Shown here piece by piece: positions 1-64,000 of a stretch of DNA of 64,000 bases. The stretch spans positions 62,001 through 126,000 of the forward strand of contig JAPJBO010000199.1 in NCBI GenBank assembly GCA_030068145.1. Direction: 5' to 3'. The notes under the pieces were generated by a model. That model did not search any database and was not told the DNA's origin. It worked only from the letters and a program-made list of their open reading frames with translations. The first letter of the stretch is position 1. Each line of letters begins with the position of its first letter. The stretch comes from Diplonema papillatum (lineage: Eukaryota; Euglenozoa; Diplonemea; Diplonemida; Diplonemidae). Both the position numbers and the translations under genes were made by a program.

Positions 1-122
1 CCGGCAACCACCACGCGGCCCCCCGCGTCGATCTCGTTGACTCGGAAGTCTTCGCACTTTTCCTTCAGCCGCGCCTGCAGCGGCGCGCGGTTCGGGTCCA
101 CATATATCCAGCAACGCTCCAT
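1..122 (-). CDS. 5' exon of an unrecognised gene running off the left edge
   Basis: An ATG at 122 (minus) opens a frame beginning MERCWIYVDPNRAPLQARLK that stays open to the window edge (about 40 codons). A longer version of the same start lies at 487-645 and reads on through an FVKEYLASEKSLEDQL segment before stopping. Because shards of gene 5' ends lie upstream of their genes elsewhere in this window, I take the edge copy as the real gene and the 283-870 copies as shards; the reverse is possible. The segment is charged and probably helical, and I do not recognise the family. Confidence 0.4.
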   Translation of the reverse strand, partial: MERCWIYVDPNRAPLQARLKEKCEDFRVNEIDAGGRVVVA

Positions 123-282
123 GTTCCCCACCCCGGCGCCTGTACAAAGTTTGAGTATTGGGGGGGGCTATCGCGGAATGAGTGAGCGGTGCATGGAATG
201 AATTTGCATGTACTTTCTGACAAGCTGGGGGGTTTCTGTGAGTAAGATCTACGACGCCCGAACACTGATACACCGATCGACT

Positions 283-870
283 GGTGCCGATCTGGCCCAG
301 CACGCGGCCCCCCGCGTCGATCTCGTTGACTCGGAAGTCTTTGCACGTTTCCTTCCAATATCCCGCAGCGGTGGCCGCGTCAAGGCACGCCGCCTCCTGC
401 GCTTCCTTCTCGGCCGCCGTCGTCGCGGCTGTCGCACAGCTGGTCTTCGAGCGACTTCTCGGAGGCCAGGTACTCCTTGACGAACCCGGGCTGCGGGGGC
501 ATCCCCTTCGCACCGCCGGCAACCACCACGCGGCCCCCCGCGTCGATCTCGTTGACTCGGAAGTCTTCGCACTTTTCCTTCAGCCGCGCCTGCAGCGGCG
601 CGCGGTTCGGGTCCACATATATCCAGCAACGCTCCATGATCACCCACGTTCCCCACCCCGGCGCCTGTACAAAGTTTGAGCAGTGGGGTTACCGCGGGGT
701 GAATGAGTGGTGCATGGACTAGCATGTACGTTATGATCTATGACGCTCAAACACCAAAACACCGATCGATTCGTGCCGATCCGATCCAGCACGCGACCCC
801 TCGCGTCGATCTCGTTGACTCGGTCGCACTTTAGCGCGCTGTCCGGGTCTACGTTCATCCAGATATCGTG
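283..870 (-). pseudogene. Three partial copies of the left-edge exon
   Basis: The segment encoding FRVNEIDAGGRV recurs at about 300-345, 530-575 and 795-820, in the same orientation as the copy at 17-60. The 487-720 copy is the longest and includes the ATG and its 5' flank (ggcgccggggtggggaac). Relative to it, the edge copy lacks a short stretch just before the ATG. The 283-345 and 762-870 copies share a different flank (caccgatcga, then gtgccgat), so they are related to each other by a further duplication. These are exon shards, not extra genes. Confidence 0.55.
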
Positions 871-1540
871 TTGTTTCTATTGGTCCAACATGTATCGTAT
901 AACAGTCATGCCATTTCCAAGCAATGACCTCATGCGCAAGCACATCATGCAGGAAGAAAGCGAAACGTGGCGGCGGCTGCCCGAAGATAACAACAACATC
1001 AGCTCGAGGTACAAACAAGCGGGCTATGCAAAGGCAGGTATACTTAACACAAAGGGATCGGAAAGGAGGCGAGCACCCCAGGCAGGAGCAGCTGGTCCGC
1101 TTGAGCAGTGCGGTGTGAGGCTGGTGCTTTTACAATTCGTCTCGTCGAACAATAGGGGTGCTTACATGCACAGGTTGACCTGAATAGCCAATCGATAAAT
1201 GGACCTTCAGTCCCCAGTTTGACCTGCATTGCCCATTCAATAGGATCTTTAGTAAACAGGTTGAGACATAATGACCCATTCGATGTTAGGACCTTGATTG
1301 AACAGGTTGGTCTGCAGAGCCTATTCGATGAGAGGATCTCGGTTCTCCGTGTCGTGTATTATGGGACTGGTTCATTCTATTTTCACAAAACCGACAACTA
1401 CTTCTACAGCCAGCGGAGTTTCTTTGTTTCGTTCACAATTGTTCGTTTTCTACTGCAACGACAGGACAATCTATCGAGTTGGAGACGGGGAGAGAAAAGA
1501 AAACAAAGGGTTTTAAGCAGAAACGCTGGCTCTCGTGCAT
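871..1540. other. Stretch without a recognisable gene
   Basis: Only short unrelated frames occur on both strands. Around 1160-1320 the motif 'caggttg' recurs at intervals with phrases such as 'cccattc' and 'taggatctt', which looks like a decayed short tandem repeat. Confidence 0.4.
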
Positions 1541-1711
1541 GGGACCCCCCGGGTTCGACGTCGTAGGGCTCACGGGCGAAGCGCCGCCCCGGTTCCGAGC
1601 CGGCGTGATGCCGGCGATCTGCTTAAGCCGGTCGAAAACGCTCGCGTCGCGCATGCCCTGCGCCAGGGCCGCGGTCTCGCTTTTGAGGTGGTTCAGGTGC
1701 CCGGTCAGTGG
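1541..1711 (-). pseudogene. Shard of coiled-coil gene exon 7, downstream of the gene
   Basis: This repeats the 2000-2165 part of exon 7 (encoding KQIAGITPARNRGGASPVSP) with a few substitutions. It lies about 160 bp past the gene's stop codon in the same orientation. The frame is opened into unrelated sequence on both sides. It is one of at least three partial copies of this exon. Confidence 0.75.
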
Positions 1712-1871
1712 GCCCAGTTTTGTTCTATCATTTCACTTGTTAGTTGTCGATAGCGTATTTTTGGCTGAGGTGTCATTCGGATGTGGATCTAAAGCCGTCC
1801 ACGCCGAATTTTCGAACACGGGAAGAAAATCGTCGCAACGTTGCCAACACAACACTTTCCTTCGAGGCCAA

Positions 1872-2396
1872 CTAACGGCCCCACGCCATCGCGTTGACAA
1901 GAGACGAAACCCGGTTTTGAATGTCGCGCAGAGCCTCATCCTGCTGAGACAAGGCCTTATCATACGGCGACGAAGGGCGCGGGTAAGCGCCCCCGGGACC
2001 CCCCGGGTTTGACATCGTGGGGCTCACGGGCGAAGCGCCGCCCCGGTTCCGAGCCGGCGTGATGCCGGCAATCTGCTTAAGCTGGTCGTTTTCGACGCTC
2101 GCGTCGCGCATGCCCTGCGCCAGGGCCGCTGTCTCGCTTTTGAGGTGGTTCAGGTGCCCAGTCAGGTGAGCCCGCTCTTCTTCGAGGCGGATCGCCCGCC
2201 GATCAGCGTCGTCGCGAGAGCTGCGCAGGTGGGAGATGCTGTGCTGGTCGTCCTGCAGCTGCTGGGCTATCATCCGCTGCCGGTGGCCGTCCGACGACTC
2301 GGCAGCCGTAGTGCGGCTCTGCAAGTCATCCAGCTTGTGTCGGAGCTCGAAGCGCTCGTCTCGCAGCTGTTTGTTCTCCGCCTCTGCCGCGTGTTC
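1872..2396 (-). CDS. Coiled-coil protein, exon 7 (C-terminal)
   Basis: This last exon gives 174 codons plus TAG at 1872-1874. It starts after acceptor cctgcag (phase 0), beginning EHAAEAENKQLRDERFELRH, and joins exon 6 (10202-10504) in phase. The first ~110 residues are heptad-rich coiled coil. A Gly/Pro/Ser linker follows, and a short helical tail (QQDEALRDIQNRVSSLVNAM) ends the protein. The whole gene spans 24638 to 1872 on the minus strand with about 865 codons in seven exons, so over 85% of its length is intron. Its composition suggests a structural protein of the cytoskeleton, basal body or flagellum, but I cannot name the family. Shards of this exon occur at 1541-1711, 3555-3692 and 9370-9482. 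Confidence 0.75.
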   Translation of the reverse strand, partial: EHAAEAENKQLRDERFELRHKLDDLQSRTTAAESSDGHRQRMIAQQLQDDQHSISHLRSSRDDADRRAIRLEEERAHLTGHLNHLKSETAALAQGMRDASVENDQLKQIAGITPARNRGGASPVSPTMSNPGGPGGAYPRPSSPYDKALSQQDEALRDIQNRVSSLVNAMAWGR

Positions 2397-2874
2397 CTGC
2401 AGGTGTGGTTTGGCTTTTAGACTGTTTCTTGTAGTAAGCGGTCAGTTTTTTGAAGTCTCCGTTTGACTTGTGAGGCGAGGGGGAAGGGGGGGTTTTCCTT
2501 TTGTGCTGTTAGAGCAGGGTCTGGGCAGTGTGTTTTTTTCATTCCTTTACGTACTTTGTGTCGCTTTTACTTTACTGTTTACTGTCACATGTGGTTGCGC
2601 ATCCGTGTAACTTCGTTTTTGGCGTATGTGACCGATACCAGGTCCACTGCGTTGTGCAAGTGGTCCTGGGCCCCGCTTTTCTTAGCGTTTTTTTTTTGAG
2701 GATCACCCACGATGTGGTTAGCGTTTTGAACGTTTTTCGAGACTGGAGGTCCTATGCACATGCAATGTGAATAGCCTCTATTCGAGCCAACCCGGCTTTT
2801 AAAGTTGCGAAAAGTGTATTGTTTTTTGAACTGGATAATAGTGCGGAGCTAGCTTTTCTTTTTTCCTTCCGAAA

Positions 2875-2947
2875 GGTATGCGGGTGGCAGAGTGACCGGG
2901 TGTCGGCCTTCAGGCCGGTAGGCCCGGGTTCGAACCCCGCCTGTGAC
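2875..2947 (+). other. tRNA-like Pol III element (degenerate tRNA or tRNA-derived SINE head)
   Basis: An A-box-like tggcagagtg (2885-2894) and a perfect B box ggttcgaacc (2927-2936) are spaced as in a tRNA gene. A TTTTT terminator follows at 2949-2953. A strong hairpin cggccttcaggccg occupies the anticodon position. However, a standard cloverleaf does not close: the acceptor strands do not pair, and gcggg pairs with cccgc across the B box instead. It is therefore unlikely to be a working tRNA. It lies antisense inside intron 6. Confidence 0.4.
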
Positions 2948-3084
2948 ATTTTTCCGGTCGAAGATTGTTTTCGAGGTTTGTTGCGTTTCGGGGTCTAATG
3001 TGCCCAAAACTTGCGTTTTTTGCGGAGTTTCTCAGTATCTCGCGGGGTCCGAGGGGGTCTCCCCCGGGTACTGGCGCCGAACTT

Positions 3085-3420
3085 GCCATAACTTAGCATC
3101 ACTCGAACTTCGCTTCACTTTTAGCATCGCCCGAACACAGAACTTAGCTTCACCCGAACGTTGCTTCGCCCGAACTTGCATCGTCAGAACTTAGCTTCGC
3201 CAGACTTAGCTTCGCCCCAACTTGCATCGTCAGAACGTAGCTTCGCCAGACTTAGCTTCGCCCGAACTTTGCTTCGCCCGAACTTGCATCGTCAGAACTT
3301 AGCTTCGCCAGACTTAGCTTCGCCCGAACTTGCATCTCAGAACGTAGCTTCGCCGGACTTAGCTTCGCCCGAACTTTGCTTCGCCCGAACTTTACTGTTT
3401 CCCGAACTTTAACTGCTGCC
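3085..3420. repeat. Degenerate 15-16 bp minisatellite
   Basis: Variants of 'cttagcttcgcccgaa' and 'cttgcatcgtcagaa' alternate about twenty times. The open frames across it on both strands are repeat-driven and not coding. Confidence 0.7.
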
Positions 3421-3554
3421 TCCAGTTTCGCCCCGCGCCGGCCTTTAGCCGAGCGCACGTACTTTTTTTTTGAGGACAAGGCAGTTCGCTTGAGAATTCA
3501 TCCAAGAAGGCACGGGTCGTTGCAGTCTGTTTATTGCTGTCTATTCATTTGCGT

Positions 3555-3692
3555 TGGCTGTTATCCGCTGCCGGTGGCCGTCCGACGGTTCGGCAGCGGT
3601 CGTGCGGCTATCCAGCTTGTGTCGGAGCCCGAAGCGCTCGTCTCGCAGCTGTTTGTTCTCCGCCTCTGCCGCGTGCTCCTACAGGTGGTTTG
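3555..3692 (-). pseudogene. Shard of exon 7 start with its splice acceptor, inside intron 6
   Basis: This matches parent 2268-2412 at roughly 90%, including the region just upstream of the exon (cctgtag in place of cctgcag). It lies about 1.2 kb upstream of the real exon. It retains an AG acceptor and about 45 codons of exon sequence, so it could act as a decoy or alternative acceptor. Confidence 0.7.
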
Positions 3693-4006
3693 CTTGTTGG
3701 AGTTTTTTGAGAAGGCAGTTCGCTTGATAATTCGGGATTTTACAGTCTGCCTTCGTCGCTCGTTTTCAGTATAGTAACAAAGGTGTGCCTATTCATCTAG
3801 GGAAGTCTGCTTACTGGTCTGTCTGCGCTTTGTGTTCGCTGACGTATAGTCTGCGGGATACTTCTTGGTGAAATGACTGCAAGAAAGTTGAAGTATGGCT
3901 AAAGATAAAGTGGTGTCACCTGAGGGTAATCTCAGGGCCGCCCACGTGATAAGCCGTTAAGCATTGAGTTCTTTTAAGTACATGAACCACATGGATTAGC
4001 ATGCAC

Positions 4007-7000
4007 TGCCTTGAAAGTCAGGTTATCGGATGACGTCGTCACCTGCCATTGCGTCGTCAAGGTCGAGCATTTGCGGAGCTAGCGGGGTTTGGCTTTCTTG
4101 CGATTCCAGAGACTGAGTCGGCGAGTACGAGGGCGGGCACGTGTGTCCGTTTTTCACTTTCGAGGGCATTGGTGTGCCCGTGGTCCCCGGTCGTTTCTGA
4201 GAGCTGCTTGCCCTCGGTACCTTCTTCTTCCTTCGTTGCACCCCTGAGTCGGGGGTGGTCGCCTTCGTCTTCTTCCGCTTGCGGCCGGCGATCAGGCCTT
4301 CCTTCGGGGTGCCGAGCACCCTCTTCTTCAGCGCTGGTCGTTCGCTGGTTCCTGGCGTTGGTGGCGGCCTCTTGGTCGCCCGTGCGGTCGTCGCCGTCTC
4401 CTTTTTAGTTGCCGCGAGCGGCGCTCGCGCCGCTCGCGCCGCTCGCTTTCCTACTGGCGTTTCCCGCTGTACACCCACCTGGGTGGGTGAGGAGGGCCTC
4501 TTCTTCTTGTTGCGTCCGGGGGTTGACTCGACGTTCGGCTTGTTGGACTGGTGGTGGCCGCGGCTGCAACATGCCGCCGGTCGCCTCTGCGTCAGCGTAG
4601 GGAGCCTTTTGCACTCTTGGCAGGTCCCTCTGCCATGCGTGCGGCAGGCATGATGCCCGCTGCGGCAACACGCCGCCGCCGTCTTGCACTCGCCGCACTT
4701 CGTCGTGCTGTGCTCTGTGCACACCGCGATCGGCTGCCCATCGTTCGCGTGGTGATGGTGCCGGCAGCACATCTCTACCGTGGGAACGTCCCTTCGGACG
4801 AGTGCTCTGCACGCCTCACACTTCCCTTTGTGATGGGTCGCGCACGTGACGAGTGCCTTCTCTATACCGACACCCGGCATATGCACGGGGTCTGGGTGCA
4901 GTTGTGGTGGGGCAGGCAGGGCCCACCTCGCCGCTCTCCCGATCGTCCAGTCAGGGTACGTCGGGCACTGCGTCCCTACATCGCTTCCTTTCACTTGTTC
5001 CTCAAGTATCGTCCCCGTGTGTGCCTCGCGAAAGCGTGGCCTGGGCCGTATACCCGATATCCCCGTGATGCCCATGAACGACAGCGACGTCGTCGGGCAC
5101 ACCCTCTCTCCTCTCATGCAGCTTCCCAGCCCTTGCTGTGCCGCCAGCTTGTCCAACGCGCTCATCATGCAGCGCAGGACGTTTCCCCGTTCTCTCACCC
5201 CCTTCGGCGCATTCCCGTGCAGCGGCATGCTGAGGCCCGAGAAGAGTTCAAAGTCGATCGCAAGCTCCAGCATTGACGCCTGCCCGTTCTCGGTCCATTG
5301 CATGTCCGACAGCCACGCTACCAACGCATAAAACGTCGGTAGTCCCCAGGTCTTGTTCCGCTCCCACGTCCATGCCGGGGCAATCCGCGCGAAGGGGTGG
5401 TCAAATTTCTCGGCAGGCATCGCATTCGCTCTCGACCAGGGGGTCGTGGGGTTCCTGGCCACCCAGCCACGTGCTTCGAGCCCAGCCCGTTCCGCAAGGA
5501 TTTCAGCCATCATCTCCTGGAGCCGCCTCGAGAATTGGGCATTCTCGGGTACTACCACACCGTGTTCCAGCGTGCATCTGGGCCAGTCGGCCCGGTTGGC
5601 TGCCATCAGCTCGGCATGTGCCTCTCGTCGCCGTACGTGCGAGTACGCTCCGCAGTCCCAGAATACGTGTTTCTCGTCCTCGGTGTCGCCGCTTCCACAG
5701 TGCTTGCAGCTGGGCGCCTGCGGCTCAGCTCCGGCCTGCCTCATCCGCGACGTGTACTCAGCCGTGTTCACCCCCCCCGCCAACGCTACACGTATAAGCC
5801 TCGCGGTGTGCGCGGGACATTCACGCATCCTCCAGAAGGAGTTCGTCCGCTCCAGGTCGGCTCTCTGTATGCCCTCAAATCCCGGCCGCCTCGCCACCAG
5901 TCGGGACCACGTCTTCGCCCTCAAGTCCGCCCTAACTTCATGTCCCCTCTTCGAAGGTGCCGAGGTTAACGGGTCATACGTTGCTCCATTCCTCAGCGTG
6001 CGAGACAGGGGCCCGGGTCCCCATACGTGTCCACACTCCTCCATGCTCCTCATCGCCAGTCCAACTGGCCCCAGGGGTAGGTCCCCCTCGGCGTATCTTC
6101 CCCGGATGCTCTCCATCAGAGGCAGCAGTCGTGGCAACCTCTCGCACGCCGCGTAAAACGCTGTCGTCACCCTATATGCTAGGCATGTACCGGGATCCGT
6201 CAGGTGGCCCTTCTCCTGAAAGTTTAGGACCATCTCCCTCGCGCGCTTCGGGTTGGATCCACCCCAGATCAGTCCCATCACCGACGTCGTCAGCCGTTTC
6301 ATCGCCACCTTCGATACCGGCGCGAAAGAGCAGCCTGACAGCGCCGCCGGTAGCACATTCGACTGCACAATCCGGACCCGCTTTTCGTACCGGAACGGCG
6401 CATGGCGGAGGCCTTCCGCCAGGGCAGCCGCCTTCTCCACCCTCTCCGAGTCGGACCTTTCCGTCCTATTCTTCGCCGTCGAGACTAGGACCCCGAGGCA
6501 CTTGACGGATTTGCTAAACCGCAGCAGCGCATCCACGCTGCGGAGTTTGAGAGTCGACTGATGCCTACGTCTCGTCGAGAACGCGACCGTCTTCTGGAGG
6601 TTTAGCTCCATCCCGGTGAGTGTGCAGAACTCGTCTACTACGTCCACTCCCTTTTGCAGGGCGGCCTCCGACAGCCTGGACAGCAGTGTGGCGTCGTCCG
6701 CGTATGACTTTGGACTCACACCCTCCGCTTCTTTCTTGACCGCTTTCATCACTACCGACAGCAGGGCATTGATGAGTATGACGGATACAGGGCACCCTTG
6801 AAGGATACCGTTGGTCACACTGAACTCCCTGCCCACCCCTAATGGTAGCTTGAAGCGTCTCGCGAGCAGTCTGTAGATAGCCCTCAGCGGCTTGAGAACC
6901 CGATTGTGCAATCCTAAGTCCTCGGCTAAGCGCAGTACTATCTCTCGCGGGACCATGTCGAAGCATTTCCGGAAGTCCAGCGCCACACCGTAGAGCGGCT

Positions 7001-8721
7001 CCCCGTCTAACAAGGCGTCCTCCATCTCGAGCCCAATTTCCATCAAGACGTCCTCGATCCGGTGACCCGGTCGAAAGCCTTTCTGTCCTTCTTCGATCCA
7101 TTCCTCTTGCCACAGAACTATGTCCGCCAGCCTGCGGCAGGCCCATAAGCGGTACACGGCGGATGTGACGGTTATCGGTCTTGTGTGCAGCGGGTCTTGA
7201 CTCTCATCCTTCGGCACCATCGACACCAGCGCAGTTGTCATGCTTGCCGGCCAGTCTCCAGTTGCTTCGACCAGGTTCATGACGTCTGCAAGTGCATTCA
7301 GCAGGGGGAGCGGCAACTCCCGCAGTTCAGCCATACGCCAGCCATCCACCCCTGACGCGCTTTTCTTCGGCTTCTTCCTCAGCAGAATTCGCAGCTCCTC
7401 CCCCGTGATTGTTCCGGCTTCCATCATATGTGGGCCGATGTGATCCCGGAACCGATCCCGAAACGGCTCGTACTCCGGCTCTGGCCCGTCCTTGTACTTA
7501 CGCAGGATAGGGTCCCACGCAGTGTTCAGCACCTCGTCCATCTCGTCAACATTTGCAGTCACTCCCGCCCCCTTTCGCAACACCCCCGACGGCTCAGCGC
7601 GTCCGGCGCAGATGGTTGTCAGACATCGTCTGCTCGCATCGGCCCTCTCGTTCAGCTTGTCTCGGTATTTCGTAAACCTGGCCGCCGATCCTTCCTTTCC
7701 GAGCCTGCTCGTCTCTTCCCGCAATGCCGTGAGAAGCTGCTTCGCCTCCTCATGATCCGGGAATCCTTCTGTCCCTTGGCCATCTTTCATGCACGCCTGT
7801 GCCAGCCGCCTGCTGTTCTGCCAGCAACGGGATACCTCATGCGGAACTGCCTCCGGCCCGCGCCGTTGCGCAAGGTAGCTGCAGATGCGTTCCATCCTGT
7901 GGATGGCCTTCCGGAGCCGTAGCTGTCTGCTGTTCGCCGCCCCCGACCCGTCGCTCGCAGTGCTTGCCGTGATGCAGACTCTTTTAGGTGACGTCTTTAT
8001 CCCCCGTCCTGTACTTCTTCCCCTTTCTTCCGCAGGGATTCCGAAGGCATCCTGCAAGTACTGCTCACTGACTCGTGACCACTCGAGCCAGGCCTCTTCC
8101 ACTCGCTGTGCTGCCAGCCGTTCTGCGAAATCGGAGTTGGCCAGTCTCTGTACGGCTTCCCTGTAAGCTTCTGTGTCCGAGAGGCCCCACTTGGGTCCCC
8201 CCTCCGTAGAGATTTCCCGCGGTACTTTAAATCGCCACACGATTTGGCGCAGCGCCGCAATGTCCAGGGTCATTGTCACGAGCCGGTGTCCCGGCACGTT
8301 CACCGCGGTGGTGACGCATTGGCGGAAAGCTCCCGTCGTTATTCGGTTGAGGAGTATGCGGTCGATCCTCGTGCCCGATGTCCGGGCGTTGGTAAAGGTC
8401 GGTGGTGGTGGTGTGTCACCGGTACGCGCATGGTGCAGTTCCGCTGCGTCGGACCATCCATTCCTTAGTGCCTTCCGCAGTACAGGGGACCGGTCTTCTT
8501 CCGTGTTCAGGTCACCCATCACCATTATGGGGACGTCACCGAGGCTATCCGCCGCTGCGAAGAGGATCTTCTCCAGCATGTCCTCACGCTCCTCGCTCTC
8601 CGCCCTCCCGTTTCCGGAAGGGCAGTAGACATTGTACACGTGCACGAACGTGTTGCCGGCCCCTGTTGCTACTACCGTATGGCTCACTCGGTCCGGGGAC
8701 CGTACTGCTGCGTGCGCGAGC
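4007..8721 (-). mobile_element. 5'-truncated LINE (non-LTR retrotransposon) inserted in a 54-bp repeat
   Basis: The body is 4715 bp and is flanked by two identical 54-bp direct copies (3953-4006 and 8722-8775) of the unit that forms the 9779-10150 array. It reads on the minus strand with one uninterrupted ORF, only about 16 nt of 3' UTR, and no poly(A) tract. The endonuclease domain lacks its N-terminal half, so the element is 5' truncated. The direct copies are either a long target-site duplication or two units of a minisatellite used as target. Outside them lie inverted blocks ggtgtcac/gtgataagc (3912-3919, 3946-3954) and gcttatcccgtgacacc (8785-8801). The unbroken ORF suggests recent insertion. 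Confidence 0.85.
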
Positions 8722-8771
8722 GCCGTTAAGCATTGAGTTCTTTTAAGTACATGAACCACATGGATTAGCAT
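4023..8771 (-). CDS. LINE ORF2-like protein: APE endonuclease (C-terminal half), reverse transcriptase, zinc knuckle, basic tail
   Basis: The frame has 1582 codons. The first ~18 come from the flanking 54-bp repeat, which supplies the ATG. Residues ~35-175 match the C-terminal half of an APE-like endonuclease (GDLN at ~86-89, RIDRILLN, PGHRLVTMTL). Reverse transcriptase follows: GVDGWRMAEL, RPITVTSAVYRLWA, QKGFRPGHRIEDVL, motif A LDFRKCFDMVP near residue 600, motif B NGILQGCPVS, and catalytic YADD near 690. A CX2CX8HX4C knuckle (CKHCGSGDTEDEKHVFWDC) lies near 1025. The C-terminus has three Cys/His-rich blocks (two of them CRxxHH-like) and a long Lys/Arg/Pro tail likely to bind nucleic acid. 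No RNase H is obvious. The missing endonuclease N-terminus should make it retrotransposition-defective in cis. Confidence 0.9.
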   Translation of the reverse strand: MLIHVVHVLKRTQCLTALAHAAVRSPDRVSHTVVATGAGNTFVHVYNVYCPSGNGRAESEEREDMLEKILFAAADSLGDVPIMVMGDLNTEEDRSPVLRKALRNGWSDAAELHHARTGDTPPPPTFTNARTSGTRIDRILLNRITTGAFRQCVTTAVNVPGHRLVTMTLDIAALRQIVWRFKVPREISTEGGPKWGLSDTEAYREAVQRLANSDFAERLAAQRVEEAWLEWSRVSEQYLQDAFGIPAEERGRSTGRGIKTSPKRVCITASTASDGSGAANSRQLRLRKAIHRMERICSYLAQRRGPEAVPHEVSRCWQNSRRLAQACMKDGQGTEGFPDHEEAKQLLTALREETSRLGKEGSAARFTKYRDKLNERADASRRCLTTICAGRAEPSGVLRKGAGVTANVDEMDEVLNTAWDPILRKYKDGPEPEYEPFRDRFRDHIGPHMMEAGTITGEELRILLRKKPKKSASGVDGWRMAELRELPLPLLNALADVMNLVEATGDWPASMTTALVSMVPKDESQDPLHTRPITVTSAVYRLWACRRLADIVLWQEEWIEEGQKGFRPGHRIEDVLMEIGLEMEDALLDGEPLYGVALDFRKCFDMVPREIVLRLAEDLGLHNRVLKPLRAIYRLLARRFKLPLGVGREFSVTNGILQGCPVSVILINALLSVVMKAVKKEAEGVSPKSYADDATLLSRLSEAALQKGVDVVDEFCTLTGMELNLQKTVAFSTRRRHQSTLKLRSVDALLRFSKSVKCLGVLVSTAKNRTERSDSERVEKAAALAEGLRHAPFRYEKRVRIVQSNVLPAALSGCSFAPVSKVAMKRLTTSVMGLIWGGSNPKRAREMVLNFQEKGHLTDPGTCLAYRVTTAFYAACERLPRLLPLMESIRGRYAEGDLPLGPVGLAMRSMEECGHVWGPGPLSRTLRNGATYDPLTSAPSKRGHEVRADLRAKTWSRLVARRPGFEGIQRADLERTNSFWRMRECPAHTARLIRVALAGGVNTAEYTSRMRQAGAEPQAPSCKHCGSGDTEDEKHVFWDCGAYSHVRRREAHAELMAANRADWPRCTLEHGVVVPENAQFSRRLQEMMAEILAERAGLEARGWVARNPTTPWSRANAMPAEKFDHPFARIAPAWTWERNKTWGLPTFYALVAWLSDMQWTENGQASMLELAIDFELFSGLSMPLHGNAPKGVRERGNVLRCMMSALDKLAAQQGLGSCMRGERVCPTTSLSFMGITGISGIRPRPRFREAHTGTILEEQVKGSDVGTQCPTYPDWTIGRAARWALPAPPQLHPDPVHMPGVGIEKALVTCATHHKGKCEACRALVRRDVPTVEMCCRHHHHANDGQPIAVCTEHSTTKCGECKTAAACCRSGHHACRTHGRGTCQECKRLPTLTQRRPAACCSRGHHQSNKPNVESTPGRNKKKRPSSPTQVGVQRETPVGKRAARAARAPLAATKKETATTARATKRPPPTPGTSERPALKKRVLGTPKEGLIAGRKRKKTKATTPDSGVQRRKKKVPRASSSQKRPGTTGTPMPSKVKNGHTCPPSYSPTQSLESQESQTPLAPQMLDLDDAMAGDDVIR

Positions 8772-8775
8772 GCAC

Positions 8776-9369
8776 CGTTAAGCAGCTTATCCCGTGACAC
8801 CTTTTATATGTACGATATAGAGTTGGCACTCTTACAGGTTCGTTCCCTCGTAGCTCGCCGGGAACGGGCACTCCAGTGAAACTGGGTATGCTACCGTTTC
8901 AGGTTTGAATTTTGGGAGCATTGCCTCATGTGAATATTGATACCTATTTCTCCCACGAATGGTGAACCAGCTTTGGTGACCGCTGTTCCGCAGTGGATAC
9001 ATCGATATGTTTCCCGACTTGCGGATCGTGCTCGGTCATTTGAAGGGGCGCGGACAGTTGACGAGTGGTCTGGTTGAGAACGAAACCATCCAGGGTAAAC
9101 CTATCACTTACATTGCGTAGGGGCAAGATGAAAATACCCGTCCAGGGGACTTACGGAAATAAGCTTGTCTGGACAAGGTCACTTTCCACCTGCCAGGGGG
9201 AAGGGAGCGTGGGATTTCTTCCCGTCCAACGACACCCCCCTGGTTCTTGGGTGGCTTGACGACTGCGCAGCAGCATTCTTGCAGCGAGACTGTAAAAGGC
9301 AGGGGCGGGTCTTTGCAGTCTGTTTGCTGTCTATTCGTTTGCCTTGGTGTGTGCTTCGGTTCTTGCTTT
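8776..9369. other. Intronic stretch without a gene
   Basis: It begins with the right-hand inverted block (8785-8801) and the start of another 53-bp unit (cgttaagca). The rest is unique sequence with no coding signal. Confidence 0.4.
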
Positions 9370-9482
9370 GGCTGTCATCCGATGCCAGAGGTCATCCGAC
9401 AACTCGACAGCGGTCGTGCGGCGTCCAGCTTGTGTCTGAGCGCAGACCGTTCGTCTCGCAACTGTTTATTCCCCGCCTCTGT
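9370..9482 (-). pseudogene. Older shard of exon 7 start
   Basis: Similarity to parent 2270-2390 is clear but reduced (for example cagctgtttgttctcc has become caactgtttattcccc). It is in the same orientation, just inside intron 6 on the exon 6 side of the LINE. The greater divergence than the 3555-3692 shard implies separate duplication times. Confidence 0.6.
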
Positions 9483-9778
9483 CTCCTTTTTAACTTCTTA
9501 CGGACGGAGGGGAAGAGGTTGTCCAGGGCGCAGAAAGCTTTTTGGGGATGGGGAACGGGGAGCTCCGAAAGGTTTCGTCACACAGCTATCCACAGCAGCA
9601 AACATTGATCCTGTTGAACGTGTCTTCCGCACACCACGCTCGGGTTGGGAACTTTTCGACTTCAATATGTGCCCTCGGTCTGTTGTCAGGGTTAATAATG
9701 CCATAGTTATGGCACGTCACGCTGCCTACCGTCTCTTGTGATGAACTCATGTCTGTTGCCAGAAAGAAATGCGTAGTT

Positions 9779-10150
9779 TAGCATTGAGTTCTTTTAAGTA
9801 CATGAACCACATGGATTAGATGCAGTTGTTAAGCATCGAGTTCTCTTGAGTACATGAACCACAAGGATTAGCATGCACTTGTTAAGCATTGAGTTCTTTT
9901 AAGTACATGAACCACATGGAATAGCATGCACTTGTTAAGCATCGAGTTCTTTTAAGTACATGAACCACATGGATTAGCATGCACTTGTTAAGCATCGAGT
10001 TCTTTCAAGTACATGAACCACATGGATTAGATGCACTTGTTAAGCATCGAGTTCTTTTAAGTACATGAACCACATGGAATAGCATGCACTTGTTAAGCAT
10101 CGAGTTCTTTCAAGTACATGAACCACATGGATTAGCATGCACTTGTTAAG
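9779..10150. repeat. 53-bp tandem array, seven copies
   Basis: The unit begins ttaagcatcgagttctttta and contains agtacatgaaccacatgg. The same unit flanks the LINE. The array is bracketed by direct copies of tgttgccagaaagaaa (9754-9769 and 10173-10188), the right one being the first bases of intron 6, so it seems to have been placed within a duplication of the intron start. Confidence 0.85.
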
Positions 10151-10201
10151 CAGCGGCCGCCAAAACTTGCCGTGTTGCCAGAAAGAAAAACGAAGGCACA
10201 C

Positions 10202-10504
10202 CCGCTGTTTTGAGCGATCCAGTTTGGCTTGCAGCTCGTCGTTGATCTTCTTCAAGACGTCGACCTCGGTCTCTAGTTCGATCAGCCGCCCGCGCGAGGA
10301 AGCGTCGTCGGTTTGGTTGAGCGCCTGCGACTTGCGCATCAGGTCGATGTCCCGCCGGGCCTGCGCCAGGTCGTCTTGCGCGGCGACGAGTGCGTCTTCC
10401 GCTTCGGAGCGGCGCCTGCGCGCCTCCCAGGTTTCAGCGGTGAGCCTCTCGTTCTCGTACCGCACTGCTGACAACCTCTGGTCGATCTCCGCGGATCCCG
10501 CGAC
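10202..10504 (-). CDS. Coiled-coil protein, exon 6
   Basis: The exon encodes 101 codons between acceptor cacccaccag and donor gtgtgcc, phase 0 at both ends. It starts VAGSAEIDQRLSAVRYENER and ends LQAKLDRSKQR. It is continuous heptad repeat rich in Ala/Glu/Arg. Joining it to exon 5 (…RLKE) and exon 7 (EHAAEAE…) keeps the coiled coil unbroken, which supports both junctions. Confidence 0.75.
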
Positions 10505-10614
10505 CTGGTGGGTGGCGAAGGATGGAAGGAAATACAGGGATAGGACCCTGAAAGGACCCTGTTTTGCCGAAAACAGGGGGGTCGTCACTAACGACAAAGA
10601 CACGCAAACGGAAC

Positions 10615-10925
10615 AGGGAAATCCTCGACGTTGCTGCTTCGACTCCGAATGGAAGGGAGGAAAATATAGAGGCAAGGGGCAAATACAATACAAACACAAT
10701 CTGATTTGTTCTTCGCTGACACCACCGTGTGTTGCTTTCTCACTCAGGACTTTGACCTGTTTTGTTTGTGTGATTTGTCGTGTCCGGGGTAGACCCGCAT
10801 GACCTCACGTCCGTTCAACACGTGGTTCGGTAGTTACAACACTTGGGATATCGTCTGTTCTTTGTCGGGCAGCATCGTCGAGCATTACCCTTCAAGCTGG
10901 CGCTTATGTAAAAAAGAGTGAGTGA
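10615..10925 (+). repeat. Dispersed repeat family R1
   Basis: This ~310-bp element carries the phrases 'gacccgcatgacctcacgtc', 'ttcggtagttacaacacttg' and 'agcatcgtcgagcat'. Other copies are at 16545-16750 and 43555-43925, with a partial one at 10965-11050. All are in the same orientation, two to three within introns of this gene. No ORF or terminal repeat is obvious. Confidence 0.75.
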
Positions 10926-11068
10926 AAACAACGTTCAGGGTCCTTTCAGGGTCCTTTCAGGGGGTTACAGCACTTGGGATCCCTGCGGTTCTTTTGTCTG
11001 GCAGCATCGTCGAGCATTTCCTTCCAAGCTGGCGCTTGTGTAAAACAAAAACAAGAGTAAACACAAAC

Positions 11069-11570
11069 CTCCTTCAGCCTTGTGAGTTGGTCCTGGAGGA
11101 CGGCGTTCTCCTGCCGGAGCGCGGCTTGGTTGGCCTCCCGCTCGGCGGACATCTTCATGCATTCCTGCATCCACTCGTCTTCCTTGGCGAGGGCTTGGTG
11201 CATCGCTTGCTTCTCCTTCTGGAGCTTCGAAAAGGCGACGTTCGCTTCGTTTAAGTTGGTGGTCAGCGTGGCCAAGTGCTCTCGGTCGACGATGTACGCC
11301 TCCTTCAGCGCGAGGTGCTGCGCGTGCAGGTCGTTGTACCGGGAGATTTCGTCGGCGATGTCGCTGCGGACGACGCGGAGATCTTCCCACGCCAGGACCA
11401 GGTCCTCGCGCAGGCGGGTCAGCAGCATCACCGCCGCTTGCTCGTCGCCGTGGTGCCGGGCGGCCTTCGCGGCTTGCTCGGTCTTCTCCGCCCGCTCCCT
11501 GTTCTGCTCCCGCAGCAGCTCCATCTCCAGGTCGCGCGACTCGGCGGGCGCGTGCTGGATTGCGGCTTCC
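11069..11570 (-). CDS. Coiled-coil protein, exon 5
   Basis: The 502-bp exon starts after acceptor acacaatgcag with one base completing an Arg codon begun in exon 4, and ends …DQLTRLKE before donor gtttgtg (phase 0). It is long coiled coil: EMELLREQNRERAEKTEQ, then YNDLHAQHLALKEAYIVDRE, then EREANQAALRQENAVLQDQL. A shard of its 5' part lies in the preceding intron at 11938-12042. Confidence 0.75.
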
Positions 11571-11730
11571 CTGCATTGTGTCCTTTTATAGAAGCACGGT
11601 GCGCTCGTGTGCTGTTGGCTGCCGCCGACACACACGCACTGGAGACGGATCAGTGGCAGAGAGCACGCGTAAAACCATACGGCAGGGGGGGTTTCCGAAC
11701 GACACTATTTTGGGGGGGTTCAACAGTATA

Positions 11731-11904
11731 AGGGGAGGGGGTCGAATATAATAACACCTGTGTTATTATTCGATTTGTCGAATACTAGCACAGGTGTTAC
11801 TAAAGGAAGCTCCGGGTGGCCGGACAGTAGCAGGACCGAATAGTGGTAGTGTTTTAAGACAACGAGACGCGTGTCAAATGACTGTTATTATTCGACCCCC
11901 CCTT
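11731..11904. mobile_element. Small inverted-repeat element (MITE-like), family tcgaataataaca
   Basis: The ends are inverted: aggggagggggtcgaat at the left, and the reverse complement of the right end reads aagggggggtcgaataataa. TA lies outside both ends (11729-11730 and 11905-11906), as for Tc1/mariner-type insertion. A subterminal palindrome (ataacacctgtgttattatt) follows the left end. It is 174 bp with no coding capacity. A ~50-bp end fragment of the same family is at 30332-30383. Confidence 0.6.
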
Positions 11905-11937
11905 TATTGGAAGTCCAGTAAAGTACAGGTGACTCGT

Positions 11938-12042
11938 CCGCAGCATCACCGCCGCTTGCTCGTCGCCGTGGTGCTGGGCGGCCTTCGCGGCTTGCTCGGT
12001 CTTCTCCGCCCGCTCCCTGTTCTGCTCCCGCAGCAGCTCAGG
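11938..12042 (-). pseudogene. Shard of exon 5 in the preceding intron
   Basis: This is a nearly exact copy of 11417-11525 (encoding NRERAEKTEQAAKAARHH). It sits between exon 4 and exon 5 in the same orientation, about 370 bp upstream of its parent exon. Confidence 0.8.
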
Positions 12043-12233
12043 GCCATCTCACAGTGTAGTCGCCTTACACAGGGGTACCTCACCTCTGTGTTTAAGATGG
12101 ATTGGCATTCTCGCCCGTTATCCATCTTAATCAAGGGGGTTTGGCTATCCATCTTATGCACGGGGGGGGGGGTGGGTACGGTGAATAAAGGTGCCTCTCG
12201 TTCACGTGGGTTGGAAAATGGAGGGCAGCAGAC

Positions 12234-12410
12234 CTGGCCATGACTCGGAAGCTGTCGACTTCTTCCACGATGCGCTTCGTCTCTTCCGTCGCGGCCTCAG
12301 AAGCGCGGACCAGCTTCGCAGCGAAGGCGGCTCGGTCGTGGTGAGTCTGCGTCATTTCGTCTTCTTGCTCGGTGATCTGGTCGCGCAGGCGGTTCATTTG
12401 CTCTTGCGAT
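12234..12410 (-). CDS. Coiled-coil protein, exon 4
   Basis: The 177-bp exon runs from acceptor cttctcgcag to donor gtctgct, phase 2 at both ends. It encodes SQEQMNRLRDQITEQEDEMT through EEVDSFRVMA. Split Arg codons form on both sides (AG+A with exon 3, AG+G with exon 5), which strongly supports the gene model. Confidence 0.75.
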
Positions 12411-12573
12411 CTGCGAGAAGTTTGTGGTTCCGACCTCTACGATTCCCGTATATTTGGACTGGCAGCTGTGCATCGTAGCATGCAGTGTAGCAGCACACGT
12501 AGCAGTAGTACTGTATCCTCCACATGCAGCGGTGTACTAGCAGCAGCACGTATCTGTTCATACAGAGTACCAC

Positions 12574-13861
12574 GACGTTGTAGGAGTACATGCTACTACC
12601 CTCTACATGGTGTGCACTAGACGTTTTAGGAGTACATGCTACTACCCTCTACATGGTGTGCACTAGACGTTGTAGGAGTACATGCTACTACCCTCTACAT
12701 GGTGTGCCCTAGACGTTGTAGGAGTACATGCTACTACCCTCTACATGGTGTGCACTAGACGTTGTAGGAGTACATGCTACTACCCTCTACATGGTGTGCA
12801 CTAGACGTTGTAGGAGTACATGCTACTACCCTCTACATGGTGTGCACTAGACGTTGTAGGAGTACATGCTACTACCCTCTACATGGTGTGCACTAGACGT
12901 TGTAGGAGTACATGCTACTACCCTCTACATGGTGTGCACTAGACGTTGTAGGAGTACATGCTACTACCCTCTACATGGTGTGCACTAGACGTTGTAGGAG
13001 TACATGCTACTACCCTCTACATGGTGTGCACTAGACGTTGTAGGAGTACATGCTACTACCCTCTACATGGTGTGCACTAGACGTTGTAGGAGTACATGCT
13101 ACTACCCTCTACATGGTGTGCACTAGACGTTGTAGGAGTACATGCTACTACCCTCTACATGGTGTGCACTAGACGTTGTAGGAGTACATGCTACTACCCT
13201 CTACATGGTGTGCACTAGACGTTGTAGGAGTACATGCTACTACCCTCTACATGGTGTGCACTAGACGTTGTAGGAGTACATGCTACTACCCTCTACATGG
13301 TGTGCACTAGACGTTGTAGGAGTACATGCTACTACCCTCTACATGGTGTGCACTAGACGTTGTAGGAGTACATGCTACTACCCTCTACATGGTGTGCACT
13401 AGACGTTGTAGGAGTACATGCTACTACCCTCTACATGGTGTGCACTAGACGTTGTAGGAGTACATGCTACTACCCTCTACATGGTGTGCACTAGACGTTG
13501 TAGGAGTACATGCTACTACCCTCTACATGGTGTGCACTAGACGTTGTAGGAGTACATGCTACTACCCTCTACATGGTGTGCACTAGACGTTGTAGGAGTA
13601 CATGCTACTACCCTCTACATGGTGTGCACTAGACGTTGTAGGAGTACATGCTACTACCCTCTACATGGTGTGCACTAGACGTTGTAGGAGTACATGCTAC
13701 TACCCTCTACATGGTGTGCACTAGACGTTGTAGGAGTACATGCTACTACCCTCTACATGGTGTGCACTAGACGTTGTAGGGGTACGTGCTACTACCCTCT
13801 ACATGGTGTGCACTCGACGTTGTAGGAGTACATGCTACTACCCTCTACATGGTGTGCACTA
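12574..13861. repeat. 46-bp satellite array, left part (about 28 copies)
   Basis: The unit contains gacgttgtaggagtacatgc and tactaccctctacatggtgt. Copies are almost identical, with a few variants at both edges (gacgttttagg, gccctagacg, ggtacgtgc). The array continues at 14839 after an inserted element. It lies in intron 3 of the coiled-coil gene. Confidence 0.95.
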
Positions 13862-14838
13862 CTGGGGGGGGCCAATTACAATTGAGCCCAATTGTAATAT
13901 AACGATACACGGCGTGGAATTGGGGGGCCTCAGACCCCCCCCAAAAACACTAGTGGATTACAATTGAAGTGCAGATTGCCTGTTAGAAACACGTTGTTGT
14001 CGGGACTAAATGACGCAGTGTGAGTACAAAAACTGAAGGGAAAACCTTCACACAACAAGCGAAAGGTTCGAGCCCGCATTTTGGACTCCGAGCCCTGATT
14101 TCTCGTGCACCGGGTCGGAAATACCCAACTGGTGCATGCCGTGGGTGTTTCCACCAACACCTGGCAAGACTCCTGCCAAGGCTCTTGGCAAGAGAGTACC
14201 CTAACTTGGGCCTAAGGTTCACTTTTTTGGGGCGGTTGCTCAGTAACAGAGTTTCCAACAGGGCGACCGCAGTCCGACGAACTTACTGCTTTCTCTTTTT
14301 GACAGAGAGCGGTGGCGGCAGACGGGCACCACCGATAAATCCGGGGATAGCACGGTCACGATTGGCAGTGTCTCCGGCTGGCTCCGAAGCTCAACTCCGG
14401 AGCTGGCTCAGCAGCTCCGGAGCCACCGCCACACTGCGATTGCCGGCCCATTGCCATGTTTGTGCTTCATGATCCCCGCACACAGCCAGCTCCAAGACTT
14501 TGGCACGAGCAACGGCATCAGCGACATCATGATGATCATGCTCAAAACCTTTGGAAGACCCGGGTTCGGCATGCACACCAAACCCTCGTTTTAAGATTTC
14601 TTCTCCGCTTTGGAGGTCTAACATGACTGTTCCAAAAAAAACCGAAACGAAAACGGCCCTGAAACCGCCTCACTGGCTGGCTCACACTCAACAGCAGTGT
14701 GAAAGTGTCAGCCGTACAGTAACATTACAATTCAATTGTATTATACGGTTGGGATGCGCCGATTCCCCGAAAAAAAAGTTCAATTGTATTATACGGTTCA
14801 ATCGTATGATACGGTTCAATAGTAATTAGCCCCCCCAG
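13862..14838. mobile_element. 977-bp non-autonomous element with TA target duplication, inserted in the satellite
   Basis: The satellite reads gcacTAgacg when uninterrupted. Here it is gcacTA, then the element, then TAgacg, so the insertion duplicated TA. The ends are inverted: ctggggggggccaattacaa at the left, and the reverse complement of the right end is ctgggggggctaattactat. A TA duplication is the hallmark of the Tc1/mariner (IS630) superfamily. No transposase frame is present, so it would need one in trans. Internally it contains a B-box-like ggttcgagcc near 14066 and an Asn/Leu-free, non-coding GC-mixed core. Confidence 0.85.
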
Positions 14839-16168
14839 TAGACGTTGTAGGAGTACATGCTACTACCCTCTACATGGTGTGCACTAGACGTTGTAGGAGT
14901 ACATGCTACTACCCTCTACATGGTGTGCACTAGACGTTGTAGGAGTACATGCTACTACCCTCTACATGGTGTGCACTAGACGTTGTAGGAGTACATGCTA
15001 CTACCCTCTACATGGTGTGCACTAGACGTTGTAGGAGTACATGCTACTACCCTCTACATGGTGTGCACTAGACGTTGTAGGAGTACATGCTACTACCCTC
15101 TACATGGTGTGCACTAGACGTTGTAGGAGTACATGCTACTACCCTCTACATGGTGTGCACTAGACGTTGTAGGAGTACATGCTACTACCCTCTACATGGT
15201 GTGCACTAGACGTTGTAGGAGTACATGCTACTACCCTCTACATGGTGTGCACTAGACGTTGTAGGAGTACATGCTACTACCCTCTACATGGTGTGCACTA
15301 GACGTTGTAGGAGTACATGCTACTACCCTCTACATGGTGTGCACTAGACGTTGTAGGAGTACATGCTACTACCCTCTACATGGTGTGCACTAGACGTTGT
15401 AGGAGTACATGCTACTACCCTCTACATGGTGTGCACTAGACGTTGTAGGAGTACATGCTACTACCCTCTACATGGTGTGCACTAGACGTTGTAGGAGTAC
15501 ATGCTACTACCCTCTACATGGTGTGCACTAGACGTTGTAGGAGTACATGCTACTACCCTCTACATGGTGTGCACTAGACGTTGTAGGAGTACATGCTACT
15601 ACCCTCTACATGGTGTGCACTAGACGTTGTAGGAGTACATGCTACTACCCTCTACATGGTGTGCACTAGACGTTGTAGGAGTACATGCTACTACCCTCTA
15701 CATGGTGTGCACTAGACGTTGTAGGAGTACATGCTACTACCCTCTACATGGTGTGCACTAGACGTTGTAGGAGTACATGCTACTACCCTCTACATGGTGT
15801 GCACTAGACGTTGTAGGAGTACATGCTACTACCCTCTACATGGTGTGCACTAGACGTTGTAGGAGTACATGCTACTACCCTCTACATGGTGTGCACTAGA
15901 CGTTGTAGGAGTACATGCTACTACCCTCTACATGGTGTGCACTAGACGTTGTAGGAGTACATGCTACTACCCTCTACATGGTGTGCACTAGACGTTGTAG
16001 GAGTACATGCTACTACCCTCTACATGGTGTGCACTAGACGTTGTAGGAGTACATGCTACTACCCTCTACATGGTGTGCACTAGACGTTGTAGGAGTACAT
16101 GCTACTACCCTCTACATGGTGTGCACTAGACGTTGTAGGAGTACATGCTACTACCCTCTACATGGTGT
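14839..16168. repeat. 46-bp satellite array, right part (about 29 copies)
   Basis: This is the same unit and phase as 12574-13861. Together the two parts make about 57 units. The near-perfect identity suggests recent amplification or homogenisation. Confidence 0.95.
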
Positions 16169-16289
16169 AGTGCATCAGCAATAGCGTAGCATGCAGCTAT
16201 CAATCGGTACCCCAAGCCTAGGGGCCCAAGGTGTTAAAAAGTTCTGAACAGAGAAGTGATGTCCTAACGTGATGGTACAGCCGGCATGA

Positions 16290-16750
16290 CTTTTGTTCGT
16301 GCGTATGGGTTGTCACCTGTTGTGGTAATTTTCGCAGTACGCTGCTAACCGTACTACTTTTTATTAATGACAACCGCGGTTGCCACCAAAAAGGAAAGGC
16401 GCTTCGTTTTGCTTGTGCGTGCCGGTGATCGGGTTTTCACTTGTATTTACCCTGGGTCATATTCAGGTCAGGAACTCTGATCAACCACCAAAACACGCAG
16501 CTACGTCCTTTTAGCCTCGCCCAATACACTGAAGGGCAACCAAGGTTGTAAGCTGTGTGTTCTTCGCTTACACCACCGTGTGTTGTTTTCTCACCCAGGA
16601 CTTGACGTGTTGTGTTTGTGTGATTGGGTAGACCCGCATGACCTCACGTCCGTTCAACCCGTGGTTCGGTAGTTACAGCACTTGGGATCCCTTCTGTTCT
16701 TTGGCAGCATCGTCGAGCATTTCCTTTCAAGCTGGCGCTTATGCAAAATA
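16290..16750 (+). repeat. Composite of three dispersed repeats (356-bp family relic, R7, R1)
   Basis: 16290-16385 resembles the 356-bp unit (gtacgctgctaaccgt, tgacaaccgcggtt). 16370-16560 is family R7 (ctgatcaaccaccaaaacac), also at 24100-24290 inverted and 51560-51745. 16545-16750 is family R1. No gene is seen. Confidence 0.6.
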
Positions 16751-16779
16751 CTAGGCGTGTGTTTGTTTGTACGTGCTGG

Positions 16780-16840
16780 GGGAGGATTCGCCTGTTAGTG
16801 ATTGATGGTGAGTGAATACGATCGTTAGGCGAATCCTCCC
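16780..16840. repeat. Hairpin element with 14-bp arms
   Basis: gggaggattcgcct pairs with aggcgaatcctccc. A related hairpin lies at 31201-31263, and derived pieces (gggaggagataagcctgacg) recur three times at 60070, 60870 and 61410. It is flanked by the phrase 'gctgccagcgttctc', seen in several repeats. Confidence 0.6.
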
Positions 16841-16883
16841 AAACACGCTGCCAGCGTTCTCCTTCGTGTTTACGACGGCACAC

Positions 16884-17386
16884 CTTGTGATGTCTTCGCT
16901 GGCGCGTCGCAGCTGCTCGTTGAGGCGCTCCATCATGAGGTGCAAGTTGTTGTTCTCCTGCTTCATGGCGTCGAGCTGCTGCAGGGCGTCGTTGATCTCG
17001 CGCTGGTTGATTTCGTCTGCCTTCTCCTTCAGCGTTAGCTGGTTGCGCCCGCTGGAGACTTCCTGCACGAGCTCCGCGTGTGTCAGCTGCGCCTTGTCGA
17101 GCTGTGCCTTCAGCATTAAAATCTCGTCTTTCTGCTCTATTTCGACGCGCGTGAGCTCGCGCTTGTCCTGGATGAGCGAGCTGAGTTCGTCGCCCATGCG
17201 GCGGGCCTCCATCTCGTATTGGTGCTGCCGGCGTTGGATTTCGGCGTCCCGCTCCTTGTTGCGGCCGACGAGCTCCTTCGCGACCTTCTCCAGGTTCTCG
17301 CGCATGGTGGCAACCTCCTTCTTCGCCTTGCGCATCTGCTCTTCCTTCAGCGACAGTTCTTTGTCTTGTTCGGCGAGCATCGAGGT
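16884..17386 (-). CDS. Coiled-coil protein, exon 3
   Basis: The 503-bp exon runs from acceptor cccgacag to donor gtgtgcc, phase 0 to phase 2. It begins TSMLAEQDKELSLKEEQMRK and ends …RRASEDIT plus two bases of an Arg codon. It is an uninterrupted coiled coil of ~167 residues dominated by Lys, Glu and Gln. The internal ATG at 17380 could start a shorter product if trans-spliced, but the phase-0 match with exon 2 (…HRLEVI) argues for an internal exon. Confidence 0.75.
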
Positions 17387-17526
17387 CTGTCGGGGTTTAG
17401 CGCTATTTGTGGATCAGAAGGTCGGCATTTCAAAGTCTCCGGTTGACTGTAGAGTGGGGATGGGGGTTGAAGGGGTTGAAAACAGTGAGAGAGCATCTGT
17501 CACAGGGGTTTTTAGCGTTATTTGTG

Positions 17527-17765
17527 GATTGTTTTTAGAGTTAAAGTTCGCTTGAAATTCCGGGGGTTTAGAGTCTCCGCGTGACCGTTCATGAATGGGT
17601 TCTCTTAGAGCAAGAAAGGGCTATATGGTTACGGGTTGTATGTTTGGTGCACGCTTTCGTTACGGGTTATGGCTAGCCATGTCCGGGACTGTTTGTGACC
17701 GACACCAAGTACATTCTTTCGTGGAGTGTAGTCTTGGGTCCCCCACGTTCTACAAGTTGAGCGTT
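17527..17765 (+). repeat. Dispersed repeat family R5, copy 1
   Basis: About 240 bp (tttttagagttaaagttcgc, then accgttcatgaatgggttct) recur at 19845-20085 with over 90% identity. Shorter relics (aaagtctccgggtgaccgtt) occur near 57450, 59950, 60750 and 61290. Confidence 0.75.
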
Positions 17766-18591
17766 GAGTTCTTTAAAGTGCAAGTGCCATCAAGGCAGGC
17801 GAGCACTTGTTGAGCACAGGTGAGCAGGGGTGCCTTGTAGCCCGTACCGGTCCGCGTTTTTATGTATTTTCTCGTAGAGTAGTGCTTGGGTTTCGTGACA
17901 CTTGCGGCGCTTCACGTGGTGCGGGTTGTTTCCGTCCTAATATAAGGTTTGATTGTGCGGTCGTTTCTTGTGTTTCCGGCGATATTCGCTCAGTCAGTTG
18001 CCTGTGACGGCGTTCATTGAGTTGTTTGAATTAGTTCACTTACAGTAGCTGCTGATCTGCTGCGATGGTCTGCGGTTTCCAAAGCGGAGCGATGGCGGAG
18101 CTGCGGACGAGTGCGGGGGAGGCTGATTTTGATCCATGGTGCGCGAACTTCTGTTGAAGAAGGATGATGCAGGTTGGGAGGTGTGCTGATTCCTGAGGGA
18201 GTTGAGGGAATGGTGATTGGGTCGGAGCGTATGGGGCTAAGAAACGGTTGCTTGGCCAGGAGAGGGGTTTGAAAACGGGGGGTTTATCTGCTGCTGATCT
18301 GCTGCGGTGGACTGCGAGTGACAGAGCGTAGCGATGGCGTAGCTGAGGGGATGTTTGCAGGCTGGTGCACGGGAGAGTTGGTGATGATGATGTGCAGGAT
18401 GTCCGCTGATAGCGGGGAGTTTCGAGGACTCGGAGGATTCTTGACGCGCAAGGGTGTTGGGGGAAGTTGGGTACCGCGAGAGTAGTACTTCTTGGGGTGT
18501 TGGTATTGCTTGGCCGGGGTGTTGGGAACGAACGCGGTGTGTCTACTGCTTCATCATGTTGTTGCCGGTTGAGGGGTTGCTGCCGCTGTCT

Positions 18592-19056
18592 TCACTTCTT
18601 GCCCACTGCGTGTAGGGCCCATGTTGCCCATTCAGCGCACTTGTCCTCCGGTAGCTGACTGCGAACGCGTAGAGCTACACTTCGGATCACCGCGCGGTTT
18701 CCTTTCGCGAAGGCATCCAGAACCTGCATTCGGGAGGGTGTTTTGCCCCCGAACTCTGGCCTTAGATCCGCCTCCGGTCGGAACCAACTGAGGTGCGCTG
18801 CGTCGTCCGCCGTCAAAACGTGATGGGAGGTGGCCTTTTCATTGCACCCTCCTAGGCCGCATATCTCCGTTGTGCCGTCTTGTAATACCGAGCGCCTCAC
18901 TAGCGCCTGCAGCAGATCCACTGCTCCACTGACCTTCCGGAGCTGGTGCAGCGTCTTGCCGTTGATGCTGCTCCGTGGTGCGTTTAGCCGCTCTCGGAGT
19001 CTGCTGTTCCTCTGATGATCGAGGGCTTTTCGGACAAATCTGCCGATCTCCTCCAT
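18592..19056 (-). CDS. Hypothetical 154-aa protein nested in intron 2
   Basis: A complete ATG-to-stop frame on the same strand as the host gene encodes MEEIGRFVRKALDHQRNSRL… and ends WALHAVGKK. It is mixed charged, with no signal peptide or membrane segment. The centre (a helix around GAVDLLQALVRRSVL, then HHVLTADDAAHL) weakly resembles the middle and third helices of a histone fold, but I could not confirm this by eye. It could be a nested gene, an unrecognised exon or the remnant of a mobile element. The region just downstream (18040-18440) has repeated gctgatctgctgc motifs. Confidence 0.4.
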   Translation of the reverse strand: MEEIGRFVRKALDHQRNSRLRERLNAPRSSINGKTLHQLRKVSGAVDLLQALVRRSVLQDGTTEICGLGGCNEKATSHHVLTADDAAHLSWFRPEADLRPEFGGKTPSRMQVLDAFAKGNRAVIRSVALRVRSQLPEDKCAEWATWALHAVGKK

Positions 19057-19739
19057 CGTTTTTTTGTGTTTCCGACGATCCGAATGGACGTTCAGATTGG
19101 TGTCTTTCGACCTTTTTAATGCTTGTGAAGTTCAGCTTAGTGCGTGCTTGTGGTGATCGGTGGGGTTCCCAAAAGAAAATTTTCGTGTTATCGTATCTTC
19201 GAGCTTGACTTGATCTCGTGCATTAGCCAAGTGGCCCATTCTGTTGCTTTCCCGCTGGGCTCCTGATTTCCCCCCCCCTTTTTTTTTTTTTTTTTTTACT
19301 CAGTTAGTCTAACACATTGCACTGTGAGCGCGATCTGCTGGCTTGCCGACCGATTACTTTCGACGCGTTTTACTTTCCCCCCAGCCTTTTCACAGGGTAG
19401 ATTTTGACTGTGTCACCCCTAGCGGTGTAACGAAGCAGCCTTGCGAGGGAGGCACTGTGTACACTTGCTAGACCCCTACCCTCCACCGAGTGCAGTGTAG
19501 TCTGGACTTTCCGATCCTTTGGTGTCGGTGGCAACCTCTTTCTTCGCCTTTGGACAAAGCTGCGAAGGTGTGTCGCTCCGCCCGAGCCACCGAAGCGACA
19601 GCTTTGACCCCAAAACGCCCCCAGAACCACCCCCCATAAACGGTCAAGATCTGCAAATCGGGAACCTCTCAACTAATACCCTGGCTCTGTCCCCAGGGGT
19701 TCTGCTCTCTTAAGGTCAGCGGTGTGTCTGGCTTGTGTA

Positions 19740-20085
19740 CGGCGGCTGATCGTAGCTCGCCACAGCCAGGACCACCCGTGCACCAGAGCACAGGCGAAGC
19801 CGTCATGGAGGAGGCCCCTACAACTGTGTCTCAGCCGGCATATTTTTAGAGTTATAGTTCTAGTCGCTTGAAATTCCGGGGTTTTAGGGTTTCCGTGTGA
19901 CCGTTCATGAATGGGTTCTCTTAGAGCAAGAAAGGGCTATGTGGTTACGGGTTGTTTATTTAGTGCACGCTTTCGTTATGGGTTATGGCTAGCCACGTCC
20001 GGGACTGTTTGTGACCGACACCAAGTACATTCCTTCGTGGAGTGTAGTCTTGGGCCCCCCACGTTCTACAAGTTGAGCAGGGGTT
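19740..20085 (+). repeat. Partial 356-bp unit joined to R5 copy 2
   Basis: 19740-19845 matches the accagagcacaggcgaa and ctacaactgtgtctcagccg part of the 356-bp unit. It runs directly into a second copy of R5 at 'tatttttagagtt'. Confidence 0.65.
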
Positions 20086-20401
20086 GCCTTGTAGCCCGTA
20101 CCGGTCTGTTGTCCGCGTTCATATGTATTTTCTCGCAGTGTGGTGCTTGGATTTCGCGGCACTTGCGGTGCTTCACGTGGTGCGGGTTGTTACCGTCCTA
20201 AAATAAGGTTTTTTTTGGGTAGATTTGCAGGGTAAAACTGTTCGTTGTTCGCCACAGTTAAGGCACTCTGGGCACACTGGGTACCCGTGGTTAGTGAGGT
20301 TATTCGTCTGATGGAGTCGTCGTTGATGTGCGTTGTTTACAGTGCTTCTTTTTGCACCAGGGCGTATGGTGCCGTAGACTTTTGAAGAGTGGTTTCCAGG
20401 T

Positions 20402-22120
20402 TTTTGTTTGTGCGTATGTGCTATCACCTGTTTGGTAATTTCCACAGTACGCTGCCAACCGTCACTTTTTGACAATGACAACCGCGGTCGTTACCATAAA
20501 AAACTCAGGGTCCCCGCCGTGATTGTGGCTGCGACTCGCTAGGCAGCACTGACGTGCCTATATTTTGCGGTGGCAATCTGCAAGCAAACTCCTCAGAGCA
20601 CAGTGGACAAGGGGTTGCCATGTGCAGCACCAATGGTCGAAGTACCAAAAGGAAAGAGTGCGAGGAAGTAATCCTGAGAGCTGAGGGCAGCAAGTGTGCA
20701 CCAGAGCACAGGCGAATCCGTCACGGAGGCCCCTACAACTGTGTCTCAGCCGGCATATTTTTGTTTGTGCGTATGTGCTATCACCTGCTTGGTATATCCA
20801 CAGTACGCTGCCAACCGTCACTTTTTGACAATGACAACCGCGGTCGTTACCATAAAAAACTCAGGGTCCCCGCCGTGATTGTGGCTGCGACTCGCTAGGC
20901 AGCACTGACGTGCCTACATTTTGCGGTGGCAATCTGCAAGCAAACTCCTCAGAGCACAGTGGACAAGGGGTTGCCGTGTGCAGACCCATTGGTCGAAGTA
21001 CCAAAAGGAAAGAGTGCGAGGAAGTAATCCTGCGAGCTGAGGGCAGCAAGTGTGCACCAGAGCACAGGCGAATCCGTCACGGAGGCCCCTACAACTGTGT
21101 CTCAGCCGGCATATTTTTGTTTGTGCGTATGTGCTATCACCTGCTTGGTAATTTCCACAGTACGCTGCCAACCGTCACTATTTGACAATGACAACCGCGG
21201 TCGTTACCATAAAAAACTCAGTCCCCATCGTGGTTGTGGCTGCGACTCGCTAGGCAGCACTGACGTGCCTACATTTTACGGTGGTAATCTGCAAAGTAAA
21301 CTCCTCAGAGCACAGTGGACAAGGGGTTGCCGTGTGCAGACCCATTGGTCGAAGTACCAAAAGGAAAGAGTGCGAGGAAGTAATCCTGCGAGCTGAGGGC
21401 AGCAAGTGTGCACCAGAGCACAGGCGAATCCGTCACGGAGGCCCCTACAACTGTGTCTCAGCCGGCATATTTTTGTTTGTGCGTATGTGCTATCACCTGC
21501 TTGGTAATTTCCACAGTACGCTGCCAACCGTCACTATTTGACAATGACAACCGCGGTCGTTACCATAAAAAACTCAGTCCCCATCGTGGTTGTGGCTGCG
21601 ACTCGCTAGGCAGCACTGACGTGCCTACATTTTACGGTGGTAATCTGCAAAGTAAACTCCTCAGAGCACAGTGGACAAGGGGTTGCCGTGTGCAGCACCA
21701 ATGGTCGAAGTACCAAAAGGAAAGAGTGCGAGGAAGTAATCCTGCGAGCTGAGGGCAGCAAGTGTGCACCAGAGCACAGGCGAAGCCGTCACGGAGGCCC
21801 CTACAACTGTGTCTCAGCCGGCATATTTTTGTTTGTGCGTATGTGCTATCACCTGCTTGGTAATTTCCACAGTACGCTGCCAACCGTCACTTTTTGACAA
21901 TGACAACCGCGGTCGTTACCATAAAAAACTCAGTCCCCGCCGTGAATTGTGGCTGCGACTCGTTAGGCAGCACTGACGTGCCTACATGTTACGGTGGCAA
22001 TCTGCAAAGTAAACTCCTCAGAGCGCAGTGGACAAGGGGTTGCCGTGTGCAGCACCAATGGTCGAAGTACCAAAAAAGGAAAAAGAATGCGAGGAAGTAA
22101 TCCTGCGAGCTGAGGGCAGC
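20402..22120. repeat. 356-bp tandem array, about 4.8 copies
   Basis: The period is exactly 356 bp between the central copies (for example agcaagtgtgcaccagagca at 20687, 21043, 21399 and 21755). Each unit contains gtacgctgccaaccgtcact and tgacaaccgcggtcgttacc. Small indels separate the units. Dispersed relics occur at 16290, 19740, 24310, 27780-28000 and 45300-45420. Frames on both strands are repeat-driven and not genes. Confidence 0.9.
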
Positions 22121-22139
22121 AACGCGTTACGCGAAGTGC

Positions 22140-23165
22140 CCTACTGGAATGGGGCGTGGGGGGGAGTTGAATGAAAGGTGTTCGAACCTGCTTGTCGAGC
22201 TCAAGTTCCATGTCGTTAACAGTTCGGTTTGCGTCGATTTTGCACTGGTCGGCCTGTGTGTCGTGTGGGGGCATGTTTGGGCCGTAGAGGCAGTGGTTTT
22301 CCGCTTAGCCAACAAAATGAAAATGGTTGGCTAAAAACTTTTTCAGCGTACCGGTCAACCCGCAGCATACAAAAGCCAAGGTGGGAAGACTTGTGGGTCA
22401 TCCCGCCACTCGGACTGGGTAGACAGGCAGTCTGAGGCAGACATCAAAAAAGTCCCGTGTTCCATCTAGGAAGGCGGCCATGTGTGGAGCACTGGGGACT
22501 GTGTGCCCTTTGTTGTCATGTCGTGTAAAGGGGTCCGCGGGCTCACGTTTTTCACGACGTCTTTACACGCACTCTGGGTGTGGATCCGCTTTTCGGGTGT
22601 GATTCGGGCGCAGGGAGAATATTAGGCTAATGTTTCGATAGAAGACCTCTTACACCCCGGACTTGGCCTTGCAGCCGTAGCGGAAGATCTCTCGTTGAGG
22701 CTTCCCAGAAACAAACGAAGGTGGGCAAAGGTAGAAGCCCAAACAGCGAAGACAAACGGAGGTGTAGCTTTCATAGACGTAGAAATACACGAATTCTGCA
22801 CCATGTTTCCATGTCGCGTGCATGTCATGCGCCCCTGTCTATTCGTGTCCCATCTCAGCAGCCGTATACTAAGTCAATGCGGGAGTGGAAAGGTGCGGGA
22901 GTGGCCACTGCCGCACTGAGGGGCCCCACTCCCGCAATGAGGGAGTGCCACTCCAGCATTGAGGGAGTGAGGCCGACCGCACAAACGACCGCAAAACCAC
23001 TCCCACCATCCCGAGTGGGAGTCCGGGGTGTATGCACGGTTGATGATGACCGCAAGTGTTTTTAGAAGAACTCACAGCCTCAATGGTCAATCGGAGACCC
23101 TAAAAACACCGAACCTCTAAACCACAATAAACGCTAAGAAGATGTTCAATAGAAGCAGGGGGACC
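22140..23165. other. Intron 2 remainder without a gene
   Basis: It holds a cluster of short degenerate repeats of 'gagggagtg' and 'actcccgcaatg' at 22870-23030. A phrase shared with 55260-55350 (gcttttcgggtgtgattcgg) occurs at 22588. No convincing coding frame is seen. Confidence 0.4.
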
Positions 23166-23169
23166 ATAC

Positions 23170-23547
23170 GATGACTTCGAGCCGGTGGTTCTCTTGCTGC
23201 AAGCGCCGGATTTCCTCGCCGTGGGTGGCCTGCCTCGATCGCAACTCGTTGTTAAGCGCCGCCACGTTTTGCCGGAGCTGCAGCAGCAAGTCGGACGTCT
23301 CCCGCCGCTCGGTCTCCTGCTGCCTCCGCAGTTGGTCCACTTCCATGATGTGCTCGTTCTTCAGGACGTCGATGTCGTGGTGCAGCCTTCCTTTGTACTG
23401 CGACGCGCTTGCATTCGCCCGCGAGAGCTTGTCCGACAGAGCGTTGATCTCCCGGTGCCTGTCGTCGAGGGCCTTCCTCAACTCGTCCACCTCTCTGTCC
23501 TGCTGCATTCGCGCGGAAAGAACCTGGCTGAACTGCAAGTCAACGGC
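23170..23547 (-). CDS. Coiled-coil protein, exon 2
   Basis: The exon has 126 codons, ending …HRLEVI before donor gtatggt. The acceptor is probably ctcaagcag (exon starts AVDLQFSQVLSARMQQDREV), phase 0. An alternative ctcaag acceptor would add one Gln. The content is coiled coil (DELRKALDDRHREINALSDK, then RRETSDLLLQLRQNVAALNN). Confidence 0.7.
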
Positions 23548-24099
23548 CTGCTTGAGTTGCGAAGGTTTTTCGCCGTGTCACGCGCAGAGCTCAAAGGGTT
23601 CACAGGGTTCGGTTGGCGCCCGTTTCGTTCATCTAAACGGGAGAGATAAGCTACGGATCCGAAAGACCCGAATAACAACGGAGCAGCTGCCGTTTTCCCA
23701 TCATTGGATAAGTAAAGCGACAATAAGAGTAGTGGTATTTCATTGTTGCGGCCTCCCACTATTTCTGCACCTCTCGTGTCACTGCACAACGTCAGACTAG
23801 AATCAAACGCAACAGGGTCTTCTTCCCCGCTGACAGTTTCAAGTCCGTTCCCTTGACTGCCGCTTCGCCAGATAGTGAGGATGGCACGCTGCCATCGATC
23901 GGTTTTTGTTCTTGACAAATTGCATTTTGTGTTTGACACAGAAAAACTCTAACTCTAAAAATGGAGCATCGGAAAGGTATCGTGCTGATTAAACCCATGG
24001 CAGCAACCATTGACCCTTTTTTGACGTGTGGATCGCTCTGGACGTGTCCGAGCATTCTGAATTGGCACCGACACACGCGGTCGACGTCTCTTCAGGCGG

Positions 24100-24290
24100 C
24101 GCAATACGTAGCAGGGCAACCCAACAATCTTGCGGGTTGCTCTTCAATGCATAGTGCAGGCTAAAAAAAACGTAGACAGCGTGTTTTGGTGGTTGATCAG
24201 AATTCCTTACCTGAGTGGAAAATGATCAACCGGCACGCAACAAACAAAACGAAGCGCCTGTCTTCTTTGTGTTAGCAATGCATTGTTGGT
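24100..24290 (-). repeat. Dispersed repeat family R7, inverted copy
   Basis: gtgttttggtggttgatcag and its flanks are the reverse complement of 16480-16560 and 51650-51720. It lies in intron 1 of the coiled-coil gene. Confidence 0.65.
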
Positions 24291-24423
24291 CCTAAAAATT
24301 AGCTAAAAATTAGGAGTTGGCAGCGTACTACATGAAACTTACCAAAGCAGGTGAGTTCCACTAGTGCGCACAAACAAAAGAAAGCGCCGTACTAATATTT
24401 TGGTACTGAAAAATGGCACACAC

Positions 24424-24638
24424 CTTGCTGGGTGCTGGGCGAGCCCGGGTTGGGGACACGCGCGCCGCTCCTTGCTGCTGCTGGTGGGGAGGATGCATCG
24501 GCTGGGCCGCCGCGACGCTTTGCGTCGGCACGATAGAAAACGGCGGATGGTTGCCGCGCGCCGACATTGCGGGGCTGCTCCTCTCCGAACGAGGGCCCGC
24601 CTCCTCCCACCCCTCTCCCGCTTCACTCTCTCCTGCCC
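24424..24638 (-). CDS. Coiled-coil protein, most upstream exon found
   Basis: The exon is bounded by acceptor gaacaacag and donor gtgtgcc (phase 0 into exon 2). It encodes a disordered Pro/Gln/Ser-rich N-terminal region (HPPHQQQQGAARVSPTRARP). An internal ATG at 24567 begins MSARGNHPPFSIVPTQS and is the simplest start. The frame upstream of it is also open to the acceptor, which could equally be a spliced-leader acceptor. The low-complexity content makes this the weakest exon of the model. Confidence 0.5.
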
Positions 24639-24765
24639 CTGTTGTTCTTAACGGTATGCGCTCTGTTATCAGTTGGGGTTGTGCCCTGTAAAATCGTAAT
24701 ACTTCTGGAGGACCACATGCCACCGCCTGCTGCGCATCCCTGATACAGACGAGGTGATGGTATGC

Positions 24766-24960
24766 GTACGTGCTGGGATACCACCAGCATTACGTGCTGG
24801 GATACCACCAGCATTACGTGCTGGGATACCACCAGCATTACGTGTTGGGATACCACCAGCATTACGTGCTGGGATGATACCAGCATTACGTGCTGGGATA
24901 CCACCAGCATTACGTGCTGGGATACCACCAGCATTACGTGCTGGGACGTGCTGGGATACC
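24766..24960. repeat. 24-bp minisatellite, about eight copies
   Basis: The unit is acgtgctgggataccaccag plus catt, with one shortened and one gatgatacc variant. The apparent 8-residue protein repeats on both strands follow from 24 being a multiple of three. Confidence 0.9.
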
Positions 24961-25149
24961 ACCAGCATACCACGATACCACACTAGCTGCTAGTGGATGG
25001 TGGATTGTGTGTACACCCACAAGCACGGTTTAGGAGGCCCTGAGGGCCACCTGCTGTGCGTCAGGGTACCTAGGAGGTTATAGTACGCAGGTGCTGGGGT
25101 TGGGTGGTTCGCACCAACAGTAGTTGTAATTTCGTGTGTGATTGTCAGG

Positions 25150-25760
25150 CCTTCGACTATCCTGAGCAACGCACTATCAACAGTACTTTGGTAGGTGCAG
25201 TCCGGAGAGAACCGACGTCGAGTTTCGGCTCACAGCCGGTTCCCCCCTCCTCGGGCGGCAACCCTAAGGGAGAGAGAGAGAGAGCCAGACACAATCCATC
25301 TTAAAAAGGACCGCACACGCACTATCAACAGTACTTTTAGGGCATCAGCCAGGAACACACTGGTAGGTGAGCAGCGACACCTCCCGAAAGTGAGCCAAGG
25401 GCGAAGGACGTATCTGCGGCTGCTGCGGCAGGTGCCCAGTGGTAACCCACACGCAGAACGCGGGGAAGGGGAACGCGTTTTCCCAACTACATTGAAGCCC
25501 CTTTCCGACCGTAGCATCCGAGGAAGGTGCAAACATGGAGGGTGCTACGGTAGCCGTGCACGGGTCTTGGGCGCGTGCCTCGTGCAGGGCGGGTGCTTTG
25601 TGATCCGCCGCGAAGTTCTCTCCTGGTGCAATCCGGAGAGACCGGCTTCGAGTTTCGGCTCACAGCCGGTTCCCTCGGGCTGCAACCCTAAGGGAGAGAG
25701 AGCGCCAGGCACAATCCATCTTAAAAAGGGCCACACACGCACTATCAACAGTACTTAGTA
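25150..25760. repeat. Pair of ~145-bp direct repeats
   Basis: 25195-25340 and 25617-25757 share gagtttcggctcacagccgg, aaccctaagggagagagag, cacaatccatcttaaaaagg and actatcaacagtactt. The interval between them is unique. No gene is seen. Confidence 0.75.
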
Positions 25761-25782
25761 TGCTCTCGAAGTCAGTCCTGGT

Positions 25783-25910
25783 GGTAATTTGTTTGTGCGA
25801 TTTGACCTGTACGCGTTCAGGGGCAAACCGCTGCCAACGTTCCCCTTTAGCTGTAACAAGTATGCTCTCTATGGAAGTCGTTACTGGTTATCGCAACAAA
25901 AAGCCTACTT
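25783..25910 (+). repeat. Dispersed repeat family R2
   Basis: The phrases 'aaccgctgccaacgttcc' and 'ctggttatcgcaacaaa' define the family. Inverted copies sit directly upstream of the PPR-like gene (41755-41880) and of its shard (42465-42590); a further copy is at 53558-53660. Confidence 0.75.
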
Positions 25911-26039
25911 TCACTCAAAAGCGGAGAGTAAAGGCCAAAAAACGGAGAAAGTGCCGAAAGCGGTGGTCAGAGCGGACGGGCCGCCACGAAGCTAGGAATA
26001 GTAAAATGGTGAGAAGAAGAGTAGAAGTTCGCTCCAAGG

Positions 26040-26310
26040 AAGGGCGGGGGGGGGGGATTGCAAGAACGTGCTTGGAATGGGTATGTGCTCAACTCCCGTC
26101 TGCGCCGTCGTTCGGTCCTTTAAGCCACGGACACATAAGGCGGACCGTCATCAGCGCGGAACCTGAGTGTCTGCAGACAGGACAGCGGCGTGAGTCTGGT
26201 TTGTCAGGCGGCTGTTCGTAGCTCGTCACAGCCAGGACCACCCGTGCTACTAGAGCACAGGCGAATCACGGGGAGAAGGCCCCTACAACTGTGTCTGAGC
26301 AATCAGTTAG
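26040..26310 (+). repeat. Dispersed repeat family R4
   Basis: It contains aagaacgtgcttggaatggg, aagccacggacacataaggc and cacagccaggaccacccgtg. Related copies are at 44160-44260, 50375-50600 and 50805-51000, with a relic at 62667-62740. Confidence 0.7.
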
Positions 26311-26984
26311 GAGCAAGGAAGGGCGGGGGTGGGGGGTGCAAGAACGTGCTTGAAAGGTTTCGTTTTGGAATTTTGCACTCAACACTGCGTTGGTGCGTGT
26401 CGGGTTCCGCGGCCCCCCGGAAGCCCGCACGGCCAGCAATCGGGAAAATGTCTTTCACTTTCGGGAGCATCATTGAGTTCGTTTCCGCTGCATTAGTGGC
26501 GAGATCCGGGTGCGCTGGGTTCCCACCCTCCGTCCCCCGGGCTAGCCTGTTCTCACATCGACCGTCGCTATCTCGGGGGGGGTTACCCCAACGGAAGTGA
26601 TTTCTCCCCTTTTCCCCTTTGTCCTGAGCTGGAAAGACAGAAGCATGTGCCCATGCCTGAGTGAGTAGCCGGCGGGAGAATTCCCGCCCGGCAGTGCAAC
26701 GCCTAGCGCACTCCCGTCGACCCGCTTTCGCTGGGGGGGGAGGAATAAACCGCCGTGAAAGTAGTAACTGAGCCAATTCACCTCCCTCCCCTTGAAAGCG
26801 ACCTGCTCAATTCCGCGGCGACGTTCTACAAGACAAGCTGAAGAGGCGAAAGCATGCGACATGTGCGACGAGATAACCGCGACGCCGGCGATGGTGGTTA
26901 TCGCCACAGTTTATTTGCAGTCTACCACAAAGGCTCGACAACGTTCGATCGGGCAGGAAGGTGAGTTGGCTCACAGTACTCCTC

Positions 26985-27578
26985 CTAGTGGTCCACCAAG
27001 CGGAAGTTCTTGCGCGCTTTCTTGGGGTTGGCATCGCTGGTGCCCTGCCACTGCTTCTTGATCTTCAGCGGCATCTTCCCGAGACCCATGTTCGTCCAGA
27101 AGTAGATGCCGTCGGAGATGAGCCCCTTGTCGTCGGCCGCCTCGTGCGAAAAGTGGCCCATCGGGTTGCCCGCCGTCTTGCCCCGCTCCTTCTTCTTCTG
27201 CTTCTGCTGCTCGCCCATCGCCGCGTTCATCGTCGAGAGCTGCTTGTAGTACTCGTCCTTCTTCTTCTGCAGCTCGTCGGCTTGCCGTTTCTCGGCCTCC
27301 GTTTTCGGAGGCCCTGCCTTCTCGAGTTCGCCGCCTTCTTCCACTTCCAGCACAGCATCCGTTTCTTCCCTCGCCCCTAGCAACGGGTCATCCAGCTGCG
27401 CAAAGGGAGATGGCCCTTCGGCAGCTGCGGCCGAGTCGTCGAGCGCCGCTGACGAGGTGCTCTCCTTCTTCTTCTTCGCCTTCGTCTTCGCGGGCTTCTT
27501 CTTCTTCTTCGCCGGGCTGTCGCCCGCCTCGTCGTCGTCCACGCCGCCTATGTAGTTACCCTCAGCGTCGTACAACAT
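26985..27578 (-). CDS. Lysine-rich hypothetical protein, 197 aa
   Basis: This is an intact single-exon frame with ATG at 27578, preceded by gggaagtcag, a good trans-splice acceptor 5 bp upstream. It begins MLYDAEGNYIGGVDDDEAG, followed by an acidic patch, two Lys-rich blocks (KKKKKPAKTKAKKKK), an Ala/Glu linker and a charged coiled coil (KRQADELQKKKDEYYKQL). A more hydrophobic C-terminus contains GIYFWTNMGLGKMPLKIKK. No signal peptide or membrane segment is seen. GC is high, as in the other exons. I do not recognise the family; a nuclear or ribosome-associated role would fit the charge pattern but is a guess. Confidence 0.75.
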   Translation of the reverse strand: MLYDAEGNYIGGVDDDEAGDSPAKKKKKPAKTKAKKKKESTSSAALDDSAAAAEGPSPFAQLDDPLLGAREETDAVLEVEEGGELEKAGPPKTEAEKRQADELQKKKDEYYKQLSTMNAAMGEQQKQKKKERGKTAGNPMGHFSHEAADDKGLISDGIYFWTNMGLGKMPLKIKKQWQGTSDANPKKARKNFRLVDH

Positions 27579-27779
27579 TGTTCCTGACTTCCCGCCCCTC
27601 CCTTAACACACCAAGCGTAGAGTTGTCCCAGCCTGTGGGTATTTTGCTTGTTGCTGGTTTCGACCAGTACGATGATTCTGATCGTTCTGAGTGTTCTGAC
27701 CGTGGTGCGCATGATTACAAATGACTTATTATCTCCCACGCCCACATGGTGTGCCCCAGCACTGGGCGGGGGAGATAAA

Positions 27780-28000
27780 GTGGGCGCATTTGGTACGCTG
27801 CCATCGAACGGTTTTTGTCCTTGACAAACTGCGTTTGTTAGGCACGAAGAAACTCAGGGTGTCCTCCCTGCTTGTGGCTGCGGCTTGCTCGAACGCACTG
27901 GCTTGTCGCCTTTCTGCAACAGAACTCCGCAGCGCGCACTGCAACATGGGGTTGCCGTGTGCAGCACCGGTGATTGAAGTATCAAAAGAGGAAAGAGTGC
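27780..28000 (+). repeat. Diverged 356-bp family relic
   Basis: It shares tacgctgccatcgaacgg, ttgacaaactgcg and ggggttgccgtgtgcagcac with the 20402-22120 units at about 65-70%. A related piece is at 23880-23950. Confidence 0.6.
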
Positions 28001-29218
28001 AAAGGAATCCTGCGAGCTTGAGAGACGACACGAATCGGAGGGGCCACCCGGTGCGTATTCAAGCAGTAGTAGGAACACGTAACACTTGAGCAAGTTTGGA
28101 AGTGGAACAGACGACCCCTACACCTTCTGTACTACCTGTCGCGTGCCTTCTGCTGTGCGTTCTCAGGTTATTGAGTGACGCACGAGGCACACTTCAGTGT
28201 GTGCTTGCCCTGGGGACCACGAATCGCCGTTAACGACTCTCGTGTCTTCTGCCCTCTTGCCCAACTTTATTGTACGGTAGGAACTGCGGCAAAGCGCATG
28301 GCACGATGAGCACACCACCCAAAACTACAACAAGATAATTCGGGTGGGTTGAGGCGGGTCTTCGAAGACTGAATCTTTCTTGGTTGGTGGATGGAATGTG
28401 ATCTCGCCTGGTTGGTTCCGGGTTTGCGTGGCCAATGGGCGCGCTCCGTCCCATTTGCTGGCGTGGGCAAGGTATCGGGTTTCTGTCTGACTTCTCGCTT
28501 TCCTTCCCTTTCCGAAGATGGTCACTTCGGATTATGGGGTGGTTTTGAGCGGTGTTTCGGTGCCGTTTTCGCCAATGTACGGCATCTTGGGGCGGAGCCG
28601 ACACATCTCCACTACTTCGTTCGGCAAAAGAGGGGTCTTCTTGGGTCCTTTATGGGTCAATTATGGCACCCCGTCAGTTTGGCGACACATTTTGCGGGCG
28701 TTTTTCAACCAGTCTGGATCAAGCTTTTCGGGGGTTTCCGAATGCTTCTGGGTTCCCTGTGGGGCGTGGCGAAGTCGATTATTCAAGACAAGGCCTGAGT
28801 AGTGCGAGATGAGGTCAGAAGCTAGCCGCCAATTCCTTCCTGCTGTGCGTCATCTTCACCAAAGGCGAGCTCTCACAGTTTCACTGAGGGAGTTGATGCA
28901 CCACGAAAAGTCGATTAGAGAACTTCACACAGCCTTCAGGGTGTGGTTGGGTTCAAAGAAATGCGTAGTTTTGTTTTACACGACCAACAGAAGGAGGGGG
29001 ACGCGACCCAGAGACCCGGGCTAAGTAGTCTGGACCCAGTGCGACGGGCTGTTTCTCCGAAGGGGCTCACCCAGCCGCCCTCCGGTTCCTTCCGGTTCGG
29101 AGGTGCACGTGACGAGGAGAAGGAACCGCATTGTGGTCTCAATAAGCCACAGCGCAAAGCGGATTTTTTGTCGCTCGCTCGCGGAGCGTTCGACGACACA
29201 CTCGCACCAGGCCGCCAG
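28001..29218. other. Intergenic stretch without a gene
   Basis: Several overlapping short frames exist but none persists or has coding character. 28885-28965 is a dispersed repeat (ccacgaaaagtcgattagag) found inverted at 57340-57430. Confidence 0.4.
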
Positions 29219-29364
29219 GTTCCCATTCGCTTTCAGCTGTCCCAGCGACACTCTCCAGTCGCCGTTCGCATAGGAAGCCGTGTCCGGGACGACGATATGC
29301 TGCCGCGCAAAGGATCCTCCGCCGACCTGGCGTCAGCGGTCAGGTACTCGACGAGAACCATGCC
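29219..29364 (-). pseudogene. Shard of the MED20-like gene, downstream of its stop
   Basis: It repeats 29650-29825 of the gene (encoding WRVSLGQLKANGN and ILSA…) with an internal ~30-bp deletion that removes CGVVDKARQ codons. It starts about 25 bp past the parent's stop codon, in the same orientation. Confidence 0.8.
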
Positions 29365-29389
29365 AGGAGCGTGGGGATTTGAGGCTCGG

Positions 29390-30076
29390 TCACGACTTTG
29401 TCGTTGCGAGTGCCAGCAACAGAAGGTCAACCGCGTAGTGTTTATGCGGGACGTCCTCGTGCACCACGTCTGGGTGGGTCGGCAAGCCGCACAGGGCGTA
29501 CTGCTGCGGGTTGTGCTCCCAGAGCAGCGTGAACCCTTCGTCCGCGAGACACAGCAGCGAAATGAACTCGGACACAGCTTCGTCGGCGATGGGCAACGGC
29601 TTCCGGGCATCGATCGGCAGGTAAGCGACGTCGACGACCATCGCCTTCAGGTTCCCGTTCGCTTTCAGCTGTCCCAGCGACACTCTCCAGTCGCTGTTCG
29701 CGTAGGAAGCCGTGTACGTGACGACGATATGCTGCCGCGCCTTGTCGACCACACCGCACTCGGCGGAAAGGATCCCGGCCAAGCTGGCGTCAGCGGTCAG
29801 GTACTCGACGAGAACCATGCCAGGGGCGGATGGAAGCTGCGGGGCTATGATGTTGTACACAACGCCCTTCTCAACGCCGTGCACTGCGTACCAAGGGGCG
29901 CCTCCTCCGGTCACCTTGTCGTACCTCGAGACGCTGCAGTCACCCGGAAACTCTCGAACTTGCTCCACCGAATGAAGCCCGAGCTCGAGGCATCGCGAAG
30001 CGACGCGGCGGCTGAGGTTCTCGTAGTCCGGTCGGAGCTGGACGGGAACCCCGCAAAGCCGCTTCACACTGGACAT
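29390..30076 (-). CDS. MED20: Probable Mediator complex subunit 20
   Basis: The product of 228 aa starts at ATG 30076 (MSSVKRLCGVPVQLRPDYEN) and stops at 29390; MED20 proteins are usually about 210-230 aa. The N-terminal strand-helix (VKRLCGVPV, then SRRVASRCLELG) matches the family layout. So does the segment WRVSLGQLKANGNLKAMVVD followed by VAYLPIDARKP, which corresponds to the conserved 'R.G.V…GIVMEIEYLP' core of plant and animal MED20. The tail AVDLLLLALA after HKHYAV also fits. MED20 works with MED18 in the Mediator head, bridging transcription factors and RNA polymerase II. The call rests on pattern memory, not an alignment. A frame extends upstream of the ATG but only from TTG codons. 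Confidence 0.6.
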   Translation of the reverse strand: MSSVKRLCGVPVQLRPDYENLSRRVASRCLELGLHSVEQVREFPGDCSVSRYDKVTGGGAPWYAVHGVEKGVVYNIIAPQLPSAPGMVLVEYLTADASLAGILSAECGVVDKARQHIVVTYTASYANSDWRVSLGQLKANGNLKAMVVDVAYLPIDARKPLPIADEAVSEFISLLCLADEGFTLLWEHNPQQYALCGLPTHPDVVHEDVPHKHYAVDLLLLALATTKS

Positions 30077-30331
30077 GCGCCGCGGGGCGCGTTGGGTGTA
30101 CGCAGCCCCCCGTGACCGTAGCCGCCCCCTTGGCTGGCCCCTCCTGTCGCTGGTTTTTTTGGGAGTCAAGAGCTTCCCCTTCCCTCTGTCGGTCAGTACG
30201 AAACAGATTTTGAGCTTGGGTTACCTAAAGGGAGGTCGAACAATAACAGTTTACTTGACACACGTCTGGTTGTCCAAAAACGCTACCCACTATTTGATCC
30301 TGCCGCGGCTCGGCTACCGGAACTTTTTTTA

Positions 30332-30620
30332 GCATTCGACAAATCGAATAATAACACAGGTTTTATTATTCGACTCCCCCTAGGTTCATCTTAGGCGCGT
30401 TGCCTGCAAACTGATGTATCTTTGGTACCTACAAATATCATCTTCGGCGCGTTGTCTGCAAACAGATTCATCTTTGCCCCCGTAGCTACAAAAACAGAGT
30501 CGTTTTAGGCTGGCTATCTACAAATTTATACATCATAGGCTCCGCGTGGTGGCGCGCGCTGTCTGCAAACACATTCATCCTGGGCTCTAGTATCTACGAA
30601 CAGTTTCATCCTAGGCTCCC
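30332..30620. repeat. Inverted-repeat element fragment followed by degenerate ~55-bp tandem repeats
   Basis: 30332-30383 (cgaataataacacagg) is an end fragment of the 11731-11904 family, inverted. From 30390 the motif 'ttcatcttaggcgcg … tgtctgcaaac … ctacaaa' recurs four or five times with drift. Confidence 0.55.
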
Positions 30621-32562
30621 GGCTCCCGTATTGAAAGAGATACATGAGGGGCCCCATGTTTTTTGGCGGTTTTATGGTGCGGGCAGTGTGGAGCCAACCC
30701 TGTGACAGACAGGGCATTCAGGATGCAGATCGCGGTTCGTCGGGACATGCGAGAGTTTTTAGACGGATGCTTCAAGCTGCGGCCTGGTTCAACACACGCA
30801 GTCGCTCTACGGTGCAGTCTCGCCCGCGTCAGAAGAAACCGAACGGCGGCAAAAAAGAGGCCAGCTCGAGAGCAAACAAACAAGCGGACAACATTTCGGC
30901 CTCTGTACATCAGCTCGAAAGACGTCTGCACGAGTACAAATAGTGGAGATGGGTGGGGAAAAAAGCAACGGGCGTGGACGGAGGTACATTGTGTCTAAGG
31001 CGTCTAATCTAATCAGGTTCTGACACGTAGTGTCGACAGTGGGTTGAGGCAGGGTGCCTCTATAGCTGCGCAGCTTTCTTTTCGCTGCTTGTCTGCGCTT
31101 GGCAGGTCCAACAGATATCGGTTTCTTGGGTATTCGACGGCAGTTTTTCGTAATAGCAATTAATTGTAAACACGAAAGAGAACGCTGGAAGCGTGTTGGT
31201 GGGAGAAGATTAGCCTACCGATCATATTCACTCACTATCACTCATTAACAGGCTAATCCTCCCCCGGCACGTACAAACAAAACATGGCACTAACTCGGAC
31301 TGACATCCTCGAGGGAGAAGTCGAATGGGGTGCTAGCCGTGAAACTCCCGCGGGGAGGATTACGATGAAGCGGAGAGCGAATGCATTTTCGCGCAGCATT
31401 GCACACAGGCCGGACACCTCGTCGAGGTGTGCTACATCGCATCTGTCGCTCGAACACCGAAAGGTTCCCCAGTTCTGCCACTGATTGAAGCGCGCAGTTG
31501 TGGTTTCTCAAATCCCAGGAGGACTTCGCTCGGTGTCAAGAAGGTGCGTATCCACATTGCCGCATCATCCGAAACCAGTTCTGGATCAGTTTGCTGCCCA
31601 GATCCGCGATGTCCATTGAACCAGACGAGATAGGACATGGAAAAAGCGGAAAAAGAAAAACAGGGCAGTACTAGAGAATCCATTCCGAAGAATGGAACAA
31701 AAGTCGCTCAAACGAAGATCAATCCTTCCCCCCTTTTTTAATGTGTGCTTGCCTTTCTCAGACAGCAAGGCAAGTCTAGTCGGAGCGCCATCAGATACAC
31801 GGGCTTCCTTCAGGCCAAAGCAGGTGCTCACACTGCGCATTTTCGCAAGAAAAGGGCGCAAAGCAGCCTCGTACTGATAGGGGGGCAAAACTCATTGATG
31901 TCGAGAATCGTCATGCTTGCCATGTATAGGAAATAGGAACACCGCACCGGCTTTTCTATTCTCGAAATACTACTACTAGTTGACAAAATGCAGGCGATGA
32001 ACGCCTCAGCGGTATCCACAAAGGATGTTACACGAGCGAAATAAAGCAGCTGAAGAACGAAGAGTTGTGAGAACATTTCTGGAGTTGAGGCTTGCATTGA
32101 TGAACGAAGGACAAAGGCAGCACCAACTGACCAAAGGCAGCACCAACTGGCCAAAGTATCAACTGACCAAAGCTAATAAGAAATGATACGACAAAACGTG
32201 TCGATCTTCGTTGCACAGGGCATGACCCTCTGTGTTTCTTGTGGCACTTTTTTCGTTTGCTTCGTTTTCTAATGACATGCGCAACCGTTGTTCCAGAAAT
32301 GATGCCTTTTGTTGAACACTTACGCCCGCCACTACACCCAGATTTACCTGTGTTTCGTGTGGGCTACAGCACATTTACCTCCTTTGATCTATCACAACTG
32401 GCAGTCTCCCCAAGTATTTCTACAAAGCAGGTGCTTATACAAAAAAACGGGTTGGAAACGACAGTTTTTTGCGCGCCAGTTGATTGATTTTCTCGGGTGA
32501 ACGCGGCCCACGGTAGCTGCTGCTTGCCGGGATGAGTAGCGCACTTCGAGCGGACGGGATGG
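30621..32562. other. Intergenic stretch, no convincing gene
   Basis: Frames of 60-110 codons occur on both strands but overlap each other and lack consistent composition. A hairpin element lies at 31201-31263: gggagaagattagcct against aggctaatcctccc, related to 16780-16840. AT content is higher than in the coding parts. Confidence 0.4.
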
Positions 32563-32771
32563 TGGGTCAATGCCAAAACCCCCCCCTTTGCACTTCTTCA
32601 GCTCAAAAAATTTCTAAGTCAAACTCGGGTATTTCTGGGCCCAGGATCACCCCAAAAACAACTTCTGAGTGTTATTTCCTACCAGATGGGCCCCGTGCCA
32701 TGCATAGGAGCTCACAAACCCACACATGTTGAGTAGGGGTTGCAAAGGGGGGGGGGTTTGGCATTGACCCA
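32563..32771. mobile_element. 209-bp inverted-repeat element (MITE-like)
   Basis: tgggtcaatgccaaaacccc… at 32563-32592 pairs with …ggggtttggcattgaccca at 32741-32771 over about 30 bp. No coding capacity and no clear target duplication are seen. Confidence 0.55.
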
Positions 32772-32799
32772 TGTGGTTCCGACGGGGGTGCGGGTGTCT

Positions 32800-32940
32800 A
32801 TTTAGCCACATGCAATGTGCGAGGAAACCGAACCGCCCCGAGTAGGACCTTCTGAACATTGATCATTTGCCAATTTGCCACCTGAAACCACGGGTAGTGC
32901 GCCCAACAAAAACTCTAGCTTCGCTTTCTTCTTTCTGAGG
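32800..32940 (+). repeat. Dispersed repeat family R8
   Basis: ccgagtaggaccttctgaac and tttgccacctgaaaccacg recur at 42935-43080 with about 85% identity. Confidence 0.65.
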
Positions 32941-33129
32941 GACCTGCGCATCTGCAGAACGCGACCGTGCTGTGGCGGTGATTGCAAAATGGTCAATCGC
33001 AGGCATCGACACGTCGTCGAGCATGCGGAAGTGTACGATAGCTGCTGCTCGCAAAAATTGGCGGCAAACTTTTTGACGGTTACGGCGCGGTTGTCTTCCC
33101 TGGTCCGGAAGTTTCGCACTTTTCCTCAG

Positions 33130-33218
33130 AGCAGCGTGAGGTTGGCAACCACCTTCAAGATCTTCCGCTTCGGGCCGATGGGAATGCCCATGTCGACGAT
33201 GTCCTGCTCGTTGACACA
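33130..33218 (-). pseudogene. Shard of the SAM-domain exon 3' end
   Basis: It matches 33647-33735 (encoding NEQDIVDMGIPIGPKRKILK) with a few substitutions. It lies about 420 bp downstream of the gene's stop in the same orientation. Confidence 0.8.
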
Positions 33219-33637
33219 CAGAATTCAGTCCAAGACGTATGCCTTGAACGGAAGGAAGAACTCTAGTCAGGCTCCTGTTTGCGCCGGGGCTTACGCTCCG
33301 TTTTCGGTCTCTGAGAAAATACGTGTGGTCGGGGAAAAAAACCTTTCCCCTCATGTGCGACGGCAAAAAAAAAAATAGCGTCGCTAGGTAGCTACTGGAC
33401 TTGGCGACACCTGACTGTGCGGCCTTGACCACTAGTGGGCCTAGACTCCCCCTGCATGTGGACCAATAAATCAAAATCCACATGTGGTACCTGTGGATCC
33501 ACACGTGGGGGAACAAAATCCAAAAAGAATTAACGTGTGGAAATCCACACGTTCCACACGTGGAGCGTAAGCCCTGGTTTGCGCTGTTAACCGGAAAACG
33601 TCCTTGCGGTTCTGACGCGCGTTCTTGGCGTGTTTTC

Positions 33638-35119
33638 TCAGCTGCTCTGCGTGAGGTTGGCAACCGCCTTCAAGATCTTCCGCTTCGGACCGATGGGAAT
33701 GCCCATGTCGACGATGTCCTGCTCGTTGAGCAGCGACGCTGTGTGCAAGTCGTAGATCTCGGCGCGCGTGAAGCTGTTGAGGTACTGCTCGAGCCCGAAG
33801 GACTCTAGCCACTGCGCAACCGGCTGGGCCCTCAGGGCCGCCGCCGCCGGCGGCGACCACGACCGCGCCGCGGCCGCTGGCACGGCAGGATCGATGGCCG
33901 GCATCGCGACGCCGTGCCGCAGGTGCCCCACGATGGCCGCCGCCCGCTCCTCCGGCGGCATCGTTTCGACGCCGTGCGGGTTGGGAGGCGGCCGGTAGGC
34001 GCCCTGCCGCGAGACGTAGTTGGCGGGCGGCGTCCGCGCCTCGGGGGCCAGAGCCAACGGCGCAAACTGGCGCGGCGTCGCCGGCTGCGCCGCGAACGGG
34101 CGCGCGGGACGCTGTCCCAGCGGGCTGCCTGGGTGCGAAAACCGCGGCTTTTCGGGGCAAGCGAGCAACAGCGCCTGCGCCCAGTCGTGCAGGCACGCCG
34201 CGGCGCCGGAGACCCGGGCGAGGGATTCCCGGTCGCAGGTGCGCTCGCGCAGCAGGGAGCGTGCGATGACGTCCGTCAGCAGGATCGCCGGGGAGACCGC
34301 GGCCAGGGCCTCCTCCACGTGGCCCCGCGGCAGCCGCCGGAGGACTTTCCACGCGGCAAGGTATTGCCGGGCGGCTGGGTTGTGCAGGTCTGCGAGCCTC
34401 TTCGGCTTCTTCACGAGCCCGAGCAGCAGCATCACCGGCCGCAGCAGCGGCCACGCCGCCGGCGGTGGGTGTGTCGGCGACACCAGGCGCTCGTACTCGC
34501 TCTCCGGCAGCGTCTTCAGCGCCCGCAGCGCGCGGGCACAGCTCAGCTCGCCCTTCTTGCCTCCCGACCCCCTTCGTGGACCCACTAGGACATCCGCGAT
34601 CTCACCTCTCCCGCCCGGCCCGAGGCTCCCGGCGCCCATGGGGTGGAACAGAGCCGGCGTGGGATCCCAGCCCGGAGGGGGAAGGGCGAGGTGCGGGGGC
34701 TCCGCCGCCGCGTACTGCGGCATCACCGGGCCTTGCGGGGTGGCGGCGGCGGTGAAGGTGTGTGGGAAGGCGGCGGGCGCGAGGGCCTGCGGGTTGCCGA
34801 TAAGCCCGGGGATGATGGGCGGGCGGGTGTAGTCCGGGAGCGCCGCGGGGGGGTGCAGTGCGGGGGGCGGCTGGGTGCTCGCGGAGAGGTGGGGGCCCGG
34901 GTAGTTTTGGAGGTGCGGCGGCTGCGGCCGACCCGCCGGGACGCTGTACAGGGCGTTCGGGGGCATCGGCGCCACGGGCAGCCGCATGAAGTGCTCGGGC
35001 AACGCGTCGTCGGCGAGCAGCTCCGGGCGGTTGCCCTGGGACATCATCTGCGCGAGGACCGGCTTCTTCGGCGCCGGGAGGTCGCTGGCATCCGGGGGCC
35101 CGGTCTCCCGCGCTCCCAT
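33638..35119 (-). CDS. SAM-domain protein with proline-rich N-terminus
   Basis: The frame from ATG 35119 (MGARETGPPDASDLPAPKKP) gives 493 aa; it stays open to another ATG at 35248, which would add 43 residues. Residues ~40-180 are Pro/Ala/His-rich and disordered. Residues ~185-315 are helical (LLRPVMLLLGLVKKPKRL, then ESLARVSGAAACLHDWAQAL) and recall the region around a dynein heavy-chain stalk, an inference only. The last 60 residues are a clear SAM domain: VAQWLESFGLEQYLNSFTRA, LLNEQDIVDMGI, GPKRKILKAVANL. SAM domains mediate protein-protein or RNA binding. GC is about 70%. Confidence 0.75.
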   Translation of the reverse strand: MGARETGPPDASDLPAPKKPVLAQMMSQGNRPELLADDALPEHFMRLPVAPMPPNALYSVPAGRPQPPHLQNYPGPHLSASTQPPPALHPPAALPDYTRPPIIPGLIGNPQALAPAAFPHTFTAAATPQGPVMPQYAAAEPPHLALPPPGWDPTPALFHPMGAGSLGPGGRGEIADVLVGPRRGSGGKKGELSCARALRALKTLPESEYERLVSPTHPPPAAWPLLRPVMLLLGLVKKPKRLADLHNPAARQYLAAWKVLRRLPRGHVEEALAAVSPAILLTDVIARSLLRERTCDRESLARVSGAAACLHDWAQALLLACPEKPRFSHPGSPLGQRPARPFAAQPATPRQFAPLALAPEARTPPANYVSRQGAYRPPPNPHGVETMPPEERAAAIVGHLRHGVAMPAIDPAVPAAAARSWSPPAAAALRAQPVAQWLESFGLEQYLNSFTRAEIYDLHTASLLNEQDIVDMGIPIGPKRKILKAVANLTQSS

Positions 35120-35248
35120 TGGCAGGCTCGCCCCACCACCACCACAACCACTCTGCACTTGATGCAGCCGCCGCCCTTTTCCTCTCCTGGTGGTTGCTGT
35201 TGTGTGCGATGTTTGGCGATGTGTGAGATTGGGGAGAGTGTGGTTCAT

Positions 35249-36326
35249 TTGCGTGCAAGTGACTCTCCATTAACGCAACAAGACGACTACTTTTGGAGAT
35301 GTGTGCAGTGCGTTAAGATCCTGCGCGCATCCGCTCGCCTAAAGCACCCGCGTCTGCCTGCCGAAGCAGTCGAGGGATATCTATGCCCATATAATACTGG
35401 AATTGCAGCACAAGCCTGCCTCTGCATGCGAGACGCTGAATTCTCATGTCCCGCCGATGCAATACTACCTACGGCAACTGCCTGTCAATGGGTTTGAGAT
35501 GCTCAATATCTATGCCTACCTGGGCCTGTGCACTCGGGATGCTCATATAGGGGATGCTGCATGAGTCCGCCTATGCACTCGAGGTGCTTAACACTGCATG
35601 CCAATGCACTCAACATTGCAACTGCCTGTCAGTACACTCGAGCTGCGCAACACTACATGTGCCTGCCTATGCACTCTAGACTGTCTTGCGGCACATGCGC
35701 GCTGGTACTCTACTTCCGCGAGCGGGGTAGAGGCCACATGCGGTAATCGTGAGCGCTGGTATAGAACACGCGGGACATGGCTGTTCGGGTACAGTTCTCA
35801 CTGCATGTCACCCAGCGCCGCCGCTTCGTCCAGTGACTTGGTTTGGGGATTCCTCGCAATAGCTTGGCACGAACCAGTTCCTGTGCGATCAGGACGAAGA
35901 CGGGCACAACAAGGAAAACGAAACGAAAGACCCAATCCCGCTGCATCGGGCGATGCTACGGAGGAATGGAGCGGTGTGGAGGGGGGCAAGGGAGGGAAGA
36001 TGTTACGTACACCTTGTTTCGGTCCTTGGCCACACGCACAACAGTGTGTGTGGGAGGGGAAAAGACCAGTGAGTGCACGTGATTATCTCGTACAAGCCCC
36101 CTACCCCGGCGCGCACGCGTGCACAGCAAGATTCTGATGAACAGTACGCACAGAGGAGCGGCGCGGTGCCTCACACCGTTTCTACATCGCCATTGCATAG
36201 CAGCTGGAGAGACGTCGCAAGAGGAGAGCAAAGCTCGCTCCGCTGCTGCACTGTACTTCGCTACGCCTAACCTAGGATGGCGTTGGTCTATTGAATTGCA
36301 CACAGGCAATTATTATTCATTGCGAG
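35249..36326. other. Intergenic stretch with decayed repeats
   Basis: 35390-35700 repeats 'tgcctgcctatgcactcgag' and 'gatgctcaacactgcatg' imperfectly. No gene is seen. Confidence 0.4.
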
Positions 36327-37203
36327 TAAAGCTCGGGATATAGGTGCTTTGCAAAGAATCTGTGAATCTGCATTAGCCACTGGATGACTTAAAGCTCGGG
36401 ATAAAGGTGCTTTGCAAAGAATCTGTGGCGATAATCTGCATTAGCCACTGGATGACTTAAAGCTCGGGATAAAGGTGCTTTGCAAAGAATCTGTGGCGAT
36501 AATCTGCATTAGCCACTGGATGACTTAAAGCTCGGGATAAAGGTGCTTTGCAAAGAATCTGTGGCGATAATCTGCATTAGCCACTGGATGACTTAAAGCT
36601 CGGGATAAAGGTGCTTTGCAAAGAATCTGTGGCGATAATCTGCATTAGCCACTGGATGACTTAAAGCTCGGGATAAAGGTGCTTGCAAAGAATCTGTGGT
36701 GACATTCTGCATTAGCCACTGGATGACTTAAAGCTCGGGATAAAGGTGCTTTGCAAAGAATCTGTGGCGATAATCTGCATTAGCCACTGGATGACTTAAA
36801 GCTCGGGATAAAGGTGCTTTGCAAAGAATCTGTGGCGATAATCTGCATTAGCCACTGGATGACTTAAAGCTCGGGATAAAGGTGCTTGCAAAGAATCTGT
36901 GGTGACATTCTGCATTAGCCACTGGATGACTTAAAGCTCGGGATAAAGGTGCTTTGCAAAGAATCTGTGGCGATAATCTGCATTAGCCACTGGATGACTT
37001 AAAGCTCGGGATAAAGGTGCTTTGCAAAGAATCTGTGGCGATAATCTGCATTAGCCACTGGATGACTTAAAGCTCGGGATAAAGGTGCTTTGCAAAGACT
37101 CTGTGGCGATAATCTGCATTAGCCACTGGATGACTTAAAGCTCGGGATAAAGGTGCTTTGCAAAGAGTCTGTGGCGATAATCTGCATTAGCCACTGGATG
37201 ACT
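36327..37203. repeat. 68-bp satellite, about 13 copies
   Basis: The unit starts aaagctcgggataaaggtgc and ends ttagccactggatgactt. The first copy lacks about 10 bp. Two copies share a cttgcaaag and gtgacattctg variant, showing block duplication within the array. Confidence 0.95.
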
Positions 37204-37386
37204 ACCTCTTCGATCGTACCGTGTCGTGCTTCTGGCGTTTGCACTCATTCGAATCATCGTCCTCGCGCGGTCGCTTTGCGACTCTTCCCTTCCTTGCCGG
37301 TTTGCATGCTTCTGCGGCCTTTGCCTTCGCTTTTACAGGCGGAGCTGGGCACTTCTTCTTCCGTTGGGGGGTCGTCGGGACAGGTG
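37202..37386 (-). CDS. Possible C-terminal exon or LINE-tail remnant, Lys/Arg-rich
   Basis: The frame encodes PTTPQRKKKCPAPPVKAKAK through KRPREDDDSNECKRQKHD, a bipartite-NLS-like composition, ending at a stop that overlaps the edge of the 68-bp satellite. An acceptor (gttcacaag) could open it at 37386. No upstream exon was found. It also resembles the basic tail of the LINE ORF, so it may be a remnant. Confidence 0.3.
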
Positions 37387-37707
37387 CTTGTGAACACGAA
37401 TTGACAAGAGTCCGGATTCTGTGCCTTTTGAGTGTGAACCTCACGAGACTAGACGAATTTTGGAAATCGTCAGTCGCTCCCATTCAAGATCCATTGACCA
37501 AACACCATCCAATTTCATCAAACCTTCGATTCGAAGCCAGAAGATATGTTGTGCTCATATCGGACATTTCAAACAGAGCATCAATCGAGTAAGGGATCTT
37601 TGTACCGCCACATTCTCATTCAAGTCGGATCGACTCGATCAATGGTCAGTGGCCAATCGTCTTCGAATCGAGAGTCGAACAGACGGCATGTCACTCGAGG
37701 ACAAGGA

Positions 37708-38030
37708 AAAAGCCTCCTTCAACACGTTGTTGACCAGCTTGCAGAAGTCCGGGTACTGAGTGCCACTCGAAGACAAGGAAAGCCGCCACAGCCCCAGGTT
37801 CTCGTAGTTGGGCCGATGGTGCGCCTCGATCATGCGGACCGCCGCGTCGACAATAGCCTGCACCTCGTCCCGGCAGGCGAGGTTCGCGACAACGAGCGCG
37901 TGGGCGCCGCCGTCCAGCGGCACGTGCGCCAGCAGCTCGATCTGCCCCACGCCCCGCCGCCGGGCCCGAAGGGCCGCTCGTACGGGCCCCCCGGTTTCGC
38001 CACCTCGGCCGAGAGCGGAGCCGATAAAAA
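37708..38030 (-). pseudogene. Distal shard of the PPR-like gene 3' end
   Basis: It repeats the last ~95 codons of the gene (LGLWRLSLSSSGTQYPDFCK; IELLAHVPLDGGAH) with small changes and lacks the GFVLGQ segment. Same orientation, about 1.3 kb downstream of the parent. Confidence 0.85.
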
Positions 38031-38221
38031 AGGCATGACAACCCAAGGTGACGTTCAAAGGCGAGTAAGCGCAGTGAGTTTCGCAAGCACTCATCCTGGA
38101 GGCCCAGCTCCTTTCAACACTTTGCCCGGACCTATCGAGGAAAGCCTCCGAAATGCCCCAAAGTCTCGTGGTTTAGCTCTTGGCTATCATGAGAGATCCA
38201 AGGTGACGTTCAAGTCGAGTC

Positions 38222-38545
38222 ACAAACACCTATCCTGAAGGCCTCGCTCCTTCAACACGTTGTTGACCAGCTTGCAGAAGTCCGGGTACTGAGTGCCGCT
38301 CGAAGACAAGGAAAGCCGCCACAGCCCCAGGTTCTCGTAGTTGGGCCGATGGTGCGCCTCGATCATGCGGACCGCCGCGTCGACCGCCGCCTGCACCTCG
38401 TCCCGGCAGGCGTGGTTCGCGACAACGAGCGCGTGGGCGCCGCCGCCCAGCGGCACGTGCGCCAGCAGCTCGATCTGCCCCAGAACGAAGCCGAGCGCAT
38501 CCTCCGCCGCCAGCCCCACCCCCGCCGCCGGGCCCGAAGGGCCGC
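38222..38545 (-). pseudogene. Proximal shard of the PPR-like gene 3' end, interrupted by rDNA
   Basis: It repeats parent 39271-39560 including the LGFVLGQIELLAHVPL region. It continues to gggcccgaagggccgc, where an 18S rRNA fragment begins. After the fragment (38686-38720) it resumes with ggtttcgccacctcggccga, as in the distal shard. Confidence 0.85.
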
Positions 38546-38685
38546 GGGTAATTCCAGCACCAATAGCGTATATTAATGCTGCTGCTGTTAAAAAGCTCGT
38601 AGTTGGACCAGAGCTCAGGTTGCAAGGTGGCCCAGTTTGCTGGGCATCAGCGTACTGGTGGTATTCAGAAGGCTGCGCTCGCGGT
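38546..38685 (+). rRNA. Fragment of nuclear 18S rRNA (V4 entrance)
   Basis: ggtaattccagcaccaatag, cgtatattaatgctgctgct and gttaaaaagctcgtagttgg are the universally conserved block at the start of SSU V4. The continuation to about 38685 is probably the variable V4 itself. The variant TTAATGCTG…TGCTGTTAAA is shared with kinetoplastids and other Euglenozoa. It is a ~140-bp fragment inserted in a gene shard, not a functional gene; ccgcg at the left junction is shared by both partners. Confidence 0.85.
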
Positions 38686-38734
38686 GGTTTCGCCACCTCG
38701 GCCGAGCGGAGCCGATAAAAAAGGCATGACGACC

Positions 38735-39265
38735 CAAGGTGACGTTCAAAGGCGAGTAAGCGCAAAGAGTTTCGCAAGCACCCATCCTGGAGGCCCAACT
38801 CCTTTCAACACTTTGTGGACAAGCCTGCAGAAGCCCGGATCTATCGAGGAAAGCCTCCGAAATGCCCCAAAGTCGTGGTTTAGCTCTCGGCCATCATGAG
38901 AGATCCAAGGTGACGTTCAAGGCGAGTAAGCGCAAAGAGTTTCGCAAGCACCCATCCTGGAGGCCCAACTCCTTTCAACACTTTGTGGACAAGCCTGCAG
39001 AAGCCCGGATCTATCGAGGAAAGCCTCCGAAATGCCCCAAAGTCGTGGTTTAGCTCTCGGCCATCATGAGAGATCCAAGGTGACGTTCAAGGCGAGTAAG
39101 CGCAGTGAGTTTCGCAAGCACCCATCCTGGAGGCCCAGCTCCTTTCAACACTTTGTGTTGACAAGCCTGCAGAAGCCCGGATCTATCGAGGAAAGCCTCC
39201 GAAATGCCCCAAAGTCTCGTGGTTTAGCTCTCGGCCATCATGAGAGATCCAAGGTGACGTTCAAG
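38735..39265. repeat. ~169-bp tandem repeat derived from the PPR-like gene 3' end
   Basis: Three units (38735, 38904 and 39073) with a fourth at 38040-38215 each contain aaggtgacgttcaaggcgag and ctcctttcaacactttgtgg. The latter plus agcctgcagaagcccggatc is a diverged copy of the gene's last ~45 bp (ctccttcaacacggtgttga and so on). The plus-strand frames through it are repeat-driven. Confidence 0.75.
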
Positions 39266-39270
39266 TCGAG

Positions 39271-41706
39271 TCACAAGCACCTATCCTGAAGGCCTCGCTC
39301 CTTCAACACGGTGTTGACCAGCTTGCAGAAGTCAGGGTACTGAGTGCCGCTCGAAGACAAGGAAAGCCGCCACAGCCCCAGGTTCTCGTAGTTGGGCCGA
39401 TGGTGCGCCTCGATCATGCGGACCGCCGCGTCGACCGCCGCCTGCACCTCGTCCCGGCAGGCGTGGTTCGCGACAACGAGCGCGTGGGCGCCGCCGTCCA
39501 GCGGCACGTGCGCCAGCAGCTCGATCTGCCCCAGAACGAAGCCGAGCGGATCCTCCGCCGCCAGCCCCGCCCCCGCACCGCCCAGCCCGAAGGACCGCTC
39601 GCGGTACGGACCCCGCTCCGCGAACGAAGCGGCGCACAGCCCGTGCTCGGAGGGCCCGGCGCCGGCCGCGTCGGCCGAGAGCGGAGCCGCGTACAACTCC
39701 GCCACGCCGTCGGGGAACTCTACCGACGACGGAAACAGCCGCTGGAGCTCTCGGTACGTATCTTGCGGTATCGTGTCCGCCAAAACCTTCGACTCGCAAG
39801 GTTCCGGCGCCCCGGGCCCTGACTCGGCGGCCGCCGCCCCTGGCTTCGGCGAGCCACCAGGCAACTCGGATGCTTCCGAGGAACCTGCTTCGGGTGGGTC
39901 GGATGCTGCTGATTTTCGCTTTGGTTTTCGTTGCGGCGAAGACGGATTGGGCTCGGGGGAACCCACGGAGCCTGCCCCGCCGTCGCCTTTTCCCCCCGCC
40001 GCGCCGTTCCGCTCGGGCGGGGCGGAAGAATCCCGCCCTGTTTTCACGGGCTCCGGCGGACCAGGCAAACCTCGCCCCGATGCCCCGCCGGGTGCGCCAG
40101 AGGAATCTCGCACCGGCTCGCCGCTGCCCGCGCGGCGCTCGGCCCGCCGGGTTTGCCACTCGAGGCAGCTGCGGAGGAGGGCGTTGATGGTCGACAGATT
40201 CGGGTGCATGTTCGGCTTCCCCGCGCGTTCACGGTAGATGCCGAGTCCTACCTCGTGCCCTGGGAGGGCTGTCAGGATGGCATTCGCCGCCGCGATGTCC
40301 AGCGGCAGCTCCGAGTAGTAAAACGCCGCGACTATCTGCTCCGCCACCTTCTCGTTCCCGACGGCCCCCGCGCTGTGCAGCGCCCGCAGAAACCCCCGCG
40401 AGGTGTGCGCGAAGGCTGGGGTTGCACCGTGGGGCTCGGCCGCGTACGCCTCGGCGTACAACGCGACGAAATAATCCATCTGCAGCCACAGTCCGACTAC
40501 GTCGGCGTGGCGGCCCCAGGCGTCGAGCTGGGTGAGGGTGTGCTCGTACAGCTTTTGGTGCCCGGTGCGCGCCCGCGTGTAGGTGTCCGGGAGATCTTCC
40601 CGGCGGTGGGCGTCTGCCAGCACGCGCATGACCCATCCAGCCGGCGTCGCCGCTCTGCAGTTGAAGCAGGCTGATTCAACGGCGCGCCGGCTGCCCGCGC
40701 CCTCGCGCTCGCAGTGCGCCGCGGCCGCCCGGGCGACGACCGCCGCGAGCTCCAGCTCCCCTTCCGTCAGCACCTGCCGTGCCTCCGGCAGCCTCGCGCC
40801 CGCTGCAACCGACACACGGCCCGCGTCAAACCCCGCGGAGTCCGACCCCCCGGCGATGGCCCCCGCGTAGATGGAGGTGGCGTGGAGGTTCAGCTGCGGG
40901 CCGAGCGACTGTATCGGCGACGCGAATCCTTCGGCGCCCCGCTCGTTCAGGGCGGCGAGGTTCTCGAAGACCGAGGAAAGCGAAATTGTGTTCTTCGGCA
41001 GGCCGGGGTCGGCCGTCAGGAAGGACAGGACAGGGGCGTAGTGGGGCTGCTTGTACAGCGAGAGCAGCAGGTGCTGGTAGGTCTGCGCGTTCGGCTCGGC
41101 GCCCGCCAGCAGCCGCCACCCGTAGACGAGCCACGCGAGCACTGGCGACGTGGCCCATAGGCGGGAGAGCAGCGCGTCAAGCACAGGGGAGGTGAGCTGA
41201 TCGGACAGGAGAGGCACTCCCTCTTCTAGCATCGTAGAAAGCAGCTCATCCCAGTGTGGTGTGGGGGCTGCGGTGAGGCCGAGGATGTCGATGAGCAGAG
41301 CGTATGTTTCCGGCAGGAAAGGGACGGATTCCCCGTCGAAGCGGGTCTGTACGTGCTCGAGGGCGGCGTCGTGCTCGCCGGTGGCGACGAGGGCCTGCGC
41401 TTGGAGCGTCTGCAGCAGGCCGGGCGGCGGCGGGTCGACGCCTTTGCGCGTCGAGGCGTCGAGCCACAGCTGGTGGCCCTTCGCGGCCGGGCCGCCGTGG
41501 CCGTGTGCGGCAAGCGCCCGGCACCAGCCGTGCAGCGTCCTCTTGTCGAAGCTGAAGTCGCCGGCGCCGGCCAGCTGGGCCTCCGCCGCCCGAAGGCCCG
41601 CCTGCGCCTTGGCGGTCTCGTCCGACGCCCACGGCTCGGCCTTGCCGCCCAGCTCCACCCGCATGTGGTACCATCGCCGAACCGCGCGGCAGCGGGTTCC
41701 GCGCAT
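39271..41706 (-). CDS. Pentatricopeptide-repeat-like protein, probably organellar
   Basis: The product is 811 aa from ATG 41706. The N-terminus MRGTRCRAVRRWYHMRVELG is Arg-rich and suits a mitochondrial presequence. Residues ~25-480 are paired helices in PPR-like register (RTLHGWCRALAAHG, ETYALLIDILGL, NAQTYQHLLLSLYK, NLSTINALLRSCLEW). A disordered Gly/Pro/Ser/Lys linker (~490-620) follows. A C-terminal ~180-residue domain ends LGLWRLSLSSSGTQYPDFCK plus LVNTVLKERG. PPR proteins bind organellar RNA for processing, editing or translation; diplonemid mitochondria need many such factors. The frame stays open to an upstream ATG at 41796, but that part lies in dispersed repeat R2, and acceptor cacgtgcag at ~41733 precedes 41706. 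Shards of its 5' and 3' ends flank it on both sides. Confidence 0.75.
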   Translation of the reverse strand: MRGTRCRAVRRWYHMRVELGGKAEPWASDETAKAQAGLRAAEAQLAGAGDFSFDKRTLHGWCRALAAHGHGGPAAKGHQLWLDASTRKGVDPPPPGLLQTLQAQALVATGEHDAALEHVQTRFDGESVPFLPETYALLIDILGLTAAPTPHWDELLSTMLEEGVPLLSDQLTSPVLDALLSRLWATSPVLAWLVYGWRLLAGAEPNAQTYQHLLLSLYKQPHYAPVLSFLTADPGLPKNTISLSSVFENLAALNERGAEGFASPIQSLGPQLNLHATSIYAGAIAGGSDSAGFDAGRVSVAAGARLPEARQVLTEGELELAAVVARAAAAHCEREGAGSRRAVESACFNCRAATPAGWVMRVLADAHRREDLPDTYTRARTGHQKLYEHTLTQLDAWGRHADVVGLWLQMDYFVALYAEAYAAEPHGATPAFAHTSRGFLRALHSAGAVGNEKVAEQIVAAFYYSELPLDIAAANAILTALPGHEVGLGIYRERAGKPNMHPNLSTINALLRSCLEWQTRRAERRAGSGEPVRDSSGAPGGASGRGLPGPPEPVKTGRDSSAPPERNGAAGGKGDGGAGSVGSPEPNPSSPQRKPKRKSAASDPPEAGSSEASELPGGSPKPGAAAAESGPGAPEPCESKVLADTIPQDTYRELQRLFPSSVEFPDGVAELYAAPLSADAAGAGPSEHGLCAASFAERGPYRERSFGLGGAGAGLAAEDPLGFVLGQIELLAHVPLDGGAHALVVANHACRDEVQAAVDAAVRMIEAHHRPNYENLGLWRLSLSSSGTQYPDFCKLVNTVLKERGLQDRCL

Positions 41707-41754
41707 GGCACGCCGACACCCCTCCCCACCTGCACGTGGTTTGGTTTCGAACTG

Positions 41755-41880
41755 TTTTGTTTTGCGATAACCAGTGACTATCTCCTTAGAGAGCATCTTT
41801 GCTACAGCTTAAAGGGAACGTTGGCAGCGGTTTGACCTAAACGCGTACAAGCCAAATCGCACAAACAAAAGCACAGGACA
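41755..41880 (-). repeat. Dispersed repeat R2 abutting the PPR-like gene
   Basis: This is the inverted copy of 25783-25910. The same junction between R2 and the gene's 5' end is repeated at 42465-42590, so R2 was already present when the gene's 5' end was duplicated. Confidence 0.75.
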
Positions 41881-42061
41881 GTGCCTCGCCCAAGCTCGTT
41901 TCCCCGGCTTAAGGCAGGCACTCAACATTCCCTTGCACTAGTGCTATCAGTTACAAAGACGTGTTCTTACTTCTCCCTTTCTTCTAGGCAGTTCTCGTCA
42001 GACAATACGAAGAGCAGAAACTCTGGCGGGTAGGGTGTGTACAAGGGCTCAGTGCCCTTGC

Positions 42062-42460
42062 GTGTTGAGGCGTTGTGCTCGCCGGTGGCGACGAGGGCCT
42101 GCGCTTGGAGCGTCTGCAGCAGGCGGGGCGGCGGCGGGTCGACGCCTTTGCGCGTCGAGGCGTCGAGCCACAGCGGGTGGCCCTTCGCGGCCGGGCCGCC
42201 GTGGCCGTGGGCGGCGAGCGCCCGACGCCAGCCGTGCAGCGTCCTGTTGTTCGAAGCTGAAGTCGCCGGCGCCGGCCAGCTGGGCCTCCGCCGCCCGCAG
42301 GCCCGCCTGCGCCTTAGCGGTCTCGTCCGACGCCCACGGCTCGGCCTTGCCGCCCAGCTCCACCCGCATGTGGTACCATCGCCGAACCGCGCGGCAGCGG
42401 GTTCCGTGCATGGCACGCCGACACCCCTCCCCACCTGCACGGGGTTTGGTTTCGAACTGT
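42062..42460 (-). pseudogene. Proximal shard of the PPR-like gene 5' end
   Basis: It copies 41370-41735 with the ATG, the acceptor (cccgtgcag in place of cacgtgcag) and R2 beyond. The frame is shifted at gttgttcgaagc (parent cttgtcgaagc) and the region after GEH is fused to unrelated DNA. Confidence 0.9.
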
Positions 42461-42634
42461 TTTGTTTTGCGATAACCAATGACTATCTCCTCAGAGAGAA
42501 TCTTTGCTACAGCTTAAAGGGAACGTTGGCAGCGGTATAACCTGAACGCGTGCAAGCCAAATCGCACAAACAAAAGCACAAGACAGTGCTCCTTTCAGGA
42601 CCACCATCGACAGCACCTCCTGCTATGGCGGGTG

Positions 42635-42905
42635 CCCTTGCGTGTCTAGGCGTCGAGCCACAGCTGGTGGCCCTTCGCGGCCGGGCCGCCGTGGCTGAGC
42701 GCCAGCCGTGCAGCGTCCTTTTGTTCGAAGCTGAAGTCGCCGGCGCCCGCCAGCTGGGCCTCCGCCGCCCGCAGGCCCGCCTGCGCCTTGGCGGTCTCGT
42801 CCGACGCCCACGGCTCGGCCTTGCCGCCCAGCTCCACCCGCATGTGGTACCATCGGCCACGCAGACGCCAGCACACCCACACCCCTCCCCACCTTCACGT
42901 GGTTT
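42635..42905 (-). pseudogene. Distal shard of the PPR-like gene 5' end
   Basis: It contains the KAEPWASDETAKAQAGLRAA block and the HQLWLDA block with the intervening region shortened. The ATG region is rewritten (tggccgatggtaccacatg). It diverges from the parent more than the proximal shard does. Confidence 0.85.
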
Positions 42906-42934
42906 GTAGCGTTTGTTGTGGGTTATACCCGAAC

Positions 42935-44000
42935 TTCGTGTTGTTAAGCCACACGCAATGCGCGAGGAAACTGCACCGCCCAAGTAGGACCTTCTGATCA
43001 TGATAATTTGTCCAGTTTGCCACCTGAAACCACGTCCCAGGATTCGGGCTCAGGGTGGTCAACGAAAACTCTACTTTCCCTTTCTACTTTCTCCTGCGGC
43101 CAGCAACTGGCTCGCAGTGCCGTGCTTCCGGGGCCTCCATCTACTGCTACGAGGGGACCGGAATGATGACCCGACCCACAACTCCCTGCGCAACAAGACG
43201 CACCTCAAGCTTGTGTGGGGCCGAACATGGTGCCCGAAACCTGTTCCCACTGGCTGTTCTCGTCAGACAATCAGCAGAAGGAACCCGCATGGCAACAAGC
43301 TTGAGCCGGTCCGTCCCTATCTCTTGAAACTGCATCGAAGTGCCTGCCGCTGTTTATCACAGTGAATCACGGTCCACCACAGTCTATCGGGTTCATCCCT
43401 AGTCCCTAGAGCTGCATCGAATTGCCCGGAGCTGTATTCTTCGGTCTATCAAGAGGGGATGGACCGGCTCAAAGCTGGATGGAAAAAGTTTGGACACGAA
43501 TATGAAGGGCAAGCTTTTGTTCCAGAATCTTTGGGGAGAGAGACTTGTTGTGGAGAAGGTCGGGCAACAGGGGGAGGAGGGGAAATACTCGAGGGACTGC
43601 CTTGTGCTCATTTCGAAGGAGGCTAGAGGGGGAGAAATACTCGACGTTGCTGCTTCGACTCCAAATGGAAGGGAGGAAATATAGAGGTAAGGGGCAAATA
43701 CAATACAAACACAATCTGATTTGTTCACTTACACCACTGTGTGTTGCTTTCTCACTCAGGACTTTGACCTTGTTGCGTTTGTGTGATTCGCCGTGTAGGG
43801 GTAGACCCGCATGACCTCACGTCCGTTCAACACGTGGTTCGGTAGTTACAGCACTTAGGATCCCTTCTGTTCTTTGTCGGGCAGCATCGTCGAGCATTTC
43901 CTTTCAAGCTGGCGCTTATGTAAAAAAACAATACAACTACAAAGTGGGTGTCTTTTTGGTGCCCGCCACAGAACCCAGATTTACCTGTATTTCGTGTGGG
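42935..44000. repeat. Cluster of dispersed repeats R8, R3 and R1
   Basis: 42935-43080 is R8. 43320-43480 is R3 (ctgcatcgaagtgcctgccg, agaggggatggaccggctca), also at 50715-50800 and 54840-55000. 43555-43925 is R1. Between them, 43090-43320 is unique; its open plus-strand frames are not convincing. Confidence 0.6.
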
Positions 44001-46643
44001 CTACAGCACATTTACCTCCTTTGATCTATCGCAACTGGCAGTCTCCTCAAGCATTTCCTACAAAGCAGGTGCTTATACAAAAAAAGACGATCCAGCGGCG
44101 GGGGCAGTATGCAAGCGTACAGGGGGCTACAGAGCGAAAAAAGTCGTAACGATTGGTCAAATGGGGGAGGGGGGGTTGCAAGAACGTGCTTGGAATGGAC
44201 ATGTGCTCAGCACCGCCGCACTCGTCCCTTGTTTGTCAGGCGGCTGTTGGCAGCTCCACCCTTTCTACGGGATCACAGGCAATCCGTATCGGGAGAGAGG
44301 GAGGTTTGTGTACCTGACAACGGAAGCCTTGACTTTCTGCGGGGCGCCTTGTGGATATCTCCGCAGAATCCTATACTCGTAGACTGCTTCATTCGTTAAG
44401 CAGGTCGGCTCCGTCGGCCTTCATGCATGCTTGATGCTGGCACCGCACCAAGTTTTCTTCGAAAAAAATGTGAGAGGAAAAAACACTCGAGGGCTGCCTT
44501 CTGCTTACTCGAAGGAAGCTAGAAAGCCTCGGTATTTCCTTCAAAACAGGTGCTTATACAAAAACAGAAGGGAGCGCAAGACTCCGTAGGCAAGGAGTGA
44601 ACTCATGAGGAGCTACGGCCCCTGTTCTTGATTTTACTTCGTCTCGCAGTGTTGTGCGCACCTCGATCTTCATCTCAAGGGGTCGCTCGTGGACGTAGAC
44701 CATCCATTAAGTTAGTGGGTCCTTTGGAAGAGAGGGATTTTCGGTCCTGTTTCGGTGCGAGCACAACCTTTTTTGTTTTGGTTTCAATATTTTCAACCTT
44801 CCTTAGTCACAAAGTGGAGCCCAGTCTCAGAAGCTGGAGGGAAAGAAAGTAGGCGAAGTCACATCCGGCTGGGTCTCTTACGTGGAAACGAAGAGGCACC
44901 GCGGCCCGGGCACGTGACAATAGGGTGGGTAGAAGGGAGGAATACTGTACTACTGCGAAGCTTGAGGTGTGCAATACCAATGGCTGAATGACCAACAGGG
45001 GGGAGGGGTGATGGGTGAGAAAAAGTAAGCGTTTTTGTTGTTTTTTTTGTCAGCCTAGGCGGACCTACCGCAGAAACCGGAGCCTGAGCGGAGCTTGAGC
45101 GGAGCCTGAGCGGAGCCTGTGCGGAGCTTGAGCGGAGCTTGAGCGGAGCTTGAGCGGAGCTTGAGCGGAGCTTGAGCGGAGCTTGAGCGGAGCTTGAGCG
45201 GAGCTTGAGCGGAGCTTGAGCGGAGCTTGAGCGGAGCTTGAGCGGAGCTTGAGCGGAGCTTGAGCGGTACCACCCGCCCGGCTTGTGTCTGCGACGCACA
45301 AGAACGTATCTTCATTTTGCGGATGTAATCTGCAAAGAAAACTTCGCAGAACACCGTGGACACTGGTGTTGCCTTGCGCAGCATCAAAGATTGAAGCACC
45401 AACGAGGTGGTGAAGAAAGGGAGAAAGTCACATCGCCTTATGTGGTATTCTGTCCTTCAGTATAGTCGACTAGAACCCTTCGTAGGTGGTAGCGACAGGC
45501 TTAGTCACGCGTGCAGAAGATATCTACCACGGTGTGTGGGCAGCCATGTCAAGCAGGACGGTAGTACACAGAAAGGCTTTCTGCAGCAACGTGGCAGTTT
45601 CCACGCCCAGGTCGTAAGCAAGAGCGTGAGCGGTTGTGTGATGGAGCGAGAGGCCCTGTTTCACAGTATATCATTAGTCGGTTAATATTAATCTTCTAAG
45701 ACTAGCGTCTTATACGACTAAAAAAAAGGTCGTGCGGGATGGAAGCACAGAGAAGCCGACGCACCCACAGAACCGTCTTCCGGCAGGTCAGCCCCTGTCG
45801 TCCCAAGAATAGAACAGATGGTCCTTCTCCTGTCGACAATTCACATGGGCGCGGTACAAGCGGCAAACGTTGCGTTCCAGCCTCCAGAGTCTCGTTGCGA
45901 AGGCCTTGCCTGCGGGTGTTTTTTGTGTTTCCGGCGATTATCGCGCAGTCAGTTGCCTGTGACGGCGTTCTTTTTTTCGTACGGTCGACGATATACCATG
46001 CTTTGCATCCTGGCTGAGTCTGGCGAGAAATACTCCCCTCCGGGAAAAAAATACTCAGACTGAGTCGAGCCTGAGTTCAGCCTGTGTCGAGCCCGAGTCA
46101 GTGCAACTCAGCCAGACTCAGTCTGGACTCAGGCAAACTCAGGCTGGGCGGGCTGCACTGACTCGGGTGTTGACTACTGTACTGGTACTGAACTACTGCA
46201 CCTGGACACAGTTCTGGCAGCAAGCTTGCAGATGTGCACGGTGTATCAGACAACAAATTGGGGCCCCACACACTGAAATCAAATGCTCCTAACCAGACAA
46301 AAACTGAGTGTTGCCGAAACGTAAACACCTGAAATTGGACCCTAAAGCTGGTCCAGTGCCCACCTTACAGGCAATTACCTATACATAACGCTGAACCGCA
46401 AAAAATCGCGGTTCATTGAGTATATAGGTGTCCTATACCTAAGCTTTACAAGTTGTCATGCACCTGTGTGTGTCGTGCTCAACAGCTGTGAGGTGGTTCT
46501 TGAGGTGGTGCCCAAGCACCAGATCTCCTTCCAGGTGGCTGGGCTTTAATCCTTGTGATTGCGATTGTGCCGGCACAGTACATTGAAAGGGCAGCACGCA
46601 AGATTGATAGTACTAAAAAAGGAGGTGATTCTCGTGCACACAC
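44001..46643. other. Intergenic or 3' intronic region of the IQ gene, repeat relics only
   Basis: 44160-44260 is an R4 relic and 45300-45420 a 356-bp family relic. 45920-45970 repeats 17970-18020 (gatattcgctcagtcagttg). A hairpin lies at 46087-46161 (cccgagtcagtgca against tgcactgactcggg). No gene is seen. Confidence 0.4.
45073..45268. repeat. 11-bp minisatellite, about 18 copies
   Basis: The unit is ttgagcggagc, near-perfect with cct/tgt variants at the left edge. The protein-like repeat SSAQAPLKLR in all frames is an artefact of 3 x 11 bp. Confidence 0.95.
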
Positions 46644-49238
46644 CGTCATGGCGATCCGAAGTGCCTCGCAGCCATAGCCGAGGGGCAGAGAGTTCGCTTC
46701 TCGGGGCCGGCCGAAGCCCGAGTCTTCGGATAGGGAGTGGAAGGACATCGCCGCAGAGTCGTCGCACGCCATCTGGTCGAGGAGCACACAGTCGCGGATG
46801 TAGATCGCGGCCACTTTCTGCCGCGTGTGCAACTCGCGCCGACCGGCGAGGCACCGGCCCGCCCTCTGCAACACGCACACCGCCTCATCCACCTGCTCCG
46901 CCACGTCGACCACCCCCGTCAACCCACGCTTTGCCGCCCTGTTTTCCACCCGCAACCGGCGCCCCGCATACTCCGCCGCCCCGGCCACCATCCCCCGCAC
47001 GCGCTTGCGCGCGAGGACCGAGCGGATCTTCAGCTGGATCACCAGCGCCGCCCCGTTGGCGCCCTTGAACTGTTCGCCCCGCCGCCGCGCCCTCGCGCCG
47101 CTGCGCGGCGATCGCACCGGGGAGTCGAGCACCGGCGAGGCGGGTGCCGCCGTTGCGTCCGTTCTGCCGCGCAGGGAGGCGTACGCCTGCTCCAGCTCCA
47201 GCAGCCGGCTCGAGTACGTGGCCACGTTGGCCTTCCGGACCGCCAGGCGGGACTTCGCGAAGTAGCTCCGCGCCAGGGCTTGAAACTTGATGACCGCCGC
47301 CTCGGTCATGCTGTCCAACCCGCCACCCGACCCAGTATCGTTTGCCTCTCTCCCCGGACCCCCGACGGAGTTTGCGGGCTCGGCTGCTTGCAAACCCGCA
47401 AACCCGACCCCATTGCCCAGGCCGGCGGCATTCTCATCGGGGGTTTCGTCTTCAATCCCTGGGCAAGGCCTGGCTTGCCGTTCTGCGCCGCTTTGCCCGC
47501 GCTCACCCGGCATTGAGGCAGCCGAAACCCGTCTCTGTTGGTCGGTTGGATTCCCGTGCTCCGCGTCGCCTTGACCTTGACCGGACACGGCGGCAGGAGA
47601 CGCCCCTGGCTGCTGAACGGTTTGATTCCCGCTCTCCGCGTCGTCGCCTTGACTCGGCATTGAGGCAGCCGAAACCCGTCTCTGTTGATCGGTTGGATTC
47701 CCGCGCTCCGCGTCGCCTTGACCTTGACCGGACACGGCGGCAGGCGACGCCCCTGGCTGCTGAACGGTTTGATTCCCGCTCTCCGCGTCGCCTCGGCCCA
47801 ACGCAGCCGCAGCGGACGCAACCGTCAGCGGCCCTGCCCCACCTTTTTGATGCTGTGCACCGCCTGCGACATAGCAAGGTGAAAGCTCGGAAGTGTCCGG
47901 CGGCCCGGGTTTGCGCGCGCCGCCCGCGCCGAGGAGCCTGTCGAGAGAGCTGCGGAGGCCAGCGGTGTACTCCTTCGCGTTGAGCCCCCTGGACCGGGAC
48001 ACCATGGCCGACCGGCGGGCGAGCTCGTTGCTCATGGCTTGCAGCTCTCCGCAGTGGAAGGCTAGGAGCACGTCGCTGCACTCGGCGGCGCGGCCCCGCT
48101 CGATCCGGTCCCTCTCCCTGCCCTCGCCTACCGCGAGCCCCGCCGCCGCGCCCCAGTCCGCGTGAACTTCAGCCCACGCGGCCGCGCCGGCGGACGCCGG
48201 GCGGCCCCGCTCCCGCGGCGCCATCACGCAGCCCTCCACCGCCGCCGGCAACGGGGTCGTCGCGGCGAACGCTTGCTGGCGGCGGGGGTCGTCGCTGGGG
48301 GTTCTGAGGGACGCGGAAACGCAAGAATTTAGCGGCGGCCGGGGTCCGCCGTTGGAATGGTGGCTTGTGCAACTCCCCGCTTGCTGCGGGTGGGCGGAGC
48401 GCTGCGGCCGCGCCGTGTGCGGCCGCGGGGGGTGCGCGGGCGGGTGGGGCTTGTCGCAGTGTCGCGGTGCCGTCGGCACCCGGGTCCGGAGGTGGTGCTC
48501 GCCGGCCTGCCAGAGGTGTACAACTGGCGAGCACGAGCCGGCGATGGGTTTGAGGGTGAACGGCAGGGCCACGGGGGGCGACGGCGTGAGTCCGGGGGAG
48601 GCGGCGCACGGGCGGTGCGACGCGGCGGACAGGTGCGGCGAGCCAGGTGACTTCCGCACGGTGTCAAACGCGAGTTTGTTCGCCAGCGCGAGGTGCCCCG
48701 CTGCACTCCTCGCCCGGGCTTCCCACGTCGAGAGGGAAGCGCACGCCGCCAGTTGATCGAGAGCGATCGCAGTGCGGCATTGCGCTTGCACTGTGGCTAG
48801 TTCGATAATCTCGTCCCACAGGGCATCGAACGCTTGCCGCAGGATCCCCGCGCTGCTGAGGAGGCGGGACCGGCCTTCCGCCTCCTCCGTGGCAACCCGG
48901 TGCCGCCCCGCGGTTTCCGCTATGAAAACGACGACGTGCGCCCTCCGCAGCGCCTCCTTCGCGGCGCAGAATTCCCGCTCGATGCCCTCGTCTGCGCAAA
49001 TCCCCCGGAGCAGCCGGTTCCCCCGCTCGTGCTCGCGCTTCCGCAGCAAGCCCCGGTCCACCTTCAGCAGCACCGCGCTCCCGAAGCCGTCGAGCTCGCC
49101 CCGCGTCGCCCGCTCCGCCTGCGCGGCGGCCATGCGGCCGTACGCCTCCTCCTTCTCCACCCGCGCGCACTCCTCGTAAAACAGCCGCTGGTCCTCCCGC
49201 CGGTCCGCCCCGATGAAAAACAGGTCCAAACACGCCAT
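46644..49238 (-). CDS. IQ-motif protein with internal repeats
   Basis: ATG 49238 begins MACLDLFFIGADRREDQRLF. The exon is taken to end at donor gtgtgtgc (46643) after …ALRIAMT; the frame itself runs to 46479, but that tail overlaps dispersed repeat R7, so splicing is more likely and the last exon is not found. Residues ~1-200 are helical and charged. A long His/Pro/Ser-rich region follows. Two 49-residue repeats (DAESGNQTVQQPGASPAAVS … DAERGNPTDQQRRVSAASMP) lie near 480-580. Three IQ-like motifs (IKFQALARSYFAKSRL, VIQLKIRSVLARKRVRG, VLQRAGRCLAGRRELHTRQK) would bind calmodulin or EF-hand light chains. Confidence 0.7.
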
Positions 49239-49823
49239 CGCGCGCGGCAGCGCTCACAGACCGCACACAACGTTCTCGGGAAAAAAAAAATCCACAACAC
49301 AAGATTTTTTAGCAGGTTGGCGGTTTCTATTGTTTGTTGTGCGCAGTAGACACACAAAAACGACAATGTGGCACGCACTCACACAGGAAGTGTGCGAACA
49401 GAAATACGCGCGCGTGGGCGCAGCGAAAGAGCCTCCTTTTTTCGAAGGCCAACGACGCTGGTGGTCGGCTGCTTCAGCCGTCGATCCCGAGGGACGAATA
49501 GGTGCGTCTTGCGACCGGTCCGTAAAGCGCTGGCGAAGGGCCGTACAAATCTCTCTGCCTGACCTCGGGACCGGGGGGACACCCACCAGCGAGCGCCTCC
49601 GCCGTTGGTCTGCTCCGGCTTGGCCGGAGGCGTCAAAGCTTGTCCCGCCTCCCGACTGCTCCCTCTTTCCTCCCACCCCGGTTTGCCAATGCCCTTATGT
49701 TTTAACGTTGCATATGTGCTCCCCCCTGAACCCGCAAAAGTTTTGGTTTGTCGTACGGGAGGATCCTGAGAGACGGCATCGTTTACAGCAGCGGACTGCG
49801 CTACGGTGTCGGATGTTCAGATC
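49239..49823. other. Upstream flank of the IQ gene, no clear gene
   Basis: A GC-rich patch at 49440-49680 has open frames on both strands but no splice-consistent link to the IQ exon. Confidence 0.35.
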
Positions 49824-50110
49824 CCGACGCTCTCGTTCTTGATGCAATGAAGACGTTCTTGCCGGATGATGCTCCCGCAGATGCTCGTCTTCCCTCGAAC
49901 CTGAGCCTGCGTTGTTTGCAGCAGAGGGCGGTATCTGATCATCTTGGATGCCGACGCTCTTGTTCTTGATGCAAGGAAGACGTTCTTGCCGGATAATGCT
50001 CCCGCAGATGCTCGTCTTCCCTCGAACCTGAGCCTGCGTTGTTTGCAGCAGACGGCGGTATCTGATCATCTTGGATCCCGACGCTCTCGTTCTTGATAAA
50101 ACGAAGACAG
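49824..50110. repeat. 127-bp tandem repeat, 2.3 copies
   Basis: ccgacgctctcgttcttgat recurs at 49824, 49951 and 50078. The unit also contains agatgctcgtcttccctcga. Confidence 0.85.
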
Positions 50111-50374
50111 CCGTTTCGGGTGGTGCCACGCCCTCTTCCGCTCTGGACTTCATCAGAAACGATATCAGCAACTCCGGTTCTGGTGAAGCGGTTAGGATCG
50201 GCATACTCATTCTGACGAGAAGCCTGAGATCCGCATTACCAGCGCTACCCTAGGAGTCAGCTCACACATTTGCTCAAAAGGAGGGCCAGGAAAGAGGATC
50301 GACGATCAGGTAGCGAGGGAGAGAAGACTCAGTGCATGTACATGTAACAGAACTAAGGTAGAGATATCACCCAC

Positions 50375-51000
50375 GGGTGTGAGTCTGGTTTGTCCGGCGG
50401 CTGTTTGTGGCTCGACAGCCAGGAAGGGGGGACTGCAAGAACGTGCTTGGAATGGGTATGTGCTCAACGCCGCACTGGTCCCGTCTGCGCCGTGTTTCGG
50501 TCCTTTAAGCCACAGACACATAAGGCGGACTGTCATCAGCGCGGAACCGAGTGTCTTCAGACAGGACAGCGGTGTGAGTCTGGTTTGCCACGACCACAAG
50601 TGATTATCCTTGAGTTCCAAGACGAGTCCGGAGGGCGGGGGGTGCGAAGGACTGAAAGAACGCGCTTGGGATGTATGAGCTCGGCACTGCACCTACTAAT
50701 TAAGTCAATCCCCTAGAACTGCATCGAATTGTCTGCCGCTGTCTATCACGGTGTATCATGGTCTATCGGGGGTATACAGTTCTCCATCAGGAGGGGATGG
50801 ACCGTATATGCGCCGTATTCCGGTCCTCTAAGCCATGGGCACAGTCGGCGGCTCGTCCTCAGCGCGGAAGCCCTGAGTGCCTGCCGACAGGACAGCGACT
50901 GCGCGTCTGGCTTGCCAGGCGGCTGTTCATGGCTCGTCAGAGCCAGGACCACCTGCTACTGCTACGAGAGCACGTCCTCGGGGGAGGAAGGCCCCTATGT
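50375..51000 (+). repeat. Two R4 copies and one R3 copy
   Basis: R4 occurs at 50375-50600 and, diverged, at 50805-51000, with R3 at 50715-50800 between. These are the same modules seen together at 43320-44260, so they may be pieces of one larger decayed element. Confidence 0.6.
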
Positions 51001-51283
51001 TTTCAATTGTGTCTTGAGCAAAATAATCATGTACTTGAATTCAGGGAGAGGGGGGTGTGTGGGTGGGTGGACTTCTTCTCGATACGAAGGCCGTGCTGCG
51101 TGGTATTCGCCACGGATCGGATCTTGGGGCCCCTTTCATCCTTTGCATGAGCGTAGAGGTCAACAACAGCTACAGGATGAGGACCTGTGTCGCTTTAGCG
51201 CAAACGGAAACGTTGGGTGCGCGGGTTGCCAGGGAAACGAGACCCTTACTATGACATTTTACGAATGTAACATGTGTCATTAA

Positions 51284-51538
51284 CCACTTCTGGACGAACT
51301 ACCACTGTAGTGGTAGTTAATTAAAGAAAGCTCGCGGGTGTCGAGTTCACGGGTGAGAGGCCAAAGAATGGTCTAAAGTGGTCGCTGTTTGCTTTATTGG
51401 AAAGATCTGACACAGATCTTTGAATTGCGTCCTTCATCGGGCAAAAATCCTGCTGCGAGCTCTCAACGGATACCTAAGATTTGCCCAGGAGGCCCCCCTT
51501 TTCCCAAATTAACCCTTCCCCCCTCCGTCCGTAAGTGG
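51284..51538. mobile_element. 255-bp MITE flanked by TTAA (piggyBac-like)
   Basis: TTAA lies immediately outside both ends (51280-51283 and 51539-51542). The ends are inverted: ccacttctggacg at the left, and the right end's reverse complement is ccacttacggacg (11 of 13 match). TTAA target duplications are specific to the piggyBac superfamily. There is no coding capacity. Confidence 0.7.
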
Positions 51539-51559
51539 TTAACATGTGAAAAGACACGA

Positions 51560-51745
51560 CATGTGATCACACGATACACAGTCAGTTTGTGCGTTGATCG
51601 TTTTCCCACTTGTATCTACCCCGTGTCATTTTCGGGTTAGGAAATCTGATCACCCCCCAAAACACGCCGTCGACATTTGCATCTTTTTAGCCTCGCACCA
51701 TGCATTGAAGGACAACCCGCAAGATTGTTAGCACTAAGAAACATG
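51560..51745 (+). repeat. Dispersed repeat family R7, copy 3
   Basis: cccaaaacacgccgtcgac and gaaggacaacccgcaagatt match 16480-16560 and the reverse complement of 24100-24200. The last part also matches 46575-46620. Confidence 0.6.
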
Positions 51746-52798
51746 GGATCGCATGCTATGTGTCAACATATTAGGCTCAGGAGGCAGAGATTTTACACAC
51801 TCTACTGAGCTTTCTTTTGACCAACCGAACATCTTGAAGACTGCGTGCGGTACACTTATCGGCAATGAGTCGAAAGCTACAGGTGAGAACCATCTTCGGG
51901 ATGATTTTTTACGATTTCAGGTTTATGCTCCCCTACAAAGTGTCCGTACCGTGCCAGAGGATGTACACTTTGTACCTCCTGTGCTGCGTGTGATGACTAC
52001 TGTATCTCTGCACGCAAAGGCCAAGCCTCGTACGGGACAGCATGATGCTTTTGATCAACAAAACGTTAGCCAGTTTAGGCACACGTGGAGCTTTGCTCCC
52101 GAATAGCAGTCGTTCTCCCGGGTACACTTTTGCTGGCTAAACGGGGAGGTATCTGCCAGATCCTTTCTTACCCTGACCGCCCATTCTTAACCACACGGTG
52201 GAACTAGCAGCAGTAGAAGTTTGAACTTGATACGCAGCAACAATCTGCAATGAGAGACTGCACAAGGCGGTTGAAGTATGGCTAAAGCGGAGAATGTGCA
52301 GCCGTCAGGTGCACACAACCCGGCCGACAGCGCAAACTCACGCAAAACGCGCGCGGCGAACAGAGCGAGTTTTGCGGGTTAACACACGCAACAGCAACCG
52401 TGGGACTTCTTTACTTCCACTTCTTGCTCGCGCGTCTCGACCATGTGATACCTGCGTTGTTGAATCTCCATTGAGGAACTGGGTAACAAGTCTGGAAGGG
52501 TATAGGCTCTTTACGCCACAGAGAGCCTGGTTGCCGCGTCCTGGGGAAATGCAAGAGCGTGCCTGGGATGGAGTCGGTTACTATACAGAGGTACTCCGCC
52601 GACAGATGCTTGCCTCGCTCATGCGACGAATATACTGAAGCTGGTGCCATCGTCGCGTGCACGTACAAAAGTTAGCTTCCGCAACACGTGCGTTTTGAAA
52701 GACACGGGAGCGGTGGAGATGGGATTTCGCATTCCGTTGCCAAGTCTTGGGTACGTACGCAACACCTGCGTGAGTCGGCCCCGGAAACATCAGGCGGT
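51746..52798. other. Intergenic stretch without a gene
   Basis: Short frames on both strands, none with coding character. Confidence 0.4.
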
Positions 52799-53440
52799 TC
52801 ACTGAGTGTCCGCAAGTACGACAGCAGGGTAGTCCAAGGGGGTCCGACAAGTGGAAACCCATCCTCCGTCCGAAATGGTGAACGCATACCAGAAGTTGAT
52901 CGCCAGCAGCACTTCAACCCTCTTGAGGTCCCCCTTCTCGCACATGTCGGAGGCGGCGAAGATGTCGTCGATGTCCTTGTCCGACACATCCTTGCCCTCA
53001 TTCAGCTCAACAAGCATGTGCTTAGCCTCTTCCCGGCTGAGCGCCCCGTTGCGGTCAGTGTCGTACTTCAGCATCACTTGGTCGATGGTGCCCTTCTCTT
53101 TGATGTACGAGTTCCACACAGCTATCGCCTCCACCAGCTCGTTGCGGTCGATCGCCTTGTTCCTCGACCGGTCCGCGCACTGCATCACGAACGCTACTTC
53201 TTCCTCGGTCGGCTGCGTTCCGTTCGGCGTGCTGTAGTCGAGGTCGGTGAGCAGCCGCACGACTTGGGCCCGCTCGAGGAAGCCGGTCTTATCGAGGTCG
53301 TACTTTGCCATGATGCGGTCCACGGTTTCCTTCACCTTCTCCCGCTCCTTCCGCGCCTGCACCGCCGCATGATTCCGGCGCTGCCCAGCCGCGCTGGCGC
53401 GCCGGGCCGCGGTCACGGCGCCGAAGCGTCCAGCAAACAT
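52799..53440 (-). CDS. Four-EF-hand calcium-binding protein
   Basis: The product is 213 aa from ATG 53440. The N-terminus MFAGRFGAVTAARRASAAGQ is basic and amphipathic, possibly an organellar presequence or disordered lead. Four EF-hand loops follow: YDLDKTGFLERA near 50, ADRSRNKAIDRNE near 90, YDTDRNGALSREE near 125, and SDMCEKGDLKRVE near 165. Loops 1 and 3 have good Ca2+ ligands; loops 2 and 4 are weaker, as in many calmodulin-like proteins. The last ~25 residues after NFWYAF look intron-like, so a donor near 52860 is possible and the true C-terminus may differ. No shards of this gene were found. Confidence 0.8.
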   Translation of the reverse strand: MFAGRFGAVTAARRASAAGQRRNHAAVQARKEREKVKETVDRIMAKYDLDKTGFLERAQVVRLLTDLDYSTPNGTQPTEEEVAFVMQCADRSRNKAIDRNELVEAIAVWNSYIKEKGTIDQVMLKYDTDRNGALSREEAKHMLVELNEGKDVSDKDIDDIFAASDMCEKGDLKRVEVLLAINFWYAFTISDGGWVSTCRTPLDYPAVVLADTQ

Positions 53441-53557
53441 GGTGTGTCGAGTGTGCCCCTCCCCGCTTCCGCACGATTCCTGGCAGAGGGTTTAGCCGTT
53501 CGGCGCCTCTTCCTGCTGAGTCAGTTGGAAGGAACGGTTTTCGGAAAATCTTGGAGT

Positions 53558-53660
53558 TTTTTGTTTGTGCGATTTAACCTACATGTGTTCTGGTTAAACC
53601 GCTGCCAACGTTCTCTTTAGCTGTAACAAATACTGTCTCCAGGGAAGCAGAAATTGGTTG
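53558..53660 (+). repeat. Dispersed repeat family R2, copy
   Basis: gtttgtgcgatttaacctac and aaaccgctgccaacgttctc match 25783-25860. It lies directly upstream of the EF-hand gene. Confidence 0.7.
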
Positions 53661-54839
53661 TCGCAAAAAAGTCGAAGGGTGTGGGCCTCCACCGTCAGGC
53701 GGCCCCCGCCGTCAGGTGGACAGGCTAGTTCCGGGGCGGCTCCCTGGAGGGATGGGGACGGGGTTAGTCTCGCCTTAGCAGCCCAGGGCCTCTCCCCACC
53801 TACGTGTATGTGTGCTTGTCGTCATCGCTACTTTCCCGAGACAGAGAAGTTAGAGTGCAGGAACCGTCTCTGGAGAGTTTCCGGTTCCTGACATCAAAAC
53901 ATTCCTTTTATGTTCAACCGAGAGAGCGAGAGAAAAACTAGAGAGAGACGAGAGTGTGTCTTCCCTCTCCCTCAAAGTTTTTTGGCAGAGGTTTGTAGCC
54001 TCGAGGCATCACTCAATGTCGAGTCGCTTCAGTGATCCAATATTCTCATACTGTGTTTCTTGCAGTGCTGAATGCACCCCGATGTCTACCCCCTTCGCTA
54101 TTACTGGACCCTGACTTGCAGTTACAAGACACAGAATGAAATTCTGCCTAATATCTTCCTTGCAGTGCCCCACCCTTCACAATCACGCTGAAGTCATTCC
54201 TTGCAGTTCCGACACGGGGGTCGCCCGGGTGCTTTGGCGTAGGGTTACACTCTGCATATTCCCACGAAGCGGATGCCCATGCACAAAAAGAAACGCAGCG
54301 GACAGCAAAAGGAGAACTTGCTTGGGCGGTACCTCTCGGGCTACCGTTCATTTTTAGTGACACTTCTATTTTCCCCAACGGCAGCGAGTGCCTTCGGGTG
54401 GGCACTCGGTTCCCGTAGGCAGGGTTTCCTACCGGCGGCGGAAGCGTGGGTGCGTGTGTGCGTGCATTTATTTTTTTGGCTTGCTGTTGCATGCACGGCT
54501 GCGAACGCTTGATTTAAAACGAACGAACAGCATGGCGATATGGGGTTCGTTCTAGATTGGGCGGAAACACGTTTCCGATTGTACGCGGGGAGATTGCGAA
54601 CGAACCCACATCATAATGGCACAATTTTTTGCTTGAGCGTCTTGGCGGCCCGGACTGATGAGCGCTGAACGTGTTGCCGGCTCCAAGAGCCAGGGATGAT
54701 CCTGACAGGCAGTTTCAAGACAGGGGCGGTCTGGCTCAAAGAGAGGCGGCAACTAACCGGAATCGTCCGATCATCCAGCGCCAACACCGTCGTGAGCACC
54801 GCCATCAAGTCGCGTACGTTAGCCGGTCCGTCCCTACGA
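53661..54839. other. Intergenic stretch without a gene
   Basis: No sustained coding frame. A short phrase at 54695-54720 (atgatcctgacaggcagttt) recurs at 55605 and 56275. Confidence 0.4.
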
Positions 54840-55372
54840 TACTCTTGAAACTGCATCGAAGTGCCTGCCGCTGTTTATCACAGTGAATCACGGTCCACCA
54901 CGGTCTGTCAGGTCCATCCCTAGTACCTAGAGCTGCATCGAATTGCCCGGTGCTGTATTCTTCGGTCTATCACGGTCTATCAAGAGGGGATGGACCGGCT
55001 CAGTACGGGTGGTGGACAAAAGAGTTCGGATATCTTCGAAGTACGCAACATCGGCGCTGGTGCGTTGGAACGGGGTTGCCGTCAGCCTGTCGACGGGCGG
55101 CGCGGACGAGGTCGAACGGGGTTTGAGGGGAGGCAGCGCGGACAGCTGCGGCTCCGAGAGCCGGCGGGCCGTACGCTACTCAGAAGATAGGCCGTCGATC
55201 TTCGCTTACACGGTGAAGTCCAGTCTCAGAAGCTGGAGTGAAAGCTGGAGTTAAAAAGCGGGTGTCACACCCGCTTTTCGGGTGTGGATTTGCACGCGTT
55301 TTGGTTGTGGCATACCGGCTTTTCGGGTGTGACTCGGGCACACCCTCTTCAACTCCAGCTTCTGAGGCTGGA
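54840..55372. repeat. R3 copy, old gene shard and a foldback element
   Basis: 54840-55000 is R3. 55060-55160 is a strongly diverged shard of the 56369-56480 exon end (gacgaggtcgaacggggttt). 55219-55238 and 55353-55372 are 20-bp inverted arms (tccagtctcagaagctggag against ctccagcttctgaggctgga) enclosing repeated gcttttcgggtgtg, a 154-bp foldback element. Confidence 0.6.
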
Positions 55373-55884
55373 CCTCATCGTGTAGGCTGCGTAAACGTTC
55401 CGCTAAACAGAACAGAACAGCTCTGATCACACATCTCCAGGTGTTCAGGGTTTGGCTCCTGAATGTATCTCCTGGCCAAGTGTAAAAAACGGCTGCACAG
55501 GTTGACCGTGTGGGTGCCAAAGTGGCGGCGCCCCGTGGCAGGGCGTGCAAGGTTAAGCCGGGCCATCCCCTCTTGATACTGGGAAAACAGGCAATCATAT
55601 GCCGCGGATGTTCCTGATAGGCAGTTTCAGGACAGGCTTCGTAGACCTCGTATGGGTCAGCGTGGCGTACATAGCCACATGAGCACGATGTCGGTGTATA
55701 CCATCACCTACGTACACCACGAGGACTGTGTATGCACAGCACGAGCTCCTCATCCTCTAGTGCATGCAGCTACGGTGGCTGCTGTGTGGTGGTGCATACA
55801 CACGAATGTGGCTGCTGCTACGTACACCCACACCCACCAGCATCTGCCTCTACGTCATACCATCCTACATCCTGTAGAGGATAC

Positions 55885-56310
55885 TTAGCTGGAAATGGCC
55901 GAACACCCGGAGCGTACATCTTCGGGAGCGCCGCCGTCAAGTCGCGTACGGGTGGTACTGCCACCGGACAGAAGAGTTCGACGGAAGGCTGTCTCCGAAG
56001 CTGGCATTCGCCGTCAGGCCGTTGACGAGCAGCTCGGACGAGGTCGAACGGGGTGCGAGAAGGCTGCACGACAGCTGCCTGTCCGAGAGTCCGCGGGTAC
56101 CTACGGGTGGCACCACCGCGTGGTACAGCGACGAGAACGAGCCGCGCGGGCTCCGGGCCTGCTCGGAGGCCAAGCTCGTCTCGGCGGCGAGCAGCACCGC
56201 CCGTGTGGCAGCACACTACCCATCACACTCCCCAGTGCCGCCCGCGGGCAGCTGCAGCTGAATCTGCAAGAGCCACGGATGATCCTGATAGGCAGCTTCA
56301 GGACAGGAGA
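55885..56310 (-). pseudogene. Shard of the LRR/SH3-like gene 3' end and its flank
   Basis: Exon end (SSELLVNGLTANASFGDSLP) plus downstream flank are copied in tandem with the parent, period about 430 bp. Identity is about 90%, with frame damage near the LLAAETSLASEQ block. Confidence 0.85.
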
Positions 56311-56368
56311 CGGATGGTAACTGGAAATCGCCGAACACCCGGAGCGTACATCTTAGGAAGCGCCGCCG

Positions 56369-57316
56369 TCAAGTCGCGTACGGGTGGTGCTGCCACCGGA
56401 CAGAAGAGTTCGACGGAAGGCTGTCTCCGAAGCTGGCATTCGCCGTCAGGCCGTTGACGAGCAGCTCGGACGAGGTCGAACAGGGTTTGAGGGAAGCCTG
56501 CACGGACAGCTGCCTCTCCGAGAGCCTGCGAGCACCACCTACTACGGGCGGCACCGCCGCGTGGTACAGCGACGAGAACGAGCAACGCGGGCTCCGCGCC
56601 TGCTCGGACGCCAAGCTCGTCTCGGCGGCAAGCAGCTTTTCCGCCAAGCCCGCCAGCCGGGCCTCCCACGCCCGCAGCTCGGCGGCCCACTCGCCGCACG
56701 CCGCGCAGCCGGAGCACCCGCCCGCGTGCGCATCGCGCGGCCGATCACTCACCGCAGTGCCGCCCGCCGGCAGCTGCAACTTGTACAGCCACCCGCCGTC
56801 CTCTCCCCGCTCGCGCACCACGGAAAGCTGCGGGAACAACGGCGGAAGGGCGGCAATCAGCGCCGGGATGTCCGAGAGCCCAAGCTCTTCGCGCTGGGAC
56901 CGCAGGGACGGACACGCCGCTCCGTACTCCCTGTGGTAGTGGCCCTTGAGGAGCGTGTGGACGAGGCCGTCGCTGGAAGGCGGACTCACCTTGCGCACAA
57001 CCGCGACGATCTCCTCGCCGAGCCGGCGCAGCGCCGCGGCGCCGAAGAGCGGGCGGGCGTCGGCTGCCGGAGCGTTGAACTTCTTCTGGCGGAGCAGCGG
57101 CGTGCCGTCCTTCCGCAGGGACACCCAGCCCCGCGGCGCCCGGCCCCGCGTGGGCACCAACGAGTTGCCGACGCAGACCTCAACCCGGCAGTCGCCGTGG
57201 CTGATGGCGCCCCGGGTCACTGCGACCAGGCTGCCCTTCTTCAGCGAGGCGATGGTGTCGCTGGCGGGGCTCGCCTCCCGCTGGACGTCGACGCCGTCGG
57301 CCAACACTTCCCACAC
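56369..57316 (-). CDS. LRR/SH3-like protein, exon 2 (SH3-like and coiled coil)
   Basis: The exon has 315 codons plus TGA, phase 0 after acceptor ccactccag. It begins VWEVLADGVDVQREASPASD and continues through SLKKGSLVAVTRG to GWVSLRKDGTPLL, an SH3-like barrel of the 'variable loop' type. A central region rich in Leu/Pro follows, then a CxxC pair (SGCAACGEW), a coiled coil (ELRAWEARLAGLAEKLLAAE) and a Ser/Asn-rich tail. Its first codons continue naturally from LRR exon 1 (…DGDGEIR|VWEVLADG). A donor-like gtacgcg right before the stop leaves open another exon. Confidence 0.65.
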   Translation of the reverse strand: MWEVLADGVDVQREASPASDTIASLKKGSLVAVTRGAISHGDCRVEVCVGNSLVPTRGRAPRGWVSLRKDGTPLLRQKKFNAPAADARPLFGAAALRRLGEEIVAVVRKVSPPSSDGLVHTLLKGHYHREYGAACPSLRSQREELGLSDIPALIAALPPLFPQLSVVRERGEDGGWLYKLQLPAGGTAVSDRPRDAHAGGCSGCAACGEWAAELRAWEARLAGLAEKLLAAETSLASEQARSPRCSFSSLYHAAVPPVVGGARRLSERQLSVQASLKPCSTSSELLVNGLTANASFGDSLPSNSSVRWQHHPYAT

Positions 57317-57599
57317 CTGGAGTGGATATAAACTTGAATTTTTCTTTGAACCAACCACACCCTGAAGGCTGTGTGAAGTTCTCTAATCGACTTTTCGTGG
57401 TGCATCAACTCCCTCAGTGAAACTGTGATATACTCGTGCATAAATATTTTTAGAGTTAAAGTTCGCCTGAGACTCCGGAATGGACAGCCGCCACCGGTCT
57501 TTGTCAAATGGGTCCGTTTAAAAATAAAACTAGCATGTGAAAGGAGCTATTTGTGACCGACCAAGCCCCAGGTGGATAAGTTGCCGGCATGGACCAGTC

Positions 57600-57725
57600 G
57601 CCGTGGCTGATGGCGCCCCGGGTCACTGCGACCAGGCTGCCCTTCTTCAGCGAGGCGATGGTGTCGCTGGCGGGGCTCGCCTCCCGCTGGACGTCGACGC
57701 CGTCGGCCAACACTTCCCACACCTG
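57600..57725 (-). pseudogene. Shard of exon 2 start with its splice acceptor, in the intron
   Basis: It is an almost exact copy of 57191-57323, including ccactccag, and diverges immediately beyond. It lies 285 bp upstream of the real acceptor, so it offers a second functional-looking acceptor in the same phase. Confidence 0.9.
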
Positions 57726-57849
57726 GAGTGGGGTTTAATGGGATATTCCGAAACTACTAGGTATGCTCATACCTCTCTCGAGCCAGTGAGATTCTACGAA
57801 AACTGGTTCAAGTTCTAATTACTTTGGAGTTGATCTGATTATCCTGAGA

Positions 57850-58290
57850 TGGCTTCGCCCGCAAGGGCCGGGAATTCGGTCGTTCATCCCCATCTCCTCC
57901 GCCAGCCGCAGCACCGCGCCTTGCGGCACGCGGTCGAAGCATTTGGAGAAGTCCAGCGCGAGCATCACCAGCGACTTTGACTCCAAGAGCGTCTCTTCGA
58001 TGAGCGCCGTCAGTTGTACGCAGGACGGAAGCCGTGTTGTGAAGGAAGAGCCCAGCCCTCTTGCCACGCCGCGATGTCCCGTAGCCTCCGACACGCCCAC
58101 AACCGATACACGCAGCTCGTAACCGTGATTGGGCGCATGTTCGGTTGGCGGATGGGCGAGCTCAAGGCGCTGCCCGTGGCGCTGCGTGGAGGCTTTTGCC
58201 TCCTTCTTCAACCTGGTTGGGCGCGAAGGGACCTGGCCGGAAGGGTTGCTGACGGCGCTCGTGACGCTCATCCGAAGAGCGACGACCCTT
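57850..58290. mobile_element. LINE fragment with an inverted 5' part
   Basis: Minus strand 58130-57860 encodes RT blocks ITVTSCVYRLWACRRL and, after a frameshift, LALDFSKCFDRVPQGAVLRL. Plus strand 58137-58290 encodes FGWRMGELKALPVAL and WPEGLLTALVTLI, the blocks normally just upstream. The family is related to but distinct from the 4-8.7 kb LINE. Confidence 0.75.
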
Positions 58291-58469
58291 CACCGACTAT
58301 GTCAATGGGTACGTTCAAGTCAAGATAGTAACCAGTGGAAACCAGTTTAATGCTTACGCAGTCTTGTCGCAGTATTGTCTGCCTTTCATGCATGTTTGAT
58401 GCTAGCATCAAACTTTATGAGTACCTTCGCGCGAGGGTAATTCTTTCGCACACGAAGAAAGTTAAAGTT

Positions 58470-58725
58470 CGCCGACCATACCCGAATCTCCCCGTCTCCG
58501 TCCGCGTTCCCGACCACCGCCATCGCAGCTTTGCACCAGCCGGTCTGCTTCAGGCGGACCCACACGTACGCGTATTCGAGCTCCGCGCCCGAGAAGAACA
58601 GCCGGTCCCTCCCCTCGACGGGGCTCTCGTCGAGGAACCGCAGCGACGGCAGGTGGTGCGCGACGAGGGCGCGGTACAGCTCTGTCTCGCCCGCTCCCCA
58701 GTCGCCGGCGCCCCGCGCATTTTAA
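58470..58725 (-). pseudogene. Shard of LRR exon 1 3' end with its donor, in the intron
   Basis: It copies 59060-59300 (ELYRA… to GDGEIR) plus about 35 bp of intron after gtatggtc. It lies about 350 bp into the intron, in the same orientation. Confidence 0.9.
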
Positions 58726-59069
58726 TCCGGAGCATGCCTGCGAACACTGTTCCCGGGGTGCTACCAAAAAAACTGGCGACAACTGGCGACCCCCCCCTCG
58801 ATGGCAGAGCATGAACATGCGTTTTTCGCAAAACCCTAAGTTTGGGCTCGAGCCCGTCAGATGTCGAGCTTCGAAGCCCCCCTGAGGGCCAGGATGAAAA
58901 AATCGGATTCACAGTTCAAAAACGTCCTCAGACCAAAGAAAATGACCCCCAGATGGGCTCTTCCATATTTGAACGGTCGCCAGGAGAATGACTGATATAG
59001 GGTATTTTGAGTGTACATCGCGCGAGTAAGTATCCACACACGACAAAAGTTAGAGTTCGTCGACCATAC

Positions 59070-59813
59070 CCGAATCTCCCCGTCTCCGTCCGCGTTCCCG
59101 ACCACCGCCATCGCAGCTTTGCACCAGCCGGTCTGCTTCAGGCGGACCCACACGTACGCGTATTCGAGCTCCGCGCCCGAGAAGAACAGCCGGTCCCTCC
59201 CCTCGACGGGGCTCTCGTCGAGGAACCGCAGCGACGGCAGGTGGTGCGCGACGAAGGCGCGGTACAGCTCTGTCTCGCCCGCTCCCCAGTCGCCGGCCCC
59301 CGCGGCGGCGGCGGCGCCGCCCTGGCCGAGGCCGACGGCGTGCGAGCAGCACGGGTTGCCCAGCAGCGAGAGGTACTTCAAGGAGGCGCTCCCGCGGAGG
59401 TCGGACATGGCGGACGAGAGGTCCGTGACGCTATTCTTGTTGAGCCAGAGGGTTTCGAGGTCCGGCAGGGAGCCGCCCAAAAAGTTGCCGAGGCGGTGGA
59501 TCCGGTTGCCGTCGGCCACGAGGTGTTTCAAGCTCGGAAACAGCGCCGCGACGGCTTGCAGGTCGCTGAGGTAGTTCATGGAAACGTCGACAGACACCAC
59601 CTTCCGCCGCACATCCTCCGGCACCCGATCGCGTAGCTGGTCCAAGGAGGTGAGGCCCACGTTCACAGCGCTGACGCTGGTTTCCGTGAACCGCACGCTT
59701 TCCAAGGCGGGCTCCGCCCTCCCGTGCAGCTCGGGCCGCGACCAATACGGCCGCGGCCCCGCGCCGCCGCCGCCGGCGGCGGATGGGTACGGGCTGCCTC
59801 CGCTCGCCCACAT
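59070..59813 (-). CDS. LRR/SH3-like protein, exon 1 (leucine-rich repeats)
   Basis: The exon has 248 codons from ATG 59813 (MWASGGSPYPSAAGGGG) to donor gtatggt, phase 0. A Gly/Pro-rich lead is followed by SDS22-like LRRs: VVSVDVSMNYLSDLQAVAAL, SLKHLVADGNRIHRLGNFLG, DLETLWLNKNSVTDLSSAMS, SLKYLSLLGNPCCSHAVGLG. An LRR-cap-like end (YRAFVAHHLPSLRFLDESPV) follows, and then a strand (AELEYAYVWVRLKQTGW). An in-frame TAG 45 bp upstream of the ATG fixes the start. SDS22-type proteins commonly act in axonemes or as phosphatase or cytoskeletal adaptors. With exon 2 the product is about 563 aa. Confidence 0.75.
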
Positions 59814-60096
59814 GCGACTCGCATCCACACGGTCGTGCCCGCCGCCCTACTGCGAACCCCCCTCCCGCATGGGGTCCTTGTAACGGGGTGGATGAGAGTC
59901 CCTTCCGAGCTTCCCTTTTCAGAGTGTAAGTTCACTTAGCGATCCGGGGTTATAAAGTCTCCGGGTGACCGTTGAAAGGTTCCTTCAAGGTATCGTATAC
60001 TAGTCAGTGTTTTTTCGTGATGACAACAAATTGTCGACTCGAAAGAGAACGCTGGGATGCAGCGTATTTGGGAGGAGATAAGCCTGACGATCATGT

Positions 60097-60252
60097 TCAA
60101 GAAAGACAGGTGGGTGGTTTCTGCTGCGCTTCCTTCTCCGCCGCCGCCGCGGATTCGGCTTCTTCCTTCGCCGCCGCCTCGTACAGCTTCTCTCTGTCCT
60201 CGAGCGCCTTCCGCAGGTCCTCCACCTCCTGCTTGAGGGGTTCGCTGCCCAT
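60097..60252 (-). CDS. Short coiled-coil ORF, copy 1
   Basis: ATG 60252 encodes MGSEPLKQEVEDLRKALEDR, then an Ala/Glu/Lys helix ending EKEAQQKPPTCLS (51 aa). It is duplicated unchanged at 61440-61595. It may be a first exon (possible donor gtctttc) of the LRR gene or of a lost neighbour. Its tail is fused to LRR shards twice. Confidence 0.4.
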   Translation of the reverse strand: MGSEPLKQEVEDLRKALEDREKLYEAAAKEEAESAAAAEKEAQQKPPTCLS

Positions 60253-61439
60253 TTTGCTGCTTAGCTATTCAAATGAGTCGACGGCTGCATCGGGAGCCGC
60301 CCAAAAAGTTGCCGAGGCGGTGGATCGGGTTTCCGTCGGCCACGAGGTGTTTCAAGCTCGGAAAACAGCGCCGCGACGGCTTGCAGGTCGCTGAGGTAGT
60401 TCATGGAAAAACGTCGCAGACGGACACCACCTTCCGCCGCACATCCTCCGGCGCCCGGTCGCGCCGCTGGCCCAAGGAGGTGAGGCCCACGTTCACAGCG
60501 CTGACGCTGGTTTCCGTGAACCGCACGCTTTCCAAGGCGGGCTCCGCCCTCCCGTGCAGCTCGGGCCGCGACCACTACGGCCGCGGCCCCGCGCCGCCGC
60601 CGCCGGCGGCGGGTGGGTACGGGCTGCCTTCGCTCGCCCACATGCGACTCGCATCCACACGGTCGTGCCCGCCGCCCTACTGCGAACCCCGGGGTCCTTG
60701 TAACGGGGTGGATGAGAGTGTCCCTTTTTCAGAGTGTAAATCCGGGGGTTTAAAGTCTCCGGGTGACCGTTGTCGTGAAGGTTCCTTCCAGGTATCGTAT
60801 ACTAGTCAGTGTTTTTTACGTGATGACAACGAATTGTCGACTCGAAAGAGAACGCTGGGATGCAGCGTATTTGGGAGGAGATAAGCCTGACGATCATGTT
60901 CAAGAAAGACAGGTGGGAGGCTTCTGCTGCGCTTCCTTCTCCGCCGCCGCCGCCGCACATCCTCCGGCGCCCGGTCGCGCTGGCCCAAGGAGGTGAAGCC
61001 CCCGTTCACAGCGCTGACGCTGGTTTCCGTGAACCGCACGCTTTCCAAGGCGGGCTCCGCCCTCCCGTGCAGCTCGGGCCGCGCGCACTACGGCCGCGGC
61101 CCCGCGCCGCCGCCGCCGGCGGCGGGTGGGTACGGGCTGCCTCCGCTCGCCCACATGCGACTCGCATCCACACGGTCGTGCCCGCCGCCCTACTGCGAAC
61201 CCCCCTCCCGCATGGGGTCCTTGTAACGGGGTGGATGAGAGTCCCTTCCGAGCTTCCCTTTTCAGAGTGTAAGTTCACTTAGCGATCCGGGGTTATAAAG
61301 TCTCCGGGTGACCGTTGAAAGGTTCCTTCAAGGTATCGTATACTAGTCAGTGTTTTTTCGTGATGACAACAAATTGTCGACTCGAAAGAGAACGCTGGGA
61401 TGCAGCGTATTTGGGAGGAGATAAGCCTGACGATCATGT

Positions 61440-61595
61440 TCAAGAAAGACAGGTGGGTGGTTTCTGCTGCGCTTCCTTCTCCGCCGCCGCCGCGGATTCG
61501 GCTTCTTCCTTCGCCGCCGCCTCGTACAGCTTCTCTCTGTCCTCGAGCGCCTTCCGCAGGTCCTCCACCTCCTGCTTGAGGGGTTCGCTGCCCAT
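61440..61595 (-). CDS. Short coiled-coil ORF, copy 2
   Basis: This is identical in sequence to 60097-60252, carried by the 1343-bp tandem duplication. Which copy, if either, is used cannot be told. Confidence 0.35.
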   Translation of the reverse strand: MGSEPLKQEVEDLRKALEDREKLYEAAAKEEAESAAAAEKEAQQKPPTCLS

Positions 61596-62300
61596 TTTGC
61601 TGCTTAGCTATTCAAATGAGTCGACGGCTGCATCGGGAGCCGCCCAAAAAGTTGCCGAGGCGGTGGATCGGGTTTCCGTCGGCCACGAGGTGTTTCAAGC
61701 TCGGAAAACAGCGCCGCGACGGCTTGCAGGTCGCTGAGGTAGTTCATGGAAAAACGTCGCAGACGGAAACCACCTTCCGCCGCACATACTCCGGCGCCCG
61801 GTCGCGCCGCTGGCCCAAGGAGGTGAGGCCCACGTTCACAGCGCTGACGCTGGTTTCCGTGAACCGCACGCTTTCCAAGGCGGGCTCCGCCCTCCCGTGC
61901 AGCTCGGGCCGCGACCACTACGGCCGCGGCCCCGCGCCGCCGCCGCCGGCGGCGGGTGGGTACGGGCTGCCTCCGCTCGCTGGGATGCAGCGTATTTGGG
62001 AGGAGATAAGCCTGACGATCATGTTCAAGAAAGACAGGTGGGAGGCTTCTGCTGCGCTTCCTTCTCCGCCGCCGCCGCCGCACATCCTCCGGCGCCCGGT
62101 CGCGCTGGCCCAAGGAGGTGAAGCCCACGTTCACAGCGCTGACGCTGGTTTCCGTGAACCGCACGCTTTCCAAGGCGGGCTCCGCCCTCCCGTGCAGCTC
62201 GGGCCGTGACCAATACGGCCGCGTCCCGCCGCCGGCGGCGGCTGAGTACGGGCTGCCTCCGCTCGCCCACATGCGACTTGCATCCACACAGGTGACTCTT

Positions 62301-62849
62301 GTGTGTCGCGCACGGTGGGGGCTGCCTCCGGCGGCTTCTCCAGCGCAGCAGCATTCCGGCAGTGCACAAAACGCAAGGGAGAAAGGTGTTGCGTTTTCTC
62401 GCTCTTTTTTTTTTTTTTGGGTTCCGAATCTTCGATAATCCGTTTACCTGAAGTGAGTCTTCAGAATTGATGAACTCCCACGGCGGAATCCTGAAAACAA
62501 GAAGAAAGAAAAAAGAAAGGACGAGTGTGAGCACAAGGGAAAGGTTCGTGGAAAAGCAGGGAGAAAGAGAGAGAACGAAGAAAACAAAAAATGTGTCAAA
62601 CAAAAAAGGAAAAGAAAGAGAGCCATGTGTCTCTGATGGCCGCTGACGTGGTTTTCCTTCAAGCCAGTAGCTCGTCACAGCCAGAACTACTCATGCTACA
62701 AGAGATCAGGCAAATCCGTCCGATTTATGGGGCCTGATCTGCGCCGTATGGTCCTTTACCACGGACACATTACACTATCAACAGCGGTGTAAGTAATCTG
62801 CCAGACAGCTGTATGTAGCTCGCCACAGCAGATTCGTCCGATTCATGGA
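62301..62849. other. Stretch without a gene
   Basis: A T-run lies at 62405-62420 and a purine-rich tract (gaaagaaaaaagaaag) at 62500-62620. An R4 relic is at 62667-62740. Confidence 0.4.
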
Positions 62850-63460
62850 GGATGAGGTGGTATATATCTAAGAAACCTGTGTCCCCACATGCTCGTCGGA
62901 ACGATGGTAGCGGAAAGGGAAGCTGCGATTCCATCCGGACAGACGGATGGCATAAGATTGGACAACAAGAATGTGTCTCCTTCATCTGCACCGGTCGCAG
63001 CTCGTTCTCGAGAAACACTGCCACCTTTGGCTTGCCAAGAGTGGTGTTGACTCGCAACTTCCCAGGCTTTAGGTGGACAAAGGGGCAACCAAGCCTGTGC
63101 AAGGGAACGGGATCCCCGCACGTCCGCGAGCAAAAGACGGCACGACGGAAGACAGCGAAAACAAGTTTTTTGACCCCCAGCCTGGCACGGTACCGTCCGC
63201 CAGAGGCTTCTACCGTTGGAGACCTCCTGCGGTTGACGGTCCAGCTGATGCAAGAGATTGAGATCTCTCCCCGGGGGTTCGTTCCGTGCACGTCCGCAAG
63301 CATAAGACGGCACGACGGAAATAGCGACAACGAGTTCTCCGACGTTCCCCAGTGGCACGGGTTCGTCCACCAGAGACCTCTACCCTCGGGGACTTACTGC
63401 GGTTGACGGTCCAGCTGATGCAAGGGAATGCGATCTCTACACGTCCACAATCCTGGTGGG
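62850..63460 (-). pseudogene. Duplicated exon-like fragment
   Basis: A ~190-bp block at 63090-63265 recurs at 63280-63450 (gacggcacgacggaa; gcggttgacggtccagctga). On the minus strand both give CISWTVNR followed by a conserved VEVSGGR or VEASGGR and FRRAV, although the rest has drifted, suggesting shards of an exon whose parent may lie beyond the right edge. Confidence 0.4.
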
Positions 63461-63660
63461 TGAAGCCAATGCGGGTGTCCGAGAGGTGTCCATCGCATGC
63501 GTCGCTTCGCTTTGCGAACGCAACAAATCCATCACTTTTTGAGGGTGTAGCCGTCACGGTTGCCTTCGCCGAGTCGATTTTTGCAGTCTCAGGGTGGGTC
63601 GACAATAGCCGTTCATACGGAAACTGCGCCTCTGGTGGCCGCGTCCCCGGCAACCGCTAC

Positions 63661-64000
63661 CTACCGCCCACGATTGAAACGAGCAAAAAGCAGGCACATG
63701 ACGCGGGTGCTCGTCGTAGAGAGAGGGCACGCGCCGAGCTCGAGCCACCTATTGTTCCTTGGGTTCGCGAAGGCCACGAGTTGGGCCGGATTGCACCCAC
63801 CGCCCGCCGTGCAACCGCCCAAGATCGAAACCAGCAAACAGCAGCCGAAAAAGTCGGACGGCCGCAAGTGCGCCGGTCGACAGGGGCAGCACATGACGCA
63901 GGTGCTCGTCGGAGACGCACGCGAGCACGCGCCCGAGTTCGAGCACCAATCGTTCCCGGCCGCGAGTTGGGCCGGAATGCTCACCGCCCGCCGTGCGGCG
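63661..64000 (-). CDS. Partial exon at the right edge, with an internal tandem duplication
   Basis: The frame from the edge reads HSGPTRGRERLVLELGRVLA, then VSDEHLRHVLPLSTGALAAV, and ends at TAG 63749. The segment GGRWVQSGPTRGL…EPKEQ restarts the same ~165-bp unit with a frameshifted second copy to about 63661 (tgctcgtcgtagagagaggg). The unit weakly recalls an F-box-like helix pair, not enough for a call. By analogy with other genes here, the left-hand unit is a 3' shard. Confidence 0.4.
   Translation of the reverse strand, partial: AARRAVSIPAQLAAGNDWCSNSGACSRASPTSTCVMCCPCRPAHLRPSDFFGCCLLVSILGGCTAGGGCNPAQLVAFANPRNNRWLELGACPLSTTSTRVMCLLFARFNRGR

What the first reader, a model, noticed from the sequence alone, without database searches (positions are those of the whole stretch)
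1..62300. Genes are bordered by partial, same-strand copies of their own ends (exon shards)
Eight of the nine gene or exon regions with clear boundaries show it. 5'-end copies lie upstream (left-edge gene 283-870; PPR-like gene 42062-42905; LRR gene 59830-62300). 3'-end copies lie downstream (coiled-coil 1541-1711; MED20-like 29219-29364; SAM 33130-33218; PPR-like 37708-38545; SH3-like 55060-56310). Exon-edge copies lie in the adjoining intron (3555-3692, 9370-9482, 11938-12042, 57600-57725, 58470-58725). All keep the parent's orientation and lie within about 7 kb, mostly within 1.5 kb. Different shards of one parent show different divergence, so it is recurrent. Plain dispersed duplication would not give this positional rule; repeated local tandem duplication with later decay would, and it would enlarge introns and spacers.
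Basis: partly seen in the sequence, partly recalled or inferred. Interest (0 to 1): 0.88.

Follow-up and report, generated by a model that had tools for sequence, protein, structure and literature searches.

The report
Local gene-fragment repeats in Diplonema
In the single-celled marine organism Diplonema papillatum, short stretches of DNA are repeatedly copied close to themselves in the same direction, which leaves broken pieces of genes beside the intact genes; the pattern is real but was already described in this species' genome paper.

Summary
In detail: each of the 13 places named holds a same-strand partial copy of a neighbouring segment; a reversed-window control gives 0 hits. The genome is Diplonema papillatum. 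Its genome paper (PMC10161547; sections 5, 7, 9 and passages read) already reports dozens of genes with adjacent repeats of their own parts, one array shown with PacBio support. So: already known.

What I add. In the window plus 250 kb from five other contigs, non-dispersed direct pairs (at least 40 bp) under 2 kb outnumber inverted ones 61 to 1, against 21 to 16 beyond. Coding involvement exceeds expectation in this window (23 of 27) but not in the sample (11 of 34). Tandem arrays in coding calls have periods divisible by 3 in 11 of 11 rows (8 loci), noncoding arrays do not. Five coding segments searched against the 271-Mb assembly gave 9 extra copies, 9 of 9 within 1.6 kb and same-strand; one other shard block has a distant inverted copy. 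Plain adjacent tandem duplication is not the whole story: 16 of 72 chained pairs are adjacent. The molecular step is inferred.

The parts
1995..2173 (-). parent segment, coiled-coil exon (coding call 1878-2404)
1541..1715 (-). 3'-side shard of 1995-2173, 91.6%; abuts a dispersed-element fragment (1716-1812)
2265..2412 (-). parent of intron shards (5' edge of the same exon)
3556..3692 (-). upstream intron shard, 86.5%
9370..9481 (-). second, more diverged upstream shard, 75%; the LINE 4023-8777 lies in between
11418..11521 (-). parent segment in coding call 11067-11573
11936..12039 (-). upstream shard, 98%; only other copy found in the genome search
29216..29371 (-). 3'-side shard, 80%; only other copy found in the genome search
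33649..33729 (-). parent, 3' end of the SAM-domain ORF
33134..33214 (-). 3'-side shard, 97.5%
33284..33577 (.). dispersed element with inverted ends between SAM parent and shard (about 40 places listed, a lower bound)
37714..38545 (-). two 3'-side shards (both 97%); the only other copies found in the genome search
41365..41884 (-). parent, 5' end of the same ORF and upstream flank
42069..42906 (-). two 5'-side shards, 96% and 83.5%
55078..56259 (-). 3'-side shards (55078-55169; 55886-56259, 58 bp from the parent after chaining)
57189..57325 (-). parent, 5' edge of the SH3-like exon with 9 bp of presumed intron
57595..57731 (-). upstream shard, 100%; the shard-spacer-exon block recurs at C199:270405-270967
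59018..59304 (-). parent, 3' part of the LRR exon plus about 58 bp beyond the coding call
58427..58717 (-). 3'-side shard, 95.5%
58720..58999 (+). truncated copy of a dispersed element filling the gap between LRR shard and parent (truncation of the left end inferred from ten other copies)
59468..62289 (-). LRR gene 5' part and its upstream partial copies (about 91-98.5%)
1..832 (-). left-edge repeats, near-adjacent unit of about 514 bp (-151..334 vs 363..823)
47508..47790 (-). internal tandem repeat of period 147 in the IQ-motif ORF: a duplication kept inside an exon

Best explanation
These are the 'repeat-bounded gene structures' already described for Diplonema papillatum. Short segments (interquartile length 91-316 bp in the window, 77-221 bp in the sample) are repeatedly duplicated in direct orientation a few hundred bases away, in noncoding DNA as well as at genes; the copies then diverge and are interrupted by insertions and, I infer, deletions. 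Gene-edge shards are the subset in which the copied piece includes coding sequence and the parent gene stayed intact, so the apparent rule (5' pieces upstream, 3' pieces downstream, exon edges in the adjoining intron) is short range plus survival of intact genes. Shown in 314 kb and in single searches: local, same-strand, of graded age, not enriched at coding sequence in the sample, in frame inside coding arrays. Inferred: the molecular step. I think error-prone repair of staggered breaks or local template switching most likely (direct orientation, short units, frequent gap or filler between the copies), with adjacent tandem duplication as one outcome. The first two rivals below concern this molecular step, so the odds do not add to one.
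For: Published description in the same species, one array with PacBio support. Non-dispersed direct versus inverted pairs of at least 40 bp: 61:1 under 2 kb (window 28:0, sample 33:1), 21:16 beyond. Five genome-wide searches in which every listed candidate was scored: 9 of 9 extra copies within 1.6 kb and same-strand. Sample coding involvement at expectation, 11 of 34. Tandem arrays in coding calls: 11 of 11 rows (8 loci) with period divisible by 3; noncoding arrays 17/18/14 by period modulo 3. Side rule 30 of 33, sample 9 of 9. A LINE splitting a 179-bp dimer whose comparable parts are 100% identical shows how adjacent copies become gapped. Near-adjacent examples: left edge, SH3-like 3' end.
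Against: The repair step is not shown. The genome is reported as haploid and no second genome was available, so no empty site could be compared. Two of the youngest gene-edge pairs lack any detectable remnant of the rest of the unit. The window is denser than the sample and its coding enrichment is strong (23 of 27, reached by none of 1000 shifts; pooled P 0.028); I take this as choice of window but cannot exclude a local cause. With dispersed repeats included, direct pairs also prevail beyond 2 kb (91:48). Without the 40-bp limit, 3 non-dispersed inverted pairs under 2 kb appear against 56 direct in the window and four regions. One shard block has a distant inverted copy. Among direct pairs lying wholly in coding calls, 3 of 4 have spacing divisible by 3; the fourth lies in the LRR array on the strand opposite to the gene.
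Confidence: 0.75

Rival explanations
1. Plain adjacent tandem duplication (unequal exchange or slippage) plus later deletion and element insertion explains all shards; no other step is needed.
For: Side rule 30 of 33, and 16 of 19 where both sides were geometrically possible; near-adjacent cases; tandem dimer split by a LINE; tandem arrays in the window (32 rows, some overlapping).
Against: 16 of 72 chained pairs are adjacent; among the 13 with at least 95% identity, 2. Subtracting the dispersed sequence that I could recognise brings only 5 more pairs to 70 bp or less (recognition incomplete). Pairs at 57189 and 11418 show no remnant of the rest of the unit. In the MED20-like gene the skipped part is a C-terminus shared with a 35% identical protein from an unnamed transcriptome, so the copy passed over native sequence.
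Confidence: 0.35
2. Insertion-linked duplication: an insertion (truncated element or other filler) is placed between two copies of a 100-300 bp target, as an exceptionally long target-site duplication or a filled-in staggered break.
For: LRR pair: repeats of about 290 bp bracket a 280-bp truncated element, 2 and 18 bp from its ends. Window LINE bracketed by identical 54-bp repeats. SH3-like 5' pair: a dispersed element starts within about 5 bp of the exon-side copy.
Against: SAM and 11418 pairs: the elements in the gap have inverted ends and do not abut the copies. The C5 LINE has only about 20 bp of target duplication within a pre-existing dimer (by eye). Ten other copies of the LRR-gap element showed no long direct repeat bracketing it in about 450 bp each side, but they extend further left, so their own left ends were probably outside what I fetched.
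Confidence: 0.2
3. RNA-mediated origin: shards are cDNA patches of (pre-)mRNA inserted near the gene.
For: Same orientation as the gene and closeness to it would fit priming on nascent transcripts (inference only).
Against: Shards carry sequence beyond the exon calls (LRR about 58 bp; SH3-like 9 bp before the presumed splice site); the direct bias is also seen in noncoding sequence. Pre-mRNA is not excluded by this.
Confidence: 0.05
4. Assembly artefact.
For: [quoted passage not shown]
Against: Many copies differ by up to 25-29%; the paper shows PacBio reads across one such array. I had no reads for this window.
Confidence: 0.03

Closest known systems
Repeat-bounded gene structures of Diplonema papillatum (Valach et al. 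2023, PMC10161547; section 7 with Fig. 2 legend read in full)
   Same: Same species; parts of gene 5' regions repeated upstream, 3' ends of first exons repeated in the intron or 3'UTR; degenerate copies (71-96% in the figured array); PacBio support for that array
   Different: The paper speaks of dozens of cases and offers no mechanism in the parts I read; here strand, distance, frame and side statistics are added, and the same process is seen in noncoding DNA
Small tandem duplications from repair of staggered double-strand breaks (Schimmel et al. 2021, PMC8355091, passages read; Vaughn and Bennetzen 2014 seen only in its reference list)
   Same: Short direct duplications, there with a shown break-repair origin
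   Different: Those are mostly under 100 bp and adjacent; here many copies are separated by hundreds of bases and the repair step is untested
Long target-site duplications of non-LTR retrotransposons (rotifer R9, recalled only; my look-up failed)
   Same: Long direct repeats bracketing an element, as at the LRR intron
   Different: Fits one or two of the pairs examined, not the others

Membership tests
Repeat-bounded gene structures of D. papillatum | part of a gene's 5' region repeated upstream | tested here: met
   845-aa ORF and LRR loci, left edge
Repeat-bounded gene structures of D. papillatum | exon 3' end repeated in the intron or 3' flank | tested here: met
   LRR 58427-58717, SAM 33134-33214
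Repeat-bounded gene structures of D. papillatum | confirmed by long reads and absent from mature mRNA | not testable with these tools
   no reads available; the paper states this for DIPPA_19968
Simple adjacent tandem duplication | direct orientation and local | tested here: met
   61:1 direct under 2 kb
Simple adjacent tandem duplication | copies abut at birth | tested here: inconclusive
   16 of 72 chained pairs have a gap of 20 bp or less; some gaps are later insertions
Simple adjacent tandem duplication | shard carries the exon edge and flank | tested here: inconclusive
   17 of 33 reach the called edge, 16 do not
Long target-site duplication of a non-LTR element | repeats abut both ends of an inserted element | tested here: inconclusive
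   approximately met at LRR (2 and 18 bp), not met at SAM and 11418
Processed retrocopy | intron-less, mRNA-derived | tested here: not met
   LRR and SH3-like shards include sequence beyond the exon calls; splice sites inferred from sequence only

The most novel reading that the evidence does not exclude
Most shards are born gapped, by a break-repair or template-switch process with 100-300 bp overhangs that copies a neighbouring same-strand patch and often places filler DNA (truncated elements, perhaps rRNA or mitochondrial pieces) between the two copies; this one process would supply much of the intron and spacer growth and the scattered rRNA and mitochondrial fragments of diplonemid genomes.
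Probability: 0.2. Interest if true: 0.55.

Novelty: already known. Interest (0 to 1): 0.3.

Why it matters
It confirms and quantifies a published curiosity of a little-studied, abundant marine lineage, and suggests that it is a general mutational habit of the genome rather than a feature of genes. [quoted passage not shown] papillatum, reported as haploid and transformable, a possible system for watching short local duplications arise.

Tried and rejected
Dinoflagellate origin (suggested by same-strand genes): spliced-leader motifs gave 0 hits in the loci then held; the organism was identified through a named protein on a contig of identical length. LTR/TRIM elements as the source of the direct repeats: set aside for gene shards because one copy is coding exon. 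Long target duplication as the general rule: set aside after the SAM, 11418 and C5 cases. The distant shard-spacer-exon block at C199:270 kb was read as a re-copied unit; the direction of copying is unresolved.

Limits of the counts. Remnant test: 10 comparisons, one of them (LRR, 18 bp) too short to mean anything; P below 0.05 in 2 (a C60 array, SH3-like 3' end), 0.08 at SAM, 0.10 at C300, higher in the rest. In one search the column 'one' counts pairs with at least one coding copy, because of a boolean addition in my script; I use it in that sense. Side rule: 39 pairs touched coding calls; 6 were not scored (3 without clear parent, 3 with both copies in one coding segment). Of the 3 exceptions, 2 have as parent a plus-strand call inside the minus-strand LRR array and 1 lies in the multi-copy left edge; at least 2 of the 30 agreeing pairs also rest on plus-strand calls. 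Pair counts include several members of one family and are not independent. In one search the coding arrays include transposase-like ORFs (C10; compare), two rows look like copies of one family (C10 7130, C150 11506), and the coding calls themselves favour open frames. The reversed control was run on the window only. Genome searches scored only the best 40 candidates, so copy numbers there are lower bounds.

Literature. Searches: in a library of open-licence papers. 'Diplonema' with 'repeat-bounded' gave one paper. Of 37 papers holding 'Diplonema papillatum' and 'nuclear genome', 20 were listed and I opened one; so other descriptions may exist. The supplements of the genome paper were not seen.
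Full report
What was checked. Coding segments were called with a small HMM trained on long ORFs of the window and the sampled regions. In the window 30% of bases are called coding on the minus strand and 3% on the plus strand, in keeping with the unidirectional gene clusters reported for this species.

Organism. A protein on contig C150 matches 'Ferric reduction oxidase 7 [Diplonema papillatum]' on a contig of the same length, 323535. The genome paper (PMC10161547) was read in part: outline, passages, sections 5, 7 and 9. [quoted passage not shown] One array of 12-13 copies is shown, with PacBio support. Passages of section 8 report about 3600 scattered 28S rRNA pieces and more than 1400 mitochondrial insertions. 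The kind of structure is therefore already in print for this species.

Is it a rule about genes? I compared the window with 250 kb from five contigs picked without looking at their content; a larger planned sample could not be fetched. After masking tandem arrays (three or more copies, or unit under 50 bp) and setting aside pairs also hit on other sampled contigs, direct pairs of at least 40 bp under 2 kb number 61 (window 28, sample 33) and inverted ones 1 (sample); beyond 2 kb the numbers are 21 and 16. With dispersed pairs included they are 78:1 and 91:48. Without the length limit, in the window and four regions, the count under 2 kb was 56 direct to 3 inverted. Pairs of at least 50 bp with at least one coding copy: window 23 of 27 (13.4 expected from 1000 circular shifts, none reached it); sample 11 of 34 (11.8 expected, P 0.63); pooled 34 of 61 (25.3 expected, P 0.028). 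The copying is local and same-strand in every region but the density differs, and the coding link is strong only in this window. Copies beside coding calls also occur on contigs 60, 300 and 5.

How local? Five coding segments were searched against the 271-Mb assembly, every listed candidate being scored: MED20-like (1 extra copy), coiled-coil exon (1), 3' end of the 845-aa ORF (2), a segment on C60 (3), a segment on C300 (2). All 9 extra copies lie within 1.6 kb and on the same strand. Searches over the left-edge/coiled-coil, SAM and SH3/LRR regions, in which only the best 40 candidates were scored, add one exception: the shard-spacer-exon block 57188-57740 recurs about 150 kb away on the other strand at 97%.

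Selection filter. Tandem arrays lying in coding calls have periods divisible by 3 in 11 of 11 rows (8 loci), while noncoding arrays split 17/18/14. Of four direct pairs lying wholly within coding calls, three have spacing divisible by 3 and one, in the LRR array and on the strand opposite to the gene, does not. The coding calls favour open frames and some loci are transposase-like, so this is supportive, not decisive. Of 39 pairs that touch coding calls, 33 could be scored: 30 put the shard on the side of the nearer exon end (sample 9 of 9), and where both sides were geometrically possible 16 of 19. Short-range copying plus survival of intact genes would give this.

Anatomy. Of 72 chained local pairs, 16 are adjacent or overlapping (20 bp or less), 6 have gaps of 21-150 bp, 29 of 151-600 bp and 21 longer (array members counted separately). 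Some gaps are later insertions: a LINE with about 20 bp of target duplication splits a 179-bp dimer on contig 5, a dispersed element with inverted ends lies between the SAM copies, and the LRR copies bracket a truncated dispersed element almost end to end. Other gaps are native gene sequence: in the MED20-like gene the skipped stretch encodes a C-terminus shared with a 35% identical protein from an unnamed transcriptome. For two very young pairs no remnant of the rest of the unit is found. A mixture of adjacent tandem duplication and gapped copying, both plausibly from local break repair or template switching, fits best; the molecular step is inference.

Verdict. Real, seen in each sampled region though at different density, and already described in kind.

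Noticed in passing
window 23613-23801 (-): Fragment of LSU rRNA (Rfam RF02543, 56.9 bits); fits the roughly 3600 scattered 28S pieces reported for this genome.
   Followed up: partly
window 3953-8777 (-): LINE with an incomplete endonuclease domain (RVT_1 and Exo_endo_phos 118-204 of 225), bracketed by identical 54-bp repeats related to a 53-bp unit that forms an array at 9776-10152.
   Followed up: partly
window 57327-57431 and 28873-28961: About 100-bp element, 95-100% identical at more than 30 listed places (lower bound), next to a presumed splice site in one case.
   Followed up: no
L034 (C199:268900-272500): Distant opposite-strand block with about 1.5 units of exon shard plus spacer, copied from or to the SH3-like locus.
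   Followed up: partly
L033 about 890-3700 (C5): LINE (RVT_1) inserted in a 179-bp tandem dimer whose comparable parts are identical, with CT microsatellites on both outer sides.
   Followed up: yes
window 33127-33140: At the end of the SAM shard, 8 bp are the reverse complement of the corresponding 8 bp of the parent (sequence printed), as if a tiny inversion occurred at the copy end.
   Followed up: no
C150 region 1559-22792 (L019-L021): Four same-strand copies of an approximately 1-kb segment (97-99.5% identical) within about 21 kb, called coding in at least two copies.
   Followed up: no
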